From positions 62,001 through 126,000 of the forward strand of contig CALUTU010000001.1 in assembly GCA_944323785.1 (NCBI GenBank): 64,000 nt of DNA, written 5' to 3'. Position numbers and translations under genes: made by a program. The notes below the pieces were generated by a model that saw nothing but the letters and a program-made list of their open reading frames with translations, was not told the origin of the DNA and ran no database searches. Shown piece by piece: positions 1 to 64,000 of the stretch. This DNA comes from an uncultured Bacteroidales bacterium. Lineage in GTDB: Bacteria; Bacteroidota; Bacteroidia; Bacteroidales; UBA932. How positions within the stretch are numbered: position 1 is the stretch's first letter; each line of letters opens with the position of its first letter.

Positions 1-1
1 G

Positions 2-181
2 ATTCTGTCCGACGAATCCGAGAAAGGCAATGTACCGTTCAAATATATAGCGGACACGGTAGGATACAACTCCGTGCAGGTCTTCTACCGCTCGTTCAAG
101 CGCGAGACCGGATGTTCCCCGGGGCAATATAGGGATGAGGCACGGCGGCTTAGAAAAGAACGCAGTTCCATAGAGGATTAA
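2..181 (+). CDS. AraC-family regulator, C-terminal fragment (cut by window start)
   Basis: The open frame enters from the left edge and stops at TAA 179-181. The visible 59 residues are the second half of an AraC/XylS DNA-binding domain: an IADTVGYNSVQVFYRSFKR stretch followed by the GCSPGQYR signature that ends these domains. In this family the C-terminal pair of helix-turn-helix motifs binds promoter DNA. The sensory part is outside the window, so its ligand or type (soluble AraC or hybrid two-component) cannot be judged. Confidence 0.85.
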   Translation: MLSDESEKGNVPFKYIADTVGYNSVQVFYRSFKRETGCSPGQYRDEARRLRKERSSIED

Positions 182-275
182 CTATTCTTTAATTTACAAA
201 GTATCAAAAAAAGAATTTGCTATTATGTGCTGCGGATAATAATTTTGTTGGCGAACAATCTAAATCCAAAACACT

Positions 276-2033
276 ATGGCCAGAATATTCAATGATTTCA
301 GAATGTACATACTGTCGGCGGCATCAATCCTGCCGGCAGTCCTGCTGTCAGGCTGCAGTAAGCCGGGAACTGACTCTCCCCTGCCGGAAATCATACCGGA
401 CATTACCGGCAGCCTCCTTCTGCCGGCGGAAGGAGGTCCGGCTTCAATCGCATACAGCATTGCCGGCCACGCAGATGACGGCAAGCTGAGCGCGGCGGCC
501 TCCGAGGATTGGCTGGACGGGTTTGACTGCGGAACGGACGGCACCGTAGCCTTCACAGTCCTGCCCAACGAAGACACAGAGGACAGAAGCGCTGTCATCA
601 CCCTCACATACACCTGGGCCGGAACAGAGACCGTCACAAAGCAGATCAATGCCATTCAGAAAGGCAAGATACCCTACGACTTCGAGTTTCTGGAACTGGA
701 CAAATTCTACGGCATATACTACGGAGACATCAACGGCATCAACGGAGAGCACAACTACAATATCACCATATCCGACAAAGAGCTGGAGGGCAACGGAGAC
801 TACATCACTCCCGGCGGAACATACTATATGCTGGACTTCTTCGCCGGAGTGCCCTCCGACCCGGAAAATCCCTCGCTCCCCTCAGGCACATACACCCTCG
901 GCACATCCGGCTCCACGTCCGAGATGACATTCTCGAAAGACTTCTCGAAAGCCGCCATGCTGACCGAGGACGGTGATTACATATTCAATACCGTATTCAC
1001 CGACGGTACCGCATCCGTATCCTACGAGGGCAGCACCATCACTATAGAAGCCTTCCTTACCGATGCCGACTCCAAGACGCATCACATCAGATACAGCGGT
1101 GAAGCCGTGTTCCATACCGACGGAGAGGACAGCATAACGACCCCGGTGATAGACCATGACATCAATCTCGATGTCCAGTACGCCTCAGCCATGTACGCCT
1201 CACGAAGCGGCGATGTCATGGAGGTGAACATTTCCCTTGAGGACGAGCAGACAATTCTGCATATTGAAGCTTTCATGCCTTTTGACGAGACAGGAGCCAT
1301 AACCGCAGGCCAGTACCTGATGTCATCCGATGTGTACACCCCGTCCACCATCTATCCCGGTGAGACAGCTGAGTTCATGGGCGGAGTAATCTACATGGGA
1401 ACATACGCAGAGCAAATGGGAGAGGACGGCTCGGTAACCATAGGACTTGCTGCCGACGGCTGCATGAGCATCTCTTCCGAAGCAGGCGACTGCGTGATAT
1501 CGTGCTCTATTACCACTGCCGAAGGCTACAGCATTACCGCTGACTGGAGAGGGCCGCTCAGTGTAACGGCCATTCCGGACCCGATATCCACGCTCACCGG
1601 CGATTACACCCTTGATCTGACGGAGGCCGAAGCCACAGCCGACTATTGCGGAGACTACTACGGAACCGGCGGTTCTAACTGGCGGCTGACAATCACTTCT
1701 ACAACAGGCAGCGACAGCTTCCAGACCGATTTCGTAACTTCCGGCACCAGCTACTCCGACGGTATCGGCTCGGGCACCTATACCGGTGTAGTGGATTTCC
1801 CCTCCCCGGGACAATACCTCATCGGCTGGGCCATGGGCGATTATACAGGCGGTACCCTATATCTGGGCGGTGAAAATGAAATCGCCCCCGCTGTATCCGG
1901 AGATATGACAATCACCGACAACGGGGACGGAACTCATACTGTATCTTTTGCCTTCACAGACGATGCAGGGCACATCTGGGACGGAAATTGGACCGGAGTC
2001 ATAAACACCCGGGACATATCCGCAGACATGTAA
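276..2033 (+). CDS. BACON-domain surface lipoprotein with beta-rich modules
   Basis: This 585-residue protein starts with a short positive region and hydrophobic stretch ending in a lipobox (LLSGC), so it should be a lipoprotein. Residues about 45-130 resemble a BACON domain, an Ig-like fold seen in Bacteroidota surface proteins. The rest is rich in Gly, Ser, Thr, Asp and Tyr and appears modular: a YYGDINGINGEHNY segment near residue 150 has a partner YYGTGGSNWRLTI near 465, with a related beta-rich block between. No catalytic motif was recognised. A ligand- or glycan-binding surface role is inferred from BACON and the acidic, aromatic composition only. It stands alone and ends convergent with the Mrp gene. 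Start chosen at ATG 276; ATG 303 is also possible. Confidence 0.75.
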   Translation: MARIFNDFRMYILSAASILPAVLLSGCSKPGTDSPLPEIIPDITGSLLLPAEGGPASIAYSIAGHADDGKLSAAASEDWLDGFDCGTDGTVAFTVLPNEDTEDRSAVITLTYTWAGTETVTKQINAIQKGKIPYDFEFLELDKFYGIYYGDINGINGEHNYNITISDKELEGNGDYITPGGTYYMLDFFAGVPSDPENPSLPSGTYTLGTSGSTSEMTFSKDFSKAAMLTEDGDYIFNTVFTDGTASVSYEGSTITIEAFLTDADSKTHHIRYSGEAVFHTDGEDSITTPVIDHDINLDVQYASAMYASRSGDVMEVNISLEDEQTILHIEAFMPFDETGAITAGQYLMSSDVYTPSTIYPGETAEFMGGVIYMGTYAEQMGEDGSVTIGLAADGCMSISSEAGDCVISCSITTAEGYSITADWRGPLSVTAIPDPISTLTGDYTLDLTEAEATADYCGDYYGTGGSNWRLTITSTTGSDSFQTDFVTSGTSYSDGIGSGTYTGVVDFPSPGQYLIGWAMGDYTGGTLYLGGENEIAPAVSGDMTITDNGDGTHTVSFAFTDDAGHIWDGNWTGVINTRDISADM

Positions 2034-2054
2034 CCGGGCTATAACGGCACGACG

Positions 2055-3125
2055 CTACAGCTTATCGGCTATGGCCGCGAAGGCTGCGGCGTCGGGGCCG
2101 TCTGAGAAAGCGGCCGGCTGTCCGGCATCTCCGCCCTGCTCCACCGACATATAGATCGGTATGCTGCCCAACAGCGGTATGTGCAGCTCGTCGGCCATCT
2201 TCCTGCCGCCGTCCTTGCCGAAGATGTAGTACTTCTCGTCCGGATGCTCTACGGGAGTAAACCAGGCCATGTTCTCCACAAGACCGAGTATCGGGACATT
2301 CACGTCCTTGTGACGGAACATGTTGATGCTCTTGATCACGTCGGCAATGGCCACCTGCTGGGGAGTGGTGACGATAACCGCTCCGGTCAGGGGAATGTCA
2401 TGCACCATCGAGATGTGGATGTCGCCCGTTCCGGGAGGCAGGTCGATGAGCAGGTAGTCCAGCTCGCCCCAGGCAACCTGCATGACTATCTGCTTCATGG
2501 CGTTGCTGGCCATGGGGCCGCGCCATATCAGGGCCTGCTCGGGTGCCACGAGGTGACCGATGGAAAGCAGCTTGATGCCCCACTTCTCAAGGGGAACGAT
2601 CAGATCCTTCTCCTCATCCATGTAGGGTACCTGTCCCTCTGTGCCGGTCATCTTGGGGATGGAGGGTCCGTAGACATCCGCATCCACCAGGCCGACCCTG
2701 TATCCTTTACGGGAGAGGGCCACGGCTAAGTTGACCGAGACAGTGGACTTGCCCACTCCGCCCTTGCCGGAAGCTATGGCTATGATCTTGCCGATGCCCC
2801 GGAGCTGGGTGTCGTCCAATTCGTTGACCGTCTTCCTGGTAGGCTTGCGCTCCCGTACCAGTTCTATGATGGAAATCTTGGCATGAGGGAACTCGGCGGC
2901 CAAAGCCTGTTCACATTCCTTCTTAATCGAAGCCAGAAGGGGATCGGGCGAGGGTACCACCAGTTTGAAGCGCACCAGCACGGCCTTCTCTCCAGCCTGC
3001 GGATCCGTAGGCTCGACGGCAGCCCCGTTCCCGTCGAAGAGCTTGATGTCCTCGACGAGACCCAGGGTTACGATATCTTTCTCCGCCGCCGGGTGAATGA
3101 TCTTTGAAAGTGTTTCTAAAATCAT
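2055..3125 (-). CDS. mrp: Mrp/NBP35-family iron-sulfur carrier P-loop ATPase
   Basis: The 356-residue protein has an N-terminal MIP18/DUF59-like domain (residues 1-85) and a Mrp/ApbC ATPase domain. The deviant Walker A GKGGVGKST with its leading signature lysine follows IIAIAS near residue 115. The VDADVYGPSIPKM motif and the LLIDLPPGTGD switch II region are intact. Family members hold and transfer Fe-S clusters to apoproteins in the cytosol. The CPxC cysteine pair found near the end of many Mrp proteins is absent: the GLVENMAWFTPVEHPD segment has no cysteines. The gene lies 17 bp downstream of the S46 peptidase on the same strand and may be cotranscribed. Confidence 0.93.
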   Translation of the reverse strand: MILETLSKIIHPAAEKDIVTLGLVEDIKLFDGNGAAVEPTDPQAGEKAVLVRFKLVVPSPDPLLASIKKECEQALAAEFPHAKISIIELVRERKPTRKTVNELDDTQLRGIGKIIAIASGKGGVGKSTVSVNLAVALSRKGYRVGLVDADVYGPSIPKMTGTEGQVPYMDEEKDLIVPLEKWGIKLLSIGHLVAPEQALIWRGPMASNAMKQIVMQVAWGELDYLLIDLPPGTGDIHISMVHDIPLTGAVIVTTPQQVAIADVIKSINMFRHKDVNVPILGLVENMAWFTPVEHPDEKYYIFGKDGGRKMADELHIPLLGSIPIYMSVEQGGDAGQPAAFSDGPDAAAFAAIADKL

Positions 3126-3142
3126 CTCAGTTGCAGCAATGA

Positions 3143-5293
3143 TTATTCAACGATATCCAGCTCGTCTATGAGATTGTGAGCCTCGCCGTACTTCTCTATG
3201 ATGAAGAGCACGTAACGGATATCCACGCTGATACATCTCTGGAGCTCGGGCTCGAAGATGATGTCTCCGCTCATGGACTCCCAGTTGCCGTCAAAGGCCA
3301 GACCGATGAGCTCACCGCGTCCGTTCATGATGGGCGAGCCGGAGTTTCCGCCGGTGATGTCGAGGTTGGAGATAAAGGCCAGCGGCATCTTGCCGTTGTC
3401 GAGGGCATAGCGTCCGAAGTCCTGATTTCTCCAGAGTTCCTTGAGCTTTTCAGGCACCTCGAATTCCCAGTTGGAAGAATCCTCCTTCTCCATCACTCCG
3501 TCCAGGGTGGTGTAGTAGTTGTAGAACACGGCATCACGGGGATAATACGGCAGCACCTGACCGAAAGTAAGTCTCATGGTGAAGTTGGCGTCGGGATAGA
3601 TGGCCTCACCCTCACGCATCTCAAGAGTACCGGCTATATAATCCTTCTTGCCCTGGGCAAACTGAGCCGAATATTTATTGAAGGCCTGCTGATGGGGCTT
3701 GTAACTTTCTATATAAGAAACCAGCACTTTATTGGCGGGATCCTCTGTCAGCACAGTCACATCACCGGCATTGACAGCGGCCATGACCTTGTCCAGGGAT
3801 GTGTACACGGACTCAGCGTAGAGATTCTCCACAAAAGCGTTGACATCTCCTCCGAAGCAGCTGGCTATCTCTTTGTAGAATGAAGGCAGCTCCTCCGCAG
3901 GGATATTCTCTTTCAGCAGACTGATCATAGCCACGGCCACCTTCTTATCGGTAGGCATGGAGTAATCCTTGTAGAAATTCTCCAGACCGGCCTTTATGGA
4001 TGCCAGCCTGGTGTCTTTCTCCTCCTGATCCTTGATTTCAAACGCTTTCTTTACCATATTGCCGTAAGCGGCCGCATTGACCAGCTCGATGCTGCCCACG
4101 CTCTCGCGGATATAGGTCAGCAGCAGATTGTCCGCCTTGCGTCCTGCGACAGCCTCATCGATGTCCTTCAGCGCACTGCCGTAACGGTCTATCCTCTCCT
4201 GACCGCCGGCATTGACCCATTCTGTAAATGCCTTCTCTTCCTCGGCACGGCGCTCCTGCACTCCGAGTTTTGCGAAAGTCTCGTTCATGCCGATCCATTT
4301 CTTCCAGCCGTTGGAAGAGCCGGCGTACTTGCTGGCGTACTGAATCATGATCTTCGGATCTGCCTGCATGTCGGCCATGAGCACATCCTGACGGACAGTC
4401 CTGACCTTTATGGCCACATCGTTCCTCTCGCTGGTCTCCCCGAGCTCGGAAGCCGTCATGAAACGGTTGGTGGTACCGGGATAGCCCATAATCATGGCCG
4501 GAGAGCCCTCCTCATAGCCGGCCAGAGATATCTTAAGATGTCTCTCGGGGCTGTAGGGTACATTGTCCTCGGAGTACTCGGCAGGGTTGTTGTCCTTGTC
4601 GGCATATACGCGGAAGATAGAGAAATCACCGGTATGACGGGGCCACATCCAGTTGTCGGTATCGGCTCCGAACTTACCTATAGAGGAAGGAGGAGTGCCT
4701 ACCAGACGGATGTCCCTGAATATCTTATACACTATGAAATAATATGTGTTGCCGCCGTAGAACGAGGTCAGCTGTCCCACGATGAACTTGTCGTCGCAGC
4801 CGGCCTTCTTGCAAAGCTTGTCCTGCAGCTTGTCCAGAGCCTTGGCCTTGTCTTCCTGGGTCTTGCTCTTCTTCAGGGCTTTCTCCACCTGATCGGTAAC
4901 GTCGGTGAAACTCTCCAGGAAGCTGACCGTAAGACCCTCGGCATAAAGTTCCTCGTTGGTGTTCATCGCCCAGAAACCGTCCTTCAGGTAGTTGTGCTCA
5001 ACGGAGCTGAGCTGCTGGATGGACGCATAACCGCAGTGGTGATTGGTGAAGACAAGTCCCTGATCCGAGACTATCTCACCGGTACAGCCGTTGCCGAAAA
5101 TGACTATGGCGTCCTTCAGCGTAGTGTTGTTCAGGTCGTATATTTCCTGAGGGGTTATCTCAAATCCCAGTTCAGTCATCCTGCCGCTGTTCATCTTCTC
5201 CAGCAGAGGCAGAAGCCACATGCCCTCGTCGGCCTTCACGGGAGTCAGGGGCAGAAGCAGCAGCATCAAGCTCAAAAGTTTAATTTTCTTCAT
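3143..5293 (-). CDS. S46-family dipeptidyl-peptidase, DPP7-like
   Basis: At 716 residues it has the usual S46 length. A signal peptide (about 1-21, ending VKA) precedes the chymotrypsin-like halves. The triad is visible: His in TNHHCGYA (residue 85/86), Asp223 in RHTGDFS and Ser651 in GNSGSP. Asn214-Trp215 and Asp668, which in known S46 structures help bind the substrate N-terminus, are present. The residue 18 after the serine is Gly669, as in DPP7-type enzymes that accept hydrophobic residues; DPP11 has Arg there and prefers Asp/Glu. The enzyme should release dipeptides from periplasmic oligopeptides. The subtype rests on a by-eye alignment. A TATATTTG -7 element (minus strand, 5344-5351) gives a leader of about 50 nt. 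Confidence 0.95.
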   Translation of the reverse strand: MKKIKLLSLMLLLLPLTPVKADEGMWLLPLLEKMNSGRMTELGFEITPQEIYDLNNTTLKDAIVIFGNGCTGEIVSDQGLVFTNHHCGYASIQQLSSVEHNYLKDGFWAMNTNEELYAEGLTVSFLESFTDVTDQVEKALKKSKTQEDKAKALDKLQDKLCKKAGCDDKFIVGQLTSFYGGNTYYFIVYKIFRDIRLVGTPPSSIGKFGADTDNWMWPRHTGDFSIFRVYADKDNNPAEYSEDNVPYSPERHLKISLAGYEEGSPAMIMGYPGTTNRFMTASELGETSERNDVAIKVRTVRQDVLMADMQADPKIMIQYASKYAGSSNGWKKWIGMNETFAKLGVQERRAEEEKAFTEWVNAGGQERIDRYGSALKDIDEAVAGRKADNLLLTYIRESVGSIELVNAAAYGNMVKKAFEIKDQEEKDTRLASIKAGLENFYKDYSMPTDKKVAVAMISLLKENIPAEELPSFYKEIASCFGGDVNAFVENLYAESVYTSLDKVMAAVNAGDVTVLTEDPANKVLVSYIESYKPHQQAFNKYSAQFAQGKKDYIAGTLEMREGEAIYPDANFTMRLTFGQVLPYYPRDAVFYNYYTTLDGVMEKEDSSNWEFEVPEKLKELWRNQDFGRYALDNGKMPLAFISNLDITGGNSGSPIMNGRGELIGLAFDGNWESMSGDIIFEPELQRCISVDIRYVLFIIEKYGEAHNLIDELDIVE

Positions 5294-5343
5294 TTTGTAT
5301 TGATTTTGATTATTGTTGTTTATTAAAATTCAAAAATTGGTCA

Positions 5344-5351
5344 CAAATATA
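5344..5351 (-). promoter_or_regulatory. -7 element of the S46 peptidase promoter
   Basis: TATATTTG on the minus strand matches the Bacteroidota TAnnTTTG consensus and lies about 50 nt before the peptidase start. It shares an 83-bp intergenic region with the divergent glycerate kinase promoter. Confidence 0.55.
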
Positions 5352-5364
5352 AATAATTAGGCTC

Positions 5365-5372
5365 TATCTTTG
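5365..5372 (+). promoter_or_regulatory. -7 element of the glycerate kinase promoter
   Basis: TATCTTTG matches TAnnTTTG and ends only 4 nt before the ATG. If transcription starts at the usual distance, the mRNA begins at or next to the start codon. Confidence 0.55.
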
Positions 5373-5376
5373 CCAC

Positions 5377-6528
5377 ATGAGATGTAATAAAATCGTTGTT
5401 GCGACGGATAAATTCAAAGGCTCGATGACGGCAGCAGAAGCCGCTCAGGCCATAAAAGACGGATTATCAACAAATTCAATACTTTCCTCGGACAATATTC
5501 TCCTATGCCCTATGGCCGATGGAGGCGAAGGCAGTATGGGAGTGATGGAGAGAGCATTCCACAGAAAGGACGTGCAGTATGAGAAAATATTCATAGAAAG
5601 CGTCAATCATCTGGGCTCTCCCATCCTGGCTCCGGTACTGATGTACAAGACGGACGGCAGCACCATAACCGCTTTCATAGAGATGGCATCAGTATGCGGA
5701 CTCAACATGATACCGAGGGACAAGCGCAATCTGCTGCGTGCGACCACCTACGGGCTGGGCTCGGTCATGCGGTCCGTCATAGAGAGCCACGGTGCGCGAC
5801 GGATAGTCATGGCCATCGGAGGCAGCGGGACCAATGACGGCGGCTTCGGAATGCTCGCTGCCCTCGGATGGTCTTTCTCCAACAGCAGTCCGTTCCGCAA
5901 CAAGAACATCCCTACATTCATCAGCGGCATAGACTCGGCCTCGGACCGTTCCGTGCAGAGCGTATGTCCTCATCTTAAGGAGACAGAGATCCTCGTGGCC
6001 AGTGACGTAACGAGCCCCCTGCTCGGTCCTTCAGGAGCCACTGCGGTCTACGGGCCGCAGAAAGGATGCAAGAGACAGGATATCCCTTTGTTTGAGAACG
6101 CTTTGGAAAATTGGATAAAAGTCATCGGCCATCCGGACTTCCCCGGTGCCGGAGCTGCCGGCGGCACCGGCTATGCCCTTAAAGCCGCATTGGGAGCACA
6201 GTTCGTCCCCGGATGGAGATTCTTCGCCTCGGCCCTGGGGCTGGAACAGGAAATAGCCTCTGCGGACCTGGTAATCACTGGCGAAGGCCGCTTCGACCGT
6301 TCCTCGCTCTCCGGGAAACTGCCCTCCGGCATAGCGGAGATGTGCCGGCAATACGGCAAGCCGCTGTGGGTCGTCACCGGACAGAATAAAATAACCGAAG
6401 CGGAATATCTCCGCCTCGGTATCTCAAAAGTATTCGAACTCTCATCCCTCGCCCTTCCGGAAGAGCATCCGCTCCAGGACGCCCCGGCCATCATCCGCCG
6501 GATCATAGCCGCCGCCAGATACCTATAG
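5377..6528 (+). CDS. glxK: glycerate kinase (GarK/GlxK family)
   Basis: The 383-residue protein matches the single-domain glycerate kinase family over its full length. It opens with KIVVATDKFKGSMTAAEAA and has PMADGGEG, AIGGSGTNDGGFGMLAALG, the GAAGGTGYAL loop and the C-terminal LVITGEGRFDRSSLSGKLP motif. These enzymes phosphorylate D-glycerate, usually to 2-phosphoglycerate, feeding lower glycolysis. The next gene, 28 bp downstream on the same strand, is a phosphoglycolate phosphatase-like enzyme, so a small operon for two- and three-carbon acids is plausible. The first ATG is used because the frame begins there, and the -7 element sits immediately upstream, suggesting a leaderless transcript. 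Confidence 0.94.
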   Translation: MRCNKIVVATDKFKGSMTAAEAAQAIKDGLSTNSILSSDNILLCPMADGGEGSMGVMERAFHRKDVQYEKIFIESVNHLGSPILAPVLMYKTDGSTITAFIEMASVCGLNMIPRDKRNLLRATTYGLGSVMRSVIESHGARRIVMAIGGSGTNDGGFGMLAALGWSFSNSSPFRNKNIPTFISGIDSASDRSVQSVCPHLKETEILVASDVTSPLLGPSGATAVYGPQKGCKRQDIPLFENALENWIKVIGHPDFPGAGAAGGTGYALKAALGAQFVPGWRFFASALGLEQEIASADLVITGEGRFDRSSLSGKLPSGIAEMCRQYGKPLWVVTGQNKITEAEYLRLGISKVFELSSLALPEEHPLQDAPAIIRRIIAAARYL

Positions 6529-6540
6529 AATATTTTTCCT

Positions 6541-6548
6541 TAAATTTG
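6541..6548 (+). promoter_or_regulatory. -7 element upstream of the HAD phosphatase gene
   Basis: TAAATTTG fits TAnnTTTG and ends 8 nt before the ATG at 6557. It could give the phosphatase its own near-leaderless transcript in addition to read-through from glycerate kinase. Confidence 0.45.
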
Positions 6549-6556
6549 CGGCAGTT

Positions 6557-7252
6557 ATGAAGAAATCACTTGTAATTTTCGATCTGGACGGGACCCTGCT
6601 GTACACCGTTCCTGATATCGCGGCGGCCACCAACCAGGCCCTGGCCGCCTGCGGTTATCCCGTCCACAGCGAAGCGGAGATAGCCTCCTACATCGGCAAC
6701 GGCATCAACAAACTCTTTGAACGCGCCCTGCCGGAAGCCAGCCGCAGTCAGGAGGAAGTTCTGCGCATCCGGAGCCTGTTCCTGCCTTACTATGGCGAGC
6801 ACTGCGCCGATATGACCAGGCCCTTTGAGGGCATACCGGAACTCCTGTCGGATATCTGCCGCCAGGGCATCAAGGTCGCCGTCGCCTCGAACAAATACCA
6901 CCCCGCGACCGTCAGGCTCATGCGGCATTTCTTTCCTGAAATACCTTTCTGTGCCGTATTCGGAGAGAGGGAGGGGGTACCCCGCAAGCCGGAGCCGGTG
7001 ATAGTATGGGACATTCTCCGCGAGGCAGAGATACATTGCCCCGCTGTAGACGGTCCCGGACGGAATTTCCCCGACGAACGCCCGTCCGTTCTGTACGTCG
7101 GGGACTCGGGCGTGGACATGCAGACCGCTGTCAATGCCGGTATCGAGGCCGTAGCCGTCACCTGGGGCTGCCGCACCCGGGAAGAACTCGCCTCCTACTC
7201 TCCGGCCCACATCGTCGACCGGCCATCTCAGATAGCCGACATCCTTTTCTGA
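6557..7252 (+). CDS. gph: HAD-family hydrolase, phosphoglycolate phosphatase-like
   Basis: The 231-residue protein has all four HAD motifs: FDLDGTL with nucleophile Asp9 and acid/base Asp11, VASNK for motif II, the KPEP lysine for motif III and GDSGVDM for motif IV. The helical cap after motif I (residues about 16-80) is typical of Gph/PGP enzymes. The likely reaction is removal of phosphate from 2-phosphoglycolate, but HAD substrate range cannot be read reliably from sequence. It follows glycerate kinase on the same strand and is convergent with the radical SAM gene, with 18 bp between stops. Confidence 0.9.
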   Translation: MKKSLVIFDLDGTLLYTVPDIAAATNQALAACGYPVHSEAEIASYIGNGINKLFERALPEASRSQEEVLRIRSLFLPYYGEHCADMTRPFEGIPELLSDICRQGIKVAVASNKYHPATVRLMRHFFPEIPFCAVFGEREGVPRKPEPVIVWDILREAEIHCPAVDGPGRNFPDERPSVLYVGDSGVDMQTAVNAGIEAVAVTWGCRTREELASYSPAHIVDRPSQIADILF

Positions 7253-7270
7253 CTTACTAAAGCAATTGAT

Positions 7271-8347
7271 TTACCGCAACATCCGGCAGGTGCCGGGACG
7301 GAGTGAGCCGTCGGATTCGCGCAGATGCATCGACCCTCCGAGACAGTACCGGAAATACTTGCAGCGGCCGCATTCATCTCCTCGCTCCCGCATCCAGCTG
7401 CGGTCCCGGAACACCTGATAGCGGTTCTCCCAGACGTCGATGAAATCGTCCCCTCGGTAGATATTGCCCTGGGCATAGTCGCTGCGGATGCTGGCACAGG
7501 CCGCTATGTCCCCGTTCGCGAGAATCGAGGAGGTGGTGATACCGGCATTGCAGCTGAAGAAATTGTCCCGCACGAGACCCTCATAGCCTCCGAGGAAATT
7601 CTCACAGCCGTAATTGAGCCGGATACGTCCCTCCTTCCTGGTCGCTGCGATAAACTCCATCAGCGAGTCGAACTGCTCCGGGGAGAGCTGCATCTCAGGG
7701 TCATCTGCAGCCCGGCCTGACGGGAACACAGTGAATATCCTCCATCGCTTGAGGCCAAGGGATATAAGGAACTCCTTGAACTCGGGCAGCGACGCCAGAT
7801 TGCGCCGGTTGGCACATGTAACGACATCGAATATCACATCTTCCACTTCCGTGAACATCCGGACACCTTCCGTGGCCTTCCTGAAGCTGCCTGGGACACC
7901 GCGCATCCAGTCGTGATCGGCCTCGAACCCGTCCACGCTTATCGTCGCACTGTGGATGCCGGCCTTGAGCAGAGAGTCAAACCGCCTGCGGTCCAGCAGC
8001 ATACCATTCGTGACAATACCCCACGGAAAGCCCATGTCGTAGATGGCCCTTCCGCACGAGGATATGTCGGGGCGCATCAACGGCTCACCGCCTGTAACTA
8101 TGACGAAAACTTTATGCGGATCGTATTTTTCGGATATGCGGCGCAGGACCCTGGCGAAATCCTCGAACGGCATGTCCTTTACCGATGCTGTAGTGTGACA
8201 GTCACTGCCGCAGTGACGGCAACGCAGGGAGCATCTTAGAGTACACTCCCAGAACAGGTCGCGCAGAACGTGCTTTTCAGCCAGTTTCCTGTGCAGCGGA
8301 CGGGCCAGCTCCAGTGCCAGCTTCTGCCTGACGGACAAAGAACGCAT
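7271..8347 (-). CDS. radical SAM/SPASM enzyme of the rSAM/lipoprotein pair
   Basis: The 358-residue protein carries the radical SAM cluster motif CSLRCRHC (CX3CX2C) near residue 39, the GGEP motif (TGGEPLMRP) and a SPASM-type C-terminal region with cysteines in NAGITTSS, AACASI, CGRCKYFRYC and GTC that would bind extra Fe-S clusters. SPASM enzymes usually modify peptides or proteins. The gene upstream, 2 nt away, encodes a small lipoprotein, matching the arrangement I recall for the Bacteroidota rSAM/lipoprotein system (TIGR04133 with TIGR04134). The lipoprotein is therefore the probable substrate or partner. The chemistry is unknown. The two genes are almost certainly cotranscribed. Confidence 0.88.
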   Translation of the reverse strand: MRSLSVRQKLALELARPLHRKLAEKHVLRDLFWECTLRCSLRCRHCGSDCHTTASVKDMPFEDFARVLRRISEKYDPHKVFVIVTGGEPLMRPDISSCGRAIYDMGFPWGIVTNGMLLDRRRFDSLLKAGIHSATISVDGFEADHDWMRGVPGSFRKATEGVRMFTEVEDVIFDVVTCANRRNLASLPEFKEFLISLGLKRWRIFTVFPSGRAADDPEMQLSPEQFDSLMEFIAATRKEGRIRLNYGCENFLGGYEGLVRDNFFSCNAGITTSSILANGDIAACASIRSDYAQGNIYRGDDFIDVWENRYQVFRDRSWMRERGDECGRCKYFRYCLGGSMHLRESDGSLRPGTCRMLR

Positions 8348-8349
8348 GA

Positions 8350-8802
8350 CTACTCTTCGCTGTCCTTTTTAAGCTCAAGCGTTACATTCACATCTTTCTT
8401 TACGGCATAGTCGCCCTCGTCCCAGCCGTCGCCTTCCTCTGTCATTTCGGCCTGAACGGTGACGGTCTGCTCATCAAAGAGACCGCCTCCGGCCTCTCCG
8501 TCTATGTCCGTAAACTGAATGTCAAAAGTATTGTCCCTGAACGGGAATGTTCCGTGAATGACGTGGAAACGGCCTTCGGCATCCGTGACGGCCACGGAAT
8601 CCATATAACGGTCCTGCGACTCGCCCATACTTACCCTGATGCCCTGTATAGGAGTGCCTTCCGCATCCGACACCCTGCCCTTGACCTCATACTCCGCGTA
8701 TGGCGTCCCATACTCCACTGTCCCGTTCCATATCTCCACATCGCAGGCTGTCAACGATTTAAAGCCAAGGCAGATAAGCAGAAACTTGATAATCTTTCCC
8801 AT
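8350..8802 (-). CDS. radical SAM-associated putative lipoprotein
   Basis: The protein is 150 residues from the ATG at 8802, chosen because it places MGKIIKF just before a hydrophobic stretch and a lipobox ending at Cys20 (SLTAC). The open frame extends 20 codons further upstream but with no better start. The mature part has the EYGTPYAEYEVKGRV region and a DAEGTPIQGIRV beta-sandwich repeat resembling carboxypeptidase regulatory-like (Ig-fold) domains, then an acidic tail. This matches the lipoprotein of the rSAM/lipoprotein system. It sits 2 nt before the radical SAM gene. If it is modified, the modified residue is not evident. It should be exported and lipid-anchored. Confidence 0.8.
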   Translation of the reverse strand: MGKIIKFLLICLGFKSLTACDVEIWNGTVEYGTPYAEYEVKGRVSDAEGTPIQGIRVSMGESQDRYMDSVAVTDAEGRFHVIHGTFPFRDNTFDIQFTDIDGEAGGGLFDEQTVTVQAEMTEEGDGWDEGDYAVKKDVNVTLELKKDSEE

Positions 8803-8881
8803 AACTGTTATAATTTTAAAAATAAGCAGGTGCAAGGTAAGCATAATAACCTGCAAATCCAAACATTTCCCGACAATTCGG

Positions 8882-9568
8882 TTATTTTTTGCGGGCAGCC
8901 AGGGCCAGGAGCACGCCGAGGGCGACCCCGAGCAGGGCGGCGCAGAGAACGCGGCCGGAGGGCGGCAGCAGGAAGGTCACCGTATGGGCCGGGAACCAGA
9001 ACAGGGGGATGGTCTTCTTGAAGACGAAGCCCCACTGGGCCTTCCAGTTGACGCGGCAGAAGAGCTCGCCCATCTTCCAGGGCCTGATCAGGGCCAGCGC
9101 CGAGCCGTTGTAATCCGCTATATGGATGTCGCATATCTTGTGCAGGGTCATGAATACCGGAGCGAATATCGAGTTCATGGCCACCGAGACGCAGAAGGCC
9201 ACCAGCACCTTCTGCCAGCACATCGGCCCGGCGAGGAACTCCGTGGCGCCGGTCAGTCCCATGTACTCCAGGAATGCCGGAGTGCCGGACGAGAAGATGA
9301 TCATCGCCATGTTGATGCCCATGCCGAGGATGCCCCAGACGAGCATCTTGGATATCAGGCCGAAGCCTTTGTAGTAGTAATGTCCGGTGGTGATACGCGC
9401 CCCCAGCATCTCGCCGGCGGTCGAGAGCACAGCGAACTTGATGAAGCTCACGATCATCCCGTGAGCGGCATTGAAACTCTTATAGGCCTCGTAGACAGGC
9501 TCCGAAAGCACGAAGGGCAGGAACACCGCCACCACCGCGCAAGCAAATACTATATCCGCTTTTTTCAT
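8882..9568 (-). CDS. integral membrane protein, possibly Mpv17/PMP22-like
   Basis: From the ATG at 9568 the product is 228 residues. It has about five to six hydrophobic segments, the first right after MKKADIVF. The C-terminal half contains NSIFAPVFMTLHKICDIHI and VNWKAQWGFVFKKTIPLFWF, which recalls the Trp/Pro-rich signature of Mpv17-type proteins; similar bacterial proteins occur in Bacteroidales. The assignment is by resemblance only and no function is claimed. A TATATTCG element at 9573-9580 (minus strand) ends 4 nt before the ATG, another near-leaderless arrangement. The gene lies between the lipoprotein gene and the DUF362 gene, all on the minus strand. Confidence 0.65.
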   Translation of the reverse strand: MKKADIVFACAVVAVFLPFVLSEPVYEAYKSFNAAHGMIVSFIKFAVLSTAGEMLGARITTGHYYYKGFGLISKMLVWGILGMGINMAMIIFSSGTPAFLEYMGLTGATEFLAGPMCWQKVLVAFCVSVAMNSIFAPVFMTLHKICDIHIADYNGSALALIRPWKMGELFCRVNWKAQWGFVFKKTIPLFWFPAHTVTFLLPPSGRVLCAALLGVALGVLLALAARKK

Positions 9569-9593
9569 GCGGCGAATATAGCACAATTATTTC

Positions 9594-10676
9594 TTATTTC
9601 TGCTCCGCGACGAAGGGCTTCAGATCCTTGACGGCCTCCCCGACGGTGATGCGCCTGCCGCCGTTGTCCAGGTCGATGATGATATAGCGGTCATTGCCCA
9701 TGCCGAGCTCCTTCATGTAGGAGAGCTGCCGCAGGCCGTGACGGGACTCGATGCGCTCCACCAGAGCGTGATGCTCCTCCTCGGTCATGGCATATACCAT
9801 ATCCACGCAGGCCTGGTCGATGGCCAGGATGTCGGTCGAGGCGAGGATACCCACATTGGGAGTCACTACCGGCTCGGCGGCCACACCCTCGCAGTCGCAG
9901 GAGACGGACATGTTGCGCATCACATTGACATACGTTATGTGCTTGCCGAAATAGTCCGTTATCGCCTTGCTGGACTCGGTCATGCGCTCCATGAACTCCT
10001 CCTCGGAGATATCCCACTGGTCGTCCTGACCGGGAGTGGTGTGGATCCAGGCCTTGCCAATGCGGCCGTCAGCGCAGCCGATGCCGATGTTCTTGCTGCT
10101 GCCGCCGAAACCACCCTTGGAATGTCCCTTGAAATGGGTGAGAACGACCATTGAGTTGTAGTCGGTGATGTGGCTGCCCATCGACATGCGGTCGAACCAC
10201 TTGCCGCCTCTAACAGGCAGGGTCAGGGTGTCCTCCTCGTCCATGATGTCCACGGGACAGAAAGTCCATCCATTGACTTCCAGCGTCTTGCGGTGCTGCT
10301 CAGTGGTGTAGCGGTCGCCTGTGTAGTAGGTATTTGTCTCGACAATAGTGGCGTCGGGGATATCTTTTTCAATCAGTTCCTTCACCCAGGAGCTCGGGAT
10401 AATGTTAGGGCCGTTCTGCTCGCCGGTATGCAGCTTCACGGCTACACGGCCCACGATGTCGCCGCATACCGCCTCGTAGGCCTTCCTCAGTCCCTCCGGG
10501 CTGAGGTCACGGGTAAAATAAACAATCGACTCGTTCCCGGTACGCTCCTCATAGGGCACGTACTTGTTGCCGTCCTTTCCGGGCACGGGCTCAGCCTTCT
10601 GAGCATTCTGGGCACATGCCGCCGACCCTGCCGCCAGCACGCCCGTCATCATAGCTGTAATCATTGCGCGTCTCAT
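9594..10676 (-). CDS. DUF362-domain secreted protein
   Basis: From the ATG at 10676 the protein has 360 residues: a signal sequence (MRRAMITAMMTGVLAAG) with a possible lipobox at SAAC, then a DUF362 domain. Characteristic segments are RVAVKLHTGE, VETNTYYTGDRYTT, LTHFKGHSKGGFGGSSKNIGIG and DILAIDQACVDM. Many DUF362 proteins carry a ferredoxin module, but this one has no 4Fe-4S motif, only a local CDCEG. The biochemical role of the family is not established. An alternative upstream start is ATG 10694. The gene is 25 bp upstream of the Mpv17-like gene on the same strand and divergent from the RhuM-like gene. Confidence 0.82.
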   Translation of the reverse strand: MRRAMITAMMTGVLAAGSAACAQNAQKAEPVPGKDGNKYVPYEERTGNESIVYFTRDLSPEGLRKAYEAVCGDIVGRVAVKLHTGEQNGPNIIPSSWVKELIEKDIPDATIVETNTYYTGDRYTTEQHRKTLEVNGWTFCPVDIMDEEDTLTLPVRGGKWFDRMSMGSHITDYNSMVVLTHFKGHSKGGFGGSSKNIGIGCADGRIGKAWIHTTPGQDDQWDISEEEFMERMTESSKAITDYFGKHITYVNVMRNMSVSCDCEGVAAEPVVTPNVGILASTDILAIDQACVDMVYAMTEEEHHALVERIESRHGLRQLSYMKELGMGNDRYIIIDLDNGGRRITVGEAVKDLKPFVAEQK

Positions 10677-10800
10677 ATCTTGTATTTTAAACATTTCACC
10701 AGAATACGCCGCAAAAATAGCACTTCCAAACTTACCTACGGCTACCCGCATAACTGATAAATGTGCCTGAATTACCTGAACTTGGTTCTATGCTAACCGA

Positions 10801-10826
10801 TTATAAACGATTATAGCCGTTTATAA
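10801..10826. promoter_or_regulatory. inverted and iterated repeat upstream of the RhuM-like gene
   Basis: TTATAAACG and CGTTTATAA form a perfect 9-bp inverted repeat with an 8-bp spacer. The wider region 10796-10836 reads as four roughly 10-11 bp repeats of the type (A/C)CG(A/T)TTATA, close to one per helical turn. It lies 35 bp before the TATATTCG -7-like element (10862-10869) of the downstream gene. It is best read as an operator. Confidence 0.55.
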
Positions 10827-10872
10827 CCGTTTCGAGTATGGATAATCCCAGGCCGTCTTCTTATATTCGCGC

Positions 10873-11748
10873 ATGGAAAACAAGGGAGAGATCATAATGT
10901 ACCAGCCTGACGAGGAAGTAAGGCTGGAGGTGCGCATGGAGGATGAGACCGTGTGGCTGACACAGGCGCAGATGGTAGAGTTATTCAATTCCAGCAAACA
11001 AAATATCAGCCTACACATCAGCAACATATACAAAGAAGGTGAACTTTCGCAAAATTCAACTGTCAAGGAATACTTGACAGTTCAAAAAGAAGGGAGACGC
11101 ACTGTCAAACGTAAAATCATTTGCTACAATCTTGATGTCATTATTTCTGTAGGTTACAGGGTAAAATCCATAAGAGGTACTCAGTTCCGTCAATGGGCAA
11201 ATAAAGTGCTGAAGGAATATCTGCTGCAAAACAACTCCATGAATCATCGACTTACTGAACTGGAGCATACCGTAGCCGAACACTCGAAGAAAATCGATTT
11301 CTTTGTGCGGACATCCCTGCCTCCGGTCGAGGGCATCTTCTTCAACGGACAGATATTCGATGCCTATAAGTTCGCTACAGACCGAATACGCTCGGCCAGG
11401 CAGTCCATAGTTCTTATCGACAACTACATCGACGAGTCAGTCCTGCTGATGCTCAGCAAAAGGGACGTGGACGTCTCTGCGACCGTCTACACCGGACTCA
11501 TAAGTCATCAGCTCCGGCTTGACATAGACCGGTTCAACTCGCAGTATCCACCCATCGAGGTCCGAACCTGCACGAAGTCCCATGACCGTTTCCTAATCAT
11601 CGACGGCTCAGAAGTATACCACATAGGAGCATCCCTTAAAGACCTGGGCAAGAAACTCTTCGCCTTTTCGAAACTCGATATTCCGGCATCCGTTATTTTT
11701 GAATGGCTCCAGACTACCGTTCCCAATGCTCCAGCACCGGAGGAGTAG
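10873..11748 (+). CDS. RhuM-type DNA-binding protein fused to a PLD-like domain
   Basis: Residues 1-120 match the Virulence_RhuM family: VWLTQAQMVELFNSSKQNIS is a helix-turn-helix, followed by HISNIYKEGEL, NLDVIISVGYRV and GTQFRQWA. After a linker (residues 125-150), residues 150-275 resemble a phospholipase D-like domain: FNGQIFDAYKF, a SIVLIDNYID strand, then HDRFLIID, which is an HxKx4D motif with Arg239 replacing Lys (His237, Asp244), then GASLKDLG. Only one such motif is seen, so a dimeric active site would be required if it is catalytic. RhuM-like proteins recur in accessory regions of Bacteroidota with no settled role. The last 35 bp overlap the convergent oxidase gene. Confidence 0.82.
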   Translation: MENKGEIIMYQPDEEVRLEVRMEDETVWLTQAQMVELFNSSKQNISLHISNIYKEGELSQNSTVKEYLTVQKEGRRTVKRKIICYNLDVIISVGYRVKSIRGTQFRQWANKVLKEYLLQNNSMNHRLTELEHTVAEHSKKIDFFVRTSLPPVEGIFFNGQIFDAYKFATDRIRSARQSIVLIDNYIDESVLLMLSKRDVDVSATVYTGLISHQLRLDIDRFNSQYPPIEVRTCTKSHDRFLIIDGSEVYHIGASLKDLGKKLFAFSKLDIPASVIFEWLQTTVPNAPAPEE

Positions 11749-12112
11749 GTGCCAGGTCGTAATAGTCTACAGCTATGACAGGCAGACGGAAATACACCAT
11801 TGTCTTGTAGCCGGGATAGAGGCGCCGCAGGACTTCGTTCCACTCGTATATACGGCGGGCAGTATCGTCCGGCACATCGAAGCATGCGCGGCCGGTCACG
11901 CGGACCGAGATGTCGCCGTCCATTGCCAGCAGCTCGACATTCGGGTTCTGCTGCAGCTGACGGTATACCTCTTTCTTCGCCGAAGTAGCAAAATACAAAG
12001 TCGTGCCCTCCTGCAGCATAATCTGAAACACGCGGATCTTCGGACGGTCTCCCTCGACAGTCGCCAGCGCCACGTCCCTGTGCGTTTTGAGAAATTCCAA
12101 TGCTTTTTCCAT
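11714..12112 (-). CDS. pyridoxamine 5'-phosphate oxidase-fold protein
   Basis: From the ATG at 12112 the product has 132 residues. The pattern ALEFLKTHRDVALATVEGDRPKIRVFQ, TLYFATSAKKEVYRQLQQNP, VELLAMDGDISVRVTGRA and the C-terminal YFRLPVIAVDYYD matches small PNPOx-like split-barrel flavoproteins. Members bind FMN or related cofactors and include nitroreductase-like and heme-utilisation proteins; the substrate here is unknown. A TATATTTG element (12135-12142, minus strand) lies 22 nt upstream. Its 3' end overlaps the convergent RhuM-like gene by 35 bp. Confidence 0.82.
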   Translation of the reverse strand: MEKALEFLKTHRDVALATVEGDRPKIRVFQIMLQEGTTLYFATSAKKEVYRQLQQNPNVELLAMDGDISVRVTGRACFDVPDDTARRIYEWNEVLRRLYPGYKTMVYFRLPVIAVDYYDLAPTPPVLEHWER

Positions 12113-12195
12113 TTTTATTTTTTCAAGACTCCGGCAAATATAACAATTCTCCAGGAAATGGGCTGACTCAAAAGGCACGGCGGGAAAGTGACTTT

Positions 12196-12235
12196 CCACA
12201 ACGGCACCGAATCACGGGAAACGCTGCCGTTGTGG
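12196..12235. repeat. 40-bp interspersed palindromic repeat, copy 1
   Basis: The element begins CCACAACGGCA and ends TGCCGTTGTGG, an 11-bp perfect inverted repeat closing an 18-bp centre that begins CCGAATC. A second copy lies at 12301-12340 and a third at 32347-32386, all exactly 40 bp. Conservation with copy 3 continues past the right end (12239-12260), including GGGCAATGCCG. It sits between two tandem minus-strand genes and could fold as an RNA hairpin. Confidence 0.8.
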
Positions 12236-12300
12236 CATCGGGACAGAAGGGCAATGCCGTCCAGAAGGCCTGCAGGAAGGGTACTGCTGAAAAGGACTTT

Positions 12301-12340
12301 CCACAACGGCACCGAATCGCGGAATTTGCTGCCGTTGTGG
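12301..12340. repeat. 40-bp interspersed palindromic repeat, copy 2
   Basis: This has the same 11-bp arms as copy 1, with centre CCGAATCGCGGAATTTGC, closest to copy 3. It lies 105 bp from copy 1 in the same orientation and 21 bp from the end of the kinase-fusion gene. Both copies are preceded by the same GACTTT-like tract. Confidence 0.8.
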
Positions 12341-12360
12341 CAAGCAGACAGCTGCTCGGG

Positions 12361-13710
12361 CTATTTGAGGTCCTTCGAGGCGCGGAGGATGGTGTCGACC
12401 GCCCCGTCGATGACCACGCGGTCAGTGTTGACCACCAGGTCGTACTCGCCGATGTCGGTCCATTGGCGGCCGGTGTAGCGGCGGTAGTGGTTGGCACGGC
12501 CTGAATTGATCCGCTCGACTTTCCGGGCAGCCTCTTCCCCGGAGATATTGAACCGGGAAGCGACACGGGATGCCGCTGAACCGGGGCCGGAAGTGACGAA
12601 GACCCGGAGGACATGAGGATTGTCCCGAAGGATCCAGTTGCCGAGACGGCCGATGATGACGCACGGTCCGTGATGGGCCAGTTCGCGGACTGTACGGCTC
12701 TGGCTGACATAGATAGCGTCGTCCTTCGACGGGTTCATCGAGACAGGTATGCCGCTGTCCTCGAATATCATCTCCCAGAGTTTGCCGGTGGAGATATTCT
12801 GCTCGTTCTCTGCCACGAACTCGGGTGTGCGTCCCATCTGCTCGGCGGTCCGGTCTATGAGCTGGCGGCTGTAGCAGGGGCAGCCCAGACGGCGGGCCAC
12901 TTTCTCGCCCACCTCATTGCCACCGCTGCCATATGTACGGGCGATGGTAATCACGCGGTGAGAAGCCCAAAGGGCTGCCTGGTGAGCCTGAGCGGAAGCC
13001 CGGGCCGCACGCTCGGACCGGGGAATGAATATACGGTCCAGCCACCCGATCCGGGGCGAGAACACCCGCACCATAAAGCCCACATAGAACATTGACACGA
13101 GAGTTCCGGGCCCGATCATCTTCCAGTCCCAGTACCCGAAGAAGATGAGCATGAAGACCGCACCTATGGTCACTAACGAAGTGTCGCTGAATATCTTGAC
13201 CTTACCGAAATCCTTCTTCAGAAACTTCGCTATCGCCAGCGGAAATCCCTCACCGGCCAGCATCAGCGAGTCGCAGCGTACCTCGCACGCGATACCGAAG
13301 GCTAAGATGGCACCGCCGAGCAGCAGCTCCGCAAACCTGAGCGGATACCCCACCGCCGGATTGATGTCGAAAGGCACCTGCAGGAAACCGGTCAGCCACA
13401 TAGTCACATCGGTGTACAGCCCGAAGAGGAACGAGACAAGTATCTGAGTCAGCTGCCGCTTCTCGAAGTCCTTGCGCAGCAGCAGTATCTGGGACAGAAT
13501 AAAGAACACGTGCATGCATATCGTGAGCTGTCCCATGGTGAGGCTCATCCCGGGCACTAATGACAGCACGTATGGAGGCGCCGAGATAGGCGACGAACCG
13601 AGATTGGCCCTGATGGACAGGGATGTACCGAATGCTATAACGAACAGGATCACCACGAAACTCAAGTAGCGCCGGAACCACTCCGCCCTGCTTCTCCTGA
13701 TATTGCTCAT
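12361..13710 (-). CDS. YczE/YitT-like membrane domain fused to cytidylate kinase-like domain
   Basis: From the ATG at 13710 the protein has 449 residues. Residues 1-225 are an integral membrane domain with about five hydrophobic helices (YLSFVVILFVIAFGTSLSIR opens the first) like YczE/DUF6198 proteins. Residues about 240-449 form a cytidylate-kinase-2-like P-loop domain: VITIARTYGSGGNEVGEKVA is the nucleotide-binding loop, then YSRQLIDRTAEQM, CVIIGRLGNWIL and the late Arg-rich region ANHYRRYTGRQWTD. A membrane-tethered nucleotide or small-molecule kinase is implied, but its substrate is unknown. The start was chosen because the upstream 58 codons are basic, lack hydrophobicity and overlap the divergent neighbour. 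Confidence 0.85.
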   Translation of the reverse strand: MSNIRRSRAEWFRRYLSFVVILFVIAFGTSLSIRANLGSSPISAPPYVLSLVPGMSLTMGQLTICMHVFFILSQILLLRKDFEKRQLTQILVSFLFGLYTDVTMWLTGFLQVPFDINPAVGYPLRFAELLLGGAILAFGIACEVRCDSLMLAGEGFPLAIAKFLKKDFGKVKIFSDTSLVTIGAVFMLIFFGYWDWKMIGPGTLVSMFYVGFMVRVFSPRIGWLDRIFIPRSERAARASAQAHQAALWASHRVITIARTYGSGGNEVGEKVARRLGCPCYSRQLIDRTAEQMGRTPEFVAENEQNISTGKLWEMIFEDSGIPVSMNPSKDDAIYVSQSRTVRELAHHGPCVIIGRLGNWILRDNPHVLRVFVTSGPGSAASRVASRFNISGEEAARKVERINSGRANHYRRYTGRQWTDIGEYDLVVNTDRVVIDGAVDTILRASKDLK

Positions 13711-13780
13711 GTCTTTCAACTCTTCGATTAAACCGGGCGCAAAATTACTCAGAATGTCGTATCTTCGTACTGCAAATAAT

Positions 13781-14827
13781 ATGGAAACAGCTACCGTCAT
13801 AGAAACCCCACGCCTGCTTCTGCGCAGGATGACCCCTGCCGACCGGCCCGCCCTGTGCCGCATCCTGCAGGACAGCGAAGTCATGTACGCCTACAACGGC
13901 CCGTTCTCGGATGAGGAAGTGGATGAATGGCTGGAGCGGCAGCTCGCCCGCTACCGGCAGTACGGCTACGGTCTCTGGGCAGTAGTGCTCAAGGCCACCG
14001 GAGAGATGATAGGCCAATGCGGTCTGACCCTCCAGCAGTGGAACGGCCGGGAAATGCTGGAGGCCGGCTACCTCTTCCAGCGCTCCCACTGGCATCAGGG
14101 CTACGCCACGGAGGCCGCCCGCGCCTGCATGGACTACGCCTTCGGCACCCTGAACTCCCCCCTGGTCTGCTCCATCATCCGGGACAATAACCTCCCTTCG
14201 CAGCAGGTGGCCCTCCGCAACGGCATGACCCGTCAGGCAGGGGTAATGGTCAAGCACTACCGCGGCGCCGAGATGCCCCACTGGCTCTTCGTCAAGCCAC
14301 GGACCATCCGCACCCTCCGCTACCACTCTCCCTGCGGGGAAATACTCCTCGGAGCGGCGGGCGACCGGCTCTGCCTCTGCAACTGGACCCAGGAACTGCA
14401 TCCGGGAAGGGTGGAGCAGCGGCTCAGGACCATCCTCAAGGCACAATTCGAGGAGTGCGGGCAGGAACAATACAGGACCTCCATGCCCGATGTCCTGCAG
14501 CGGACCGTCCGGGAACTGGACGAATACTTCCGCGGAGAGCGCATGGACTTCGACATCCCCCTCCTGCTGGCCGGCTCCGACTTCCAGAAGCGCGTCTGGC
14601 AGCAGCTCCCCAGCATCCCCTACGGGCAGACCGCATCATACGGAGAGCTGGCCGCTGCCATCGGATCCCCCAGGTCCGTCCGTGCAGTGGCCAATGCCAA
14701 CGGCGCCAACGCCATCTCCATCATCCTCCCCTGCCACCGCATCATCGGCAGCGACGGCCGCCTGACCGGCTACGGCGGGGGCCTCAGAGCCAAGCAATTC
14801 CTCCTGGAACTGGAACAGAGAAAATAA
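13781..14827 (+). CDS. GNAT acetyltransferase fused to O6-alkylguanine-DNA alkyltransferase
   Basis: This 348-residue protein joins two normally separate enzymes. Residues 1-175 are a RimJ/RimL-type N-acetyltransferase: IETPRLLLRRMTPADRPAL, the GQCGLTLQQWNGREMLEAGY strands, then QGYATEAARACMDYAF with the acetyl-CoA loop and SQQVALRNGM. Residues 185-348 are an Ogt/MGMT-type domain with FQKRVWQQLPSIPYGQTASY, the winged helix, and PCHR with acceptor Cys318 followed by GYGGGLRAKQFLLELE. The alkyltransferase part should repair O6-alkylguanine by irreversible transfer; the acetyltransferase substrate is unknown. Start ATG 13781 is chosen because it directly precedes the GNAT fold. The flavodoxin/ferredoxin gene follows 11 bp downstream. 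Confidence 0.9.
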   Translation: METATVIETPRLLLRRMTPADRPALCRILQDSEVMYAYNGPFSDEEVDEWLERQLARYRQYGYGLWAVVLKATGEMIGQCGLTLQQWNGREMLEAGYLFQRSHWHQGYATEAARACMDYAFGTLNSPLVCSIIRDNNLPSQQVALRNGMTRQAGVMVKHYRGAEMPHWLFVKPRTIRTLRYHSPCGEILLGAAGDRLCLCNWTQELHPGRVEQRLRTILKAQFEECGQEQYRTSMPDVLQRTVRELDEYFRGERMDFDIPLLLAGSDFQKRVWQQLPSIPYGQTASYGELAAAIGSPRSVRAVANANGANAISIILPCHRIIGSDGRLTGYGGGLRAKQFLLELEQRK

Positions 14828-14838
14828 AACACAGCATT

Positions 14839-15636
14839 ATGGATATACTGAACGACATCACGGTGATATGCTTCTCACCGACACACACTTCAAGGACAAT
14901 AGCGGAGGCTGTTGCAGCCGGAATGAACGCAGCCCGCATCCGGACCGTCGACCTGACCCTCGACCGCTCGGACTCCCCGATAACTGTCAGGGCCGGAGAG
15001 ACCGTAGTGCTCGGAGCCCCGGTATATGCCGGCAGGGTGGCTCCCGAGGCTGTACGGCGGCTCAGGCGGATACAGGTGGCGGCGGGAGCCTCCGTCCCCG
15101 CGGTGCTGACCGTCACCTACGGCAACCGCGACTACGAGGATGCCCTCATCGAACTTTACGACCTGGCCGTCTCGCTGGGCCTCAGCCCTTTCGCAGCCGG
15201 AGCCTTCATCGGGGAGCACAGCTACAGCACCCCGGAGATGCCCGTGGCCGAGGGGCGTCCCGACACATTGGACCTGGCCGATGCCCGTATTTTCGGAGGA
15301 GAATGTGCCCGGAAATTGGACAGCTCCGGAGCATTTGCCCCCTTTCACATCAAGGGCAACCGGCCTTACAAGGAAGTTAAACACTCCGGAAATCAAACCG
15401 TTCCAGAAACTGCCGACGGCTGCCCCCTCTGCGGAGAATGTGCGAGGGTCTGCCCGACCGGAGCCGTCAGCATTGACCTTAATGCCCGGAAGGTGCTGAC
15501 TGACCCGGCCCTCTGCATCCGCTGCTGCGCCTGCGTCAGGGCCTGCCCCGCCGGACTGCGCACCTACACCACTCCATTCACCGCCTTCCTCCACGAGCAC
15601 TGCTCCGCCCGCCGGGACCCCGAGACATTTCTGTAA
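14839..15636 (+). CDS. EFR1-type flavodoxin-like/4Fe-4S ferredoxin protein
   Basis: The 265-residue protein begins with a flavodoxin-like half (VICFSPTHTSRTIAEAVAAG binds the FMN phosphate, VVLGAPVYAGRVAPE follows) and ends in two 4Fe-4S motifs, CPLCGECARVCP and CIRCCACVRACP. This is the EFR1 arrangement, an electron-transfer protein of unsettled partner. It starts 11 bp after the GNAT-MGMT fusion and is probably cotranscribed. Its stop codon TAA (15634-15636) is the first three bases of an inverted repeat whose other arm supplies the stop of the convergent AlbA_2 gene. Confidence 0.88.
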   Translation: MDILNDITVICFSPTHTSRTIAEAVAAGMNAARIRTVDLTLDRSDSPITVRAGETVVLGAPVYAGRVAPEAVRRLRRIQVAAGASVPAVLTVTYGNRDYEDALIELYDLAVSLGLSPFAAGAFIGEHSYSTPEMPVAEGRPDTLDLADARIFGGECARKLDSSGAFAPFHIKGNRPYKEVKHSGNQTVPETADGCPLCGECARVCPTGAVSIDLNARKVLTDPALCIRCCACVRACPAGLRTYTTPFTAFLHEHCSARRDPETFL

Positions 15637-15805
15637 CGGTAAGCAGTGCAGCAGGGGTGTTTTGCAATCACTCACTGATCAGCGGGTTAGCAATGTAGAG
15701 TGATCTTTTGGATGCGTCCGAACCGGCCAAAAAGCACACATTGCCTTGGTAACATCCTGATCAGCGAGTGATTACATTTTAGGGGTGCGCGCGTACTTAC
15801 CGTTA
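15634..15805. repeat. 172-bp element with inverted terminal repeats between convergent genes
   Basis: The outer arms are a perfect 10-bp inverted repeat TAACGGTAAG (15634-15643) and CTTACCGTTA (15796-15805). An inner pair is longer: 15666-15696 and the reverse complement of 15739-15774 share AATCACTC, then CTGATCAG, then GTTA and CAATGT with small differences. Each outer arm contains the stop codon of one flanking gene. The element resembles a MITE-like unit or a large bidirectional terminator. No open frame is inside. Confidence 0.7.
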
Positions 15806-16450
15806 ATCCAGAGCGCAGTAGAAAAAGCCGCGGCTGTCGTGACGGATTCCGACCAGACCCCAGTGGACGAAAAGCGAGAGCAGGTGCACGACCCGGCGTC
15901 GGGGGATGGTCGCGCGGCGGCATATCTGAGACAGGGTAAGGCTGCCGGCGGAGGTCAGGACATCGAGCAGTTCGCGTTCCTGAGCGGTGAAGCTGACGGC
16001 CTCGGAGGGCACGGCATCAGCAGCGCACCGCCATACCCCGATATGCACCGGCGAGGCCAGGATGTTCTCGTCGGCGATACGCACGTAGGCCAGTCTGCGC
16101 CCGTCTTCCTCCTTCACCAGCACCGGCTTGCGGACAGCCGGCCCGACCGAGGCGACCAGCACCGAACGGCCCTCGGGACGGTACACCCGCATGTCCACCT
16201 CAACCGCCGGAGTGCAGTAGACCTGAGCCGCAGCCTCGACCATGTACATCTCCTCCTCGCTGCGCACCCCGGCTATGCGGCCATTGTCCTTGACCCCTAT
16301 CAGCAGCCGGCCTCCCTCAGTGTTGGCAAACGCCGACAGCGACCGCGCAATCTTCCGCGAGTCCGATATCTCGAACTTGAAATCCTGCCGGACATGCTCG
16401 CCCTCCGAGATAAGGGCCCGTATGTACGCCGTATCGTACTGTACTTTCAT
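15803..16450 (-). CDS. AlbA_2/Schlafen-type ATP-binding domain protein with winged helix
   Basis: The 215-residue protein from ATG 16450 has an AlbA_2 domain: EGEHVRQDFKFEISDSRKIA, the SLSAFANTEGGRLLIGVKDN signature, then GVRSEEEMYMVEAAA. The C-terminal part, about residues 150-215, looks like a winged helix (TAQERELLDVLTSAGSLTLS, QICRRATIPRRRVVHLL). Proteins with this pairing are often predicted regulators. The ATG is 27 bp from the divergent AlkD-like gene. The longer open frame upstream overlaps that gene and has no homologous sequence. The stop lies in the terminal repeat of the 172-bp element. Confidence 0.85.
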   Translation of the reverse strand: MKVQYDTAYIRALISEGEHVRQDFKFEISDSRKIARSLSAFANTEGGRLLIGVKDNGRIAGVRSEEEMYMVEAAAQVYCTPAVEVDMRVYRPEGRSVLVASVGPAVRKPVLVKEEDGRRLAYVRIADENILASPVHIGVWRCAADAVPSEAVSFTAQERELLDVLTSAGSLTLSQICRRATIPRRRVVHLLSLFVHWGLVGIRHDSRGFFYCALD

Positions 16451-16455
16451 GTCCG

Positions 16456-16463
16456 CAAATTTA
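16456..16463 (-). promoter_or_regulatory. -7 element for the AlbA_2 gene
   Basis: TAAATTTG on the minus strand ends 5 nt before the ATG at 16450. It is separated by a single base from the divergent -7 element at 16465-16472, so each promoter must use upstream sequence lying inside the other gene. Confidence 0.5.
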
Positions 16464-16464
16464 C

Positions 16465-16472
16465 TACATTTG
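16465..16472 (+). promoter_or_regulatory. -7 element for the AlkD-like gene
   Basis: TACATTTG fits TAnnTTTG and ends 5 nt before the ATG at 16478, predicting a leaderless or nearly leaderless mRNA. Confidence 0.5.
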
Positions 16473-16477
16473 CCGGC

Positions 16478-17254
16478 ATGATAGAGCAAATACTTAGACC
16501 ATACATCCCGGAGAGATTCGTCAGCGATGCCCGGTACCGCAGGGGACACATCCGCGTAATCAACCCGTTGCCGGGGACACGGGTGCTCGGGCTGCACATT
16601 CCCGACATGAGGAAGGCCGCTGCGGAGCTGACATCTTCAGCCGACCGTGCGGCGGAACTCATAAGGCAGTTCGAGGCTGCCCCCAAGCGCAGCCTGTACT
16701 ACGAGGAGTACATGGTCTGGGGCATGATGCTCAACCGGATGAAGATGCCTTTGGAAGAGCGTCTCGACAGACTGCGGGCATTCGTCCCCCATATCGACAA
16801 CTGGGCCGTGTGCGACCATGTCTGCGCCGGTGCGAAGTGGGCCCGCCCGGGAGACCGCCTGACATGGGCATTCATCCTGGAGCACCTCGCCTCGCACAGG
16901 GAGTTCGAGGTGCGCTACGGCCTGATCCTGTACATGTCCCGCATGATGGAGGAGGGCTCGCTGCCGGAGATATTCCGGCTGATGGAAGGGCTGGACTTAG
17001 AGCACATCCATTCCGACTACAGACAGGGGAAAGCCGACCGCGACAGCCCCGACCTCTGCCCCGGAACCGCCGCCGGCCGCCCGCCCTACTACGTCCGCAT
17101 GGCCATGGCCTGGCTGATGGCCACCGCCCTCGCCAAATACCCCGATACGGTCCGCTCCCTGCTCTCCCGGACCCGCCTGCCCGAAGACGTCCTCCGCCTC
17201 TACGTCCGCAAGGCCCGGGAGTCCTTCCGCACCCGCACCGTTTCCCCATTCTGA
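16478..17254 (+). CDS. DNA alkylation repair protein (AlkD-like HEAT repeat)
   Basis: The 258-residue protein is built of helical HEAT-like repeats. YEEYMVWGMMLNRMKMPLEE, VPHIDNWAVCDHVCAGAKW and FEVRYGLILYMSRMM are characteristic, as is the late YYVRMAMAWLMATALAKYP segment. Members of this family in Bacteroidota are annotated as DNA alkylation repair glycosylases that excise bulky or cationic alkylpurines. The Trp-Asp pair in DNWAVCD fits the region that holds the catalytic Asp in AlkD, by eye. The GNAT-MGMT fusion, another alkylation repair gene, lies 2 kb upstream, but the two are not in one operon. Confidence 0.85.
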   Translation: MIEQILRPYIPERFVSDARYRRGHIRVINPLPGTRVLGLHIPDMRKAAAELTSSADRAAELIRQFEAAPKRSLYYEEYMVWGMMLNRMKMPLEERLDRLRAFVPHIDNWAVCDHVCAGAKWARPGDRLTWAFILEHLASHREFEVRYGLILYMSRMMEEGSLPEIFRLMEGLDLEHIHSDYRQGKADRDSPDLCPGTAAGRPPYYVRMAMAWLMATALAKYPDTVRSLLSRTRLPEDVLRLYVRKARESFRTRTVSPF

Positions 17255-17303
17255 CATCAGGCACAAATCTGCGCTTTTATGCGGTAATTCCGCCATTTTT
17301 CCC

Positions 17304-17311
17304 TAAGTTTG
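17304..17311 (+). promoter_or_regulatory. -7 element for rsmA
   Basis: TAAGTTTG fits TAnnTTTG and ends 8 nt before the rsmA ATG at 17320. Confidence 0.45.
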
Positions 17312-17319
17312 CAGCCGAA

Positions 17320-18117
17320 ATGAAAGTACGGGCGAAAAAACGGTTAGGGCAGCATTTTCTCAACGACGAGGGCATCGCGCACAGGATAGTGGAGTCTCTC
17401 TTAGAGATGGATCCGCGAGGGGCGGAATGCTCTGTCCTGGAGGTCGGTCCCGGCATGGGCGTGCTGACCAAATACCTGCTGCAGGAGGACGGCCTGGATT
17501 TCAGGGCCGTGGAGATAGACGAGGAGTCGGTCGAATACCTCATCCAGAACTATCCTTCCATCCGGCCGCGGCTCTACGAGGAGGACTTCCTGCGGATGGA
17601 CCTCGGGAAAATATTCCCCGGCAGGCTCGCAGTCATCGGCAATTTCCCCTACAACATCTCCTCCCAGATATTTTTCAAAATCCTCGACCATAAGGACAAT
17701 ATCCCCTTCGCAGTGGGAATGATCCAGAAGGAGGTGGCGGACCGTCTCGCCTCGCCTCCGGGCAACAAGGCCTACGGCATCCTCTCGGTGCTGCTGCAGG
17801 CATGGTACGACATCGAATACCTGTTCAGCGTGGAGCCCGGCTCGTTCACCCCTCCCCCTAAGGTGCGCTCGGCGGTAATCCGGATAAGGCGCAATGACCG
17901 GACGTCCCTCGGCTGCGACGAAAAACTCTTCAAGGCGGTCGTCAAGACCTGCTTCAACATGAGGCGCAAGACCATACGCAACTCCATCAAGCCCCTCCTC
18001 GGGAGCGGCCTTGCACTGACGGACCCCGCCTCCCCACTGCTGGACATGAGGCCGGAGCAACTGTCGGTGGAGGACTTCACGGCACTGACGAATTTACTTA
18101 CCAATACCAAACAATAA
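17320..18117 (+). CDS. rsmA: 16S rRNA (adenine1518/1519-N6)-dimethyltransferase
   Basis: The 265-residue product is a complete KsgA/RsmA. It starts MKVRAKKRLGQHFLND, has the SAM-binding VLEVGPGMGVLTKYL motif, the acidic AVEIDEES loop and the adenine-flipping motif NFPYNISSQIFFKIL (NLPY in E. coli, NFPY here). The C-terminal helical domain includes FTPPPKVRSAVIRI and FNMRRKTIRNSIK. It dimethylates two adenines in the 3'-terminal helix of 16S rRNA during small-subunit maturation. The start was chosen over the longer open frame because the family N-terminus begins here. Confidence 0.97.
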   Translation: MKVRAKKRLGQHFLNDEGIAHRIVESLLEMDPRGAECSVLEVGPGMGVLTKYLLQEDGLDFRAVEIDEESVEYLIQNYPSIRPRLYEEDFLRMDLGKIFPGRLAVIGNFPYNISSQIFFKILDHKDNIPFAVGMIQKEVADRLASPPGNKAYGILSVLLQAWYDIEYLFSVEPGSFTPPPKVRSAVIRIRRNDRTSLGCDEKLFKAVVKTCFNMRRKTIRNSIKPLLGSGLALTDPASPLLDMRPEQLSVEDFTALTNLLTNTKQ

Positions 18118-18128
18118 ATTATTCAGAC

Positions 18129-19550
18129 ATGAGATTCAGACTAAGTTACCTCGCACTGGCACTGACCGCCGCATTCGCAGCCGCTACATCCTGCGACTCG
18201 GTCCAGCACTGCGACAGTTCCATTCCCTATGACATCCAGAATGGGAAGATAGTATTCCAGGTACCCCCCAGGGTTGACGGCCAGAAATCCGTTCTCGGAC
18301 TGACCACCGAGCCCATGGAAGTAGTGCGCGTAGGCTTCATCGGCCTGGGCATGAGAGGCCCCGGCGCAGTGGAGCGTTTTACCCACATCGAGGGCACGGA
18401 GATCAAGGCCCTCTGCGACCTCTATCCCGAGAGAGCCGCCGCCGCTCAGGAGATCCTGAAAAAGGCCGGCCGTCCCCATGCCCAGGAGTACAGCGGTGAG
18501 GAAGGCTGGAAGGAGCTCTGCCAGAGAGACGACATCGACCTCGTCTACATCGTGACCCCCTGGCAGAATCACGTAGAGATGGCAGTCTTCGCCATGGAGC
18601 AGGGCAAGCATGTGGCCATCGAGGTGCCCGCAGCCACCTCCCTCGCCGAGTGCTGGGCTCTGGTCAACACCGCCGAGCGCACCCAGAGACACTGCATGAT
18701 GCTCGAGAACTGCGTCTACGACTTCTTCGAGATGACCGCCCTCAACATGGCCCAGCAGGGTCTCTTCGGTGAGGTCCTCCACGGTGCCGGCGGATACATC
18801 CACAACCTCGAGCCCTACTGGGACGAGTACCAGGGCAACTGGCGCCTCGACTTCAACCAGGACCACCGCGGTGACGTCTACGCCACCCACGGCTTCGGCC
18901 CTATCTGCCAGGCCATGAACATCCACCGCGGCGACAGGCTCCAGACCCTCGTGGCCTTCGACACCAAGTCGGTCAACGGCCTCAAGCTCGTGCAGGAGAA
19001 GATGGGCCTCGATGAGTGCGCCAACGGTGACTACACCATCACTCTCATGCGCACCGCAGGCGGCAAGATGATCGAGGTACACCACAACGTCATGACCCCC
19101 CGCCCCTACGACCGCAAGTACCAGCTGACCGGTACCGAGGGCTTCGCCAACAAGTACCCCGTCGAGGGCTTCGCATTCGAGCCTGAGAACATCAGCTCGG
19201 ACGAGGTGCCTGACCACGAGGACCTCAGTTCCCACAGCTTCGTACCTGAGGCAGCCCGCAAGGCTCTCATGGAGAAATACATGCACCCGATTCACCGCGA
19301 GGTGGGTGAGATAGCCAAGAAGGTCGGCGGCCACGGCGGCATGGACTTCGTGATGGACTACCGCCTGGTTTACTGCCTGCGCAACGGCCTGCCCCTCGAC
19401 ATGGACGTCTATGACGCAGCCGAGTGGTCCTGCGTCGGCGAGCTCGGAGCAGTCTCCATGTTCCACGGCAACATGCCCGTAGAAGTGCCCGACTTCACCC
19501 GCGGCGACTGGGACAAGACCGACGGCTTCCACTTCGCCTACAAGAAATAA
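18129..19550 (+). CDS. Gfo/Idh/MocA-type lipoprotein, GH109-like
   Basis: The 473-residue protein has a lipoprotein signal (LALALTAAFAAATSC, Cys22), then a Rossmann NAD-binding region with GFIGLGMRG near residue 69 and EVPAATSLAECWALV, and a second domain with MLENCVYDF and GDVYATHGFGPICQAM. Length, lipobox and these motifs match GH109 proteins, which use NAD in an oxidation-elimination route to cleave alpha-N-acetylgalactosaminides. Related oxidoreductases with other activities exist, so the substrate is provisional. Codon choice is very uniform and GC-rich compared with neighbours, consistent with high expression and leaving a long spurious antisense frame. A hairpin terminator follows. Confidence 0.88.
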   Translation: MRFRLSYLALALTAAFAAATSCDSVQHCDSSIPYDIQNGKIVFQVPPRVDGQKSVLGLTTEPMEVVRVGFIGLGMRGPGAVERFTHIEGTEIKALCDLYPERAAAAQEILKKAGRPHAQEYSGEEGWKELCQRDDIDLVYIVTPWQNHVEMAVFAMEQGKHVAIEVPAATSLAECWALVNTAERTQRHCMMLENCVYDFFEMTALNMAQQGLFGEVLHGAGGYIHNLEPYWDEYQGNWRLDFNQDHRGDVYATHGFGPICQAMNIHRGDRLQTLVAFDTKSVNGLKLVQEKMGLDECANGDYTITLMRTAGGKMIEVHHNVMTPRPYDRKYQLTGTEGFANKYPVEGFAFEPENISSDEVPDHEDLSSHSFVPEAARKALMEKYMHPIHREVGEIAKKVGGHGGMDFVMDYRLVYCLRNGLPLDMDVYDAAEWSCVGELGAVSMFHGNMPVEVPDFTRGDWDKTDGFHFAYKK

Positions 19551-19575
19551 CAGGCATCCCGCCTGAACACACGTC

Positions 19576-19613
19576 AAGGCCGGTCCCGCGCTGTCAGGGC
19601 CGGCCTTTTCTTC
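19576..19613 (+). terminator. intrinsic terminator after the GH109-like gene
   Basis: AAGGCCGG (19576-19583) pairs with CCGGCCTT (19600-19607), followed by TTTTCTT on the plus strand. Its 3' flank touches the stop of the convergent ATPase gene. Confidence 0.7.
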
Positions 19614-20787
19614 AGTACAACAGCCCGAACGCCCATAGCGGAACGACATTGGCATAACCGTACTCGATGTCGTCCTTCACTATGAAAGCATTGTCTATTC
19701 CGCTGATCTGATGCTGTTTCTTGTTCCGGCCTCCGACTTCAAAGGTGTATTTGCCTATCTTAAAATCAGCCGACGGAGCAGATGTTATGTCAAACAGAGG
19801 GCGCATCATGGACAGGAACACCGTCTCCCGGGCATTACCTGTATCCAGAGAATCTCCGGCCAGGGCGTATGCAAGATTTGTGTTGTCAAGATAGACCTTA
19901 TCCACTTTTCCCAATGCGCTTATACCTCCGGTACTGTCCCGCAGTATACTCACCAGCTGCGCTTTCTCAAGGTAAACCAGCAGATCGGACACAAGCTGCC
20001 TGTTAAGACCTAAGTTCATCGCTATCTTGCTTATATTCGGCTTGAACGGAGCTGACTGCGATATGATGTACATCAGTTTTTTCAAGGCTCTCGCCGTGGA
20101 GACTGACATTCCGGAAAAATCCCTGATATCATTCTCCAGAACACGGTTGATGACAGACTGAAGACGGAGGGTGTAACCAGTCTGTTGAAAATAGGGATAG
20201 TAACCCTCCTTAATATATGCATTGAACATAGCCACAGGACGCAGACGGCCGTATGGAAATTCCACTTTATGGCTCAGCACCTGCTCAAGCGTATGTACTG
20301 GAATATCAGCATTTCCGGACAAAGCGAGATACTCTCTGAAGGAAAGTCCGGGCAGCCTGTATTCCAGTTTTCTTCTGCTGAGGTCTCCGCCGCCTTTCTC
20401 CAACTCGAGTATAGAGGAGCCGGAATACACAATCCGCAGTCCCGAATAGGTATCGCATATATTCTTCACCTCAGTCGACCAACCCTTATACTGATGTATC
20501 TCATCTATGTACAATGCCTTGCCGCCACGGACGTAAAACTCGTGGGCCAGTTCCGTCAGATTATGGCTGCTGAAATAGATATCATCAGCCGACACATACA
20601 ATGTCAAGCCGATATCCTCATGCATTCTGATATGCTGCAGCATCAGCGTAGACTTTCCTACACCACGCGCCCCAAGTATCGCCACTAACTGCGATTCCCA
20701 GGCAATGCCGTCATGCAGATAACGTACAAAACCGGCCGGTGTCTCATTCAGCCTCTGGTGAAATGTTCTTAACAGTGTCTCCATCAA
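19612..20787 (-). CDS. AAA_14/DUF4143-type ATPase, copy 1
   Basis: The 391-residue protein has Walker A GARGVGKST near residue 40, Walker B ALYIDEIHQ near 95, the YSGSSILELEKG sensor segment and a C-terminal DUF4143-like half containing a winged-helix portion (LGLNRQLVSDLLVYLEKAQLV). The end region KIGKYTFEVGGRNKK looks like a degenerate PD-(D/E)XK core. Such ATPases are common multicopy genes in gut Bacteroidota, with unknown function. Two more copies are in this window (25628-26815 and 61197-62471) but differ strongly in sequence. Start ATG 20787 or 20784. A TATATTTG -7 element lies at 20798-20805 and four TTGCA repeats surround it. Confidence 0.88.
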   Translation of the reverse strand: MMETLLRTFHQRLNETPAGFVRYLHDGIAWESQLVAILGARGVGKSTLMLQHIRMHEDIGLTLYVSADDIYFSSHNLTELAHEFYVRGGKALYIDEIHQYKGWSTEVKNICDTYSGLRIVYSGSSILELEKGGGDLSRRKLEYRLPGLSFREYLALSGNADIPVHTLEQVLSHKVEFPYGRLRPVAMFNAYIKEGYYPYFQQTGYTLRLQSVINRVLENDIRDFSGMSVSTARALKKLMYIISQSAPFKPNISKIAMNLGLNRQLVSDLLVYLEKAQLVSILRDSTGGISALGKVDKVYLDNTNLAYALAGDSLDTGNARETVFLSMMRPLFDITSAPSADFKIGKYTFEVGGRNKKQHQISGIDNAFIVKDDIEYGYANVVPLWAFGLLY

Positions 20788-20794
20788 TAATTTT

Positions 20795-20848
20795 TTGCAA
20801 ATATATCAAATTTGCAATATAAATCTTGCATTTTTTTGAAAATTTGCA
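20795..20848. promoter_or_regulatory. promoter with TTGCA repeats upstream of DUF4143 ATPase copy 1
   Basis: TATATTTG (minus strand, 20798-20805) is the -7 element. TTGCA occurs four times, at 20795, 20812, 20826 and 20844, in a tract of more than 80% A+T. The repeats are less regular than those at the other two DUF4143 genes. Confidence 0.45.
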
Positions 20849-20878
20849 ATATTCTGACGTCAATCACGCATACTCTCT

Positions 20879-21583
20879 TCACAGTACGTCGTCCGCTATC
20901 GAATAAAAATAGAATTTGGGGAAGGTCTTGACCACGCTGCCGGTGGCCAGCCGGAAAAGGATGTCAGTGCACATCCCGGCGAGCATGCTCGAGGCTACGG
21001 ACAGCTGGGGAGGCGGAAGGACACCGCCCTCCTCCTCGTATTTCCACAGGATGCGGTCCAGGTACAGCTTCGGCTCGGCGATCCGGTCAAAATGCCGGAT
21101 TACATGCTCCACGGCCCTCTTCTCGAAGCCCGCCGGCGAGGCCCCCTCCCGCAGCAGTTCCCGGAGCGTCGGAGAGCCGAGATTAAGCACCATGACGCAG
21201 GAAGAGAATCCGATATTGTAGGGATGCAGTACCGGTATGCCGCGGCCCAAGCACACGTCGTCGAACTCTAACGGAATGTCAGTCGTGAAATCCAGCGCAT
21301 TGACCGCTGCGTCACATCCGTCTATAAGTTCCCGCACGTTATCGTGCGTCATCGCCGTATTCTTAACTACGATATCCGCATCCGGGTTGATGGTCTTGAG
21401 CCTGCCGCCTATTGCCTCCGCTGAGTCCATATCCACGACGGTGATATGCTCGAAGCCGAGCCTGAGCGCACACTCCGCCACGAGGCTGCCGATACCGGCC
21501 CCTCCTATGAACACCCGGTAACTGCGGATTCTCTCCTGCTGTCCGGCGGAGATATAGATCCGGTTCCTGTCATAACGTCCCAT
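20879..21583 (-). CDS. ThiF/HesA-family protein lacking part of the adenylation site
   Basis: From the ATG at 21583 it has 234 residues. VFIGGAGIGSLVAECALRLGF and HITVVDMD are the nucleotide-binding Rossmann start of E1-like ThiF/MoeB enzymes, and INPDADIVVKN, CDAAVNALDF and VLHPYNIGFSS follow as expected. The segment that normally comes between VVDMD and INP, with NLNRQ and the conserved Lys needed for adenylation, is missing: only about a dozen residues (SAEAIGGRLKT) link them, some 20-25 fewer than usual. Catalysis in the ordinary way is doubtful. Its promoter shares an ACAC palindrome and spacing with the serine hydrolase gene. Confidence 0.78.
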   Translation of the reverse strand: MGRYDRNRIYISAGQQERIRSYRVFIGGAGIGSLVAECALRLGFEHITVVDMDSAEAIGGRLKTINPDADIVVKNTAMTHDNVRELIDGCDAAVNALDFTTDIPLEFDDVCLGRGIPVLHPYNIGFSSCVMVLNLGSPTLRELLREGASPAGFEKRAVEHVIRHFDRIAEPKLYLDRILWKYEEEGGVLPPPQLSVASSMLAGMCTDILFRLATGSVVKTFPKFYFYSIADDVL

Positions 21584-21600
21584 GATTTCCGATTTTTTCG

Positions 21601-21632
21601 CAAAGGTCGGCAGCATCCGGAATCCGGACAAG
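21601..21632 (-). promoter_or_regulatory. promoter of the ThiF-like gene
   Basis: On the minus strand CTTG (21629-21632) is followed after 20 bp by GACCTTTG (21601-21608). The same TTG, 20 bp, GACCTTTG layout occurs before the serine hydrolase gene, and both are directly preceded by the ACAC palindrome. Confidence 0.6.
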
Positions 21633-21645
21633 ACACAAAAGTGTT
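21632..21645. promoter_or_regulatory. ACAC-box operator, ThiF side
   Basis: GACACAAAAGTGTT contains the palindrome ACACAAAAGTGT. It abuts the -33 region of the ThiF-like promoter and lies beyond the 3' end of the LuxR-type gene. Three more copies are at 22521-22609. Confidence 0.7.
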
Positions 21646-21668
21646 GAATTGTACCTGGGAAAATGTTT

Positions 21669-22445
21669 CTAAAGCATCCTGCGGGACTTCGCGCAGGCGA
21701 TGGCCTCCGAGATATTCGTCACGTCCAGTTTCTGGAACAGGACCTTGCGGTAGCCCTTGACCGTATCCACCGCCTTGCACAGCCGGTCGGCGATCTCACC
21801 TATGGTCATCCCGCGGTTCGAATACGAAATGATGGCCTTCTCGATGTCCGTCAGCACATCCTCCTCACCCTCCTTCCAGCGGCGGCCCTCAAAGCTGTAG
21901 TTCCATACCTTGGGGCTGCTCTCGCAGACGATACGGGCTTGAAGCTCCGAGCCGTCCGAGGCCAGCGACACCGAGCACAGGGCCAGCCACATCTCCCCCT
22001 GCGGAGTCAGGCGCATCGGGGACAGCTTGTGGTGTATCAGGCGGGACTTCCCGCTGACGCTGTCGCGGATATTGAAATTGTACGAGATGCTGTAGGCCGT
22101 GCGGTCCGCCACCGGCAGCCGGTTGTAGAAGCGGAAAGCCGCCTCGTTGATCTCCACCAGCGCCGCCAGCTCCGACTGCTCGCACACCTCGAAATAGAAG
22201 TCATACCCCTTGGCCAGCACCTCCTCCCGTGTCCGGCCGCAGAGAAACAGCGGATTATCCGACACATACAGAAAATTCTTCTTCCAGTAGTCTATCACAT
22301 ATATCGACTGGTACGTCAGCCGCGACATGCACTCGAGCATCTCCACGTACGACTCCACACGGGCATACTCGCTGTCGGGCACGGGGCTCACCGCGTTGCT
22401 TGAGGTGAAAAAATCGGACTTTCTGACTTCGGCAGTATCTAACAT
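21669..22445 (-). CDS. LuxR-type regulator with PAS-like sensor domain
   Basis: From the ATG at 22445 the protein has 258 residues. The N-terminal 160 residues look like a PAS fold (SIYVIDYWKKNFLYVSDNP, GYDFYFEVCEQSEL). Residues about 195-258 are a LuxR/FixJ-type helix-turn-helix: LTDIEKAIISYSNRGMTIGE, then IADRLCKAVDTVKGYRKVLF and KLDVTNISEAIA. It has no receiver domain, so the signal is likely a small molecule or redox cue. Four near-identical ACAC-N4-GTGT palindromes flank the gene and sit at two neighbouring promoters, making this protein the natural candidate to bind them. The longer open frame upstream is ignored because it runs through the operator region. Confidence 0.85.
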   Translation of the reverse strand: MLDTAEVRKSDFFTSSNAVSPVPDSEYARVESYVEMLECMSRLTYQSIYVIDYWKKNFLYVSDNPLFLCGRTREEVLAKGYDFYFEVCEQSELAALVEINEAAFRFYNRLPVADRTAYSISYNFNIRDSVSGKSRLIHHKLSPMRLTPQGEMWLALCSVSLASDGSELQARIVCESSPKVWNYSFEGRRWKEGEEDVLTDIEKAIISYSNRGMTIGEIADRLCKAVDTVKGYRKVLFQKLDVTNISEAIACAKSRRML

Positions 22446-22473
22446 AAATACAGACTCAAATGTTGATACATTA

Positions 22474-22481
22474 CAAATATA
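22474..22481 (-). promoter_or_regulatory. -7 element for the LuxR-type gene
   Basis: TATATTTG on the minus strand lies 28 nt before the ATG at 22445. The nearest ACAC palindrome (22521-22534) is about 40 bp further upstream. Confidence 0.5.
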
Positions 22482-22520
22482 AGATATCCCCCCCATTAAC
22501 CAAATATTTAAAATAAAAAA

Positions 22521-22609
22521 GACACAAAAGTGTTTTTCATCAGGCCTTAGCCAATTACACACTAAAGTGTCGAAATCACTCTTAATCAGCACATAGACAC
22601 TTTTGTGTC
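22521..22609. promoter_or_regulatory. three ACAC-box operators between LuxR-type and serine hydrolase genes
   Basis: The palindromes ACACAAAAGTGT (22522-22533), ACACTAAAGTGT (22559-22570) and ACACTTTTGTGT (22597-22608) have centres 37 and 38 bp apart. The last one directly precedes the -33 CTTG of the serine hydrolase promoter. With the copy at 21632-21645 they suggest one regulator controlling three genes. Confidence 0.75.
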
Positions 22610-22640
22610 TTGCCCGCGCCGGCTGCAGTGGCGACCTTTG
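22609..22640 (+). promoter_or_regulatory. promoter of the serine hydrolase gene
   Basis: CTTG (22609-22612), 20 bp and GACCTTTG (22633-22640) give the same layout as the ThiF-like promoter. The ATG at 22658 is 17 nt downstream. Confidence 0.6.
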
Positions 22641-22657
22641 CACCAGAAAAAACAGAA

Positions 22658-23926
22658 ATGAGAAAACTCATACAAGCATTTGCTATACTGGCTTGCATAA
22701 TGTCATTGGATTCATGTATTGTATATAAGGGAATCAAATACGGTAATGCGGCAGTCGATGATTACACGGTGTTTGAACAGGATACAGTGTACAGAGGTCC
22801 TCGGACTTTCACTTTTCCCGAACTGCCTGAAACAGAAAGGGTGCTGGACACAATGAAACTGAATTTTTATCTGGCCCGTCTGGATTCCGTATGCAGGATG
22901 AGTATCCCGGAATCAATGGAGAGTTGCGGTAAGCCGGCAGCTGCACTTATCATCAGAAATGATACGATAGTTTTCGAGCACTATTACGGTGGCTGGAACA
23001 AGGATAGCCAATCATGTATCTTCTCTGTAACCAAGACCATAACATCAATGCTTTGCGGCATTGCGCTCAAAGAAGGATATATCAAGAGTCTGAACGATCC
23101 GGTCACTGATTATATACCTGAACTTCAAAAGGAAGACCCTTTATTTGATTCGTTAAGGATAGAGCACCTTCTTGATATGACAGCCGGGTTGAAGTTTAAA
23201 GAGAACTACAGCTGGAATCCTTTTTCAAAAATGGCACATCTGTATATGGGCAACGATGCGATGAAAGTTGTCAAGAGCATGAAATTCTCCCATAAACCCG
23301 GCGAATACTACCATTATGATTCAATGACGACCCAAATTTTGGGAATCATAATAGAAAGGGCTACAGGAATGCCGTATGCACAATATCTTTCCGAAAAGGT
23401 ATGGCAACCGTTAGGGATGGAGAAAAATGCACTTATCGGACTGGACAGCAGAAAACACAGGGTGGCAAAAAGCTATGCCGGCCTTACAAGCAATGTGAGG
23501 GATTTGGCGAAAATCGGACGTCTGTATCTGAATGCAGGCAATTGGAACGGAACGCAAATTATTGATTCTGCTTTCGTGGCACGTTCATTAAGCCCACATG
23601 TCAGCGGTGAAAAGCGCAGATATACTTATTCTTATTCCTGGTATTGGGGTATTATGGGAGAGAAGAGCTTCTCAGATACAGATAGTCTTAAGGCTTACTA
23701 TCAGGACCCGCACAATCTGCCTGAGAATGTAACCTATTGTGGCTGGCAACGGCAGGAAGATGACAGGGCGAGAGCTATTCTTCACCAAGGCGGCCATTGG
23801 GCTTTCGGGCTATACGGGCAGGTTCTATACGTCAATCCATGTAAAAATATCATAGGTGTTTATCTCGGAGCCGACAGGACGGAGGATTTCCAGAATGTTT
23901 TCGAAAAAGCGATGAATGCGCTTTAA
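22658..23926 (+). CDS. serine hydrolase lipoprotein (class C beta-lactamase/PBP fold)
   Basis: The 422-residue product has a lipobox (MSLDSC, Cys20). The beta-lactamase-family motif SxxK is SVTK (Ser123, Lys126), the second-motif tyrosine is in YYHYDS, and the third motif is probably HQGGHW near the C-terminus. Segments GYIKSLNDPVTDYIPEL, IEHLLDMTAGL and ATGMPYAQYLSEKVWQPLGM are typical of the esterase/DD-peptidase-like branch, so it need not be an antibiotic-degrading lactamase. Start ATG 22658 is chosen as the beginning of the signal sequence. The gene is less GC-rich than its neighbours. The shared operator layout places it in a regulon with the ThiF-like gene. Confidence 0.88.
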   Translation: MRKLIQAFAILACIMSLDSCIVYKGIKYGNAAVDDYTVFEQDTVYRGPRTFTFPELPETERVLDTMKLNFYLARLDSVCRMSIPESMESCGKPAAALIIRNDTIVFEHYYGGWNKDSQSCIFSVTKTITSMLCGIALKEGYIKSLNDPVTDYIPELQKEDPLFDSLRIEHLLDMTAGLKFKENYSWNPFSKMAHLYMGNDAMKVVKSMKFSHKPGEYYHYDSMTTQILGIIIERATGMPYAQYLSEKVWQPLGMEKNALIGLDSRKHRVAKSYAGLTSNVRDLAKIGRLYLNAGNWNGTQIIDSAFVARSLSPHVSGEKRRYTYSYSWYWGIMGEKSFSDTDSLKAYYQDPHNLPENVTYCGWQRQEDDRARAILHQGGHWAFGLYGQVLYVNPCKNIIGVYLGADRTEDFQNVFEKAMNAL

Positions 23927-23955
23927 TAATTTTTTATTTCTCCCCTTTATCATTC

Positions 23956-25623
23956 GTGCCATGTCACATGACCGGGAACTGCTTGAAAAGATTCTCCGGC
24001 TACCTGCAGGCCTCAGCGGGCGCCAACATGTACGGCTACGGAGGTGAGTCCGCCCGCAACATCTTCAGGGCCAGGACCGGCAACCTCAGCATCTACAACA
24101 CCCTCGCATACGTAAGGCAACGCTACTTCAGCGACAACGAGAGCGAATACCTCTTCAAGGAAACCGGCTCGGACCTCCTCTCCAGGGAGGAGTACCGCAG
24201 TTGGGGAGGATACCTCTCCGACAGGCTCAATCTCTCATACGAGATAAACCCGAATCACTCCCTCGGAGTCTCCGGCTACATCCACACCTACCGCAACACT
24301 CCATATACCAACACTTTCTACACCGACTCCGACAGCACCTCGCAGCTCTACGCCCCCTCCCGCACCGACAAGTACCAGGGAGTGTTCAACTACACCTGGA
24401 ATATCAACGACAAGGGCGGCAAGCTGGCCGTCACTGCCGACTACCTCCGCACCAACAATACCGTAGACCAGTTCCTCACCCTTGAAGGAGGGCCTGAGGA
24501 AGACCACGGCCACACCTTCCAGACCACGGACATGGTGCGCGTGCGCCCTACCCTCAACTATCCCGCAGGCAAGGGCATGATCTCCGCCGGAGCCGACGTC
24601 CAGTACGTCTACTTCCGCGACCTCTCCACCACACAGATGCAACCCGCTGGACTGCACACGGTCATGACCGGATGGCAGCCGGCCGTATTCGCCGAGTACT
24701 CCGGTTCCGTCAAGAACTTCAGCTACGAGGCCGGACTCCGGGCCCAGATCAACTGGATGGACGTGACGGCGGAATCCGTGCACAACCGCAACCTGCAGTG
24801 GGGCATCCTGCCCATGGCCAGCCTCATGTACCTGATCAATCCTCAGAAAGGGCATACGGTAGCCCTCCAGTACAAACGCACGATGAACGACCTGCCGTAC
24901 AGCGCCATATCCTCATTCAGGCAGTATTCCTCTCCCCACTCCTACGTGGTCGGAAATCCCGAGCTCGTGCCCGAGACACAGGACGAGGTCATGCTCATGG
25001 CCGGATTCTTCAACAAACTGACCGTCATGGCCGGATACATCCACCTCAGCAACCCCATCATCTACATGACATACGTAGACCCGGAGCAGCCAGACGTCAG
25101 CTACAACATGCCGGAGAACGGAAAATACAACTCCCTCGCAGTATTCGGAGTAGAGGGCAACCTCAAGCCCTTCAAGTGGTGGACCGTCAAGCCCATGGTG
25201 AGCCTGCTGCTGCAGTACGCCCAGACCAGCCGGTACACGGTCAGCAACCAGGCCATGTGGAAATTCTCCCTCAGCAACAACTTCTCCTTCTCCCCCACCT
25301 TCGGAGGCACCCTCAACGCCTACTACGAACCCGAGAGCCGCATGCTCGACGCCCTCTGGAAACCGGTAGCCCAGGTCAACGGCTCCTTATACAAGACATT
25401 CCTCGACGACCGCCTCGAGCTGCGCCTTGACTTCACCCTCTGGCGCTACGGACGCAGGACCATCATAGAGACACCCGTCTACATGCAGTCCGTATGGAAC
25501 AGGACCAAAGAGACACGCGCCGAGCTCACGATCACATGGAACTTCTCCGGAGGAAAGAAAGTCAACGTCCGCCGCAGCGCCGACAGCATCCAGGATTACA
25601 AGCAGATTACGGACCAGAGATAA
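23956..25623 (+). pseudogene. 5'-truncated outer-membrane beta-barrel protein gene
   Basis: The 555-codon open frame encodes alternating barrel strands typical of the C-terminal part of TonB-dependent-receptor-like outer membrane beta-barrel family proteins (NLSYEINPNHSLGVSGYIH, ALQYKRTMNDLPYSAISSFR, SYVVGNPELVPETQDEVML). It ends in an aromatic/hydrophobic final strand followed by a charged tail. Full members have about 700-900 residues with signal peptide, carboxypeptidase-like Ig domain and plug; all three are absent. The first codons (MPCHMTGNCLKRF) are no signal sequence, so it cannot reach the outer membrane as written. The junction lies right after the serine hydrolase stop, at about 23960, and base composition changes there too. 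Confidence 0.7.
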
Positions 25624-25627
25624 TATA

Positions 25628-26815
25628 CTATTCAAACAATGCACTCAAATCCCAGGACAGGAACTCCTCAAGCGGCACTCCTCCGGTACCTACGACGAGC
25701 GAATGAACAGGGTGGAAGGCGGCAGCAAACTTCGAGAGGCCGCGGCCGGCAGTCCGGCTGCCGCTCTTTACCTCTACCGCGACACAACGGCGGCGGCTGT
25801 CGATGACAAAGTCGACTTCGTCATCCCGCTCCCGCCAATAATAAACCTTATAGTCCAGTTCCTCGGCGGCATTGAGGATATGCGCCCCTACGGCACTCTC
25901 TACCCAGCGTCCCCATAGGGCAGGAGACGTGTACACTTTCTCAAAGCTCATCCCGGCAAGAGCACTCAGCAGGGCAGTGTTGTAGACCATCAGCTTCGGC
26001 ACGGAATTGTACTTTCTCGCACTGTCGCTGGCATATTTTTGCAGACCCGTCAGCATCTGAGCTTCCGAGAGAGTGGTAAGATAACTGGCCAAAGTGGTCA
26101 CATTGCCGGCGTCCTGAAGCTGCCCGAGCAGTTTGGTCAGTGAAATCTCCTCGCCGGAATAAGTGCATCCAAGTTCGAAAAGCTGCTTCATCAGTTCCGG
26201 CTTATAGACAGTCCGGGTCATCAGTACATCCTGTTCTATGGCCGGAGCGATGATACTGTCCTTGATATACCGGCGCCAACGGGACTCGTCTCCGATGAAC
26301 TTGGCCGCTCCAGGATATCCGCCGAAGTAGATATACTGAGACAGATCCAGCCCGAATGCCCCGTGCATCTCCTTCCAGCTCCAGTGCGGCATCCTGATCA
26401 GCTCATAACGTCCGGCCAGGGACTCCGTCAGCCCGTCTTTCAGCAGCAGACGGGAAGAGCCGAGAATCACCACCTTCAGATTGACATCATTGAAGGTATC
26501 CGCATCCCACTGTTTCTTCACTTCCTCGCTCCAGTTGTCTATCTTATGCACCTCGTCTATCACTAACAGATATTCCCTGTGTCCGCCCAGCCGCATCCTG
26601 GCCCTCGCCGTATCCCACACCTCTCCTATCCACGCGGTATTTTCCTTCGGGATACCGTCAGCCGACACCATCATGTTGGGGACTTCGGTCTCCTGGAGCA
26701 CCTGTTTGACCAGAGTGGATTTACCCACCTGACGCGGGCCCACCATGGCCTGAAGCTTGTTGCGGTCTTCCGATATGCGGGATGCAAGTTCTTTGAATTG
26801 CGGTCTTTTGAACAT
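25628..26815 (-). CDS. AAA_14/DUF4143-type ATPase, copy 2
   Basis: From the ATG at 26815 the protein has 395 residues. Walker A is GPRQVGKST, Walker B is LLVIDEVHK and a WSEEVKKQWD segment follows. The C-terminal DUF4143 domain ends in an intact-looking PD-(D/E)XK core: DDEVDFVI followed by VAVEVKSG. A nuclease-like or DNA-binding role has been suggested by such motifs, but the family has no established activity. A TTG codon at 26839 could extend the frame by 8 codons but would overlap the -7 element. Four 22-bp tandem repeats lie just upstream of the promoter. The gene is convergent with the truncated barrel gene, 4 bp apart. Confidence 0.88.
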   Translation of the reverse strand: MFKRPQFKELASRISEDRNKLQAMVGPRQVGKSTLVKQVLQETEVPNMMVSADGIPKENTAWIGEVWDTARARMRLGGHREYLLVIDEVHKIDNWSEEVKKQWDADTFNDVNLKVVILGSSRLLLKDGLTESLAGRYELIRMPHWSWKEMHGAFGLDLSQYIYFGGYPGAAKFIGDESRWRRYIKDSIIAPAIEQDVLMTRTVYKPELMKQLFELGCTYSGEEISLTKLLGQLQDAGNVTTLASYLTTLSEAQMLTGLQKYASDSARKYNSVPKLMVYNTALLSALAGMSFEKVYTSPALWGRWVESAVGAHILNAAEELDYKVYYWRERDDEVDFVIDSRRRCVAVEVKSGSRTAGRGLSKFAAAFHPVHSLVVGTGGVPLEEFLSWDLSALFE

Positions 26816-26836
26816 AACTGCCTGTTTATTTTGAGA

Positions 26837-26844
26837 CAAAGATA
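26837..26844 (-). promoter_or_regulatory. -7 element for DUF4143 ATPase copy 2
   Basis: TATCTTTG on the minus strand fits TAnnTTTG and ends 21 nt before the ATG. The 22-bp repeat array begins 1 bp upstream of it. Confidence 0.55.
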
Positions 26845-26845
26845 T

Positions 26846-26933
26846 ACAAAATACTCAAATCTTGATTACAAAATATTCAATTTATGCCGACAAAATGTTC
26901 AAATCTATCCCGCAAAATGTTCAAATCTTCCCC
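26846..26933. repeat. four 22-bp tandem repeats at the DUF4143 copy 2 promoter
   Basis: Units at 26846-26867, 26868-26889, 26890-26911 and 26912-26933 each begin (A/G)CAAAATR and contain TTCAAAT or a one- or two-base variant. The period is exactly 22 bp, close to two helical turns. The array covers the -33 region and extends upstream, so it is probably an operator. Confidence 0.75.
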
Positions 26934-27088
26934 ATTAATGGCGCGGACTGGCCCTCTGCTAAGAAGCGGACATTCAGTTTTTAAGACATCCGAGCAGAAA
27001 ACAGGAGAAGTCAAGGAATGAAACTACATACCCCTAAAGCCGTTTACGTCCGCCGGCGTCATCACTTTACATTTTAGTTATATCGCAA

Positions 27089-27781
27089 CTATTTGATTAA
27101 CAAGATGTTGTATTTTTGAAAAAATGTAAAGTGAGAAATAATCATTGCCGGCAAATTGCTGATTATATGTACAACTATGCTGAATAACATTCCATGTTTT
27201 ATTCTTGCATATCCATATAATATGGAGCCGGGAATCTTGGCACAAGCATAACAAACAACATACAACCACTGTGACACATCTAAAGTCTGATGGCTGTAAT
27301 TAACTATATGCAACATAGCGAAAAGGATTGCTGTTGAATAGAAGAAATCCTTGAATCGTACTTGCAGAAGCCATTTGCCCCAAATGAGGTTTATGACAGC
27401 TGATGAAATTATTGCAAATACTATCCGGCATAATAGATGTTCCGAATAGAGTCCTCCTGCGAAAATTACCTTAGAAAAGATAAAGGCTATTACGGCTACC
27501 GATATGTATAGATTAAATCTGCTTCTTTTCAATGGTAATCTGAATCCAAGTTCTTCAATTATTGGGGGTATAATAATCAAAAAGCATAGAGGCAAAACAG
27601 ATTTATCAGATGTCATTGCAGGCAAATCAACTCCTGCAATGACAAATACGGATGCAGTCAGAACTTCAAAGAACAGTGGTACTGACAGACACAGCATGAC
27701 TGACAACAGCATCACCCTTATGCTGAAATCATAAGGACAATTCTCATGAGGATTCTTGATGTATTGCCACAACTGCTTCAT
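27089..27781 (-). CDS. CPBP-family intramembrane metalloprotease
   Basis: The 230-residue membrane protein has about six to seven hydrophobic segments. Its motifs fit the CPBP (Abi/CAAX-protease) family: IIEELGFRLPL supplies the EExxxR motif, AMLHIVNY the second histidine motif and IVVHIISNLPA the third. Such proteases act within the membrane; in bacteria they are linked to peptide maturation, immunity to self-made bacteriocins or unknown roles. No peptide gene is next to it. The gene is clearly more A+T-rich than the surroundings, suggesting recent acquisition. The 150 bp downstream (26940-27088) contain no recognisable feature. Confidence 0.85.
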   Translation of the reverse strand: MKQLWQYIKNPHENCPYDFSIRVMLLSVMLCLSVPLFFEVLTASVFVIAGVDLPAMTSDKSVLPLCFLIIIPPIIEELGFRLPLKRSRFNLYISVAVIAFIFSKVIFAGGLYSEHLLCRIVFAIISSAVINLIWGKWLLQVRFKDFFYSTAILFAMLHIVNYSHQTLDVSQWLYVVCYACAKIPGSILYGYARIKHGMLFSIVVHIISNLPAMIISHFTFFQKYNILLIK

Positions 27782-27898
27782 GAAATAACATCTAAAAATT
27801 CTACAAAAGTAATAAAACTCTTTCCCCTAAGTACCTCTAATCAATCGTTTAAGCAATCCAACCAATCGATTTATTTTAAGCGAGTTATCTTTTCTTGC

Positions 27899-29179
27899 TC
27901 ACCCATTGATAGCGCGGACGGGATCGACCGTAGCGGCCTTCCAGGCAGGGATGAGGCCGGAGAGGATGCCGAGGACGACGGCTATGAGCATGCCGGCAAG
28001 GGCGTTGTCGGGGGAGAGGGTGATGGTGAAGTATTCCGAGGCGGCATTGACCGGAATGGAAATGAGGAAGACTAAGAGAATGCCCACCAGGCCGCCGGCC
28101 AGGGAGAGGAAGGAGGCCTCCACCATGAACTGGGTCAGGATCACGTAGCGCTTGGCTCCGAGGGCCTTCTGAATGCCGATCTGGCTCATGCGCTCCTGGA
28201 CGGAGACGAACATGATGTTGGCGATGCCGAAGCCGCCGATGATCAGGGAGAAGGCTCCGATGATCCAGCCCGCCTTGCTGATGCCGCGGAAGACAGAGTC
28301 GAGCATGTCGAGCAAGAAGGTCATCTCGTTGATGGCGAAGTCATCCCGCTCCGAGGGGGAGAGGCCGCGGCAGGAACGCAGCAGCAGGCGCAGCTCGTCT
28401 ATGAAGGCCTCGCGGGCGGCACCCTCCGCCGGTGCCGCCATCATCATCCCCGAGCCCCACGCCGAGGCCAGCACCGTCTTGCCGAACTGCAGCGGGAGGA
28501 CCACCGCATCGTCCGTATTGACGATAGAGGCCATGCTCTCACCTTGCTTTTCCAGGACACCGATGACTATTGCACTGCCTCCCTTGACCTTGACCTTCTT
28601 GCCGATGGGGTAGGAGTCCCCGAAGAGCTCCCGGGCGACATTGTACCCGAGGATAGCCACATTGGCCCCTCCGCGGATCTCCATCTGGGAGAAGTCGCGG
28701 CCCTCGGCGAGGGAGTAACTCATCACATTCTCCAGCCCGTCGGTGGTGATGACCAGGAAGGCGTTGGAATAATTGTTGCGGCGGTAAGAGGCATTGCCGT
28801 TGCCGAGGATTACATAGACCACGCTCTCGGCCAGAGTGGCGTTGCGGGCGACATATTCGAAATTCTCCTCAGTAATCTCCGGCCGCTGAAGATAGTCCCA
28901 CCACTGCAGCGGCTCTCCGTCCTCCCCCTCTTCCTGAGTCATGGGGAAACGGTCGATGTAGACGATGTCGCTCCCGAAGGACCGGACACCTTCCATGATA
29001 TTGGACTTGAGCGAGTCCACGGCGCAGAACACCGCCACTATCGAGAAGATGCCGACAGTGACTCCGAACAGCGAGAGAAAAGTCCTGAGCTTGTCAGACT
29101 TGATGGAGAAAAAAGCGAAAGAGGCGCTCTCCGCGATCAACCCCACAACTATCCTCAGCTCTTTCACGAATTTTTTCAT
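27899..29179 (-). CDS. MacB-like ABC transporter permease
   Basis: The 426-residue protein has the FtsX/MacB layout: an N-terminal transmembrane helix (RTFLSLFGVTVGIFSIVAVF), a periplasmic MacB_PCD domain (about residues 60-290) and three C-terminal helices starting GWIIGAFSLIIGGFGIANIM, with ERMSQIGIQKALGAKR and LIPAWKAATVDPVRAING. Such permeases drive mechanical transfer of lipoproteins, peptides or toxins across the envelope with a cytosolic ATPase. No ATPase gene is adjacent. mutS is the next gene upstream on the same strand, with an 18-bp gap, so the two may be cotranscribed. Confidence 0.92.
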   Translation of the reverse strand: MKKFVKELRIVVGLIAESASFAFFSIKSDKLRTFLSLFGVTVGIFSIVAVFCAVDSLKSNIMEGVRSFGSDIVYIDRFPMTQEEGEDGEPLQWWDYLQRPEITEENFEYVARNATLAESVVYVILGNGNASYRRNNYSNAFLVITTDGLENVMSYSLAEGRDFSQMEIRGGANVAILGYNVARELFGDSYPIGKKVKVKGGSAIVIGVLEKQGESMASIVNTDDAVVLPLQFGKTVLASAWGSGMMMAAPAEGAAREAFIDELRLLLRSCRGLSPSERDDFAINEMTFLLDMLDSVFRGISKAGWIIGAFSLIIGGFGIANIMFVSVQERMSQIGIQKALGAKRYVILTQFMVEASFLSLAGGLVGILLVFLISIPVNAASEYFTITLSPDNALAGMLIAVVLGILSGLIPAWKAATVDPVRAING

Positions 29180-29197
29180 AAGACGTCTGAACTATAG

Positions 29198-31891
<2,694 letters not shown>

Positions 31892-31918
31892 TTCGAGTCA
31901 CTTCCGATTTAAGAGAGG

Positions 31919-31926
31919 CAAAAATA
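31919..31926 (-). promoter_or_regulatory. -7 element for mutS
   Basis: TATTTTTG on the minus strand fits TAnnTTTG and ends 27 nt before the mutS ATG. The palindrome array starts 70 bp further upstream. Confidence 0.5.
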
Positions 31927-31996
31927 CTAAAATCCGCGTAATCGCGATAGATGTTTTACGACAAAGCGCATCCGGCCTTTTCATTTTGAAACTGCA

Positions 31997-32286
31997 CACC
32001 TTCGGAAGGTGAGACGAAAAAGGGGGAAATCTGCGCACCTTCGGAAGGTGGGAAATGCACGGCGGCTGGAGAAACACGGACACAGGGCGCTCTCGAAGAT
32101 GTGGCGACTCCACGCACCTTCGGAAGGTGGGACGAAAACACGGGAATTCTGCACACCTTCGGAAGGTGGGAAATGCACGGCGGCAGGAGAAACACGGGCA
32201 CAGGGCGCTCTCGAAGCTGTGGCGACTCCACGCACCTTCGGAAGGTGAGACAAAAACACGGGTATTCTGCACACCTTCGGAAGGTG
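31997..32286. repeat. 118-bp tandem array carrying six copies of a 15-bp palindrome
   Basis: CACCTTCGGAAGGTG occurs unchanged at 31997, 32036, 32115, 32154, 32233 and 32272, spaced 39, 79, 39, 79 and 39 bp. The 39-bp units resemble each other (GAGACGAAAA or GGGACGAAAA after the palindrome) and the two 79-bp units are nearly identical, each with ATGCACGGCGGC and CACAGGGCGCTCTCGAAG. This makes two and a half 118-bp repeats. The open frames seen on both strands are by-products of the repeat. The 562 bp between mutS and the propeller gene hold this array, one 40-bp palindrome and no credible gene. Confidence 0.9.
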
Positions 32287-32346
32287 GAAGGAGGATAAGG
32301 TGTATGATGAGAGAGCCTGTGGCAAGGGGCCAAGCGGAATGCGATT

Positions 32347-32386
32347 CCGCAACGGCACTGAATCGCGGAATCTGCTGCCGTTGTGG
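32347..32386. repeat. 40-bp interspersed palindromic repeat, copy 3
   Basis: This is the same element as at 12196 and 12301, with one arm base changed (CCGCAACGGCA against TGCCGTTGTGG). The homology continues to about 32411, including GGGCAATGCCG. It lies 68 bp before the propeller lipoprotein start and 60 bp after the 118-bp array. Confidence 0.8.
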
Positions 32387-32454
32387 AAACGGGACGGAGG
32401 GGCAATGCCGAAAACGGAAAACTTTTATTATTTTTACGGATAAAACACAAAAAA

Positions 32455-33486
32455 ATGATGAAAAGACTTCTTTTGCTCGCATCAGCTCTTGTCGCAGTCA
32501 TCGGCTGCGGACAGAATCAGGACGGAAAGGGATACACAGTAGTGAAGGAATTCCCTGTGGAGGAGGCCCTTGAGCCGGTCAGGGTCATCCACTACGACCC
32601 GGTCGAGAGCAATATCCTCGCGCTGTTCAGGGCCGGGGACTGGTGGATATCGCAGAACATACAGAACTACAGCGGGGAGTCGGGCAAATGCTTCTCGCTG
32701 CTGGACGGGGACTTCCGGACTGTGGTGCAGTTCGGCACGTGGGGACGCGGACCACAGGAGTTCATTGGCCCATCGTACCACGGATATGAAGGCATGAAGG
32801 GCGACTCTATAGTCATCACGGTGAGGGACTGGACTATGGGCAGGCTGATACGGCTGACGGCCCACACCGGGGACGGAGGCTACCGCACAGAGCTCATCCA
32901 GGACTTCCACAAGAGCATGAGGGCCATCCATCCGCTCGGCCAGGGACGCTGGCTCTGCAATGCGGACAACAACCGATACTACACGACCGACTCCCAAGGG
33001 ACCGTCAAGACCTACCTTGAAGGCTGGGGCGAAGGCGTCAACGAAGCCCTCGAAGCCGAAATCACCTACCAGCCTCCGCAGCTCACAAGCGAGACAGTCT
33101 CCCCCGACCGCTCCCGCCTGCTGGTCTACAGCCTCACATGGCCGGTCCTCTACCTGCACTCCCTCGACACCGGAGAGCGTCTGGCTGAAGTGTACGTAGA
33201 CTACGGCCCCGACGACATCCATTCCAGCAACTATTCAGCCGACCTTTCCTACAACCCTGCCGAATATCTGGGCCACCATATCGTGGGCATGATCAACGAC
33301 GAAGGCGGATACAGCCCCGTCCCCTCACGTATCGTCATATTCGACCTGGACCTGAAGCCCGAAGCATCCTACAGCATCGCCCCGGCCAATTATTCCGCCA
33401 TCGACCCCGCTACCGGCATCCTCGCCACCATCTCCTACAACGAGGAGACCATCAGCCTCTACGACCTCTCCGAGTGGCTGCACTAA
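32455..33486 (+). CDS. BF3164/TolB-like six-bladed propeller lipoprotein (solitary copy)
   Basis: This 343-residue protein starts MMKRLLLLASALVAVIGCG, a lipoprotein signal with Cys near residue 18. The body has the features shared by all paralogs in this window: an early VVKEFPVE segment, RVIHYDPVE, GRGPQEFIGP, VRDWTMGRLIRL, a CNADNNRYY motif, YLEGWGEGVNEA and the C-terminal YDLSEWL. These repeats fit a six-bladed beta-propeller of the BF3164/TolB-like type, probably on the cell surface or in the periplasm. The role is unknown; ligand or peptide binding is inferred from the fold. Unlike the 39-48 kb copies, it has no NVEAL gene before it. Confidence 0.82.
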   Translation: MMKRLLLLASALVAVIGCGQNQDGKGYTVVKEFPVEEALEPVRVIHYDPVESNILALFRAGDWWISQNIQNYSGESGKCFSLLDGDFRTVVQFGTWGRGPQEFIGPSYHGYEGMKGDSIVITVRDWTMGRLIRLTAHTGDGGYRTELIQDFHKSMRAIHPLGQGRWLCNADNNRYYTTDSQGTVKTYLEGWGEGVNEALEAEITYQPPQLTSETVSPDRSRLLVYSLTWPVLYLHSLDTGERLAEVYVDYGPDDIHSSNYSADLSYNPAEYLGHHIVGMINDEGGYSPVPSRIVIFDLDLKPEASYSIAPANYSAIDPATGILATISYNEETISLYDLSEWLH

Positions 33487-33956
33487 TCCTTCACGTATCC
33501 GATTCTCCGCCGCTGCACAGGCTGATCCTCTGGCAACAGATCCATCCTGGCACGCAACTCCGCAAGCTCAACCGACAGCCGGCCTGTCGCAGCAAGATGA
33601 TTCCTTATCTCGACAAAAGCACGCATAATCTCTATGCTGACATTCATCGCCACAGGACTTCTCAGCACAGCTGACAGCATGGCTACCCCCTCTTCTGTAA
33701 AAGCAAAAACCTACCCTGGCCCAGGATTATAGCCAGGGGATATCACATTCTGTGATATCCCTATCAATATCAATTCGTTAGCCTCATCCTTAGTCAATTT
33801 GAGCATAAAATCCCCAGGAAATCTGTCCATATTCCTGCGCACCGCCTGTTTCAAAGTCCTGTTCTCCACCTGATAAAGCCTTGCCAGGTCGAAATCCAGC
33901 ATGACACGCACTCCGCGCACCTCATAAATCATACTCCTGATAGTTTCCAGTTCCAT
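33483..33956 (-). pseudogene. ORF6N-domain gene interrupted by an in-frame TAG
   Basis: The first part (33956 down to 33714) encodes the ORF6N DNA-binding domain: [36 protein letters not shown]. The frame meets TAG at 33711-33713. In the same frame, without any shift, the sequence continues VFAFTEEGVAMLSAVLRSP and IEIMRAFVEIRNHL, which is exactly the continuation expected for ORF6N proteins. A single nonsense change therefore breaks the gene. The region before the stop ([10 protein letters not shown]) also departs from the family, where a GRRYLPYAFTE-like sequence is usual. The 3' end overlaps the propeller lipoprotein gene by 4 bp, convergently. Confidence 0.75.
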
Positions 33957-34062
33957 AGTAACTCCGATTTGTATCAAAGGTATGAAAATACCGGACGCTC
34001 CCAGGAAAAATTAAGATATAATCACTACTTTTGAAGATTTTAAATTTTTCGGAAAATATAAA

Positions 34063-35436
34063 ATGAGCAAACGGGTACTGATCATAACCTACTACTGGCC
34101 GCCGACAGCCGGCTCGGGCGTGCAGCGGTGGCTGAAGATGTCGAAATATCTGCCGCAGTACGGGTGGCAGCCGGTTATCTATACTCCTGAGAATCCGGAG
34201 GCGGGCATGACGGATGAATCCCTGCTTAGGGACATCGCTCCGGAAGCGGAGGTCATCAAGCGGCCCATCCTCGAACCGTATGCTGTATTCAATGCTCTGA
34301 CAGGCAATAAGGGGAAAAATTCCGGGAAGGCTTCGGCCGGCTCGGGTGCCGTCAACCCCATCAACGCCGTCGGCCACAAGTCTCCCCTGATGCGCCTATC
34401 CCTATGGCTCAGGGCCAATGTCTTCGTCCCCGACCCCCGCTTCCTGTGGATCCGGTCCTCCGTCAGGTTCCTGAAACAATACCTCCGCGAGCATCCCGTC
34501 GACGCCATCGTCAGCACCGGCCCGCCCCATTCGATGCACCTGATAGCAAGGGCCCTGCACCGTTCGACCGGCATCCCCTGGACAGCCGATTTCCGCGACC
34601 CGTGGACCCGGATATTCTACTTCAAACACCTTCCGCTGACCCGCCGGAGCCGGAAGAGGTACGCCGCCATGGAGCTCTCGGTGCTGCGCGAGGCAGACCA
34701 TGTGGTGGCCGTCACGGACAATATGGTACGGGACTTCCTGGAGGAACTGGAAGCAGATAAAAAGCGCGGCGCCTCAGGACGGCAGACTGCCGGTGACAGC
34801 TCTGTGACTGAGCAGAAAAACAAATTCCACGTCATCGAGAACGGCTACGACGAGGCAGATTTCACCGGCATCACTGCCGCAGAGCTCCCGGCAGGATTCA
34901 ACCTCGTGCACACCGGCCTCTTCTCCGCGGAGGGCAATCCCCGCAGGCTCTGGAAGGTCCTCGCGGAGCTCTGCCGCGACCTCCCGGGCTTCGGCCGCGA
35001 CCTGCATCTGACATTTGCCGGAAAGACTGACCCGGAGATCCTCGCCGCAGTGCGTGAGGCCGGTCTGGGCGACCGCCTGACCGACCGGGGCTACATCCCC
35101 CACCACGAGGCCAACCGCCTGCAGAAGGCCGCCGACCTGCTCCTGCTGCCCCTGCGCGAGGAGCCCGAGGCCGCCGGCATTCTCACAGGAAAATACTTCG
35201 AATACCTCGCCGCCGGCCGCCCCATAGCCGCATTCGGCCCTCACGGCAGCGTCCTCGAGCGTTCCCTCGCCGCCACCCGCACCGGACGGATATTCGACTG
35301 GGAGGAGGAGGGCCCGCTGAAGGAGTACCTTACAGCCCTGTACACCCGCACCCTCTCATTTGCCCCCGATGCCGGAGCCATCTCCGCCTACACCCGCCGC
35401 TCCCTCGCCGGCCGCTATGCAGAGATCCTGCTGTAG
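34063..35436 (+). CDS. glycosyltransferase, GT4-like
   Basis: The 457-residue protein has the two Rossmann-like halves of a GT-B glycosyltransferase. The N-terminal half starts RVLIITYYWPPTAGSGVQRW and has VSTGPPHSMHLIARAL and WTADFRDPW. The C-terminal half has HVIENGYDEADF, NLVHTGLFSAEGNPRRLWKV and the donor-binding tail PLREEPEAAGILTGKYFEYLAAGRP with the conserved Glu region. GT4 enzymes of this kind build surface polysaccharide or glycoprotein glycans in the cytosol. No other glycan genes are adjacent, so its acceptor is unknown. Confidence 0.88.
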   Translation: MSKRVLIITYYWPPTAGSGVQRWLKMSKYLPQYGWQPVIYTPENPEAGMTDESLLRDIAPEAEVIKRPILEPYAVFNALTGNKGKNSGKASAGSGAVNPINAVGHKSPLMRLSLWLRANVFVPDPRFLWIRSSVRFLKQYLREHPVDAIVSTGPPHSMHLIARALHRSTGIPWTADFRDPWTRIFYFKHLPLTRRSRKRYAAMELSVLREADHVVAVTDNMVRDFLEELEADKKRGASGRQTAGDSSVTEQKNKFHVIENGYDEADFTGITAAELPAGFNLVHTGLFSAEGNPRRLWKVLAELCRDLPGFGRDLHLTFAGKTDPEILAAVREAGLGDRLTDRGYIPHHEANRLQKAADLLLLPLREEPEAAGILTGKYFEYLAAGRPIAAFGPHGSVLERSLAATRTGRIFDWEEEGPLKEYLTALYTRTLSFAPDAGAISAYTRRSLAGRYAEILL

Positions 35437-35549
35437 GAATGGAGTCTTTTTCGTCCCGCGTGACTATGCAAAAGCAAAGTTATTTGTAACATATTTTGTA
35501 TATTAGCGTCATACATAGAAAGCATCACTATCACATAAAACCTGTAACA

Positions 35550-36608
35550 ATGAAAAAACATCTGCCCATCATCCTGCTGGCGGCCGCAATGCTTGCCGCT
35601 TCCTGCGACAGAAATGCCGGAAGGACAGTAAACCTCGAAAACATTCCCGCTACGGAACCCTATACTGCCGGCCTTGAGAGCATCATGCAGAAAGTAGAGA
35701 CAGTGGAGCTGAAGTGCGACAGCCTCTACGACATCAGAATCTTCGCGGACTATGACGGACGGCTGTTCGGCAGGACAGCCGACAACAAGCTGGTGATCTT
35801 CTCCGAGGATGGGACCCTGCTCCACGCCTACAACAAGGTCGGACGGGGACCTGGCGAGTACGTCTGGCCGGTATTCTCCTACGACCCTTACAATCATGAG
35901 ATACTGGTCTATGACGGGCAGAACAAGGTCATACGTATGGACAGCGACGGCCGGTTCATAGACGAGGTGCGCAACAGCCTCACCGGCGTGCTGGGTGACA
36001 TCATAGCCGTGTCCGAAGACCGCTACGCAGCCACAAAGATGTCAAACACGGAGCGGGACAGCAGCATCATATACCTGGACCGGGACCTGAACATCACTGG
36101 CAAGGCCCTGCCCATATACAACAAGAGCCAGCTCTCGACCAAAGGCCTCATCGCCATGGAGCCCGTCCTGCTCTACAACTCCACTCCGATGTTCAAGCCC
36201 ATTGGTGGATTCACCTACTACACTTTGGACGGCGCACCCTACCTGCACGTCGAGCTGGGCCGGTACGCACAGCCTGAGGATGAGGCCACTGTCGTAGAAA
36301 CAGAGGAATCACAATACCTTCTCCCGGGCGTTGAGGACATCTGCGGAGACTGGTATCTCGCTGAATTCTACTACGAAAAGGGGATGTGCGTCTTCTACGA
36401 AGCCGTCAACACGCGCACGGGCGAACACGCCGTTCACAGCATCTACACCGCGGAAGACATGGAAAACGGGGAGGATCAGGGATTCCTCTTCCGCCACGGC
36501 GGAGAGACATACCGCATCATGCCCCAGTATGTCAAGGACAATGTCCTCTACTGGTCCCGCTTCTCCGAGGACGGCGCCACCACCCTCTTCAAGATAACAT
36601 TGAGATAG
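35550..36608 (+). CDS. six-bladed beta-propeller lipoprotein upstream of the TPR regulator
   Basis: From the ATG at 35550 the product has 352 residues: a signal with lipobox (LAAAMLAASC) and a propeller-type body. KVGRGPGEYVWPVFSYDPYN, ILVYDGQNKVIRMDSDGRF and VYDAAVNT-like blades resemble the 6-bladed beta-propeller (DUF5128-type) proteins of Bacteroidota. It is more distant from the BF3164-like paralogs, lacking the C-terminal YDLSEWL. It ends 4 bp before the TPR/helix-turn-helix membrane regulator and is surely cotranscribed with it. A sensor-partner role on the outer side is plausible but inferred from the pairing only. Confidence 0.8.
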   Translation: MKKHLPIILLAAAMLAASCDRNAGRTVNLENIPATEPYTAGLESIMQKVETVELKCDSLYDIRIFADYDGRLFGRTADNKLVIFSEDGTLLHAYNKVGRGPGEYVWPVFSYDPYNHEILVYDGQNKVIRMDSDGRFIDEVRNSLTGVLGDIIAVSEDRYAATKMSNTERDSSIIYLDRDLNITGKALPIYNKSQLSTKGLIAMEPVLLYNSTPMFKPIGGFTYYTLDGAPYLHVELGRYAQPEDEATVVETEESQYLLPGVEDICGDWYLAEFYYEKGMCVFYEAVNTRTGEHAVHSIYTAEDMENGEDQGFLFRHGGETYRIMPQYVKDNVLYWSRFSEDGATTLFKITLR

Positions 36609-36612
36609 AAAA

Positions 36613-38238
36613 ATGAGAACACTCCTGATTGCCGCAGCGGCCGCAACGCTGCTCTGCTCCGCCTCCTGCTCTGACCGTCCGTCGCCGGTCAGAGCCATCC
36701 TCGACTCCGCAGATTCGCTGATGGCGGTTCAGCCTCAGTCAGCCCTGGACACCCTGCAGTCCCTGGACAGCACCGCACTCAGCCGGACAGGAAAAAGGGA
36801 CAGGGCCGCATACACACTGCTCATGACAGAAGCCCGGTACAAATGCTGGCTGCCCGTGGACTCCGACACATCGATATTCCGGGCCGCTGACTTTTTCAGG
36901 AGAAAAGGCCCTGAGGAACTTTACGCCAGGGCACTCATGATGCAGGGAGCAGTACTGCAGGAAAGAGAGGATCCGGCAGCAGCCCTGGAGGCATTCAAAA
37001 AGGCAGAACCGCTGATTGCCAAGAAAGGAGACCTGGAACAGCTCGGCCTGCTTCACACCAGGATAGGGTCGCTGTACCAGATGACATTTGTCGACAGAGG
37101 ACCGGCAATAAACAGATACCGGAAGGCTGTGGAATGTTTTGAGAAGGGTGGAGTAAACAACAGAAAAGCACTTGCATATATGGCTCTTGCAAGGATTTTA
37201 CTAGTTGATTCTGCTGACTCTGCTCTACAATACATTACACTCGGTATTCAACAAGCCAAAAACAATAATGATCCACTGCAACTGGGTTCCGGTTATGAGT
37301 TACTTTCATGGTATTATCTCCAGACTCAACAGTACCAGGATGCCGTTCGTACATCTACTGACGCTCTCATTATATCGGACACACTTCTACAGTCCACAAA
37401 AACACAGCTCATTACCATTGCTTCATTAGGTTACGTTTCATTGAACAAACCTGATTCCGCCAGACTGCTGCTTCCATTTCTAGAAACACAAAATACAGGA
37501 TTTTCAACCAATTATTTAACTATCAAATACAGACTGGCTGAACTCGAGCAAGACTGGGAAACTGCCTATAAATACAGAGACTCCTCCGCAAATTTGGAAC
37601 AAACTCTTATCAAAAATGGCAAAGCCTTGGGCATGGAAAATTTGGAGAATTACTATGATGCACAGAACAGTAAATTAAAGGCCGAGAACCGCCGCAAAAC
37701 CTCTGCTATACTGTATCTTTCTTTCATACTCATTCTTATAACCTGCAGCCTTGCCGTCACTTTACATTATCTTAAAGTCAATTCAAAACAAAAAAGAGAG
37801 CTCAAAGAATTAAGTTTGATGTTCCTAAAATTATCAGACAAACTGCTTACATCGTACAAAAGCCATAAGCTTCCTGAAAATTTTCAGGAGAAAGCCAGAC
37901 AATTAATAAGTGAAATTTTCCAAGGAAAAGATATACGTTCGACAATCGTCAAATTATCTGAAATCTTACATCCAGGATTCATGGATGCGATACAGAAAAA
38001 GTACCCGATGCTGACCGAAGGAGATCTGTTCATTATTTCCCTTGAACTTTGCGAATTATCTACAAAAAGTATTACCATAATAAGCAAACGGAGTGAGAGC
38101 GCAATATACACGGCAAAGAGCAGAATTGCTCAAAAGACGGGATGTGGAGAATCTTTTTCCGAATTCTTAAACACCGAATTATCTTCGTTTCACACGCTGA
38201 ACTTAAAAAATAATCTTTCAGACAGCTATTTTGACTAA
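36613..38238 (+). CDS. membrane TPR protein with C-terminal helix-turn-helix
   Basis: The 541-residue protein begins with a signal/lipobox-like stretch (LLCSASC). It then has helical TPR-type repeats (about residues 30-345, including AALEAFKKAEPLIAKKG and YRKAVECFEKGG), one transmembrane helix (about 362-386, ILYLSFILILITCSLAVTL) and a C-terminal cytosolic region with a coiled segment and a LuxR-like helix-turn-helix near residues 470-520 (TEGDLFIISLELCELSTKSI, ISKRSESAIYTAKSRIAQK). The layout predicts a one-component regulator that senses outside and acts on DNA inside. It directly precedes the NVEAL/propeller cluster, its likely target. Base composition falls sharply at about 37100-37150, inside the gene. 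Confidence 0.85.
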   Translation: MRTLLIAAAAATLLCSASCSDRPSPVRAILDSADSLMAVQPQSALDTLQSLDSTALSRTGKRDRAAYTLLMTEARYKCWLPVDSDTSIFRAADFFRRKGPEELYARALMMQGAVLQEREDPAAALEAFKKAEPLIAKKGDLEQLGLLHTRIGSLYQMTFVDRGPAINRYRKAVECFEKGGVNNRKALAYMALARILLVDSADSALQYITLGIQQAKNNNDPLQLGSGYELLSWYYLQTQQYQDAVRTSTDALIISDTLLQSTKTQLITIASLGYVSLNKPDSARLLLPFLETQNTGFSTNYLTIKYRLAELEQDWETAYKYRDSSANLEQTLIKNGKALGMENLENYYDAQNSKLKAENRRKTSAILYLSFILILITCSLAVTLHYLKVNSKQKRELKELSLMFLKLSDKLLTSYKSHKLPENFQEKARQLISEIFQGKDIRSTIVKLSEILHPGFMDAIQKKYPMLTEGDLFIISLELCELSTKSITIISKRSESAIYTAKSRIAQKTGCGESFSEFLNTELSSFHTLNLKNNLSDSYFD

Positions 38239-38317
38239 CATAAATAATATGTGCATCAATATTTTTGTAAATGTAAGTTTATAAATTTTCTTACATCTGA
38301 GGATCAATATATTATAA

Positions 38318-38343
38318 ACAAGTTGTAAGACTTCAAAACTTGT
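38318..38343. promoter_or_regulatory. inverted repeat overlapping the -33 region of the DUF3244/NVEAL promoter
   Basis: ACAAGTT (38318-38324) and AACTTGT (38337-38343) are separated by 12 bp. The right arm contains the -33 TTG (38340-38342). It could be the operator of the membrane regulator encoded just upstream. Confidence 0.5.
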
Positions 38344-38370
38344 ATAACTCATAAACATTATTTACATTTG
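38340..38370 (+). promoter_or_regulatory. promoter of the DUF3244 gene and probably the NVEAL cluster
   Basis: TTG (38340-38342), 20 bp and TACATTTG (38363-38370) match the Bacteroidota -33/-7 arrangement. The DUF3244 ATG is 33 nt downstream. The 165-bp region before it is strongly A+T-rich. Confidence 0.6.
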
Positions 38371-38403
38371 CGTATATTAAAACCTAATAAAAACATAGCC
38401 GAT

Positions 38404-38748
38404 ATGAAAAAAACCATTAGTGTTATCATTGCTCTATTAACATCCTCATTGTTATTCGCTGACAATTATGAAATTCTTATTCAGCAGGCAGAGCACCTGA
38501 CGCGCAGTACCTCACAATGCCCGGAAGCATACATTAATACAGATACTGATATATTGAGTATCTCATTCGACTACAACGGTCTCTACACCCTACATATTGA
38601 AAACAGCATGTCAGAGACCGTCTTCCAGTCAGCCCTGCCTGCCAACGGCATGGAATACTTCTACGACCTCTCCGGCATAGGAGAAGGATTCTTCACGCTG
38701 ATAATAAACGGTCCGGGAGGAGAATACTATGGCGAGTTCACATTGTAA
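38404..38748 (+). CDS. DUF3244-like small secreted protein
   Basis: The 114-residue protein starts MKKTISVIIALLTSSLLFA, a signal peptide. The mature part (SFDYNGLYTLHIENSMSETV, GEGFFTLIINGPGGEYYGEF) has the beta-sandwich pattern of DUF3244 proteins of Bacteroidota, whose ending with a Gly-rich strand and final aromatic/hydrophobic residues resembles a minimal sorting-like domain. Function is unknown. It lies between the membrane regulator and the first NVEAL gene; the promoter before it is the first clear one of the cluster. ATG 38404 is chosen over the frame start because it begins the signal peptide and follows the promoter. Confidence 0.75.
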   Translation: MKKTISVIIALLTSSLLFADNYEILIQQAEHLTRSTSQCPEAYINTDTDILSISFDYNGLYTLHIENSMSETVFQSALPANGMEYFYDLSGIGEGFFTLIINGPGGEYYGEFTL

Positions 38749-38794
38749 CATCTCCGTCCTGTGGACGTGGCACTGCATCAGGGCAGTTCAACGT

Positions 38795-38822
38795 CCTGCA
38801 CGGTACTGAGCTACCGTGCAGG
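38795..38822 (+). promoter_or_regulatory. perfect hairpin between DUF3244 and the first NVEAL gene
   Basis: CCTGCACGGTA (38795-38805) pairs perfectly with TACCGTGCAGG (38812-38822) around a CTGAGC loop. No T-run follows (GGAAAATCAC), so it is better read as an attenuator, processing or mRNA-stability hairpin than as an intrinsic terminator. Confidence 0.6.
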
Positions 38823-38844
38823 AAAATCACAACCTCTATTTTGA

Positions 38845-38880
38845 TATGGGACACTTTATATTAACTAAAATTACAATACA
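38845..38880 (+). promoter_or_regulatory. conserved leader element, copy 1 (NVEAL A)
   Basis: TATGGGACACTTTAT followed by an A/T-rich TTAACTAA tract ends at the NVEAL ATG. The same leader is found at 45116 and 46265 before two propeller genes. A GGACGTGGCACTG box precedes it at 38763, as at the other two sites. Confidence 0.55.
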
Positions 38881-39156
38881 ATGAAACATTTTATTTTTAT
38901 AACAGCCGCTTCACTGCTGCTCTGCGCCGGAGGGGCAGTCCTCTGGGCACACGTCTCCTCGGATGAGTTCCTAGATGCGAATGCCGAGGCGCTCATAGAA
39001 ACACGCGGAGTGGAAGACAGGATTGTTGACTGCTTCTCACAATCCGTATTCAGTTTCGGAGCTTCTTACTGGGATTGCGGTAATTGTCAAAGGTATAAAA
39101 ACCATGCTGGGACAGGTAATACGCGCACCTGTCACCCAGATACTAATCAAGGATAA
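38881..39156 (+). CDS. NVEAL-family small secreted peptide A
   Basis: The 91-residue peptide has a hydrophobic signal (residues 1-24, FIFITAASLLLCAGGAVLWA) followed by HVSSDEFLDANAEAL, the NVEAL-type motif of short Bacteroidota proteins. The C-terminal part has four cysteines spaced C-x14-C-x2-C-x14-C, shared with the other copies and suited to two disulfides. The propeller gene starts 2 nt after its stop and the CGSC thioredoxin-like lipoprotein follows that. NVEAL proteins have no settled function; a secreted signal or effector peptide is inferred. Confidence 0.82.
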   Translation: MKHFIFITAASLLLCAGGAVLWAHVSSDEFLDANAEALIETRGVEDRIVDCFSQSVFSFGASYWDCGNCQRYKNHAGTGNTRTCHPDTNQG

Positions 39157-39158
39157 CT

Positions 39159-40139
39159 ATGAACACTAAATCCATATTAGGATTTTTCGTATCTCTGTCC
39201 GTACTATTCTCTTGTACGGACAGAGATTATAATGTCATTAAGTCCTTTCCAGAAGAATGTAACGCGTCACTGGTAAAAGAAGTCACATACGATCCCACTG
39301 AGTATTTTATAGGTAACATCACATGGACCAATGGATACTGGATATATGAACTTCAAGAAGAACCATTTTTCGTACTATTGGATAAGGATTATAATGAGAT
39401 AACACGCTTTGGGAGAGAAGGCAATGGGCCAGGAGAATTCCTATTTCCCATACTGTCAAAAACAACTGCTCATACCAACACTGTGGATATTTACTTCTTA
39501 GACAGGGAGACAGGGCGGCTTTACAATGCCTCCATCAATAAAAATGACGGAAATCTGCATTTATCGGAATTAAAAGACTTTGGAAAGAACTTGCGTGAAG
39601 CACATCCTCTCGATGACGGGTGCTACATCTGCAATGGATTTAACAACAGATACTATTTTCTGGAAAAGGATGGAGAAGAACGCTATCTGGAAGGATGGGG
39701 AGAAGAAGTGAATGAAGCTGCGGAACTATCCTACACATACACCCCTAAACTCCAAACCCTCTCGGCTATTAGTCCAGACAACAATTTGCTTGCTATATAT
39801 GGTATCACCCAACAGGCATTGATACTGCACAACATAGACGGGACGCACATCAAGACCGTATACATCGGTGAGGAGCCTAACCCTCAAATATATTTCAGCC
39901 AAACCGGGACATTCGGCGGCGTTGTTTTTATAGGAAACACAATCGTAGCACTCTACAACTCGGTGAAAGACGAATGCTCATACCTGATGGTATTCGATCG
40001 GGAACTGTCTCCATTAAAGCGGTACAGACTTCCCATCAACGGAAACATCCTTACCGGCAATCCTGAAGAAGGCGTTGTCACTGTACTCAGTTACGACGAC
40101 GAGAAAATGTACTGCTACGACTTATCCGAATGGCTATGA
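39159..40139 (+). CDS. BF3164/TolB-like propeller lipoprotein A
   Basis: The 326-residue protein has a lipobox (VLFSC, about residue 19) and the shared paralog features: DYNVIKSFPEE, EVTYDPTEYF, FGREGNGPGEF, GRLYNASINKNDGN, CNGFNNRYYFLEKDGEERYL, EGWGEEVNEAAELS and the C-terminal YDLSEWL. It sits directly after NVEAL A, and its TGA overlaps the ATG of the thioredoxin-like gene (ATGA), indicating translational coupling of the three. Residues from about 265 onward are nearly identical at DNA level to copy C, a sign of gene conversion. Surface or periplasmic binding of the paired peptide is a hypothesis. Confidence 0.83.
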   Translation: MNTKSILGFFVSLSVLFSCTDRDYNVIKSFPEECNASLVKEVTYDPTEYFIGNITWTNGYWIYELQEEPFFVLLDKDYNEITRFGREGNGPGEFLFPILSKTTAHTNTVDIYFLDRETGRLYNASINKNDGNLHLSELKDFGKNLREAHPLDDGCYICNGFNNRYYFLEKDGEERYLEGWGEEVNEAAELSYTYTPKLQTLSAISPDNNLLAIYGITQQALILHNIDGTHIKTVYIGEEPNPQIYFSQTGTFGGVVFIGNTIVALYNSVKDECSYLMVFDRELSPLKRYRLPINGNILTGNPEEGVVTVLSYDDEKMYCYDLSEWL

Positions 40140-40690
40140 GAACAATGTACTTTCTGACTGCAGCGGCGGTAATCCTGCCGCTGCTTCTTTCCGGCTGCGG
40201 TTCCCGTCACGACGTGAAGAACATGATGCGTCAGATGAGGGAGTCCGAGCTGGTCATTCCCGCCGACCTGCGCCGGATTGACGGATATTCCATCTCCGAG
40301 GCCCCGCCAGAACGCAAGGACGCCGCCCTGGTTATCTACTATGACTCGCTGGTGTGCGGCAGCTGCAGGGTCGACAAGTTGGCTCAGCTGGATACGCTGT
40401 TCGGACTCGAAAGGACTTTCCCTGATTTCGAAGTGTTGGTGGTTTTCTCTCCGAAACCTGCCGAAGTAGAGGAGATACAGGTTCTGTTGATGAAGCGCAG
40501 GTACCCTCACCCGGTGTACCTGGACTACTCCGGCAGTTTCAGGGAGTCCAACTCTTTCATACCGGACGACAGCCGCTTCCACACTTTCCTGACAGGCAAG
40601 GACGGCAAGCCGGTATTCATCGGAGACCCCTACGTCTCGAAAAGCATGTGGGACCTCTTCATGTCTGCGGTAAGACAAATCTGCCTGTAA
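40136..40690 (+). CDS. thioredoxin-like lipoprotein with CGSC motif (intact copy)
   Basis: From the ATG overlapping the preceding stop, the product has 184 residues. The signal ends in lipobox LLLSGC. ALVIYYDSLVCGSCRVDKL places a CGSC redox pair at the end of the first beta strand as in thioredoxin folds, and FEVLVVFSPKPAEVEEIQVL, HPVYLDYSGSF and TGKDGKPVFIGDP fit the later strands, though the usual cis-Pro loop is not obvious. It could reduce, oxidise or isomerise disulfides in the envelope; the four-cysteine NVEAL peptide encoded two genes upstream is an attractive substrate. Degenerate copies of this gene lie at 42017, 43361 and 46164. Confidence 0.75.
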   Translation: MRTMYFLTAAAVILPLLLSGCGSRHDVKNMMRQMRESELVIPADLRRIDGYSISEAPPERKDAALVIYYDSLVCGSCRVDKLAQLDTLFGLERTFPDFEVLVVFSPKPAEVEEIQVLLMKRRYPHPVYLDYSGSFRESNSFIPDDSRFHTFLTGKDGKPVFIGDPYVSKSMWDLFMSAVRQICL

Positions 40691-40723
40691 AACAATATTA
40701 ATTGACTATTTGATTTTAACCTT

Positions 40724-41014
40724 ATGAAAAAGTTAATTTTTGCAGCAGCCATCTCACTGCTGCTCTGCGCCGGAGGGGCAGTCCTCTGGGCGCACGTCTC
40801 CTCCGATGAGTTCTTCGATGCAAATGCAGAGGCACTAATTGATACACGTGGCGTGAACTACAATATCGTCGACTGCTACTCAGAATCTGATCATACCGGC
40901 AAGTCTGGAGATTCTTATTATGACTGCGGCAAATGCGAAAGAATAACCGGTGCTAAAGGGGACGGAAAAAGAAGAGAATGTGTAGTAATAGATGGTGGAG
41001 GAGGCACAGACTGA
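40724..41014 (+). CDS. NVEAL-family small secreted peptide B
   Basis: The 96-residue peptide has signal MKKLIFAAAISLLLCAGGAV, the motif DANAEAL and four cysteines spaced C-x16-C-x2-C-x14-C. Its first 75 bp, with the preceding leader, are almost identical to those of NVEAL D at 43649. The C-terminal tail is Gly-rich (IDGGGGTD). It is followed after 4 nt by propeller B. Confidence 0.82.
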   Translation: MKKLIFAAAISLLLCAGGAVLWAHVSSDEFFDANAEALIDTRGVNYNIVDCYSESDHTGKSGDSYYDCGKCERITGAKGDGKRRECVVIDGGGGTD

Positions 41015-41018
41015 AGTT

Positions 41019-42020
41019 ATGATGAACAGGCTTATTCCCCTTATGCTGTTGATATGGTTGCTGCCTGGGTGCAGCAACCATTCCTTTGAAGTGATCAAGA
41101 AGTTTCCGGTGGAAAATAGTATCGGGCCAGTAAAGACAATCGAATATGACGTAGTAAACTACCCTATCTGGGAGATTGCCGAAATCGGAGATTTTTATCT
41201 ATTGTCTTTATTTAGTGATACAGGATTCGGTTTTGCTGTCACGGATAAGTCCTTCAACCAGATAAGCAGACTTTGCCGCTTAGGCAACGGGCCCGGAGAG
41301 TTTCTGAGCACTGAATTCAGGGGCCTGATTTCAGTGTCTGAAGATACTTTGAAGTTTTACGTACACGACCTGCTCAAAGGACGCCGCTGCATCGCTGCAG
41401 TATGCCTTAAATCAGGTAAAAGCAAGATAACCGAGACAGACAGCTTCGCCCCATGGACAAGGGCATACTATCCGCTTGGAAATGGAAAATATTTAATAAG
41501 CAACAATAACAACCGTTACTACCTGACAGACAACTCAGGGAATAAAACGTATTTCGAAGGCTGGGGAGATGACATAAACGAAGCCGTGGAAAATCAGGAA
41601 TGGTACATTCCTGACATCCAGTCAACAGAAACCTTCAATTCCGACAGCTCGAGACTCCTGATTAACGACAGGAATTCTCCTGCCTTATGGGTTCACTCTA
41701 CTGATGGAACACTTGTCAAGAATGTCTATATTGGAAAAGGTCCCGAAGATTTGGATCGCGATACATATAGGGGCGGACATTTAGGCGCTTCATACTTGGG
41801 CGATGACAGCATCGTTACTATGTATGTCGAATCCGATGACATGGGGGAAACTGACAGCTCATGGCTGCTTATATTCGACAAAGACCTGAATCCCAAGGCA
41901 AGACTCTCACTCCAAGGGGAAAACAAAGGCTTTACTCTCAACCGGAAGACAGGAATACTTCTCATGCTCGGATATGATTACGAGGAAATTCGTGTATACG
42001 ACTTGTCTGAATGGCTATGA
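41019..42020 (+). CDS. BF3164/TolB-like propeller lipoprotein B
   Basis: Starting at ATG 41019 (MMNRLIPLMLLIWLLPGC) it has 333 residues with a lipobox at LLPGC. Shared features are EVIKKFPVEN, IEYDVVNYP, LGNGPGEFLS, SNNNNRYYLTDN, YFEGWGDDINEAVENQEWY and YDLSEWL at the end. It is more divergent from copies A, C and F, which resemble each other. Its stop overlaps the ATG of a nearly deleted thioredoxin-like gene. The partner of NVEAL B by position. Confidence 0.82.
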   Translation: MMNRLIPLMLLIWLLPGCSNHSFEVIKKFPVENSIGPVKTIEYDVVNYPIWEIAEIGDFYLLSLFSDTGFGFAVTDKSFNQISRLCRLGNGPGEFLSTEFRGLISVSEDTLKFYVHDLLKGRRCIAAVCLKSGKSKITETDSFAPWTRAYYPLGNGKYLISNNNNRYYLTDNSGNKTYFEGWGDDINEAVENQEWYIPDIQSTETFNSDSSRLLINDRNSPALWVHSTDGTLVKNVYIGKGPEDLDRDTYRGGHLGASYLGDDSIVTMYVESDDMGETDSSWLLIFDKDLNPKARLSLQGENKGFTLNRKTGILLMLGYDYEEIRVYDLSEWL

Positions 42021-42066
42021 AAACTATACCTTACTAACAGCAGCAGTAAGACAAATCTATTTATAA
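42017..42066 (+). pseudogene. remnant of the thioredoxin-like lipoprotein gene (nearly complete deletion)
   Basis: The ATG overlaps the stop of propeller B exactly as for the intact gene. The sequence keeps only the first about 30 bp (an ATGAAAACTATAC start and GCAGCAGT) and the last about 20 bp (AAGACAAATCTATTTATAA), matching both ends of the intact copy at 40136-40690. A short GGTAA repeated near both ends of the intact gene marks the likely deletion points. Confidence 0.7.
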
Positions 42067-42099
42067 ACAACATTACATCATTAACCAACAATCACTTTT

Positions 42100-42375
42100 A
42101 TGAAAAATTTAATTATTTTCAGCAGTATATCTTTCCTACTCTGCACAGGCGGAATAGCTATCAAGGCACACATCACTTCTGATGATTTCCTGAACGCAAA
42201 TGCAGAGGCTCTCTTAGAAAGCAGGAGCCTTCCAGATATAACTGTCAATTGTTTCATGGAAACCGAATTCAAAATGGGGCATTCATTCTATTATTGCTTT
42301 GACTGTAGGAGATATATTAATGCAGCAGGTATCGGAAAAATGATGACATGTCAACTTAACTTTAATCAAGAGTGA
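42100..42375 (+). CDS. NVEAL-family small secreted peptide C
   Basis: The 91-residue peptide has signal MKNLIIFSSISFLLCTGGIA, the motif NANAEALLESR and four cysteines spaced C-x14-C-x2-C-x14-C. It is the most A+T-rich of the four. Its stop lies 11 bp before the chosen start of propeller C and overlaps a GTG in that frame. Confidence 0.82.
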   Translation: MKNLIIFSSISFLLCTGGIAIKAHITSDDFLNANAEALLESRSLPDITVNCFMETEFKMGHSFYYCFDCRRYINAAGIGKMMTCQLNFNQE

Positions 42376-42386
42376 AAATAGTAAAG

Positions 42387-43364
42387 ATGAATAAAAGATA
42401 CTTCTGGATTATAGTAGCAATATTCGCGCTATACTCTTGTGCTAAAAGGGAATATTACACCATCCATTCTTTTCCAAAGGAGGGGGATGCCATACTCCTA
42501 AAAGAAATCAAGTATGACCCTACAGAATATTTTTTGGCTGATATTTCGTGGGCTAACGGATATTGGATATATGAACTACGAGATGAACCATTTTTCATAT
42601 TGTTGGATAGGGATTTAAACGAAATTGCCCACTTTGGTAGAAAAGGTAATAGCCCGAATGAGTTTCTGTCTCCTATGTTGTCCAATGTGATAAGCGACTC
42701 TAACGCAGTGAATATTTACTTCTATGACTGGGATAAGGGACGGCTTTACAACGCATCCGTAAACAAAAACAACGGAGACGTGCACATCTCGGAACTAAAA
42801 GACTTCGGCAAGAGCATGCGCTACGTTCGCGCTCTGGATGACGGACGCTATATATGCAGCGCTGAGAACAATAGGTACTATTTTCTGGAAAAGAATGGAG
42901 AGGAGCACTATCTGGAAGGATGGGGAAATGAAGTGAACGAAGCAGTAGAACTGTCTTCCACTTATGTCCCCACATTTCAGTCACGTTCTGATGTAAGCCC
43001 TGACAACAACTTGTTTGCCGTATACAGTATCAGTCATCAAGTTTTAATCCTGCATGACATGAACGGGAAGCGCATCAACACTGTCTACATCTCCAAAGAG
43101 CCGGATATGGGACTTTACGACAGTGATGTCGGATCATTCAACGGCATCACGTTTCTAGGAGATGTAATAGTGGCATTATACGAGTCAGTGGAAGATGAAT
43201 GCTCATACCTGATGGTATTCGATCGGGAACTGTCTCCATTAAAGCGGTACAGACTTCCCATCGACGGAAACATCCTTACCGGCAATCCTGAAGAAGGCGT
43301 TGTCACTGTACTCAGTTACGATGACGAGAAAATGTACTGCTACGACTTATCCGAATGGCTATGA
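42387..43364 (+). CDS. BF3164/TolB-like propeller lipoprotein C
   Basis: From ATG 42387 it has 325 residues (MNKRYFWIIVAIFALYSC, lipobox LYSC). GTG 42372, overlapping the NVEAL stop, would add five residues. Shared features include YTIHSFPKEG, IKYDPTEYF, FGRKGNSPNEF, GRLYNASVNKNNGD, CSAENNRYYFLEKNGEEHYL and YDLSEWL. Its middle is nearly identical to copy F (46302-47285) and its end to copy A, so the gene is a mosaic. The stop overlaps the ATG of the internally deleted thioredoxin-like gene. Confidence 0.83.
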   Translation: MNKRYFWIIVAIFALYSCAKREYYTIHSFPKEGDAILLKEIKYDPTEYFLADISWANGYWIYELRDEPFFILLDRDLNEIAHFGRKGNSPNEFLSPMLSNVISDSNAVNIYFYDWDKGRLYNASVNKNNGDVHISELKDFGKSMRYVRALDDGRYICSAENNRYYFLEKNGEEHYLEGWGNEVNEAVELSSTYVPTFQSRSDVSPDNNLFAVYSISHQVLILHDMNGKRINTVYISKEPDMGLYDSDVGSFNGITFLGDVIVALYESVEDECSYLMVFDRELSPLKRYRLPIDGNILTGNPEEGVVTVLSYDDEKMYCYDLSEWL

Positions 43365-43612
43365 GAACAATGTACTTTCTGACAGCAGCGGCGGTAACTC
43401 TGCCGTTGCTTCTGTCCGGCTGCGGTTCCCGTCACGACGTGAAGAGCACGATGCGTCAGATGAGGGAGTCCAACTCTTTCATACCGGACGACAGCCGCTT
43501 CCACACTTTTCTGACAGGCAATGACGGCAGGCCGGTATTCATCGGAGACCCCTACGTCTCGAAAAGCATGTGGGACCTCTTCATGTCTGCGGTAAGACAG
43601 ATATGCATATAA
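43361..43612 (+). pseudogene. thioredoxin-like lipoprotein gene with in-frame loss of the active site
   Basis: The 83-residue product keeps the signal and lipobox (LPLLLSGC) and the last 50 residues (SNSFIPDDSRFHTFLTG, GDPYVSKSMWDLFMSAVRQ) of the intact copy but lacks 101 residues, including CGSC. The ends of the missing part are two 9-bp direct repeats AGGGAGTCC in the intact gene (40238-40246 and 40541-40549), with one repeat left here. The frame is open, so a short lipoprotein may still be made, but it cannot be a thiol oxidoreductase. Confidence 0.75.
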
Positions 43613-43648
43613 AACAACTTTTATTAATTAATAATTGATTTTAACCTT

Positions 43649-43936
43649 ATGAAAAAGTTAATTTTTGCAGCAGCCATCTCACTGCTGCTCTGCGCCGGAG
43701 GGGCAGTCCTTTTGGCACACGTCTCCTCCGATGAGTTTTTGAATGCCAATGCTGCACTTCTTGCAAGAGAATCCGACAAGGATGACGACATATATTGTTT
43801 CGATGATTACCAATTTAGAGTTGGAGCCACTGTTATAAAATGCAATGAAGACGGCACGTGTGAAAAAGAATACAACAATATAGGCCATGGAGAACACGAA
43901 CGCTGCGAGTCCTTCAAAAGTCCGGAAGGTCAGTAG
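43649..43936 (+). CDS. NVEAL-family small secreted peptide D
   Basis: The 95-residue peptide shares its first 25 residues with NVEAL B (MKKLIFAAAISLLLCAGGAV), but the motif is altered to NANAALLARE. The cysteines are spaced C-x14-C-x5-C-x14-C, so the central loop is three residues longer. Its 3' end overlaps the start of propeller D by 50 bp in another frame. Confidence 0.8.
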   Translation: MKKLIFAAAISLLLCAGGAVLLAHVSSDEFLNANAALLARESDKDDDIYCFDDYQFRVGATVIKCNEDGTCEKEYNNIGHGEHERCESFKSPEGQ

Positions 43937-44927
43937 ACTGCTCATGACAGCCGCTGTCTGTCTTGCTTTTGCAGGCTGCGGTGAGCAGAAGGAACGAGTC
44001 ATCAGGCATTTTCCAAGTACCGATACACTCGCTTACGAGGCCTTGAGATATGACCCTGTGGTATGTAATATGGCCACACTCAACTATGCAGGGGACTGGT
44101 GGATAACTACAAACAGGCATGGAAACGACAACTGCATGTCCGTTCTTGACAGCCGCCTCCGGCCCGTTACCGGATTCGGCATGATTGGACGAGGACCGCA
44201 GGAATGGCTGGTTCCTTGTTTTGCCGGGCTTCAGAAAAGCGATGCGGACTCCCTTCTCTATGTCATGGTAAGAGACTGGCCCGAGGGGAAATTGTATAAG
44301 ACTGTGGTAAACCTCGAAAGCGAAGGATATGAGGTCAGCCTTATCAAGGACTTCGGTATCTCGATGAGGGCAATATACAGGCTGGGTGACAGCACCTACT
44401 TATGCAATGGGGACAACAACCGGTACTACCTGCTCGATGAAACAACTGGTGACAGAACTTTTCTGGAAGGCTGGGACGAGAACATCCACGAAGCAGCGGA
44501 AAACAACAGTCTGTTCATTCCGGAAATCCAGACTCTGGAATCATTGTCTCCGGACTCCTCCCAAGTCATTATATACGGGCTGGAGGTACCGGTTCTGTAC
44601 CTGCATGACCTGGATGACGGCAGCCTGAGATATAGGATATGCATCGGGAATAATCTGGATGCACTCATGAGCGATGACAGAATGGATTACTTTGCCGGAG
44701 CATATATCGGAGACGGGTACACAGCAGCAGTATACTGCAATATGGATGTACGTTCCGGTGAAGTAGAATCGTTCCTTATGATGTTCGACCGGAACATGAA
44801 ACTAAAGAACGCCTACGCCATACCTCCCGCAGACTACGTGACATTCAATACAGACAAATCCATCCTTGCATGCCTGAGTTACGTTGACGAGACTGTATAT
44901 CTTTTTGACCTGAACGGACTGCCATGA
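43887..44927 (+). CDS. BF3164/TolB-like propeller lipoprotein D
   Basis: The 346-residue protein starts inside the NVEAL D gene. The signal has a long n-region (SPSKVRKVSRLL) then MTAAVCLAFAGC with the lipobox; ATG 43944 is a shorter alternative without basic residues. Shared features are VIRHFPSTDT, LRYDPVVCN, IGRGPQEWL, VRDWPEGKLYKT, CNGDNNRYYLLDETTGDR and LEGWDENIHEAAENN. The C-terminus is FDLNGLP rather than YDLSEWL. It is closest to the solitary copy at 32455-33486 in its GDWWIT and VRDW segments. Confidence 0.82.
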   Translation: MENTNAASPSKVRKVSRLLMTAAVCLAFAGCGEQKERVIRHFPSTDTLAYEALRYDPVVCNMATLNYAGDWWITTNRHGNDNCMSVLDSRLRPVTGFGMIGRGPQEWLVPCFAGLQKSDADSLLYVMVRDWPEGKLYKTVVNLESEGYEVSLIKDFGISMRAIYRLGDSTYLCNGDNNRYYLLDETTGDRTFLEGWDENIHEAAENNSLFIPEIQTLESLSPDSSQVIIYGLEVPVLYLHDLDDGSLRYRICIGNNLDALMSDDRMDYFAGAYIGDGYTAAVYCNMDVRSGEVESFLMMFDRNMKLKNAYAIPPADYVTFNTDKSILACLSYVDETVYLFDLNGLP

Positions 44928-44971
44928 CTGCATGCGCCCGAGTTTCTGCACTGAAAAAGATAACAACTTCC

Positions 44972-45002
44972 TTTGATTTTTAAAATGTTTGAGTTATATT
45001 TG
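44972..45002 (+). promoter_or_regulatory. internal promoter before propeller E
   Basis: TTTG (44972-44975), 19 bp and TATATTTG (44995-45002) match the Bacteroidota promoter pattern well. The 227-bp interval 44928-45155 holds this promoter, a 36-codon frame (45025-45135) that looks like debris of the thioredoxin-like gene start, and the repeated leader. Confidence 0.55.
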
Positions 45003-45064
45003 ACACAACTAAAACGACCTACTCATGAAAACTATTTCATCACCATATACTTACCGAAAGTCCT

Positions 45065-45143
45065 GGCTGCGGATCCGTATGGATTCTATGGACGTGGCAC
45101 TGAGCCAATTTATTCTATGGGACACTTTATTTTGATTAATTAA
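45065..45143 (+). repeat. repeated pre-gene element, copy 1 (before propeller E)
   Basis: This stretch is nearly identical to 46215-46293. It starts GGCTGCGGATCCGTATG, which is the lipobox region of the thioredoxin-like gene, continues through GACGTGGCACTGAGCC and ends in the leader TATGGGACACTTTAT. The left part is therefore gene debris and the right part the conserved leader. Confidence 0.7.
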
Positions 45144-45155
45144 AAAGACAGTACA

Positions 45156-46160
45156 GTGAAACGCATATTAAAAATTTTCCTACTTGCGCTCATTCCATGC
45201 GGATGCATGCACAAGGAGAATACACTCATCCGCAAATTCCCGGACGAAGAGTTGCTGTGGCCTGTGAAAACCGTGCATTTCGACCCCTTAAAAACCAACA
45301 TTATGACTATTGATTATGCCACAGATGGTCTTTGGGTATGCAAGCTTGTCCATGGCGGCGAAAACTGCTTTGCGGTCATTAATACTGATCTTGATATTAT
45401 TGCCAAATTCGGCAAAGAGGGAAGAGGACCGGATGAGTTCAACACTCCTTTCTTTTCAGGGTTCAACTCCCTCACGGGAGACTCCCTCTCCGTCAATATA
45501 AGAGACTGGAGCATGGGACGGCTTTACAACGTATCCGTATGCCTTTCCGATGGAGGGACAAGCACCTCTCTGCTGAAAGATTTCGGAAAACCGATGAGAG
45601 CGGTTTACCCACTCGGAGAGAACTCCTACCTGTGCAACGGTGACAACAACAGATATTATTTTGCCGGACCTGACGGGAAAACAGAATACCTTGAAGGATG
45701 GGATGAGGAATTCAATGAGGCCGTTGAGAACAATGAATGGTTTATTCCCGACAACCAGACAAGCCAAGTGCTGTCCGAGAACGGCTCTGCCCTGTACGTA
45801 TACAGTCTCGCCTTCCCCATAATATACAAGCACTCCATTGAAGACGGTAGATTGATGAATAAAAAAATCCTGTTTCACAATCAAAAACAACTTATTAAGG
45901 AACAAATAAGCGCATACTTTCAAGTTGCCGGTTTCTACAACGGACATTTCATAGCCTTCTACAGAGAGGAACGGGCTGGTGATGCTGACAAAAACAGATT
46001 GCTCGTATTTGACAGAGACCTGAATCCGGTCATAGCATACAATGTGGAGAATATGAATGATTTTGCCATAAACAGCGACTCCGGGTTAATGATGGCAGTA
46101 AACTACGACGAGGAACTGATAAGATACTACGATATGTCCACTATTGATGATAAATTATAA
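45156..46160 (+). CDS. BF3164/TolB-like propeller lipoprotein E (GTG start)
   Basis: The 334-residue product starts at GTG (MKRILKIFLLALIPCGC, lipobox near residue 17); no ATG fits the signal. Features are LIRKFPDEE, VHFDPLKTN, GREGRGPDEF-like EGRGPDEF, IRDWSMGRLYNV, CNGDNNRYYFAG and LEGWDEEFNEAVENNEWF. The C-terminus is RYYDMSTIDDKL, not YDLSEWL. There is no NVEAL gene directly before it, only the leader. A 22-codon thioredoxin-like remnant follows 3 bp after its stop. Confidence 0.82.
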   Translation: MKRILKIFLLALIPCGCMHKENTLIRKFPDEELLWPVKTVHFDPLKTNIMTIDYATDGLWVCKLVHGGENCFAVINTDLDIIAKFGKEGRGPDEFNTPFFSGFNSLTGDSLSVNIRDWSMGRLYNVSVCLSDGGTSTSLLKDFGKPMRAVYPLGENSYLCNGDNNRYYFAGPDGKTEYLEGWDEEFNEAVENNEWFIPDNQTSQVLSENGSALYVYSLAFPIIYKHSIEDGRLMNKKILFHNQKQLIKEQISAYFQVAGFYNGHFIAFYREERAGDADKNRLLVFDRDLNPVIAYNVENMNDFAINSDSGLMMAVNYDEELIRYYDMSTIDDKL

Positions 46161-46163
46161 CAC

Positions 46164-46232
46164 ATGAAAACTATACTGACTGCAGCAGTGGTAACCCTGC
46201 CGCTGCTTCTGTCCGGCTGCGGATCCGTATGA
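46164..46232 (+). pseudogene. 5' remnant of the thioredoxin-like lipoprotein gene
   Basis: Twenty-two codons (MKTILTAAVVTLPLLLSGCG then SV and a stop) reproduce the signal and lipobox of the intact gene at 40136 and then break off into the GACGTGGCACTG element. The position, directly after a propeller gene, is the same as for the intact and deleted copies. Confidence 0.7.
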
Positions 46233-46293
46233 ATTCTATAGACGTGGCACTGAGCCTATTTATCTATGGGACACTTTATTTTAACTAATTTAA
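46215..46293 (+). repeat. repeated pre-gene element, copy 2 (before propeller F)
   Basis: This is the partner of 45065-45143, sharing GGCTGCGGATCCGTATG, GACGTGGCACTGAGCC and the leader TATGGGACACTTTAT. From the leader on, it matches the start region of NVEAL A (38845-38905) rather than propeller E. Confidence 0.7.
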
Positions 46294-46301
46294 ATAGTAC
46301 A

Positions 46302-47285
46302 ATGAAACATTTTATTTTTATAACAGCTGCTTTCATAGCCTTGTCCGTACTTAGTTCTTGTACGGACAAGGATTATGACGTTGTCAAGTCTTTCCCCGAG
46401 GAAGGAGAGGCCACACTAGTCATGGAAATTCCGTATAACCCCACTGAGTACTTTCTGTCCAGCATTACATGGACTGACGGATACTGGGTCTACCGACTCA
46501 GAGATGAACCTTTTTTTGTACTGCTTGACAGCAATTTCAATGAAATTACCCGCTTTGGCAGAAAAGGTAATGGCCCGAATGAGTTTCTGTCACCTATGCT
46601 GTCAAAAGTCACCTCCGGGACTGACTCAGTTGACGTTTGTTTCTATGACTGGAGCAAGGGACGGCTTTACAACGCATCCGTGAACAAAAACAACGGAGAC
46701 GTGCACATCTCGGAACTAAAAGACTTTGGAAAGAGAATGCGCTACGTTAGCGCACTGGATGATGGACGCTATATTTGCAGCGCCGAGAATAACCGGTACT
46801 ATTTTCTGGAAAAGAATGGCCAGGAACACTATCTTGAAGGCTGGGGTGATGAAGTTAACGAGGCTGTAGAACTGTCTTCCACCTATGTCCCCACATTTCA
46901 GTCCCTCTCTGCTATAAGCCCTGACAACAATTTGTTTGCCGTATACAGCATCAGTCATCAAGTTTTAATCCTGCATGACATGAACGGGAAGCGCCTCAAC
47001 ACTGTCTACATCTCCAAAGAGCCGGATATGGGACTTTACGACAGCGAAATAGGATCATTCAACGACATCGTGTTTATAGGAGATACTATCGTGGCTCTAT
47101 ACGAATCCGTAGAAGACGAGTGCTCATACCTGATGGTATTTGACAGGAAGCTGTCTCCATTAAAGCGGTACAGACTTCCCATCAACGGAGACACAATGAC
47201 CGGTAATCCGAAGAAAGGCGTTGTCACTGTACTCAGTTACGATGACGAGAAAATGTACTGCTACGACTTATCCGAATGGCTATGA
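46302..47285 (+). CDS. BF3164/TolB-like propeller lipoprotein F (NVEAL/propeller chimera)
   Basis: From ATG 46302 the product has 327 residues. Its first ten residues, MKHFIFITAA, and the leader before them are those of NVEAL A, while SVLSSCTDKDYDVVKSFPEEG onward is propeller sequence with its own lipobox. A deletion that removed the rest of an NVEAL gene and the start of the propeller gene explains this and leaves a functional lipoprotein signal. The body is nearly identical in the middle to copy C and ends in YDLSEWL. The stop overlaps the ATG of the next gene. Confidence 0.83.
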   Translation: MKHFIFITAAFIALSVLSSCTDKDYDVVKSFPEEGEATLVMEIPYNPTEYFLSSITWTDGYWVYRLRDEPFFVLLDSNFNEITRFGRKGNGPNEFLSPMLSKVTSGTDSVDVCFYDWSKGRLYNASVNKNNGDVHISELKDFGKRMRYVSALDDGRYICSAENNRYYFLEKNGQEHYLEGWGDEVNEAVELSSTYVPTFQSLSAISPDNNLFAVYSISHQVLILHDMNGKRLNTVYISKEPDMGLYDSEIGSFNDIVFIGDTIVALYESVEDECSYLMVFDRKLSPLKRYRLPINGDTMTGNPKKGVVTVLSYDDEKMYCYDLSEWL

Positions 47286-48286
47286 GAACAAAAGCACTGC
47301 TCACTCTGCTTTTGCCTCTCGCTCTTGCATCCTGCAGCGACAGATATTTTAACGGGGAGAGACACTTTGGGCTGGAGTTTGAAAAGGATTGTGCCCTGAG
47401 CCGAGGACGGGAGATGATGGATGTATTCGGCGGAGGAGGGGTGTATGTCGTGGACTCACTTCTTATCGTCACCGGTAACAATCAGACTGCAGGGTATTTC
47501 TGGAATGTGTACGGCCGACACAGCGGGAAGTTCATAAAATCCATGCTGAGGCACGGACGCGGCCCGTCGGAAGTGCTCTATCCGGCCTACAACGGACAAT
47601 ATGAATACGAGGACGGGGACATCGTGGCGTATTTCTACGATTCGGGACTTTCAAAGGTTCTGAAGATAAACATAACTGAGTCCCTGGACAGGACCGATGA
47701 CGTCATTGAGGATGTATGCGGCCTCGGATATGACAGCTATCCTTATTACATCGACTCCGATGGCAAGACAATATCCTCGCTGTATGTGCAGGAGGAAGGC
47801 GCACTTTCCCTGGACGGGATGCAGATATACAGGAACATCAGTCCGGAGTACAGGCAGACGGCAGCCTTCAACTTAAGTTACAACCCGACACTGGGCAAGG
47901 TCTGCTTGACGTACAGCTATGCGGACCAAGTTCAGATTTTGGATATGCATGGAAAAGGTATGCTCCTCTCTCCCATGCAGGACAGCGGATGGGAAAATGT
48001 CATCGGGCATCCTGTATCCGGATCCACCAAGATATGCTACGGGACACTCAGAACGACAGACTCGTACATATACGCCGGATACATAGGACGCACACTGGAC
48101 GGGATGATGGAGGATGGAGGTGTATACTGCAGCGAGATTCATGTATTCGACTGGAACGGAAAGGCGGTGGCCCGTATCATCCCGGATAAAAAAATCACAT
48201 CGTTCGATGTCGATCCGACAGACAGTATAATTTACTGCATGACCGACGAAGAAAAATTATTACTATATTTACACCGCTTAACGTAA
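47282..48286 (+). CDS. propeller-like lipoprotein G, divergent
   Basis: From ATG 47282, overlapping the previous stop by 4 bp, it has 334 residues: signal with lipobox LALASC, then a different set of blades. DCALSRGREMMDVFGGGGVY, LLIVTGNNQTAGYFWNVYGR, SMLRHGRGPSEVLYPAYNGQ and VHIFDW-like strands fit a BF3164-type lipoprotein better than the paralogs A-F; NRYYF and YDLSEWL are missing. Its ATG takes the position that the thioredoxin-like gene holds in other units. It ends 10 bp before the TolC gene, linking the cluster with the export operon. Confidence 0.78.
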   Translation: MRTKALLTLLLPLALASCSDRYFNGERHFGLEFEKDCALSRGREMMDVFGGGGVYVVDSLLIVTGNNQTAGYFWNVYGRHSGKFIKSMLRHGRGPSEVLYPAYNGQYEYEDGDIVAYFYDSGLSKVLKINITESLDRTDDVIEDVCGLGYDSYPYYIDSDGKTISSLYVQEEGALSLDGMQIYRNISPEYRQTAAFNLSYNPTLGKVCLTYSYADQVQILDMHGKGMLLSPMQDSGWENVIGHPVSGSTKICYGTLRTTDSYIYAGYIGRTLDGMMEDGGVYCSEIHVFDWNGKAVARIIPDKKITSFDVDPTDSIIYCMTDEEKLLLYLHRLT

Positions 48287-48296
48287 TATAACCGAC

Positions 48297-49835
48297 ATGA
48301 CAAAACTGCGCATATCCCTTTCCACATGTCTCATTGCATTGAGCCTCAATACATTGATAGCGGTGCCGCTGCACGCTCAGGACAGTACTGCGGCATCCCG
48401 GCCGGACAGTGCCGCGAAGCAGTGGGAATTCACCCTGGAGGACGTGATAGTCCTGGCTCAGAGCAAGTCGCTGCCGGCGCTGGTAGCCCGGTACTCGTTC
48501 ATCAGCAGCTACTGGCAGTTCCGGTCCTACAGGGCGCAGTTCCTGCCTTCGCTGAACCTCGGGGCAGACCTCGGGCAGTACAACCGGTCCATCGTGGCCC
48601 TGCAGGATGCCGAGACCGGCGAGACCCACTACGTGCAGAACGACAACATGAACAACTCCCTGCAGCTGTCCATCGACCAGAACATCCCGTTCACCGGAGG
48701 TATCATATCCCTGAACACATACCTCAACCGCTTCGACCAGTTCTCCCCCTACGGAGACCTCACATACAACTCCAACCCCGTCAATATCTACTACCAGCAG
48801 CCCATCTTCCAGTACAACCGCCTCAAATGGGAGAAGAAGACCGAGCCCAAACGCTACGAGATGTCCAAACGGTTATATCTCGAGGATATGGAGGACATCG
48901 CCGTAACGGCCACCACATATTTTTTCAACGTGCTCCGCAGCCAGAAAAGCCTTGAGATGGCCCGCAGCCGCTACGAGAGCACTCAGCAGCTCTATGCCAT
49001 AGCCCAGGAGAGGTTCAGCATCGGCACCTACACCAAGGACGAGCTGCTGCAGATGGAGCTTCAGCTGCTCAACGCCGATATCGCCGTGGCCAGCGCGGAA
49101 GTGGAACTCCGGCAGTCAATGCTCAGCCTCAGATCCTACCTGGGACTGACAGACGACACCGAATTTACCCTGATCACCCCTCCCCATCACTCCGACATCA
49201 CCATAAACGAGGAGGACGCCGTCACCCGCAGCCTGCAGAACACGTCGTTCAGCCTCAACAACGAGATCAGCCTCATAGAGGCCGAAGCCGCCATAGCCCA
49301 GGCCAAGGCCGAGCGCGGATTCAGCGCAACTCTTACAGCCCAGTTCGGTCTGACCCAGACTGGCAGCGACTTCGTGTCCTCCTACCGCAGTCCTATCGAC
49401 CAGGAAATCGTCGGCCTGAGTCTCAGCGTTCCCATCGTGGACTGGGGTCTCGGAAAGGGCAAGGTGCAGATGGCCAAGGCCCAGCAGGAGGTCATCCTCA
49501 CTCAGGTAGAGCAGGAGATCATGGAGCGCCGCCAGGATATCTACATCAGGGTGGTGCAGTTCAATGCCCAGGCCAAGCAGTGCGATGTCTCGCAGAAGGC
49601 CGACGGGATAGCTGCCGAACGCTTCGAACTGGCCCTCCAGCGCTTCCGCAACGGCAGCATCAGCATCCTCGACATCAACACTGCTCAGAACGAGCGGGAC
49701 GAGGCCTCATCCCAGTATATCGAGGAACTCGCCAACTATTGGAACTACTACTACAGCCTGCGGAAGGACACCCTGTACGACTACATCTACGGGACTGACC
49801 TGGACGCAGAATTTGATAAAATAATCGATAACTAA
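48297..49835 (+). CDS. TolC-family outer membrane efflux protein
   Basis: The 512-residue protein has a signal peptide (to about residue 28, VPLHAQ) and two long helical repeats of the TolC type. SYWQFRSYRAQFLPSLNLGA, SLQLSIDQNIPFTGGIISLN, VPIVDWGLGKGKVQMAKAQQ and FRNGSISILDINTAQNERDE are typical outer membrane efflux protein segments. It forms the outer membrane duct of a tripartite pump with the adaptor and RND proteins encoded next. The ATG lies 10 bp after propeller G and no separate promoter is visible, so read-through from the cluster is likely. Confidence 0.93.
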   Translation: MTKLRISLSTCLIALSLNTLIAVPLHAQDSTAASRPDSAAKQWEFTLEDVIVLAQSKSLPALVARYSFISSYWQFRSYRAQFLPSLNLGADLGQYNRSIVALQDAETGETHYVQNDNMNNSLQLSIDQNIPFTGGIISLNTYLNRFDQFSPYGDLTYNSNPVNIYYQQPIFQYNRLKWEKKTEPKRYEMSKRLYLEDMEDIAVTATTYFFNVLRSQKSLEMARSRYESTQQLYAIAQERFSIGTYTKDELLQMELQLLNADIAVASAEVELRQSMLSLRSYLGLTDDTEFTLITPPHHSDITINEEDAVTRSLQNTSFSLNNEISLIEAEAAIAQAKAERGFSATLTAQFGLTQTGSDFVSSYRSPIDQEIVGLSLSVPIVDWGLGKGKVQMAKAQQEVILTQVEQEIMERRQDIYIRVVQFNAQAKQCDVSQKADGIAAERFELALQRFRNGSISILDINTAQNERDEASSQYIEELANYWNYYYSLRKDTLYDYIYGTDLDAEFDKIIDN

Positions 49836-49847
49836 CACCCCGGCCCC

Positions 49848-50945
49848 ATGAAAAAACACCACGCCATAGCTCTAGGAGCAGCCGTAGCCGCGGCCCTGCT
49901 CGTCACAGCATCCTGCGGAAACAAAGAAGTGGAAGAGGATACCCTCACCCGCCTGTCCCAGGCCGTAGAGGGCAACTACGTCGATACCATGATACTCCGC
50001 CTGACCGATTTCCGCCGCCAGACCATAAGCAACGGAAAGCTGGTGGCCGCCCGCAAGAGTCTCCTGCGTTTCAACACCTCCGGCACCATCTCCGAAGTTA
50101 ATTTCACCAACGGGCAGAGCGTCAGAAAAGGAGACCTCATAGCATGTCTGGATCCCGAAGCCGCCTCCATAACCCTGGCACAGGCGGAGAACGCCCTGAA
50201 AAAAGCAGAGATAGACCTCAACGATGTGCTCATAGGCTTCGGTTATGGAAACTCTGATACCACCTCCGTACCCGCCCAGGTCATGGCCATAGCCCGCACC
50301 CGCTCCGGATATGCCGATGCAGAGCAGAACTGGCGCAAGGCCCGCTATGACTATGAGGGTACCCGCATCACCGCGCCTTTCGACGGCAAGGTGGCCAGCG
50401 TAAAGGGCCGTGTCTACGAGAACGCTCCCGCCGAGGAATTCTGTACCGTGATAGACGACAGCCGCTTCGAAGTGACATTTCCCCTGCTGGAATCCGAGAT
50501 AGCCTCGGTGCGCACAGGGCTTTCGGTGAAGCTGTCTCCGTTCAACGACCCCGGCCGGACCTATACCGGTCACATCACCGCCGTCAACCCCACTGTGGAC
50601 GAAAAGGGACAGATACAGATCACAGCGTCTGTAACCAATACCGGAGACGGACGCCTGATGGACGGCATGAATGTCAGGGTCCTCGTCGAAGAGATCATTC
50701 CCGGCCAGCAGGTAATCCCCAAGAGCGCGGTGGTCATGCGTGACAACCAGGAGGTCCTCTTCGTCTACGAGCCCTCCGACAGCTCCTCACGCTGGGTCTA
50801 TGTCGACATACTCATGTCCAACAGTGACAGCCACGTAGTGCGCGCCAACCAGGAACGCACCGCCGTCCTCAATCTGGGCGACCCGGTCATCATATCCGGC
50901 AACCTCAACCTCGCACACGAATCTAAAGTCATAGTAAGACAATGA
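49848..50945 (+). CDS. RND adaptor (membrane fusion protein), lipoprotein
   Basis: The 365-residue protein is a lipoprotein (LLVTASCGN) with the usual adaptor order: biotinyl/lipoyl half (SGTISEVNFTNGQSVRKGDL), helical hairpin (LAQAENALKKAEIDLNDVLI), second lipoyl half (RITAPFDGKVASVKGR), beta-barrel and C-terminal domain. It bridges the RND pump to the TolC duct. Its stop overlaps the RND1 start (ATGA). Confidence 0.93.
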   Translation: MKKHHAIALGAAVAAALLVTASCGNKEVEEDTLTRLSQAVEGNYVDTMILRLTDFRRQTISNGKLVAARKSLLRFNTSGTISEVNFTNGQSVRKGDLIACLDPEAASITLAQAENALKKAEIDLNDVLIGFGYGNSDTTSVPAQVMAIARTRSGYADAEQNWRKARYDYEGTRITAPFDGKVASVKGRVYENAPAEEFCTVIDDSRFEVTFPLLESEIASVRTGLSVKLSPFNDPGRTYTGHITAVNPTVDEKGQIQITASVTNTGDGRLMDGMNVRVLVEEIIPGQQVIPKSAVVMRDNQEVLFVYEPSDSSSRWVYVDILMSNSDSHVVRANQERTAVLNLGDPVIISGNLNLAHESKVIVRQ

Positions 50946-53900
50946 TCCGCAAGCTCATAAAACGTCCCGTAGCGGTGTCGATGGTCCTCTTCGCCGTGGC
51001 GGTGCTGGGAGCAGTGTCCATCAAGCTCATCCCGGTATCGCTCATGCCCGACGTGGACATTCCTCAGATCACAGTCCAGGTCAAGGTAGACGGCAGCTCC
51101 GCCAGGGAGATGGACCAGTACCTCCAGGGACTGCGCCGCGAGCTGATGCAGATCCCCTCACTGACAGACATCCGCTCGCAGTCCGAGAGCGGAGTGGGCA
51201 TCATACGCATGAGCTTCGAATACGGAACCGACATCGACTTCACGTTCGTTGACGTGAACGAGCGCATCGACCGCTCGCTGTCATCCCTGCCTGAAGGAGC
51301 CGAAAGACCCAAGGCCATAAAGTCCAGTGCGACGGACATCCCCGCCTTCTTCATCAACATGACCGTCGCGGACTCATCCCGCATCATGGAGCTCAGCCGC
51401 CTGGCCTCCAGCGTCATCTCCAAGCGCATAGAGCAGATACCTGAGGTGGCCATGGTCGACCTGAGCGGACTGGTGTTCCCGCAGCTGCTCATCATTCCGG
51501 ACAATGACAGACTGACGGCCATCGGCATCAGTCCCGCAGACCTCGCGGCAGCCATCGAGTCCAACAACGTCCAGCTGGGCAACCTCTCCATCCGGGACGG
51601 ACAGTACCACTGGAACGTGCGCTTCCAGTCAGAGCTCAACTCCAAGGAGGACATCGAGCGCATAAGGCTCAATGTCAACGGCCGCATCTACCTCTTTTCA
51701 GAGCTGGCCAAGGTTATCGAGCAGCCGGGAAGCGACAACTGCATCATCCGCTCCGACGGTTCCAGGGCGGTCAGCATGGCCATCATCAAGCAGAGCGACG
51801 CAAGGATGAACACCCTGCGGGAAAAGCTGTACGACAGGATTGAGGAATTCGGCAACGACTATCCTGGAGTGAAGTTCACCATCACCAGGGACCAGACCGA
51901 GCTGCTGCGCTATACCATAGAGAACCTGGAGCAGAACCTGGTGGCCGGCATCATCCTGGCCAGTATCGTTATCCTGCTGTTCATGCGCAACTTCCGCTTC
52001 TCGCTGCTGATCATACCCACCATCATCGTCTCGCTGCTCACCTCCATGCTTGCCCTGTATGTCATGGGACTGAGCATCAACATCATCTCTCTTGCCGGCC
52101 TCATCATCAGTGTCGGCATGATGGTGGACAACTCCATCATCGTCATAGACAATATCTCCCAGCGGTGGGAGCGGGGCGAGAGCCTCGAGGACGCGGTGGC
52201 CATCGGTTCCGGAGAGGTATTCGCGCCAATGCTCAGCTCCATTCTCACCAACTGCGCCGTATTCGTACCGCTGGTCTTCCTAAGCGGCATAGCCGGAGAG
52301 ATATTCTTCGACCAGGCCGTGGCCATCACCGTGGGACTGTTCTCCTCCCTGCTCTTCGCCGTTCTGGTCGTACCCGTCTACTACTATGCCCTGTACCGCA
52401 AGAGAGGACGGAAGATGGACAACCGCTACCTGGCGAAGATAGCCCGGTACACCGAGCTGGGTCCCGCATACGAGAAAGCCCTCAAATGGACATTCCGCCA
52501 CCAGAAGACAGTCATAGCCCTGATGGCCGTGAGCATCCCCCTCTCCGTGCTGCTGTTCATGGAACTGGACAAGAGCACCTTCCCTCCCGTCACCAAGAGC
52601 GACATCATCCTCAACATAGACTGGAACCGTCCCCTGAGCATAGAGGAGAACGACAAGCGCACGGAGGCCCTGGCCGCATCCCTCCGCAACCATGCCGCCC
52701 AGACTACCCAGATGTCAGGAACCCAGCAGTTCCTGATGCCCCATACCAGGGACATGAGCCAGAGCGAGGCCCAGGTCTACTTCCTTGCCCATTCTCCCGC
52801 AGGACTGGACAGCCTCATGGAAGAGGCAGCCGTATATCTGAGGACGCACCACCCTGAAGCGGCATTCAGCTTCTCGGACGCCGGAAACCTGTTTACCCTC
52901 ATGTTCTCCGACAACTCCGCGAAACTCACAGTCCAGATAAGCGGCCGAGACGGGAAGACCCCTCCCCCGGACAAGCTCAACTCCATCCTGGCCGCCATCA
53001 CTGAAGCCGTTCCCGGGCTGGAGGCCGCTCCCGTCCGCTGGCAGGAGCAGGTGGTTCTCATGCTCGATGTAGAGAAAATGTCCCTGTACAACATCTCCTA
53101 CAGCGAAGTACTCAGCACCCTGAGAAAGCTCACCCGGGAGGACCACATCTTCTCCATTGCCACCGGAGACTATTCCATCCCGGTAGTCATGGGAGACGGC
53201 GGTGACGGCAACGGACTGCTCTCGGGAAGCGTGCTCAACCGCGAGGGAACGGAGATTCCCCTGAACACATTCATCACCGAAGGCCGCAGCCGGGACCTGA
53301 AGACCATCATTTCCGGCATGTCCGGCAACTATTACCCTCTCGACCTGAATATCCCCGATCAGCAGGTACCGGAAGTCATAGCCGCAGCCAGAGAACTGGC
53401 GGTGGAGGACGGAAGCTGGGACGTGACATTCAACGGGTCGTACTTCTCCAGCAGAGACACCATCAATGAGCTGATGCTCATAGCCGTAGTCTCCATACTG
53501 CTGCTGTATTTCATCCTGGCAGCCCAGTTCGAGTCCCTTATTCAGCCTCTGATAATCCTCTCGGAGATCGTGGTGGACATCTTCGGAGCACTTCTGCTGC
53601 TCTGGATATGCGGCGGAGGCATCAACGCCATGTCGATGATCGGCATAGTGGTCATGAGCGGTATCGTCATCAACGACTCGATTCTCAAGGTGGACACCAT
53701 CAACCGCCTGCGCAAGGAGAACGGATACCACCTCCTGAGAGCGATCATGACCGGAGGATCCAGGAGACTCAACCCCATCCTGATGACCACCCTCACCACG
53801 GTACTGGCCATGGTACCTTTCCTGACCAAGGGAGACATGGGCTCGGACCTGCAGTTCCCCCTGTCGATAGTGATGATAGGCGGTATGATGGTCGGCCTGA

Positions 53901-53968
53901 TCGTCAGCATCTTCGGTATTCCGCTGATTTACTATCTGATATATAAGAAGCAAGACAGAAACCGGTGA
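50942..53968 (+). CDS. RND efflux permease 1
   Basis: The 1008-residue protein has the HAE-type RND layout: TM1 at the start (KRPVAVSMVLFAVAVLGAVS), a large periplasmic loop with porter domains, TM2-6 with the TM4 motif GMMVDNSIIVIDNI, a second loop and TM7-12 (GIVVMSGIVINDSILKVDTI). One acidic residue of the usual TM4 pair is kept. It exports substrates from the periplasm using the proton or sodium gradient. It overlaps RND2 in ATGA fashion, suggesting equal expression of the two, as in heteromeric MdtBC-type pumps. Substrate is unknown. Confidence 0.94.
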   Translation: MIRKLIKRPVAVSMVLFAVAVLGAVSIKLIPVSLMPDVDIPQITVQVKVDGSSAREMDQYLQGLRRELMQIPSLTDIRSQSESGVGIIRMSFEYGTDIDFTFVDVNERIDRSLSSLPEGAERPKAIKSSATDIPAFFINMTVADSSRIMELSRLASSVISKRIEQIPEVAMVDLSGLVFPQLLIIPDNDRLTAIGISPADLAAAIESNNVQLGNLSIRDGQYHWNVRFQSELNSKEDIERIRLNVNGRIYLFSELAKVIEQPGSDNCIIRSDGSRAVSMAIIKQSDARMNTLREKLYDRIEEFGNDYPGVKFTITRDQTELLRYTIENLEQNLVAGIILASIVILLFMRNFRFSLLIIPTIIVSLLTSMLALYVMGLSINIISLAGLIISVGMMVDNSIIVIDNISQRWERGESLEDAVAIGSGEVFAPMLSSILTNCAVFVPLVFLSGIAGEIFFDQAVAITVGLFSSLLFAVLVVPVYYYALYRKRGRKMDNRYLAKIARYTELGPAYEKALKWTFRHQKTVIALMAVSIPLSVLLFMELDKSTFPPVTKSDIILNIDWNRPLSIEENDKRTEALAASLRNHAAQTTQMSGTQQFLMPHTRDMSQSEAQVYFLAHSPAGLDSLMEEAAVYLRTHHPEAAFSFSDAGNLFTLMFSDNSAKLTVQISGRDGKTPPPDKLNSILAAITEAVPGLEAAPVRWQEQVVLMLDVEKMSLYNISYSEVLSTLRKLTREDHIFSIATGDYSIPVVMGDGGDGNGLLSGSVLNREGTEIPLNTFITEGRSRDLKTIISGMSGNYYPLDLNIPDQQVPEVIAAARELAVEDGSWDVTFNGSYFSSRDTINELMLIAVVSILLLYFILAAQFESLIQPLIILSEIVVDIFGALLLLWICGGGINAMSMIGIVVMSGIVINDSILKVDTINRLRKENGYHLLRAIMTGGSRRLNPILMTTLTTVLAMVPFLTKGDMGSDLQFPLSIVMIGGMMVGLIVSIFGIPLIYYLIYKKQDRNR

Positions 53969-56900
53969 TGAAGCAAGTCAAGATACCTTCGTTCTCAGTC
54001 CTGCTGATCTTCGCCGTGCTCATCACCGTAGGCGCGGCGCTGATCCCGTCGCTCAATCTGCAGTACATGCCCCGGAGCAAGCAGCAGCAGCTCTCCATCT
54101 CATATTACTGGCAGAACGCTTCGGCGCGTGTCATCGAGAGCGAGGTGACTTCCAAGATAGAAGGCTATATCTCTTCCATCAGCGGCATAGAGGAAATCGT
54201 ATCCGACAGCCGTAAGGGAAGAGGCTCCATCACCCTGACACTCAAGAAAAAAGAAGACGTAGACGCCGTCCGCTTCGAGGTATCCTCGGCCATCCGCTCC
54301 CTGTACGACAAGCTGCCAGCGGAAGTAAGTTACCCTGAACTGTCCGTATCGGCCTCGGGAACACAGCTCGACCCGGTGCTCATGTACACCATCAACGCCG
54401 ACCTGCCCACCAACAGGATAGAGCAGTACGTCAATGACTACATCATCAAGGACCTGGCCCTTATAGACGGGGTGCACTCAGTGGAACTTTCCGGAGCCAC
54501 ACCGGACTACATGCACATAACCCTCAGTTCCGAGAAGATACGCGCGGCCGGAATCAACACGTACCAGGTGTTTCAGGCTGTCTCCTCCTACCTTACCGGC
54601 AGCAGCGTCATAGGCAGCGCCCCCGCCTTCAATCCTGACGAGGAGCCTGACATCATCCTGCACAACGCTCCAATGGACTTCGAACTGCTGCCCGTAGCCA
54701 ACTCCTCCGGGCGCATCATCCGCCTGATGGACGTGGCGGACATCCAGATCCAGCAGATGCCTCCCAGCTCCTACAGCCGCATCAACGGACTGAACACCAT
54801 CAACATCAGCATATACCCGGAAGAGTCCGTCAACACCATCAAGCTCTGCGCCACCATAGAGTCCGTCATGCACCGTCTCGAGGCCGGCTTCCCGGAATCA
54901 TTCTCCGCCCTGAAATCCTACGATGTCTCCACAGATATCCAGGAAGAGGTGGACAAACTCGTGCGCAGAAGCCTGCTGTGCGTACTTATCCTCCTGATAT
55001 TCATATTCATTACCTCGCTGAGCCTGCGGTACACCTTCCTTATAGGCCTGACCCTGCTGGTCAACATCATAACAGCCGTAATATTCTACGTACTCCTGGA
55101 TATAGACCTGCATGTCTACTCCTTGGCCGGTATCTCCATATCCCTGAGCATCATCATCGACAACTCGATCATCATGGTCTCACACTACTCCTACTACAGG
55201 GACCGGAAAGTATTCCTGGCCATACTTGCAGCCCTGCTGACCACGATAGGCTCGCTGGCCGTGATATTCTTCCTGCCTGAGGAGCAGAAAGAGATACTCT
55301 CGGATTTCTCCTCGGTGATCATCATCAATCTGAGCGTGTCGATGATAGTGGCCCTGTTCTTCGTCCCCGCCCTTCTGGACTACCTGCCCGTCAAGTCCGA
55401 AAGCATCGCATTCTCCATAAAGCGCAGACGCAGGATAGTACGCTTCTCCCAGTGGTACGCCGTATTCATCTTCTATATCAAGAAATTCAACTGGGCAGTC
55501 ATCATCCTGTTCGTGGGCGCCTTCGCAGGCTCGTTCCTGCTTTTCCGCAAGAGCCTGGACGGCTTCGCATCCATGTTCCGCGAGCCCGAGCGCCCCGTAC
55601 TTTACATCTCCTCCGGCATGCCGGAAGGCTGCAGCGTCCAGCAGCTCAACGATATCATGGTCTATATGGAAAATTTCCTGGCGGGATTCGACGAGATAAA
55701 GATGTTCCGCACCAGCATCAGTTCCTACCGCTCCGGACAGATCACAGTAGAGTTCACAGACGAGGCCCTCAAGACTCCCTTCCCCTCCATCCTCAAGCAG
55801 CAGGTCATCCGCAAGGCAATTGCCTACGGAGGCGCCAACTGGAGAGTCAGCGGAGTGGATGACCAGAATTTCAGCAACTTCATCGGAAGCGGTTCCTACA
55901 AGAGCGGCAACATAATCATCACCGGCTACAACTACGACATGCTCTACGGCTACTGTGAGGACCTGGCCGCCAGACTGTCATCGAACCCGAGAATCAACGA
56001 CATCTCCATCGAGGGTCCCTACGACTACGGTTCGGCCGCATCTGCCCGCGAATACCTCATCACCTACGACTATGACAGGATGGCGCTCTATGACATCAGC
56101 CCCGTCTCCGCCTTCTCCACACTCAGCGAGCGGCTGTACTCCAGCAGTGTCGGATACTTCACGGACAGCACCGGCATGAGGACAGAAGTAAGACTGGTCT
56201 CGGACGACAGCGAGGAATTCGACGTATGGCATCTGGAGAACGAATACCTGGCCATCGACAGTTCCGACATCCGTTTTGCCGAGATAGGCTCCATAGACAG
56301 CCGTAACTCAGGCAACAATATCTACCGGCGCAATCAGGAATACACCCTTCACGTCAGGTACAACTTCATCGGCTCCTACAAGCTGGAAGAGCGCCTGATG
56401 GAATCGGAAATCGAACGGCTCAACACATCGGTGCTCCCGATGGGATTCAAGGCCTCCTCTCCCGAATATGACTGGATGCAGCAGGCCAAGCGGCAGTGGC
56501 TTCTGCTGATACTGGTAACCGCCATCATCTACATGATATGCGCCGTGCTCTTCGAGTCGCTGCTGCAGCCGCTGGCCATAATATCGCTGATACCCGTCTC
56601 GTTCATCGGGATATTCCTGGCGTTCAGGCTCACGGAGACCACCTTTGACCAGGGAGGCTTCGCGTCGATGATCATGCTCGCCGGCATCGTGGTCAACGCC
56701 GGCATCTACATCGTGAACGAGTACAACCGCATGCCCGCTCACAGACGCAGCTTCATACGGGCCTACAACCACAAGATCATCCCGATATCCCTGACGATAC
56801 TCTCGACAGTCCTCGGACTCGTGCCCTTCCTGCTCGACGGCAAGGAGGAAGTCTTCTGGTTCGCCTTCGCGATAGGCACCATGGGCGGTATGCTCTTCTC

Positions 56901-57072
56901 CTATGCGGCGCTTATCGTGCTGCTGCCTATGATTATGCCCGGCAAAGCCATCATTCCACCCGGTTCCGGTGGAAATGGGGAGCCGCGTAGAAAACGAAGC
57001 CGAGAAGGGAAACGAGGCTTAGGACGGCACCTGCCAGGTAGGCGTAGGAGAAAGACAGACGCTCCCCTATAA
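53968..57072 (+). CDS. RND efflux permease 2
   Basis: The 1034-residue protein (GTG 53965 or ATG 53968) is a second, diverged RND protein: LIFAVLITVGAALIPSLNLQ in TM1, SIIIDNSIIMVSHYSYYRDR in TM4 and MLAGIVVNAGIYIVNEYNRM in the second half. It lacks a full acidic TM4 pair. One adaptor and one TolC serve two RND proteins, so they may form mixed trimers. The last about 40 residues are basic and proline-rich (GNGEPRRKRSREGKRGLGRH) and lie in a 122-bp overlap with the convergent MFS gene, so the tail is probably an extension acquired by losing the original stop. Confidence 0.92.
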   Translation: MKQVKIPSFSVLLIFAVLITVGAALIPSLNLQYMPRSKQQQLSISYYWQNASARVIESEVTSKIEGYISSISGIEEIVSDSRKGRGSITLTLKKKEDVDAVRFEVSSAIRSLYDKLPAEVSYPELSVSASGTQLDPVLMYTINADLPTNRIEQYVNDYIIKDLALIDGVHSVELSGATPDYMHITLSSEKIRAAGINTYQVFQAVSSYLTGSSVIGSAPAFNPDEEPDIILHNAPMDFELLPVANSSGRIIRLMDVADIQIQQMPPSSYSRINGLNTINISIYPEESVNTIKLCATIESVMHRLEAGFPESFSALKSYDVSTDIQEEVDKLVRRSLLCVLILLIFIFITSLSLRYTFLIGLTLLVNIITAVIFYVLLDIDLHVYSLAGISISLSIIIDNSIIMVSHYSYYRDRKVFLAILAALLTTIGSLAVIFFLPEEQKEILSDFSSVIIINLSVSMIVALFFVPALLDYLPVKSESIAFSIKRRRRIVRFSQWYAVFIFYIKKFNWAVIILFVGAFAGSFLLFRKSLDGFASMFREPERPVLYISSGMPEGCSVQQLNDIMVYMENFLAGFDEIKMFRTSISSYRSGQITVEFTDEALKTPFPSILKQQVIRKAIAYGGANWRVSGVDDQNFSNFIGSGSYKSGNIIITGYNYDMLYGYCEDLAARLSSNPRINDISIEGPYDYGSAASAREYLITYDYDRMALYDISPVSAFSTLSERLYSSSVGYFTDSTGMRTEVRLVSDDSEEFDVWHLENEYLAIDSSDIRFAEIGSIDSRNSGNNIYRRNQEYTLHVRYNFIGSYKLEERLMESEIERLNTSVLPMGFKASSPEYDWMQQAKRQWLLLILVTAIIYMICAVLFESLLQPLAIISLIPVSFIGIFLAFRLTETTFDQGGFASMIMLAGIVVNAGIYIVNEYNRMPAHRRSFIRAYNHKIIPISLTILSTVLGLVPFLLDGKEEVFWFAFAIGTMGGMLFSYAALIVLLPMIMPGKAIIPPGSGGNGEPRRKRSREGKRGLGRHLPGRRRRKTDAPL

Positions 57073-58153
57073 TTCCTCCTAATACCAGACCGATACCGAT
57101 GCCTATGTCCCACGAGGTGAGATAGGTTGACGTCGCCGTGCCGCGCTGGTCGTGCCGGCCGAGGTTGACGAACATGGTGTTGAAGGCCGGGAACATCGTA
57201 CCGAATCCGGCGCCGAGCACCAGTGCCGTGGTATATAGCATGATCTCCGCCGCCCTTATCGAATGAGGCGCCACCCTCTCGCACAGGAAGAGGCTCAGGA
57301 AGCACAGTATCACCGGATAGAACGCGATGTGTATCACCTCCGTGATGTGACCGCGGTCCACCTGTTTGCCCGAGAACAGACGGGACACGGCCAGGCCGAC
57401 GGCCATGCAGGTGAAGAACAGGCCCGTACCTCCTGTGATACCCATGTGCTTGGCGTACATCGCCACGTAGGTAGTGGTCATGCCGTAGGGTATCGAGAGC
57501 AGCAGCAGGTCTATGCCTAAGGGGATGCCCTTGAGCAGTATGAAACGGTCCAGGGAGATGGCTGTGCGCGGAACCGGCTGCTTCTTGGGCGTCCTGATGC
57601 AGCAGGCGCAGATAAGGCCGGCCATACAGCAGCCCAGGGCGGTGATGAAGATGATGTCGAAGGACACGTGGTCGTGCATGAACAGACCGGTCATCGGGCC
57701 GAGGGACATGGCTATGTTGTTGGCCAGTCCGTAGTAGCCCACGGCTTCCCCGCGCCGGGACGAGGGCGTGATGTCGATGACTATCGTGTTGCCCGCCACC
57801 GTCACGGTCCCGAACGAGAATCCGTGCACTATGCGCAGGACGATGAACATCAGCACCGTCCCGGTGACGATATAGCCTCCGAAAATCAGGGTAAATACTA
57901 AAAATGCTATCAGGTACAGCGGCTTGCGGGCAAATGTGTCCAGCAGATAGCCCGAGAACGGACGGACAGCCAGAGCGGCCACCGTGTAGCAGGCGAGAAT
58001 CGCTCCCACAGCCCCCTCGGTGACTCCGAACTCTTCTACTAAATAAAACGGGAAAACCGGCATCAGCAGATAGAAGCCGAAATACAGCAGGAAGTTCGCT
58101 GCGAGGATGAAGCAGTAGCCGGGAGAGACCAGCCTGTCCTTATGCGGTGTCAT
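56951..58153 (-). CDS. MFS transporter
   Basis: The 400-residue membrane protein has twelve predicted helices and MFS motifs: RPFSGYLLDTFARKPLYLIA is motif A, GFSFGTVTVAGNTIVIDITP follows, with SRRGEAVGYYGLANNIAMSL typical of drug/metabolite exporters. The substrate is unknown. Its 3' end overlaps RND2 by 122 bp in the opposite direction. The start overlaps the YfhO-like stop by 4 bp, so the two are in one operon with YfhO first. Confidence 0.9.
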   Translation of the reverse strand: MTPHKDRLVSPGYCFILAANFLLYFGFYLLMPVFPFYLVEEFGVTEGAVGAILACYTVAALAVRPFSGYLLDTFARKPLYLIAFLVFTLIFGGYIVTGTVLMFIVLRIVHGFSFGTVTVAGNTIVIDITPSSRRGEAVGYYGLANNIAMSLGPMTGLFMHDHVSFDIIFITALGCCMAGLICACCIRTPKKQPVPRTAISLDRFILLKGIPLGIDLLLLSIPYGMTTTYVAMYAKHMGITGGTGLFFTCMAVGLAVSRLFSGKQVDRGHITEVIHIAFYPVILCFLSLFLCERVAPHSIRAAEIMLYTTALVLGAGFGTMFPAFNTMFVNLGRHDQRGTATSTYLTSWDIGIGIGLVLGGIIGERLSFSYAYLAGAVLSLVSLLGFVFYAAPHFHRNRVE

Positions 58154-60702
58154 CGGGGTTGTCTTTTCTTATGTCCGTAGAAAAATGAATAAAGGATGCA
58201 TCCGGCCAGGGCCAGGATGATGGCAAGGGAGGAGGCAAGGGAAATGTTCTTTCCGAGAGTGAAGGAACCGGGGTCATAGACAAATTCCACCTCATGGTCC
58301 CCCTCGTCTATCAGCAGGGCCCGGAGGGTGTAGTCGGCACGGAGGATGGGAACCTCCTCTCCGTCTATGAATGCCCTCCATCCGGCAGGGTAGTATATCT
58401 CGCTGAAGACCGCCAGTCCGCGGGCAGCGGCGGAGACTTCGTAGCTCAGACGGTTGGGACTGTATTCCTTCAGTACAATGCTTCCCTCCGCGGCACCGGG
58501 ATATTCGGCGACAGTACCCTCAGCGGCCTGCGCGTCGAAGATGACGGCCTCCTTTCCGGGGTCAATCTGCCCGAGTGCGGCCATCTCCGCATCAGCGGTC
58601 GGTGCGGTACGGGAGCGCTCCACGAACCAGGCATTGCCCAGACGCTGTCCGTAGGTCAGGGGATAGCTGTTGCCGTCGATGACGATATACTTGGTGTTGA
58701 GCATGGCCAGGACAGGATAGTATTGCAGGCCTTCCTCCAGATCGGCGATTGTGGAGGCCGTGGGGATGACGGCATTGATATCCGAAGCCAGGCGGCTCAT
58801 CTCCGGAGCGATATGGAAATCTATCAGATCCTGATACCGCTGGAGCTTGGCAGGGCTGTATCCGCCTATGGTCTTGTGGTGGTAGCTGACGATAGCGTCG
58901 TTGAAGGTATTGACGCTCAGGTCGAGGACGCGGTAGGAGAGGTCGGTGTCCTGATGTATGGCATTGTCCACCGGACGGGGATTGAACTGGGCATCGAAAT
59001 TGCGCACGGTGACAAAATGCTCCTTGTTGAGATACCGCTTGTCCACTCCCCACAGGTCCGCGAGAAGCAGGACTCCTATAACTGCCACGGCCGGCAGAGC
59101 CTTCAGCTTCCTCTTCCATGCGGCGAGGAACACACCTGCCGCAAGGACAATGAATATCAGAGAGCGGAAGGCATCGGCCCGCAGAAGGCTGCGGCGGTCG
59201 TCCTGGAGAGCACTGATGAGCAGGTCATTGGCCCCGAATACGGCTGCATCGCTCGCCGAGGAGAAGTCACCGGCCAGACCCGGGAAGAGGGCGAAGAGCA
59301 GGGATATGCCGCCGGTAACCCCGAGGGCGGTCAGCAGGCCGTTCCTTATCTTCTTCTCCGGGAGAGGTTCCTTGCCGAAAAGGGCGGCATTGAGACCGAG
59401 AATGCCCATCAGCGGGACGGTCACCTGGAGGATGACCAGAATCATGGAAACGGTGCGGAACTTATTGTACATAGGGGCATACTTGAAGAACAGCTCGGAG
59501 AACCACATGAAATGCGAGCCCCAGGCCAGCAGCAGGGCCAGGACCGAAACTCCGGCTATCCACCATTTGTAGCGGCCGCGGATAACGCAGAGGCCGAATA
59601 CGAAGAGGAAAAGAGACACGGCACCGAGATACATCGGGCCGGCGGTAAAAGGCTGCGGTCCCCAGTAAAGGGGCATGCCCTTGCGAAGGGACTCGATATT
59701 GGATGCGCCCATTGACTGCAGGGCCTTGTAGGTAGCCGACCCGCGGGAAAGCTCACCGGAGGATGCACCGCCGTTGAAGTTGGGAATAAGCAGATTGGGC
59801 ACCTCATTGATGCCGTATGACCAGGCCGTCGCATAATCCAGCTTGAGGCCGTCACCGGTCTGGTTGTGCTCGTCGTGGGTCAGTTCCGAGCCCCCGCGCA
59901 TGGTGTACTCCGCGTATTCGTAGGTGGGCAGCAGCTTGTTGGCGTTGGTGGCGATGCCCAGCAGGCCGCCGACCAGCACCAGGACGGAGGCCATGAGCCA
60001 GCGGCCCAGCGGTGTCTCGCGGAAAGGAGGCGTCGCGGCCTTCATTTTCCTCTGGGCCACAACCGCCCCGCACAGCTCCGCGATGGCGTAACCGAAGACG
60101 ATGAACGCCAGATAGTATGTAATCTGAGGATGATTGGCCTTTATCTGAAAGCTCAGGGCGAGGGCGAAGAATACCGCACCGAGGAGGGCCTTGCGCCGGT
60201 AGGCATAGACCAGAGCCGCCAGCACCCAGGGCATGAATGCGATAGCCACCATCTTGGTATTGTGCCCGACCTGGATAATCTGCATGTTGTAGGAGCAGAA
60301 AGTCACCGCAATGGCCCCGACCGCCGAAAGCCAGGGATTGACCCCGAAGGCCAGGAACAGCAGGAAGCCTCCGAGCAGCGAGATGATCAGATAGCTGGGC
60401 GGACGCTGCCCCCAGAAAAGCAGGTCGTAGAGCGGAGTCGTCGCGTCACCCTTGTACGGCACGGATATCTGTGTCGCAGGCATCCCGCCAAACATCGAGC
60501 CGGTCCACAGTGCCGGGTCGTCCGGATGCCCCTCATTCCATTCCAGTATCTCGTGCGACATTCCCTTCCATGAAGAGATATCCGACTGGTCCACCACCTT
60601 GCCCTGCAGCACCTGAGGCGCATAGGCATACGCAATCACTACAAACCCCACCACGATAAGCACATACGGCAGGGCCTTCCTGAGTATTTCATTTATCTTC
60701 AT
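58150..60702 (-). CDS. YfhO-family membrane protein
   Basis: The 850-residue protein has about a dozen helices in the first 560 residues, beginning KALPYVLIVVGFVVIAYAYA, and a C-terminal extracytoplasmic domain (VFSEIYYPAGWRAFIDGEEV) followed by a last helix. SWKGMSHEILEWNEGHPDDP and ALWTGSMFGGMPATQISVPY fit the YfhO family, which is related to GT-C glycosyltransferases and, in Gram-positives, is linked to glycosylation of wall polymers or lipoteichoic acid. The role in Bacteroidota is not known. A TATATTTG -7 element at 60740-60747 lies 37 nt upstream. Confidence 0.9.
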   Translation of the reverse strand: MKINEILRKALPYVLIVVGFVVIAYAYAPQVLQGKVVDQSDISSWKGMSHEILEWNEGHPDDPALWTGSMFGGMPATQISVPYKGDATTPLYDLLFWGQRPPSYLIISLLGGFLLFLAFGVNPWLSAVGAIAVTFCSYNMQIIQVGHNTKMVAIAFMPWVLAALVYAYRRKALLGAVFFALALSFQIKANHPQITYYLAFIVFGYAIAELCGAVVAQRKMKAATPPFRETPLGRWLMASVLVLVGGLLGIATNANKLLPTYEYAEYTMRGGSELTHDEHNQTGDGLKLDYATAWSYGINEVPNLLIPNFNGGASSGELSRGSATYKALQSMGASNIESLRKGMPLYWGPQPFTAGPMYLGAVSLFLFVFGLCVIRGRYKWWIAGVSVLALLLAWGSHFMWFSELFFKYAPMYNKFRTVSMILVILQVTVPLMGILGLNAALFGKEPLPEKKIRNGLLTALGVTGGISLLFALFPGLAGDFSSASDAAVFGANDLLISALQDDRRSLLRADAFRSLIFIVLAAGVFLAAWKRKLKALPAVAVIGVLLLADLWGVDKRYLNKEHFVTVRNFDAQFNPRPVDNAIHQDTDLSYRVLDLSVNTFNDAIVSYHHKTIGGYSPAKLQRYQDLIDFHIAPEMSRLASDINAVIPTASTIADLEEGLQYYPVLAMLNTKYIVIDGNSYPLTYGQRLGNAWFVERSRTAPTADAEMAALGQIDPGKEAVIFDAQAAEGTVAEYPGAAEGSIVLKEYSPNRLSYEVSAAARGLAVFSEIYYPAGWRAFIDGEEVPILRADYTLRALLIDEGDHEVEFVYDPGSFTLGKNISLASSLAIILALAGCILYSFFYGHKKRQPR

Positions 60703-60739
60703 CGTATTCCGTTTTTCCGTCGAAAGTTATTGCAACTTG

Positions 60740-60747
60740 CAAATATA
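60740..60747 (-). promoter_or_regulatory. -7 element for the YfhO-MFS operon
   Basis: TATATTTG on the minus strand matches TAnnTTTG and ends 37 nt before the YfhO ATG. Confidence 0.5.
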
Positions 60748-60843
60748 CTCTTTTTCCATATAAACGCGCATATTCTCAACCACCAGTATTGCCCTTCACT
60801 CCACCGTCACCTCCAGCATCACCCCCACCGTCACCCACTTCCC

Positions 60844-60860
60844 ACTCCTTCGGAAGGAGT
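60844..60860. repeat. palindrome related to the 118-bp array core
   Basis: ACTCCTTCGGAAGGAGT is a near-perfect palindrome with core CCTTCGGAAGG, the same core as the six palindromes at 31997-32286, but different outer bases. It lies at the left border of the aminodeoxychorismate lyase-like fragment. Just before it, CCACCGTCACC is repeated (60800-60840). Confidence 0.65.
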
Positions 60861-60879
60861 CGGATTTTCCCGCATTATA

Positions 60880-61107
60880 ACCGACACCACATTCACCAAC
60901 ATTGTGTGCGAGGACAGCTCCGGAGCTCTGCTCACCCCTGCCACTCCACTGCTGCACGGTACCATGAGACAGCACCTGCTGGACTCCGGCCTCCTCCGCG
61001 AAGCCGATATCCGTCCCGAGGACCTTCCCCGCTTCCCCCGCATCCACCTCATCAATGCCATGAACGGGCTCGGAGACCTGATAATAAACGCCAACGTCTA
61101 CAAATAG
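60880..61107 (+). pseudogene. 3' fragment of an aminotransferase class IV (aminodeoxychorismate lyase-like) gene
   Basis: The last about 70 codons read TFTNIVCEDSSGALLTPATP, then LLHGTMRQHLLDSGLLREAD and HLINAMNGLGDLIINANVY. This is the C-terminal part of fold-type IV PLP enzymes such as PabC, which makes p-aminobenzoate. The catalytic lysine part is absent, and upstream the frame passes through His/Pro-rich low-complexity sequence and a palindrome without homology. No start or promoter is evident. The rest of 60703-61196 holds only repeats and promoters. Confidence 0.7.
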
Positions 61108-61161
61108 CCGAAAATTTTTCCGACAAATAACCGAAAAATTTTCCGACAAATAACCGAATTT
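61102..61161. repeat. 23-bp tandem repeats at the DUF4143 copy 3 promoter
   Basis: Two full units (61102-61124 and 61125-61147) and a partial third (61148-61161) begin AAATARCCGAAAA, and the full units end TTTTCCGAC. The array ends 2 bp before the -7 element, a layout also seen at DUF4143 copy 2 with an unrelated 22-bp repeat. It overlaps the end of the aminodeoxychorismate lyase-like fragment. Confidence 0.75.
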
Positions 61162-61163
61162 GC

Positions 61164-61171
61164 TATCTTTG
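61164..61171 (+). promoter_or_regulatory. -7 element for DUF4143 ATPase copy 3
   Basis: TATCTTTG fits TAnnTTTG and ends 25 nt before the ATG at 61197. Confidence 0.55.
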
Positions 61172-61196
61172 CTGCAGTAAAACTCTGATATTCATT

Positions 61197-62471
61197 ATGT
61201 ATTATAGAAAAAGAGCGGCAGACGCACTTCTTGCAAGGAAACTGGCAGGTAAAGGGGCTGTATTGATAGAAGGCCCAAAATGGTGCGGGAAAACGACCAC
61301 TGCTGAACAGCAAGCGGCCAGCACCATCTATATGGATGATCCTCAGCATATTGAGCAGAATAAAATACGGGCGGATATCAATCCGTCACTGTTACTGCAA
61401 GGCAAGACTCCAAGGTTGATCGATGAATGGCAGATTGCTCCCAAGTTATGGGATGCTGTAAGATATGAGGCTGATCATAGAGACGGAACAGGCCACTTCA
61501 TATTGACCGGTTCATCCCTTCCCGTTGACAACAAGGATATTCAGCATTCCGGAACAGGACGTTTCGCTTGGCTCAGAATGCGCCCTATGGCATTGTACGA
61601 GTCTGGAGAATCTTCCGGAGATATAAGCCTGGAAGACCTGTTCTCAGCCCCCGGAAGCATCTATGCTGAAAATCGTCTTTCAATGGAAGACATAGCGTTT
61701 CTGATATGCCGTGGCGGATGGCCGAAAGCCATTGACCAAAATAAAGACATCGCACTGGACCAGTCATTTGATTACTGCGATGCCATTACCAACAGGGATA
61801 TATCCAAGGTAGACAACATCAACCGCAACCCAGAGCGTGTGAAAAGGCTTATGCGCTCATACGCACGCCTTCAAGGCTCACAGGCGTCTTACGAGACCAT
61901 TTGCGCCGATATCAAATCCAATGACACAACCACATTGGACTCTGATACAGTTGCCGCATATATCACCGCTCTCGGCAGACTGTTTGTAATAGAGGAGGCG
62001 CAGGCATGGAATCCCAATCTAAGGTCAAAAACTGCAATACGTACTTCTGCCACAAGATACTATATTGATCCGTCAATAGGTACGGCAATACTTCAGACAG
62101 GCCCGGAGGAACTTCTGGCAGACATCAAGACCATGGGACTTTTTTTCGAGACTTTATGTATGCGTGACCTGCGTACCTACGCAGAGGCACTTATGGGAAC
62201 TGTATACCATTATCGTGACTCATCCGGGCTGGAATGTGATGCGGTGGTGCATCTGCGCAACGGCTCCTACGGTCTGGTAGAGATAAAGCTGGGCGGCACA
62301 CATCTTATATCCGAAGGATGCAGGACTCTTAAAACCCTAAGTGAGCGCATAGACACTGACAGAATGAAAGCCCCCTCATTCCTGATGGTTCTTACCGGAA
62401 TCGGGGATATAGCTTACAGACGGAAAGAGGACGGCATCTACATTGTCCCCATCGGTTGCCTGAAGCAATAG
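61197..62471 (+). CDS. AAA_14/DUF4143-type ATPase, copy 3
   Basis: The 424-residue protein has Walker A GPKWCGKTTTAEQQ near residue 27, Walker B-like PRLIDEWQIAPKLWD and FILTGSSLPVD. The DUF4143 half ends in a PD-(D/E)XK-like core: DSSGLECDAVVH then YGLVEIKLGG. It belongs to a different subfamily from copies 1 and 2 (the CGKTT Walker A and DEWQ motif). Function is unknown. The gene is convergent with the MFS gene, 5 bp between stops. Confidence 0.88.
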   Translation: MYYRKRAADALLARKLAGKGAVLIEGPKWCGKTTTAEQQAASTIYMDDPQHIEQNKIRADINPSLLLQGKTPRLIDEWQIAPKLWDAVRYEADHRDGTGHFILTGSSLPVDNKDIQHSGTGRFAWLRMRPMALYESGESSGDISLEDLFSAPGSIYAENRLSMEDIAFLICRGGWPKAIDQNKDIALDQSFDYCDAITNRDISKVDNINRNPERVKRLMRSYARLQGSQASYETICADIKSNDTTTLDSDTVAAYITALGRLFVIEEAQAWNPNLRSKTAIRTSATRYYIDPSIGTAILQTGPEELLADIKTMGLFFETLCMRDLRTYAEALMGTVYHYRDSSGLECDAVVHLRNGSYGLVEIKLGGTHLISEGCRTLKTLSERIDTDRMKAPSFLMVLTGIGDIAYRRKEDGIYIVPIGCLKQ

Positions 62472-62476
62472 CGGAA

Positions 62477-63856
62477 CTATCTGGAACGAAGACGGAGAAA
62501 GGAGAAGAAGGCGGCGCAGACGACCAGTATGCCGGCAAGGAGCATCGCGTCATGCGGAGCCTTGTCTCCGAAGAGGTGGAAGAATAGGGCGACGAGAGCT
62601 GCGCCGGTGGCCTGGCCTGTCAGGCGGGCGGTGGAGAGCATGCCGCTTGCACTGCCGGCCCGGTGGTTGGGCGCGGAGCTCAGGAGCAGATGGTTGTTGG
62701 GCGACTGGAAGAATCCGAAACCGGCGCCGCAGAGGGCGAGTCTCCAGCCGAGGGCAAAGGGGGAGGCATCCGCCGGCATCTGCGAGAGCAGGAAGCAGCC
62801 GGCACTCATAAGCAGCAGACCGAAACCACCTAACAGGCCCGGGTGGATCTTGCCGCTCAGCGAGCCGGACAGAGGCGCCACGAACATCACTATGAACGGC
62901 CAGGCGGTCATTACGGCACCGGTCTCCACGGGATTCATCCCGAAGGTATGCAGCAGCATGAAAGGCATACCGACCAGCACCATCATCTGGGCCGTATAGG
63001 AGACAATGCTGGTGACCACCGACATGGAAAATGCCGGAATACGCAGCAGGTCAAAGGGCAGCATCGGGTATCTGCGGCGGAGCTGACTGCGGATATACAG
63101 GAAACCCAGTGCGAGCAGCACGGCAGCTGCCACAGCTACGACCGCAGGACTGACATCGTGCGAATACATCTCGATGCAGCCTATGAGAAGGCCGAATACG
63201 GCGGCGTTGAGAAGGGCGTCCCCGACATGGAAACGGCGTCCGACGATATGAGTGGGATTGTCAGGGAGGAAACGCCACCCCATCAGGAATGTCACTATCC
63301 CCACCGGGATATTGATGGCGAACAGCCATGGCCAGGAGGCGAAAGACAGTATGGCGGCCGCTATCGACGGACCGGACACGGCCGACAGGGCCACCACGGT
63401 AGCATTGATTCCCACCCCCTTGCCGAAATGCCGCCTGGGAAACACCAGTTTGGCCACGGAGGTATTGACACTCATCATCATCGCCGCCCCAAGCCCCTGG
63501 AATGCCCTGGATGCCACGAGCATAAGCAGACTGTGTGAAACCGTGCAGAAAACGGATGCCACCGTAAACACGGCCACTCCCGACAGATACACTTTTTTAT
63601 AGCTGTACAGCTCCCCGAGTGTCGAGAACGGCAGCAGGGCCATCATCACCACGAGCTGGAAAGCATTGACCACCCATATCGAATCAGCAGGCGAGACACC
63701 GAGTCCCTGCGCTATCACCGGCAGGGCCACATTGCAGATATTGCCGTCCACCACCGACAGGAAGATGCCGCACCACACCGCGCCCATGGCATAGAAAAGC
63801 TGCGGCCTGTGCAGACCGTCCCACTCCAGATTGCCGGTGATCCTTTCTTCTTCCAT
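62477..63856 (-). CDS. MFS transporter, drug-resistance type
   Basis: From the ATG at 63856 the product has 459 residues and about 12-14 helices. The N-terminal part VDGNICNVALPVIAQGLGVS and WVVNAFQLVVMMALLPFSTL resembles motif D1 of the DHA2/EmrB-type exporters, and GKGVGINATVVALSAVSGPS matches motif C. It probably exports toxic compounds or metabolites. A -7-like TACATTTG (63875-63882) lies 18 nt upstream. The next gene upstream is a paralog whose last residues are clearly similar, so this is a tandem pair. Confidence 0.9.
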   Translation of the reverse strand: MEEERITGNLEWDGLHRPQLFYAMGAVWCGIFLSVVDGNICNVALPVIAQGLGVSPADSIWVVNAFQLVVMMALLPFSTLGELYSYKKVYLSGVAVFTVASVFCTVSHSLLMLVASRAFQGLGAAMMMSVNTSVAKLVFPRRHFGKGVGINATVVALSAVSGPSIAAAILSFASWPWLFAINIPVGIVTFLMGWRFLPDNPTHIVGRRFHVGDALLNAAVFGLLIGCIEMYSHDVSPAVVAVAAAVLLALGFLYIRSQLRRRYPMLPFDLLRIPAFSMSVVTSIVSYTAQMMVLVGMPFMLLHTFGMNPVETGAVMTAWPFIVMFVAPLSGSLSGKIHPGLLGGFGLLLMSAGCFLLSQMPADASPFALGWRLALCGAGFGFFQSPNNHLLLSSAPNHRAGSASGMLSTARLTGQATGAALVALFFHLFGDKAPHDAMLLAGILVVCAAFFSFLRLRSR

Positions 63857-63889
63857 TTTACTGCGTGACTTCGGCAAATGTACGCAAAT

Positions 63890-64000
63890 TTACTTTACGG
63901 GAGAACGCAGCCCGAGGCGGCTGACAGAGGAAAGGGCGCCGCAGATGGTAAGAATGCCGGCCAGGAGCATGGCATCGTGGGGAGCACCGTCCCCGAAAAG
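63890..64000 (-). CDS. MFS transporter, C-terminal fragment (cut by window end)
   Basis: The last 36 codons of a minus-strand gene read LFGDGAPHDAMLLAGILTIC and then GALSSVSRLGLRSPVK. The neighbouring MFS transporter ends LFGDKAPHDAMLLAGILVVC, so these are tandem paralogs. The stop TAA is at 63890-63892, and the neighbour's ATG is 33 bp further along. The rest is outside the window. Confidence 0.8.
   Translation of the reverse strand, partial: LFGDGAPHDAMLLAGILTICGALSSVSRLGLRSPVK

What the first reader, a model, noticed from the sequence alone, without database searches (positions are those of the whole stretch)
36613..57072. Candidate peptide signalling/export module: TPR-HTH membrane regulator, NVEAL peptides, propeller lipoproteins, CGSC lipoprotein and a double-RND pump
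Seen: regulator, DUF3244, four repeats of NVEAL then propeller lipoprotein (three followed by a thioredoxin-like lipoprotein or its remnant), two further propellers of the same type, one divergent propeller, then TolC-adaptor-RND-RND. Genes are packed with ATGA overlaps or gaps of a few bp, and propeller G ends 10 bp before tolC. Known: NVEAL, BF3164/TolB-like and DUF3244 families are Bacteroidota-specific and of unknown role. Inference: each unit makes a secreted disulfide-bonded peptide and a surface binding protein, controlled by a regulator that spans the membrane; the pump may export a product of the system or be a passenger.
Basis: partly seen in the sequence, partly recalled or inferred. 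Interest (0 to 1): 0.85.

Follow-up and report, generated by a model that had tools for sequence, protein, structure and literature searches.

The report
Bacteroidales cassette making cysteine-rich secreted peptides
A gut bacterium carries four back-to-back copies of a little-known gene set that seems to make, fold and export small cysteine-rich peptides, each with its own partner lipoprotein, and related sets recur in distant relatives, which makes their role testable.

Summary
The window (a Coprenecus-like Bacteroidales genome) has four precursor-peptide/propeller-lipoprotein pairs, one intact thioredoxin-fold CxxC lipoprotein plus deleted copies, further propellers, and a TolC-adaptor-RND-RND pump. 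The peptides fail Pfam's NVEALA test but look like divergent relatives: leader profile match, and a peptide that passes NVEALA's cut-off fills the same slot in a sister genome. Leaders are conserved while mature parts diverge (34/37 versus 10/55 residues, peptides 2 and 4); about 7% of the mature part is cysteine. Peptide, propeller and CxxC lipoprotein recur together across Bacteroidales, with an S26 signal peptidase at 7 of 26 outside loci; propellers and CxxC genes were absent from 20 control stretches. Inside the genus the double-RND pump is a fixed neighbour, but order-wide 17 of 19 genomes with a strong CxxC hit also have the RND2 type (44 of 247 overall), and 13 of 20 pump loci carry associated genes against 0 of 20 controls. 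Best reading: Sec-inserted precursors are oxidised and cleaved in the periplasm and expelled by the RND-TolC pump, propellers being specific partners. The TPR-HTH regulator belongs to a promiscuous family. Signal versus weapon is undecided. No paper in the searched library contains the word NVEALA.

The parts
32455..33486 (+). Propeller lipoprotein PROP0, part of the conserved chromosomal scaffold
   Evidence: 33% identical to propeller A; a propeller stands in the same place, before the glycosyltransferase, in 9 of the genus genomes fetched (labelled PROPE 35-36%, where my own PROP0 query was in a wrong frame)
34063..35436 (+). Glycosyltransferase, scaffold gene, probably not part of the system
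   Evidence: 82-98% identical relatives at the same place; family by eye, no family search
35550..36608 (+). 6-bladed propeller lipoprotein, DUF5128 type; upstream of the pump in 8 of 8 genus genomes with this pump in the fetched stretches
   Evidence: PF17170 E 5.6e-11; synteny
36613..38238 (+). Regulator: lipobox-type signal, TPR superhelix, one TM-length helix, C-terminal LuxR/GerE-like HTH
   Evidence: TPR/SNAP hits, GerE in 4 of 9 homologues, not in this copy, AF2 pLDDT 82.6, Foldseek TPR hits incl. NprR and Rap
38340..38370 (+). Bacteroidota-type promoter-like motif before DUF3244
   Evidence: TTG-N20-TACATTTG; weak; consensus recalled
38404..38748 (+). DUF3244 small exported protein
   Evidence: PF11589 E 1.7e-6, over cut-off
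38881..39156 (+). Precursor peptide NV1
   Evidence: A2 alignment, invariant N, A, L of the motif and four invariant Cys
39159..40139 (+). Propeller lipoprotein A
   Evidence: PF15869 E 4.2e-9
40136..40690 (+). CxxC (CGSC) thioredoxin-fold lipoprotein, only intact copy
   Evidence: AF2 pLDDT 90.6; Foldseek best E 1.3e-5; both active-site Cys invariant in 14 of 14 aligned
40724..41014 (+). Precursor peptide NV2
   Evidence: leader 34/37 identical to NV4, mature 10/55
41019..42020 (+). Propeller lipoprotein B
   Evidence: PF15869 E 7.2e-4, below cut-off; aligned in A3
42100..42375 (+). Precursor peptide NV3
42387..43364 (+). Propeller lipoprotein C
   Evidence: PF15869 E 3.9e-7; 65% identical to A
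43361..43612 (+). Remnant of the CxxC lipoprotein, active-site part deleted
   Evidence: blastn 94-95% to both ends of 40136-40690
43649..43936 (+). Precursor peptide NV4
43887..44927 (+). Propeller lipoprotein D
   Evidence: no Pfam hit; aligned in A3
44973..45002 (+). Bacteroidota-type promoter-like motif before propeller E
   Evidence: TTG-N19-TATATTTG; weak; consensus recalled
45156..46160 (+). Propeller lipoprotein E
   Evidence: no TolB_like hit; aligned in A3
46176..46226 (+). Scrap of the 5' part of the CxxC lipoprotein gene
   Evidence: blastn 90% over 51 bp
46302..47285 (+). Propeller lipoprotein F; its first 31 bp match the start of NV1 (97%)
   Evidence: PF15869 E 3.3e-7
47276..48286 (+). 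Propeller lipoprotein G
   Evidence: PF15869 E 2.7e-17
48297..49835 (+). TolC-type outer membrane factor
   Evidence: PF02321 E 4.6e-37
49848..50945 (+). Periplasmic adaptor (MFP)
   Evidence: PF13437 E 3.1e-14
50942..53968 (+). RND transporter 1
   Evidence: PF00873 E 6.3e-162
53965..57072 (+). RND transporter 2, divergent partner
   Evidence: PF00873 E 4.1e-92; relatives at E<=1e-60 in 44 of 247 order genomes

Best explanation
This is an expanded copy of a cassette, found here and there across Bacteroidales, that makes, matures and exports small cysteine-rich peptides. Proposed path: each precursor enters the inner membrane by its N-terminal hydrophobic leader (Sec); its cysteine-rich mature part folds in the periplasm with the CxxC thioredoxin-fold lipoprotein as redox partner, one intact copy serving all four peptides; the mature part is cut off near the N-x-x-A-L motif, in some relatives by an S26 signal peptidase encoded alongside; the free peptide is taken from the periplasm by the two-RND/adaptor/TolC pump and expelled. 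Each peptide has its own propeller lipoprotein as a specific binding partner (carrier, receptor or immunity protein). Shown: gene content, conserved order, leader/mature divergence, predicted thioredoxin fold, order-wide linkage. Inferred: disulfides, cleavage site, transport, binding.
For: Leader conserved, mature part diverged: NV2/NV4 34/37 versus 10/55 residues. Cys 6.8% (4 window and 3 sister peptides) and 8.7% (15 canonical-type peptides) of the mature part against 0.48% in six neighbouring proteins; even Cys number in 18 of 22. CxxC lipoprotein: both Cys invariant in 14 of 14, thioredoxin fold. One intact copy beside four peptides and seven open propeller frames A-G, as expected of a shared enzyme next to specific partners. 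Around 26 CxxC loci outside the genus, within 8 kb: propeller 22, motif peptide 14, S26 7, transglutaminase-like 8, O-antigen-ligase-like 6; in 20 control stretches 0 of each except 1 motif peptide. Nine of the 26 were found through PF14055, so peptides there are by selection; the other 17 give propeller 14, motif peptide 6, S26 3, transglutaminase-like 3, ligase-like 3. S26 confirmed by Pfam in 3 of 3 exemplars and Wzy_C in 2 of 2, MauE at one locus. Pump: 17 of 19 strong CxxC genomes also have the RND2 type, 44 of 247 overall; 13 of 20 pump loci hold propeller, CxxC, S26, transglutaminase-like or ligase-like genes against 0 of 20 controls. Pump parts within about 4 kb of cassette genes in G004, G015, G246, G153, G081, G122, G124, G051 and G060.
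Against: Inside the genus the pump stands in a fixed place whether or not a peptide cassette is there: 2 of 8 genomes have a cassette between DUF5128 propeller and tolC, and in one of these (G015) the peptide lacks the motif. Several genus cassettes have no pump beside them (L041, L043, L099-L101, L103-L105). The promoter-like motif at 44973 would put the pump with propellers E-G rather than with the peptides. No S26 gene was found in this array. 7 of 20 pump loci show none of the five gene types, some on short contigs. CxxC genomes G079 and G206 lack an RND2 hit at E<=1e-60; with the six weak CxxC genomes kept the overlap is 17 of 25. Of 15 PF14055 stretches 9 have a CxxC hit, so 6 NVEALA-type hits stand without one. 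The Fisher tests ignore phylogeny, and searches are taken, not proven, to be the same draw of 247. The transglutaminase label rests on one sub-threshold hit.
Confidence: 0.5

Rival explanations
1. Peptide communication (a sub-reading of the best explanation, not exclusive of it): the mature peptides are pheromones. The propeller is the surface or periplasmic binding protein, and the lipobox-TPR-TM-HTH regulator (or a histidine kinase/response regulator pair in other genomes) reads the bound peptide, so that a TPR receptor senses peptide in the periplasm and its HTH acts in the cytosol.
For: Regulator directly upstream; near 8 of 13 genus CxxC loci. The TPR model matches NprR-NprX (best E 1.3e-5) and Rap structures (7.6e-5), as well as eukaryotic LGN (4.9e-6). 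Kinase/regulator-like pairs next to peptides in G122 and G206 (HATPase confirmed for one). Mature parts diversify between units.
Against: TPR folds match each other, so NprR/Rap hits prove little. The regulator family is promiscuous and gives no match in G004. Kinases are not clearly enriched (4 of 26 CxxC loci, 2 of 20 controls; response regulators 5 and 1).
Confidence: 0.22
2. Peptide antimicrobials (also a sub-reading): each unit is a bacteriocin-like peptide with a cognate immunity or decoy lipoprotein (the propeller). The pump exports the peptide or protects the producer; repeated peptide/partner units are the usual toxin/immunity expansion.
For: Tandem peptide/partner pairs with diversified mature parts. 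C39 peptidase-type genes beside the pump in L198 and L209. Extra propellers without peptides (E-G, PROP0) would fit orphan immunity genes.
Against: Immunity proteins are usually small (recalled); here about 330-residue propellers, also of a type found beside the pump without any peptide. The frame of the mature part is conserved across genomes (four invariant Cys in 7 of 7).
Confidence: 0.25
3. The pump is an unrelated efflux pump and its nearness to the cassette is a chromosomal accident; only the peptide-propeller-CxxC triad is a functional unit.
For: Fixed pump position in the genus with or without cassette; several cassettes without a pump.
Against: Order-wide co-occurrence and repeated adjacency in different families.
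Confidence: 0.25
4. The peptides are structural or envelope-stress small proteins, not released: they stay membrane-anchored by the leader, and propellers, CxxC lipoprotein, S26 and O-antigen-ligase-like genes form an envelope-modification system.
For: The leader's hydrophobic stretch could be a permanent anchor; S26, Wzy_C and transglutaminase-like genes near relatives would fit envelope modification.
Against: High divergence of the mature part with a conserved leader is unusual for a structural protein.
Confidence: 0.12

Closest known systems
NVEALA protein family (PF14055), Bacteroidota
   Same: Hydrophobic leader, N-x-E-A-L type motif, Cys-rich tail; similar neighbours; the L104 peptide passes the Pfam cut-off in the same slot in a sister genome
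   Different: Window peptides lack the last A of the motif, share with sisters a VDCFSQS/YYDCGxC-like frame, and miss the Pfam model even at E 1
Export of heat-stable enterotoxin II by MacAB-TolC in E. coli (PMC8277102, passage; in PMC5985334 I saw pump passages and a citation in the reference list)
   Same: A small peptide expelled through a tripartite TolC pump; that its periplasmic form is disulfide-bonded is recalled, not read
   Different: There an ABC pump; here two RND proteins, plus propeller lipoproteins and a CxxC lipoprotein
MdtBC-type heterotrimeric RND pumps (PMC8277102, passage)
   Same: Two RND proteins; that mdtB and mdtC are neighbours in one operon is recalled
   Different: The RND2 partner is divergent and linked to propellers and peptides; heteromer formation untested
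RRNPP peptide receptors (NprR, Rap)
   Same: TPR superhelix next to peptide genes; structural hits
   Different: Lipobox signal, TM-length helix and C-terminal HTH; RRNPP receptors are called intracellular or cytoplasmic, Gram-positive (starts of the abstracts of PMC10075063 and PMC12998947)
Trx-NHL proteins (NHLRC2; 7djk, which I recall as SOQ1)
   Same: Thioredoxin domain beside a propeller; both among the Foldseek hits of the CxxC lipoprotein (E 2e-3 and 2.8e-4)
   Different: There one fused polypeptide; no peptide genes known to me

Membership tests
NVEALA (PF14055) | Score over Pfam cut-off (27 bits) | tested here: not met
   No match at E<=1 for the four window peptides; own genome no match at E<=0.001
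NVEALA (PF14055) | Leader with the motif homologous to the family leader | tested here: met
   hhalign A2 against A6 (canonical-type peptides) probability 94.9, E 4.4e-8, columns 1-45 only
NVEALA (PF14055) | Same slot before a propeller lipoprotein | tested here: met
   Of ten genus peptides scanned 1 is over cut-off (L104, 31.7 bits), 3 below, 6 without match; gene order; 13 of 15 PF14055 stretches have a propeller-model hit at E<=0.01
TolB_like (PF15869) / DUF5128 (PF17170) propellers | Pfam score over cut-off | tested here: inconclusive
   A, C, F, G and the upstream DUF5128 protein over cut-off; B below; D and E none, but they align with A over full length
Thioredoxin/TlpA-like oxidoreductase | Thioredoxin fold with CxxC | tested here: met
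   AF2 pLDDT 90.6; Foldseek E 1.3e-5 (PG_2175), 1.8e-4 (TlpA), 6.0e-4 (ResA); both Cys invariant. No Pfam thioredoxin hit in the window copy
Thioredoxin/TlpA-like oxidoreductase | Redox activity on the peptides | not testable with these tools
   Needs biochemistry
RND tripartite efflux pump | ACR_tran transporter, adaptor and outer membrane factor together | tested here: met
   PF00873, PF13437, PF02321 over cut-off; gaps -4 to 12 bp
RRNPP receptor | Cytosolic TPR receptor | tested here: not met
   Lipobox SASC at residues 16-19, hydrophobic helix about 363-386 read from the sequence, C-terminal HTH; topology is predicted, not measured
RRNPP receptor | TPR fold of the NprR/Rap kind | tested here: inconclusive
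   Foldseek NprR 1.3e-5, Rap 7.6e-5, but LGN 4.9e-6 and designed TPRs score alike
C39-exported (double-glycine) bacteriocin system | C39 ABC exporter in the locus | tested here: not met
   None labelled among the called genes of window 32000-58200; C39 domains beside the pump in L198, L209
LuxR/GerE regulator | GerE domain | tested here: inconclusive
   4 of 9 homologues hit at E<=0.1, best 1.4e-6; window copy none

The most novel reading that the evidence does not exclude
A Gram-negative peptide-communication system of a new kind: Sec-exported, disulfide-rich NVEALA-type peptides are matured in the periplasm, released by a dedicated two-RND/TolC pump, caught by paired propeller lipoproteins and read by a membrane-spanning TPR receptor whose HTH lies in the cytosol, so that peptide is sensed without being imported.
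Probability: 0.12. Interest if true: 0.92.

Novelty: new variant of a known kind. Interest (0 to 1): 0.68.

Why it matters
NVEALA peptides and these propellers are counted as families of unknown function. In the open-licence library searched, no paper contains NVEALA or DUF5128, DUF4221 or 'TolB-like 6-blade'; three contain BF3164 or DUF3244, and the passages read are table entries without a function. Tying these families to a thioredoxin-fold lipoprotein, a signal peptidase and an RND-TolC pump turns several orphans into one pathway with clear predictions: a released peptide, a shared maturation enzyme, a pair-specific propeller and a pump with a native peptide substrate. In gut Bacteroidales such peptides could be signals between cells, weapons, or molecules seen by the host. 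It would also give a natural job to a class of RND pumps that annotation calls drug or metal efflux.

Tried and rejected
Window peptides as direct Pfam or NCBIfam members: rejected at sequence level. sigma-70 promoter and terminator scans gave no more than shuffles (15 promoter-like against 21.1; 15 terminator-like against 14.9), so only the Bacteroidota-type motif is used, as weak evidence. Reading the pump as a plain passenger (my view) was dropped after the reverse search. Reading the regulator as module-specific was dropped. Kinase enrichment was not supported. The named-genome scan with A1 gave 6 loci, used for the genus name.

Choices that bear on the counts. The 26 CxxC loci are 9 of 15 PF14055 stretches (the 6 without a CxxC hit, L070, L071, L073, L076, L078, L082, left out) and 17 of 20 stretches (the weak-hit ones L157-L159 left out). 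The six weak CxxC genomes (G041, G071, G096, G098, G175, G239) were left out of the 19; the test with all 25 is given too. The 20 pump loci come from 19 of the 44 RND2 genomes: 14 high-scoring ones (three of them, G124, G093, G252, also CxxC genomes) and 6 added because their genomes carry the CxxC gene. The 20 controls are evenly spaced stretches picked by me in four genomes, not random draws; they are 19 kb each, and whole stretches are counted, whereas loci count genes within 8 kb of the anchor. In the RND2 search only about 3 candidates per genome were scored, in the A4 search up to 13, so misses are possible. Gene choice favours frames already labelled. L141 and L148 (no called propeller or peptide) and L151 (one motif peptide, probably chance) are kept as propeller misses. 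The label C39ABC in L105, L203 and one control means likeness to a whole ABC transporter and is not counted as C39. DUF3244 reads 0 through a label mismatch in my script; the recount gives 5 loci. L029's thiol protein was too divergent to be called and is the fourteenth, uncounted genus locus. The PROP0 query was in a wrong frame. VIA-align was not available.
Full report
What is there. The array lies in a 1.97 Mb draft genome (87% complete). Reading along the + strand: propeller PROP0, glycosyltransferase, DUF5128 propeller, regulator, DUF3244, then four peptide/propeller pairs, then propellers E, F, G, tolC, adaptor, RND1, RND2. Peptide and propeller are 2, 4 and 11 bp apart or overlap by 50 bp. 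The larger gaps are before DUF3244 (165 bp), before NV1 (132), B to NV3 (79), D to E (228) and E to F (141). Bacteroidota-type promoter-like motifs stand in the first and fourth of these, not before tolC. So the pump is probably transcribed with propellers E-G, and the peptides from their own promoter; this is inference from motifs.

The peptides. Each has a hydrophobic start region, a motif with invariant N, A and L, and a tail with four invariant cysteines (one sister copy, L043, has five). NV2 and NV4 share 34 of 37 leader residues and 10 of 55 mature residues; NV1 and NV4 30 of 37 and 13 of 53. Cys makes up 6.8% of the mature part in these 7 peptides and 8.7% in 15 canonical-type ones, against 0.48% in six neighbouring proteins; the number is even in 18 of 22. 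This is the signature of secreted precursor peptides. They are not NVEALA by Pfam score, but their leaders match a profile of canonical-type peptides (probability 94.9). Of ten further genus peptides scanned, L104's passes the Pfam cut-off (31.7 against 27 bits) in the same slot, three score below it and six have no match.

The thiol lipoprotein. The model of 40136-40690 (pLDDT 90.6) is a thioredoxin fold; Foldseek's best hits are PG_2175 (1.3e-5) and, further down, TlpA and ResA. Both active-site Cys are invariant in 14 of 14 aligned relatives. In the window one copy is intact; a second has lost its middle with the active site, a third is a 51-bp scrap. The seven propeller frames A to G are open. 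A shared enzyme and specific partners would leave just this record; that is inference.

Conservation in the genus. Propeller A relatives at E<=1e-5 occur in 12 of 18 same-genus relatives and 0 of 20 genomes of other genera, by a single-sequence search. Of 19 genus genomes 10 carry the thiol lipoprotein (15 places, one the window's remnant) and 6 carry this peptide subfamily (9 places); 9 of 9 peptides are followed by a propeller. Within 8 kb of the 13 genus loci with a called thiol gene: propeller 13, motif peptide 10, regulator 8, DUF3244 5, S26 signal peptidase 4, pump parts 3. L029, the fourteenth locus, has regulator, DUF3244, a Cys-rich peptide, propeller and a divergent CxxC protein, but its thiol gene was not called.

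Conservation in the order. PF14055 itself was found in 6 of 119 order genomes. Of 15 stretches fetched around those hits 13 have a propeller-model hit and 9 a thiol hit at E<=0.01. The thiol profile A4 hits 25 of 247 genomes, 19 of them strongly. Clustering the called genes of 80 loci (26 thiol, 20 pump, 14 genus, 20 control) brought up, as families shared by thiol and pump loci, propellers, S26 signal peptidases, a transglutaminase-like lipoprotein (weak Pfam support), an O-antigen-ligase-like protein (one exemplar with TPRs), the peptides and the pump. Control stretches gave 0 of 20 for propeller, thiol, S26, transglutaminase-like and ligase-like genes, 1 for motif peptides and 2 for RND1-like genes. 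The controls come from G223, G170 and G122, which have a thiol hit, and G213, which has only the pump. Nine of the 26 thiol loci were picked through PF14055; the other 17 show propellers at 14 and motif peptides at 6.

The pump. In 8 genus genomes (G000, G007, G009, G010, G012, G014, G015, G017) it stands at one chromosomal place, with the DUF5128 propeller upstream in 8 of 8, but with a thiol cassette between them in only 2 (G000, G015). G004 has a more divergent pump (41-55% identical) beside a triad. The genus alone says passenger. The reverse search says otherwise: RND2 relatives at E<=1e-60 occur in 44 of 247 genomes, and in 17 of the 19 strong thiol genomes (Fisher 1e-12; with all 25 thiol genomes 17 of 25, 4e-9; both uncorrected for phylogeny and taking the two draws of 247 as the same). 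Of 20 pump loci read, 13 hold at least one of propeller, thiol, S26, transglutaminase-like or ligase-like genes, against 0 of 20 controls (p 6e-6); without six loci that I had added because their genomes carry the thiol gene it is 8 of 14 (p 2e-4). Clear cases: peptide-propeller-TolC-MFP-RND1-RND2 in G124 (L192); thiol gene next to RND2 in G051 (L194); thiol-S26-two transglutaminase-like-MFP-RND2-RND1 in G122 (L207); thiol gene next to MFP-RND1-TolC in G246 (L145). Loci without: L191, L197, L199, L200, L201, L202, L209, some on short contigs.

The regulator. Its model is a long TPR superhelix, a TM-length helix and a C-terminal helical domain (pLDDT 82.6). Four of nine homologues hit GerE, not the window copy. 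Foldseek gives LGN first (4.9e-6) and, among bacterial proteins, NprR with its peptide (1.3e-5) and Rap (7.6e-5). Five of the six homologues start with a lipobox-like signal (the sixth, L033, is cut short), so the TPR part should face the periplasm; this is prediction. But matches per genus genome range from 0 to 17 (fragments included). Of 14 further stretches with regulators, 4 have a DUF3244 model hit (L243, L247, L248, L251) and 2 a propeller hit (L243, L249); the rest stand before other, mostly secreted-looking genes, by eye fimbrillin-like in L239. It is better seen as a plug-in regulator of surface cargo.

How it most likely works. Sec insertion, periplasmic oxidation with the thiol lipoprotein, cleavage near the motif (an S26 enzyme is encoded alongside at 7 of 26 outside and 4 of 13 genus loci; none was found in this array, so another enzyme must act here), RND-TolC release, propeller as specific partner. 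RND pumps load from the periplasm (recalled), which suits a Sec-delivered peptide; MacB-family TolC pumps are described as secreting heat-stable enterotoxin II (PMC8277102, passage). What the peptide does outside is open between signal and weapon. The rivals 'communication' and 'antimicrobial' are sub-readings, so the odds given do not sum to one.

Literature. NVEALA gives 0 papers, and DUF5128, DUF4221 and 'TolB-like 6-blade' give 0. NVEAL/BF3164/DUF3244 gives 3: PMC1887533 (passage: BF3164 listed as putative lipoprotein in a table of group-specific proteins), PMC6653060 (passage: a table entry on type VI secretion) and PMC10434189 (passages). '6-bladed beta-propeller' with Bacteroides and operon gives 4, of which I read passages of PMC10434189 only; with Bacteroidales 0; combinations with O-antigen ligase, signal peptidase and RND give PMC10434189 only; TPR with LuxR, Bacteroides and quorum sensing gives 0. 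PMC10434189 lists, in its B. thetaiotaomicron iron table, an O-antigen ligase protein (BT0662) and a propeller (BT0664), the latter -4.2 with 0.353 beside it, and a TolC-adaptor-RND set (BT0678-80, -6.8 to -3.1 with 0.002-0.015); in the passages seen it does not link them. One search (RRNPP, listing and abstract starts) showed nothing on Bacteroidota receptors, but those papers were not read. The library holds open-licence papers only.

Limits. Draft metagenome assemblies; phylogeny not corrected; the motif-peptide finder is a simple pattern; labels such as transglutaminase-like, fimbrillin-like and glycosyltransferase are weak or by eye.

Noticed in passing
window 32000-32300: Several copies of a palindromic ACCTTCGGAAGGTG-like element in longer direct repeats just upstream of propeller PROP0 (seen by eye).
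   Followed up: no
L239 (G000:C9:63000-82000): A regulator of the same TPR-HTH family stands before five lipoproteins that look fimbrillin-like by eye; a second paralogue lies about 8.6 kb further on.
   Followed up: partly
L247 5188-7486, L248 5481-7791, L251 5324-7671, L243 3185-5488: Regulator-DUF3244 pair as a front end to other cargo, suggesting that the pair is a unit of its own.
   Followed up: partly
L198 11194-11643, L209 6370-8562: C39 peptidase or C39-ABC exporter genes beside the double-RND pump, which hints at peptide cargo.
   Followed up: partly
L080 3504-4613: A MauE/DoxX-like membrane protein between the thiol lipoprotein and the S26 gene, a possible electron partner for disulfide formation.
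   Followed up: no
L068 8496-9365: Thiol lipoprotein fused to a DUF1573 domain; other CxxC copies of similar length (about 280-300 aa) may be fused too.
   Followed up: partly
L039 154-2519 and L143 6831-9132: Gene pairs that look by eye like IS21 transposase and helper close to peptide cassettes, a possible route of spread.
   Followed up: no
L046 8960-10036 (G000, about 16 kb beyond the array): Another propeller-like gene, 23% identical to propeller G, downstream of the window.
   Followed up: no
window 46302-46332: Propeller F begins with the first 31 bases of peptide NV1 (97%), perhaps a trace of a deletion that fused a peptide start to a propeller.
   Followed up: yes
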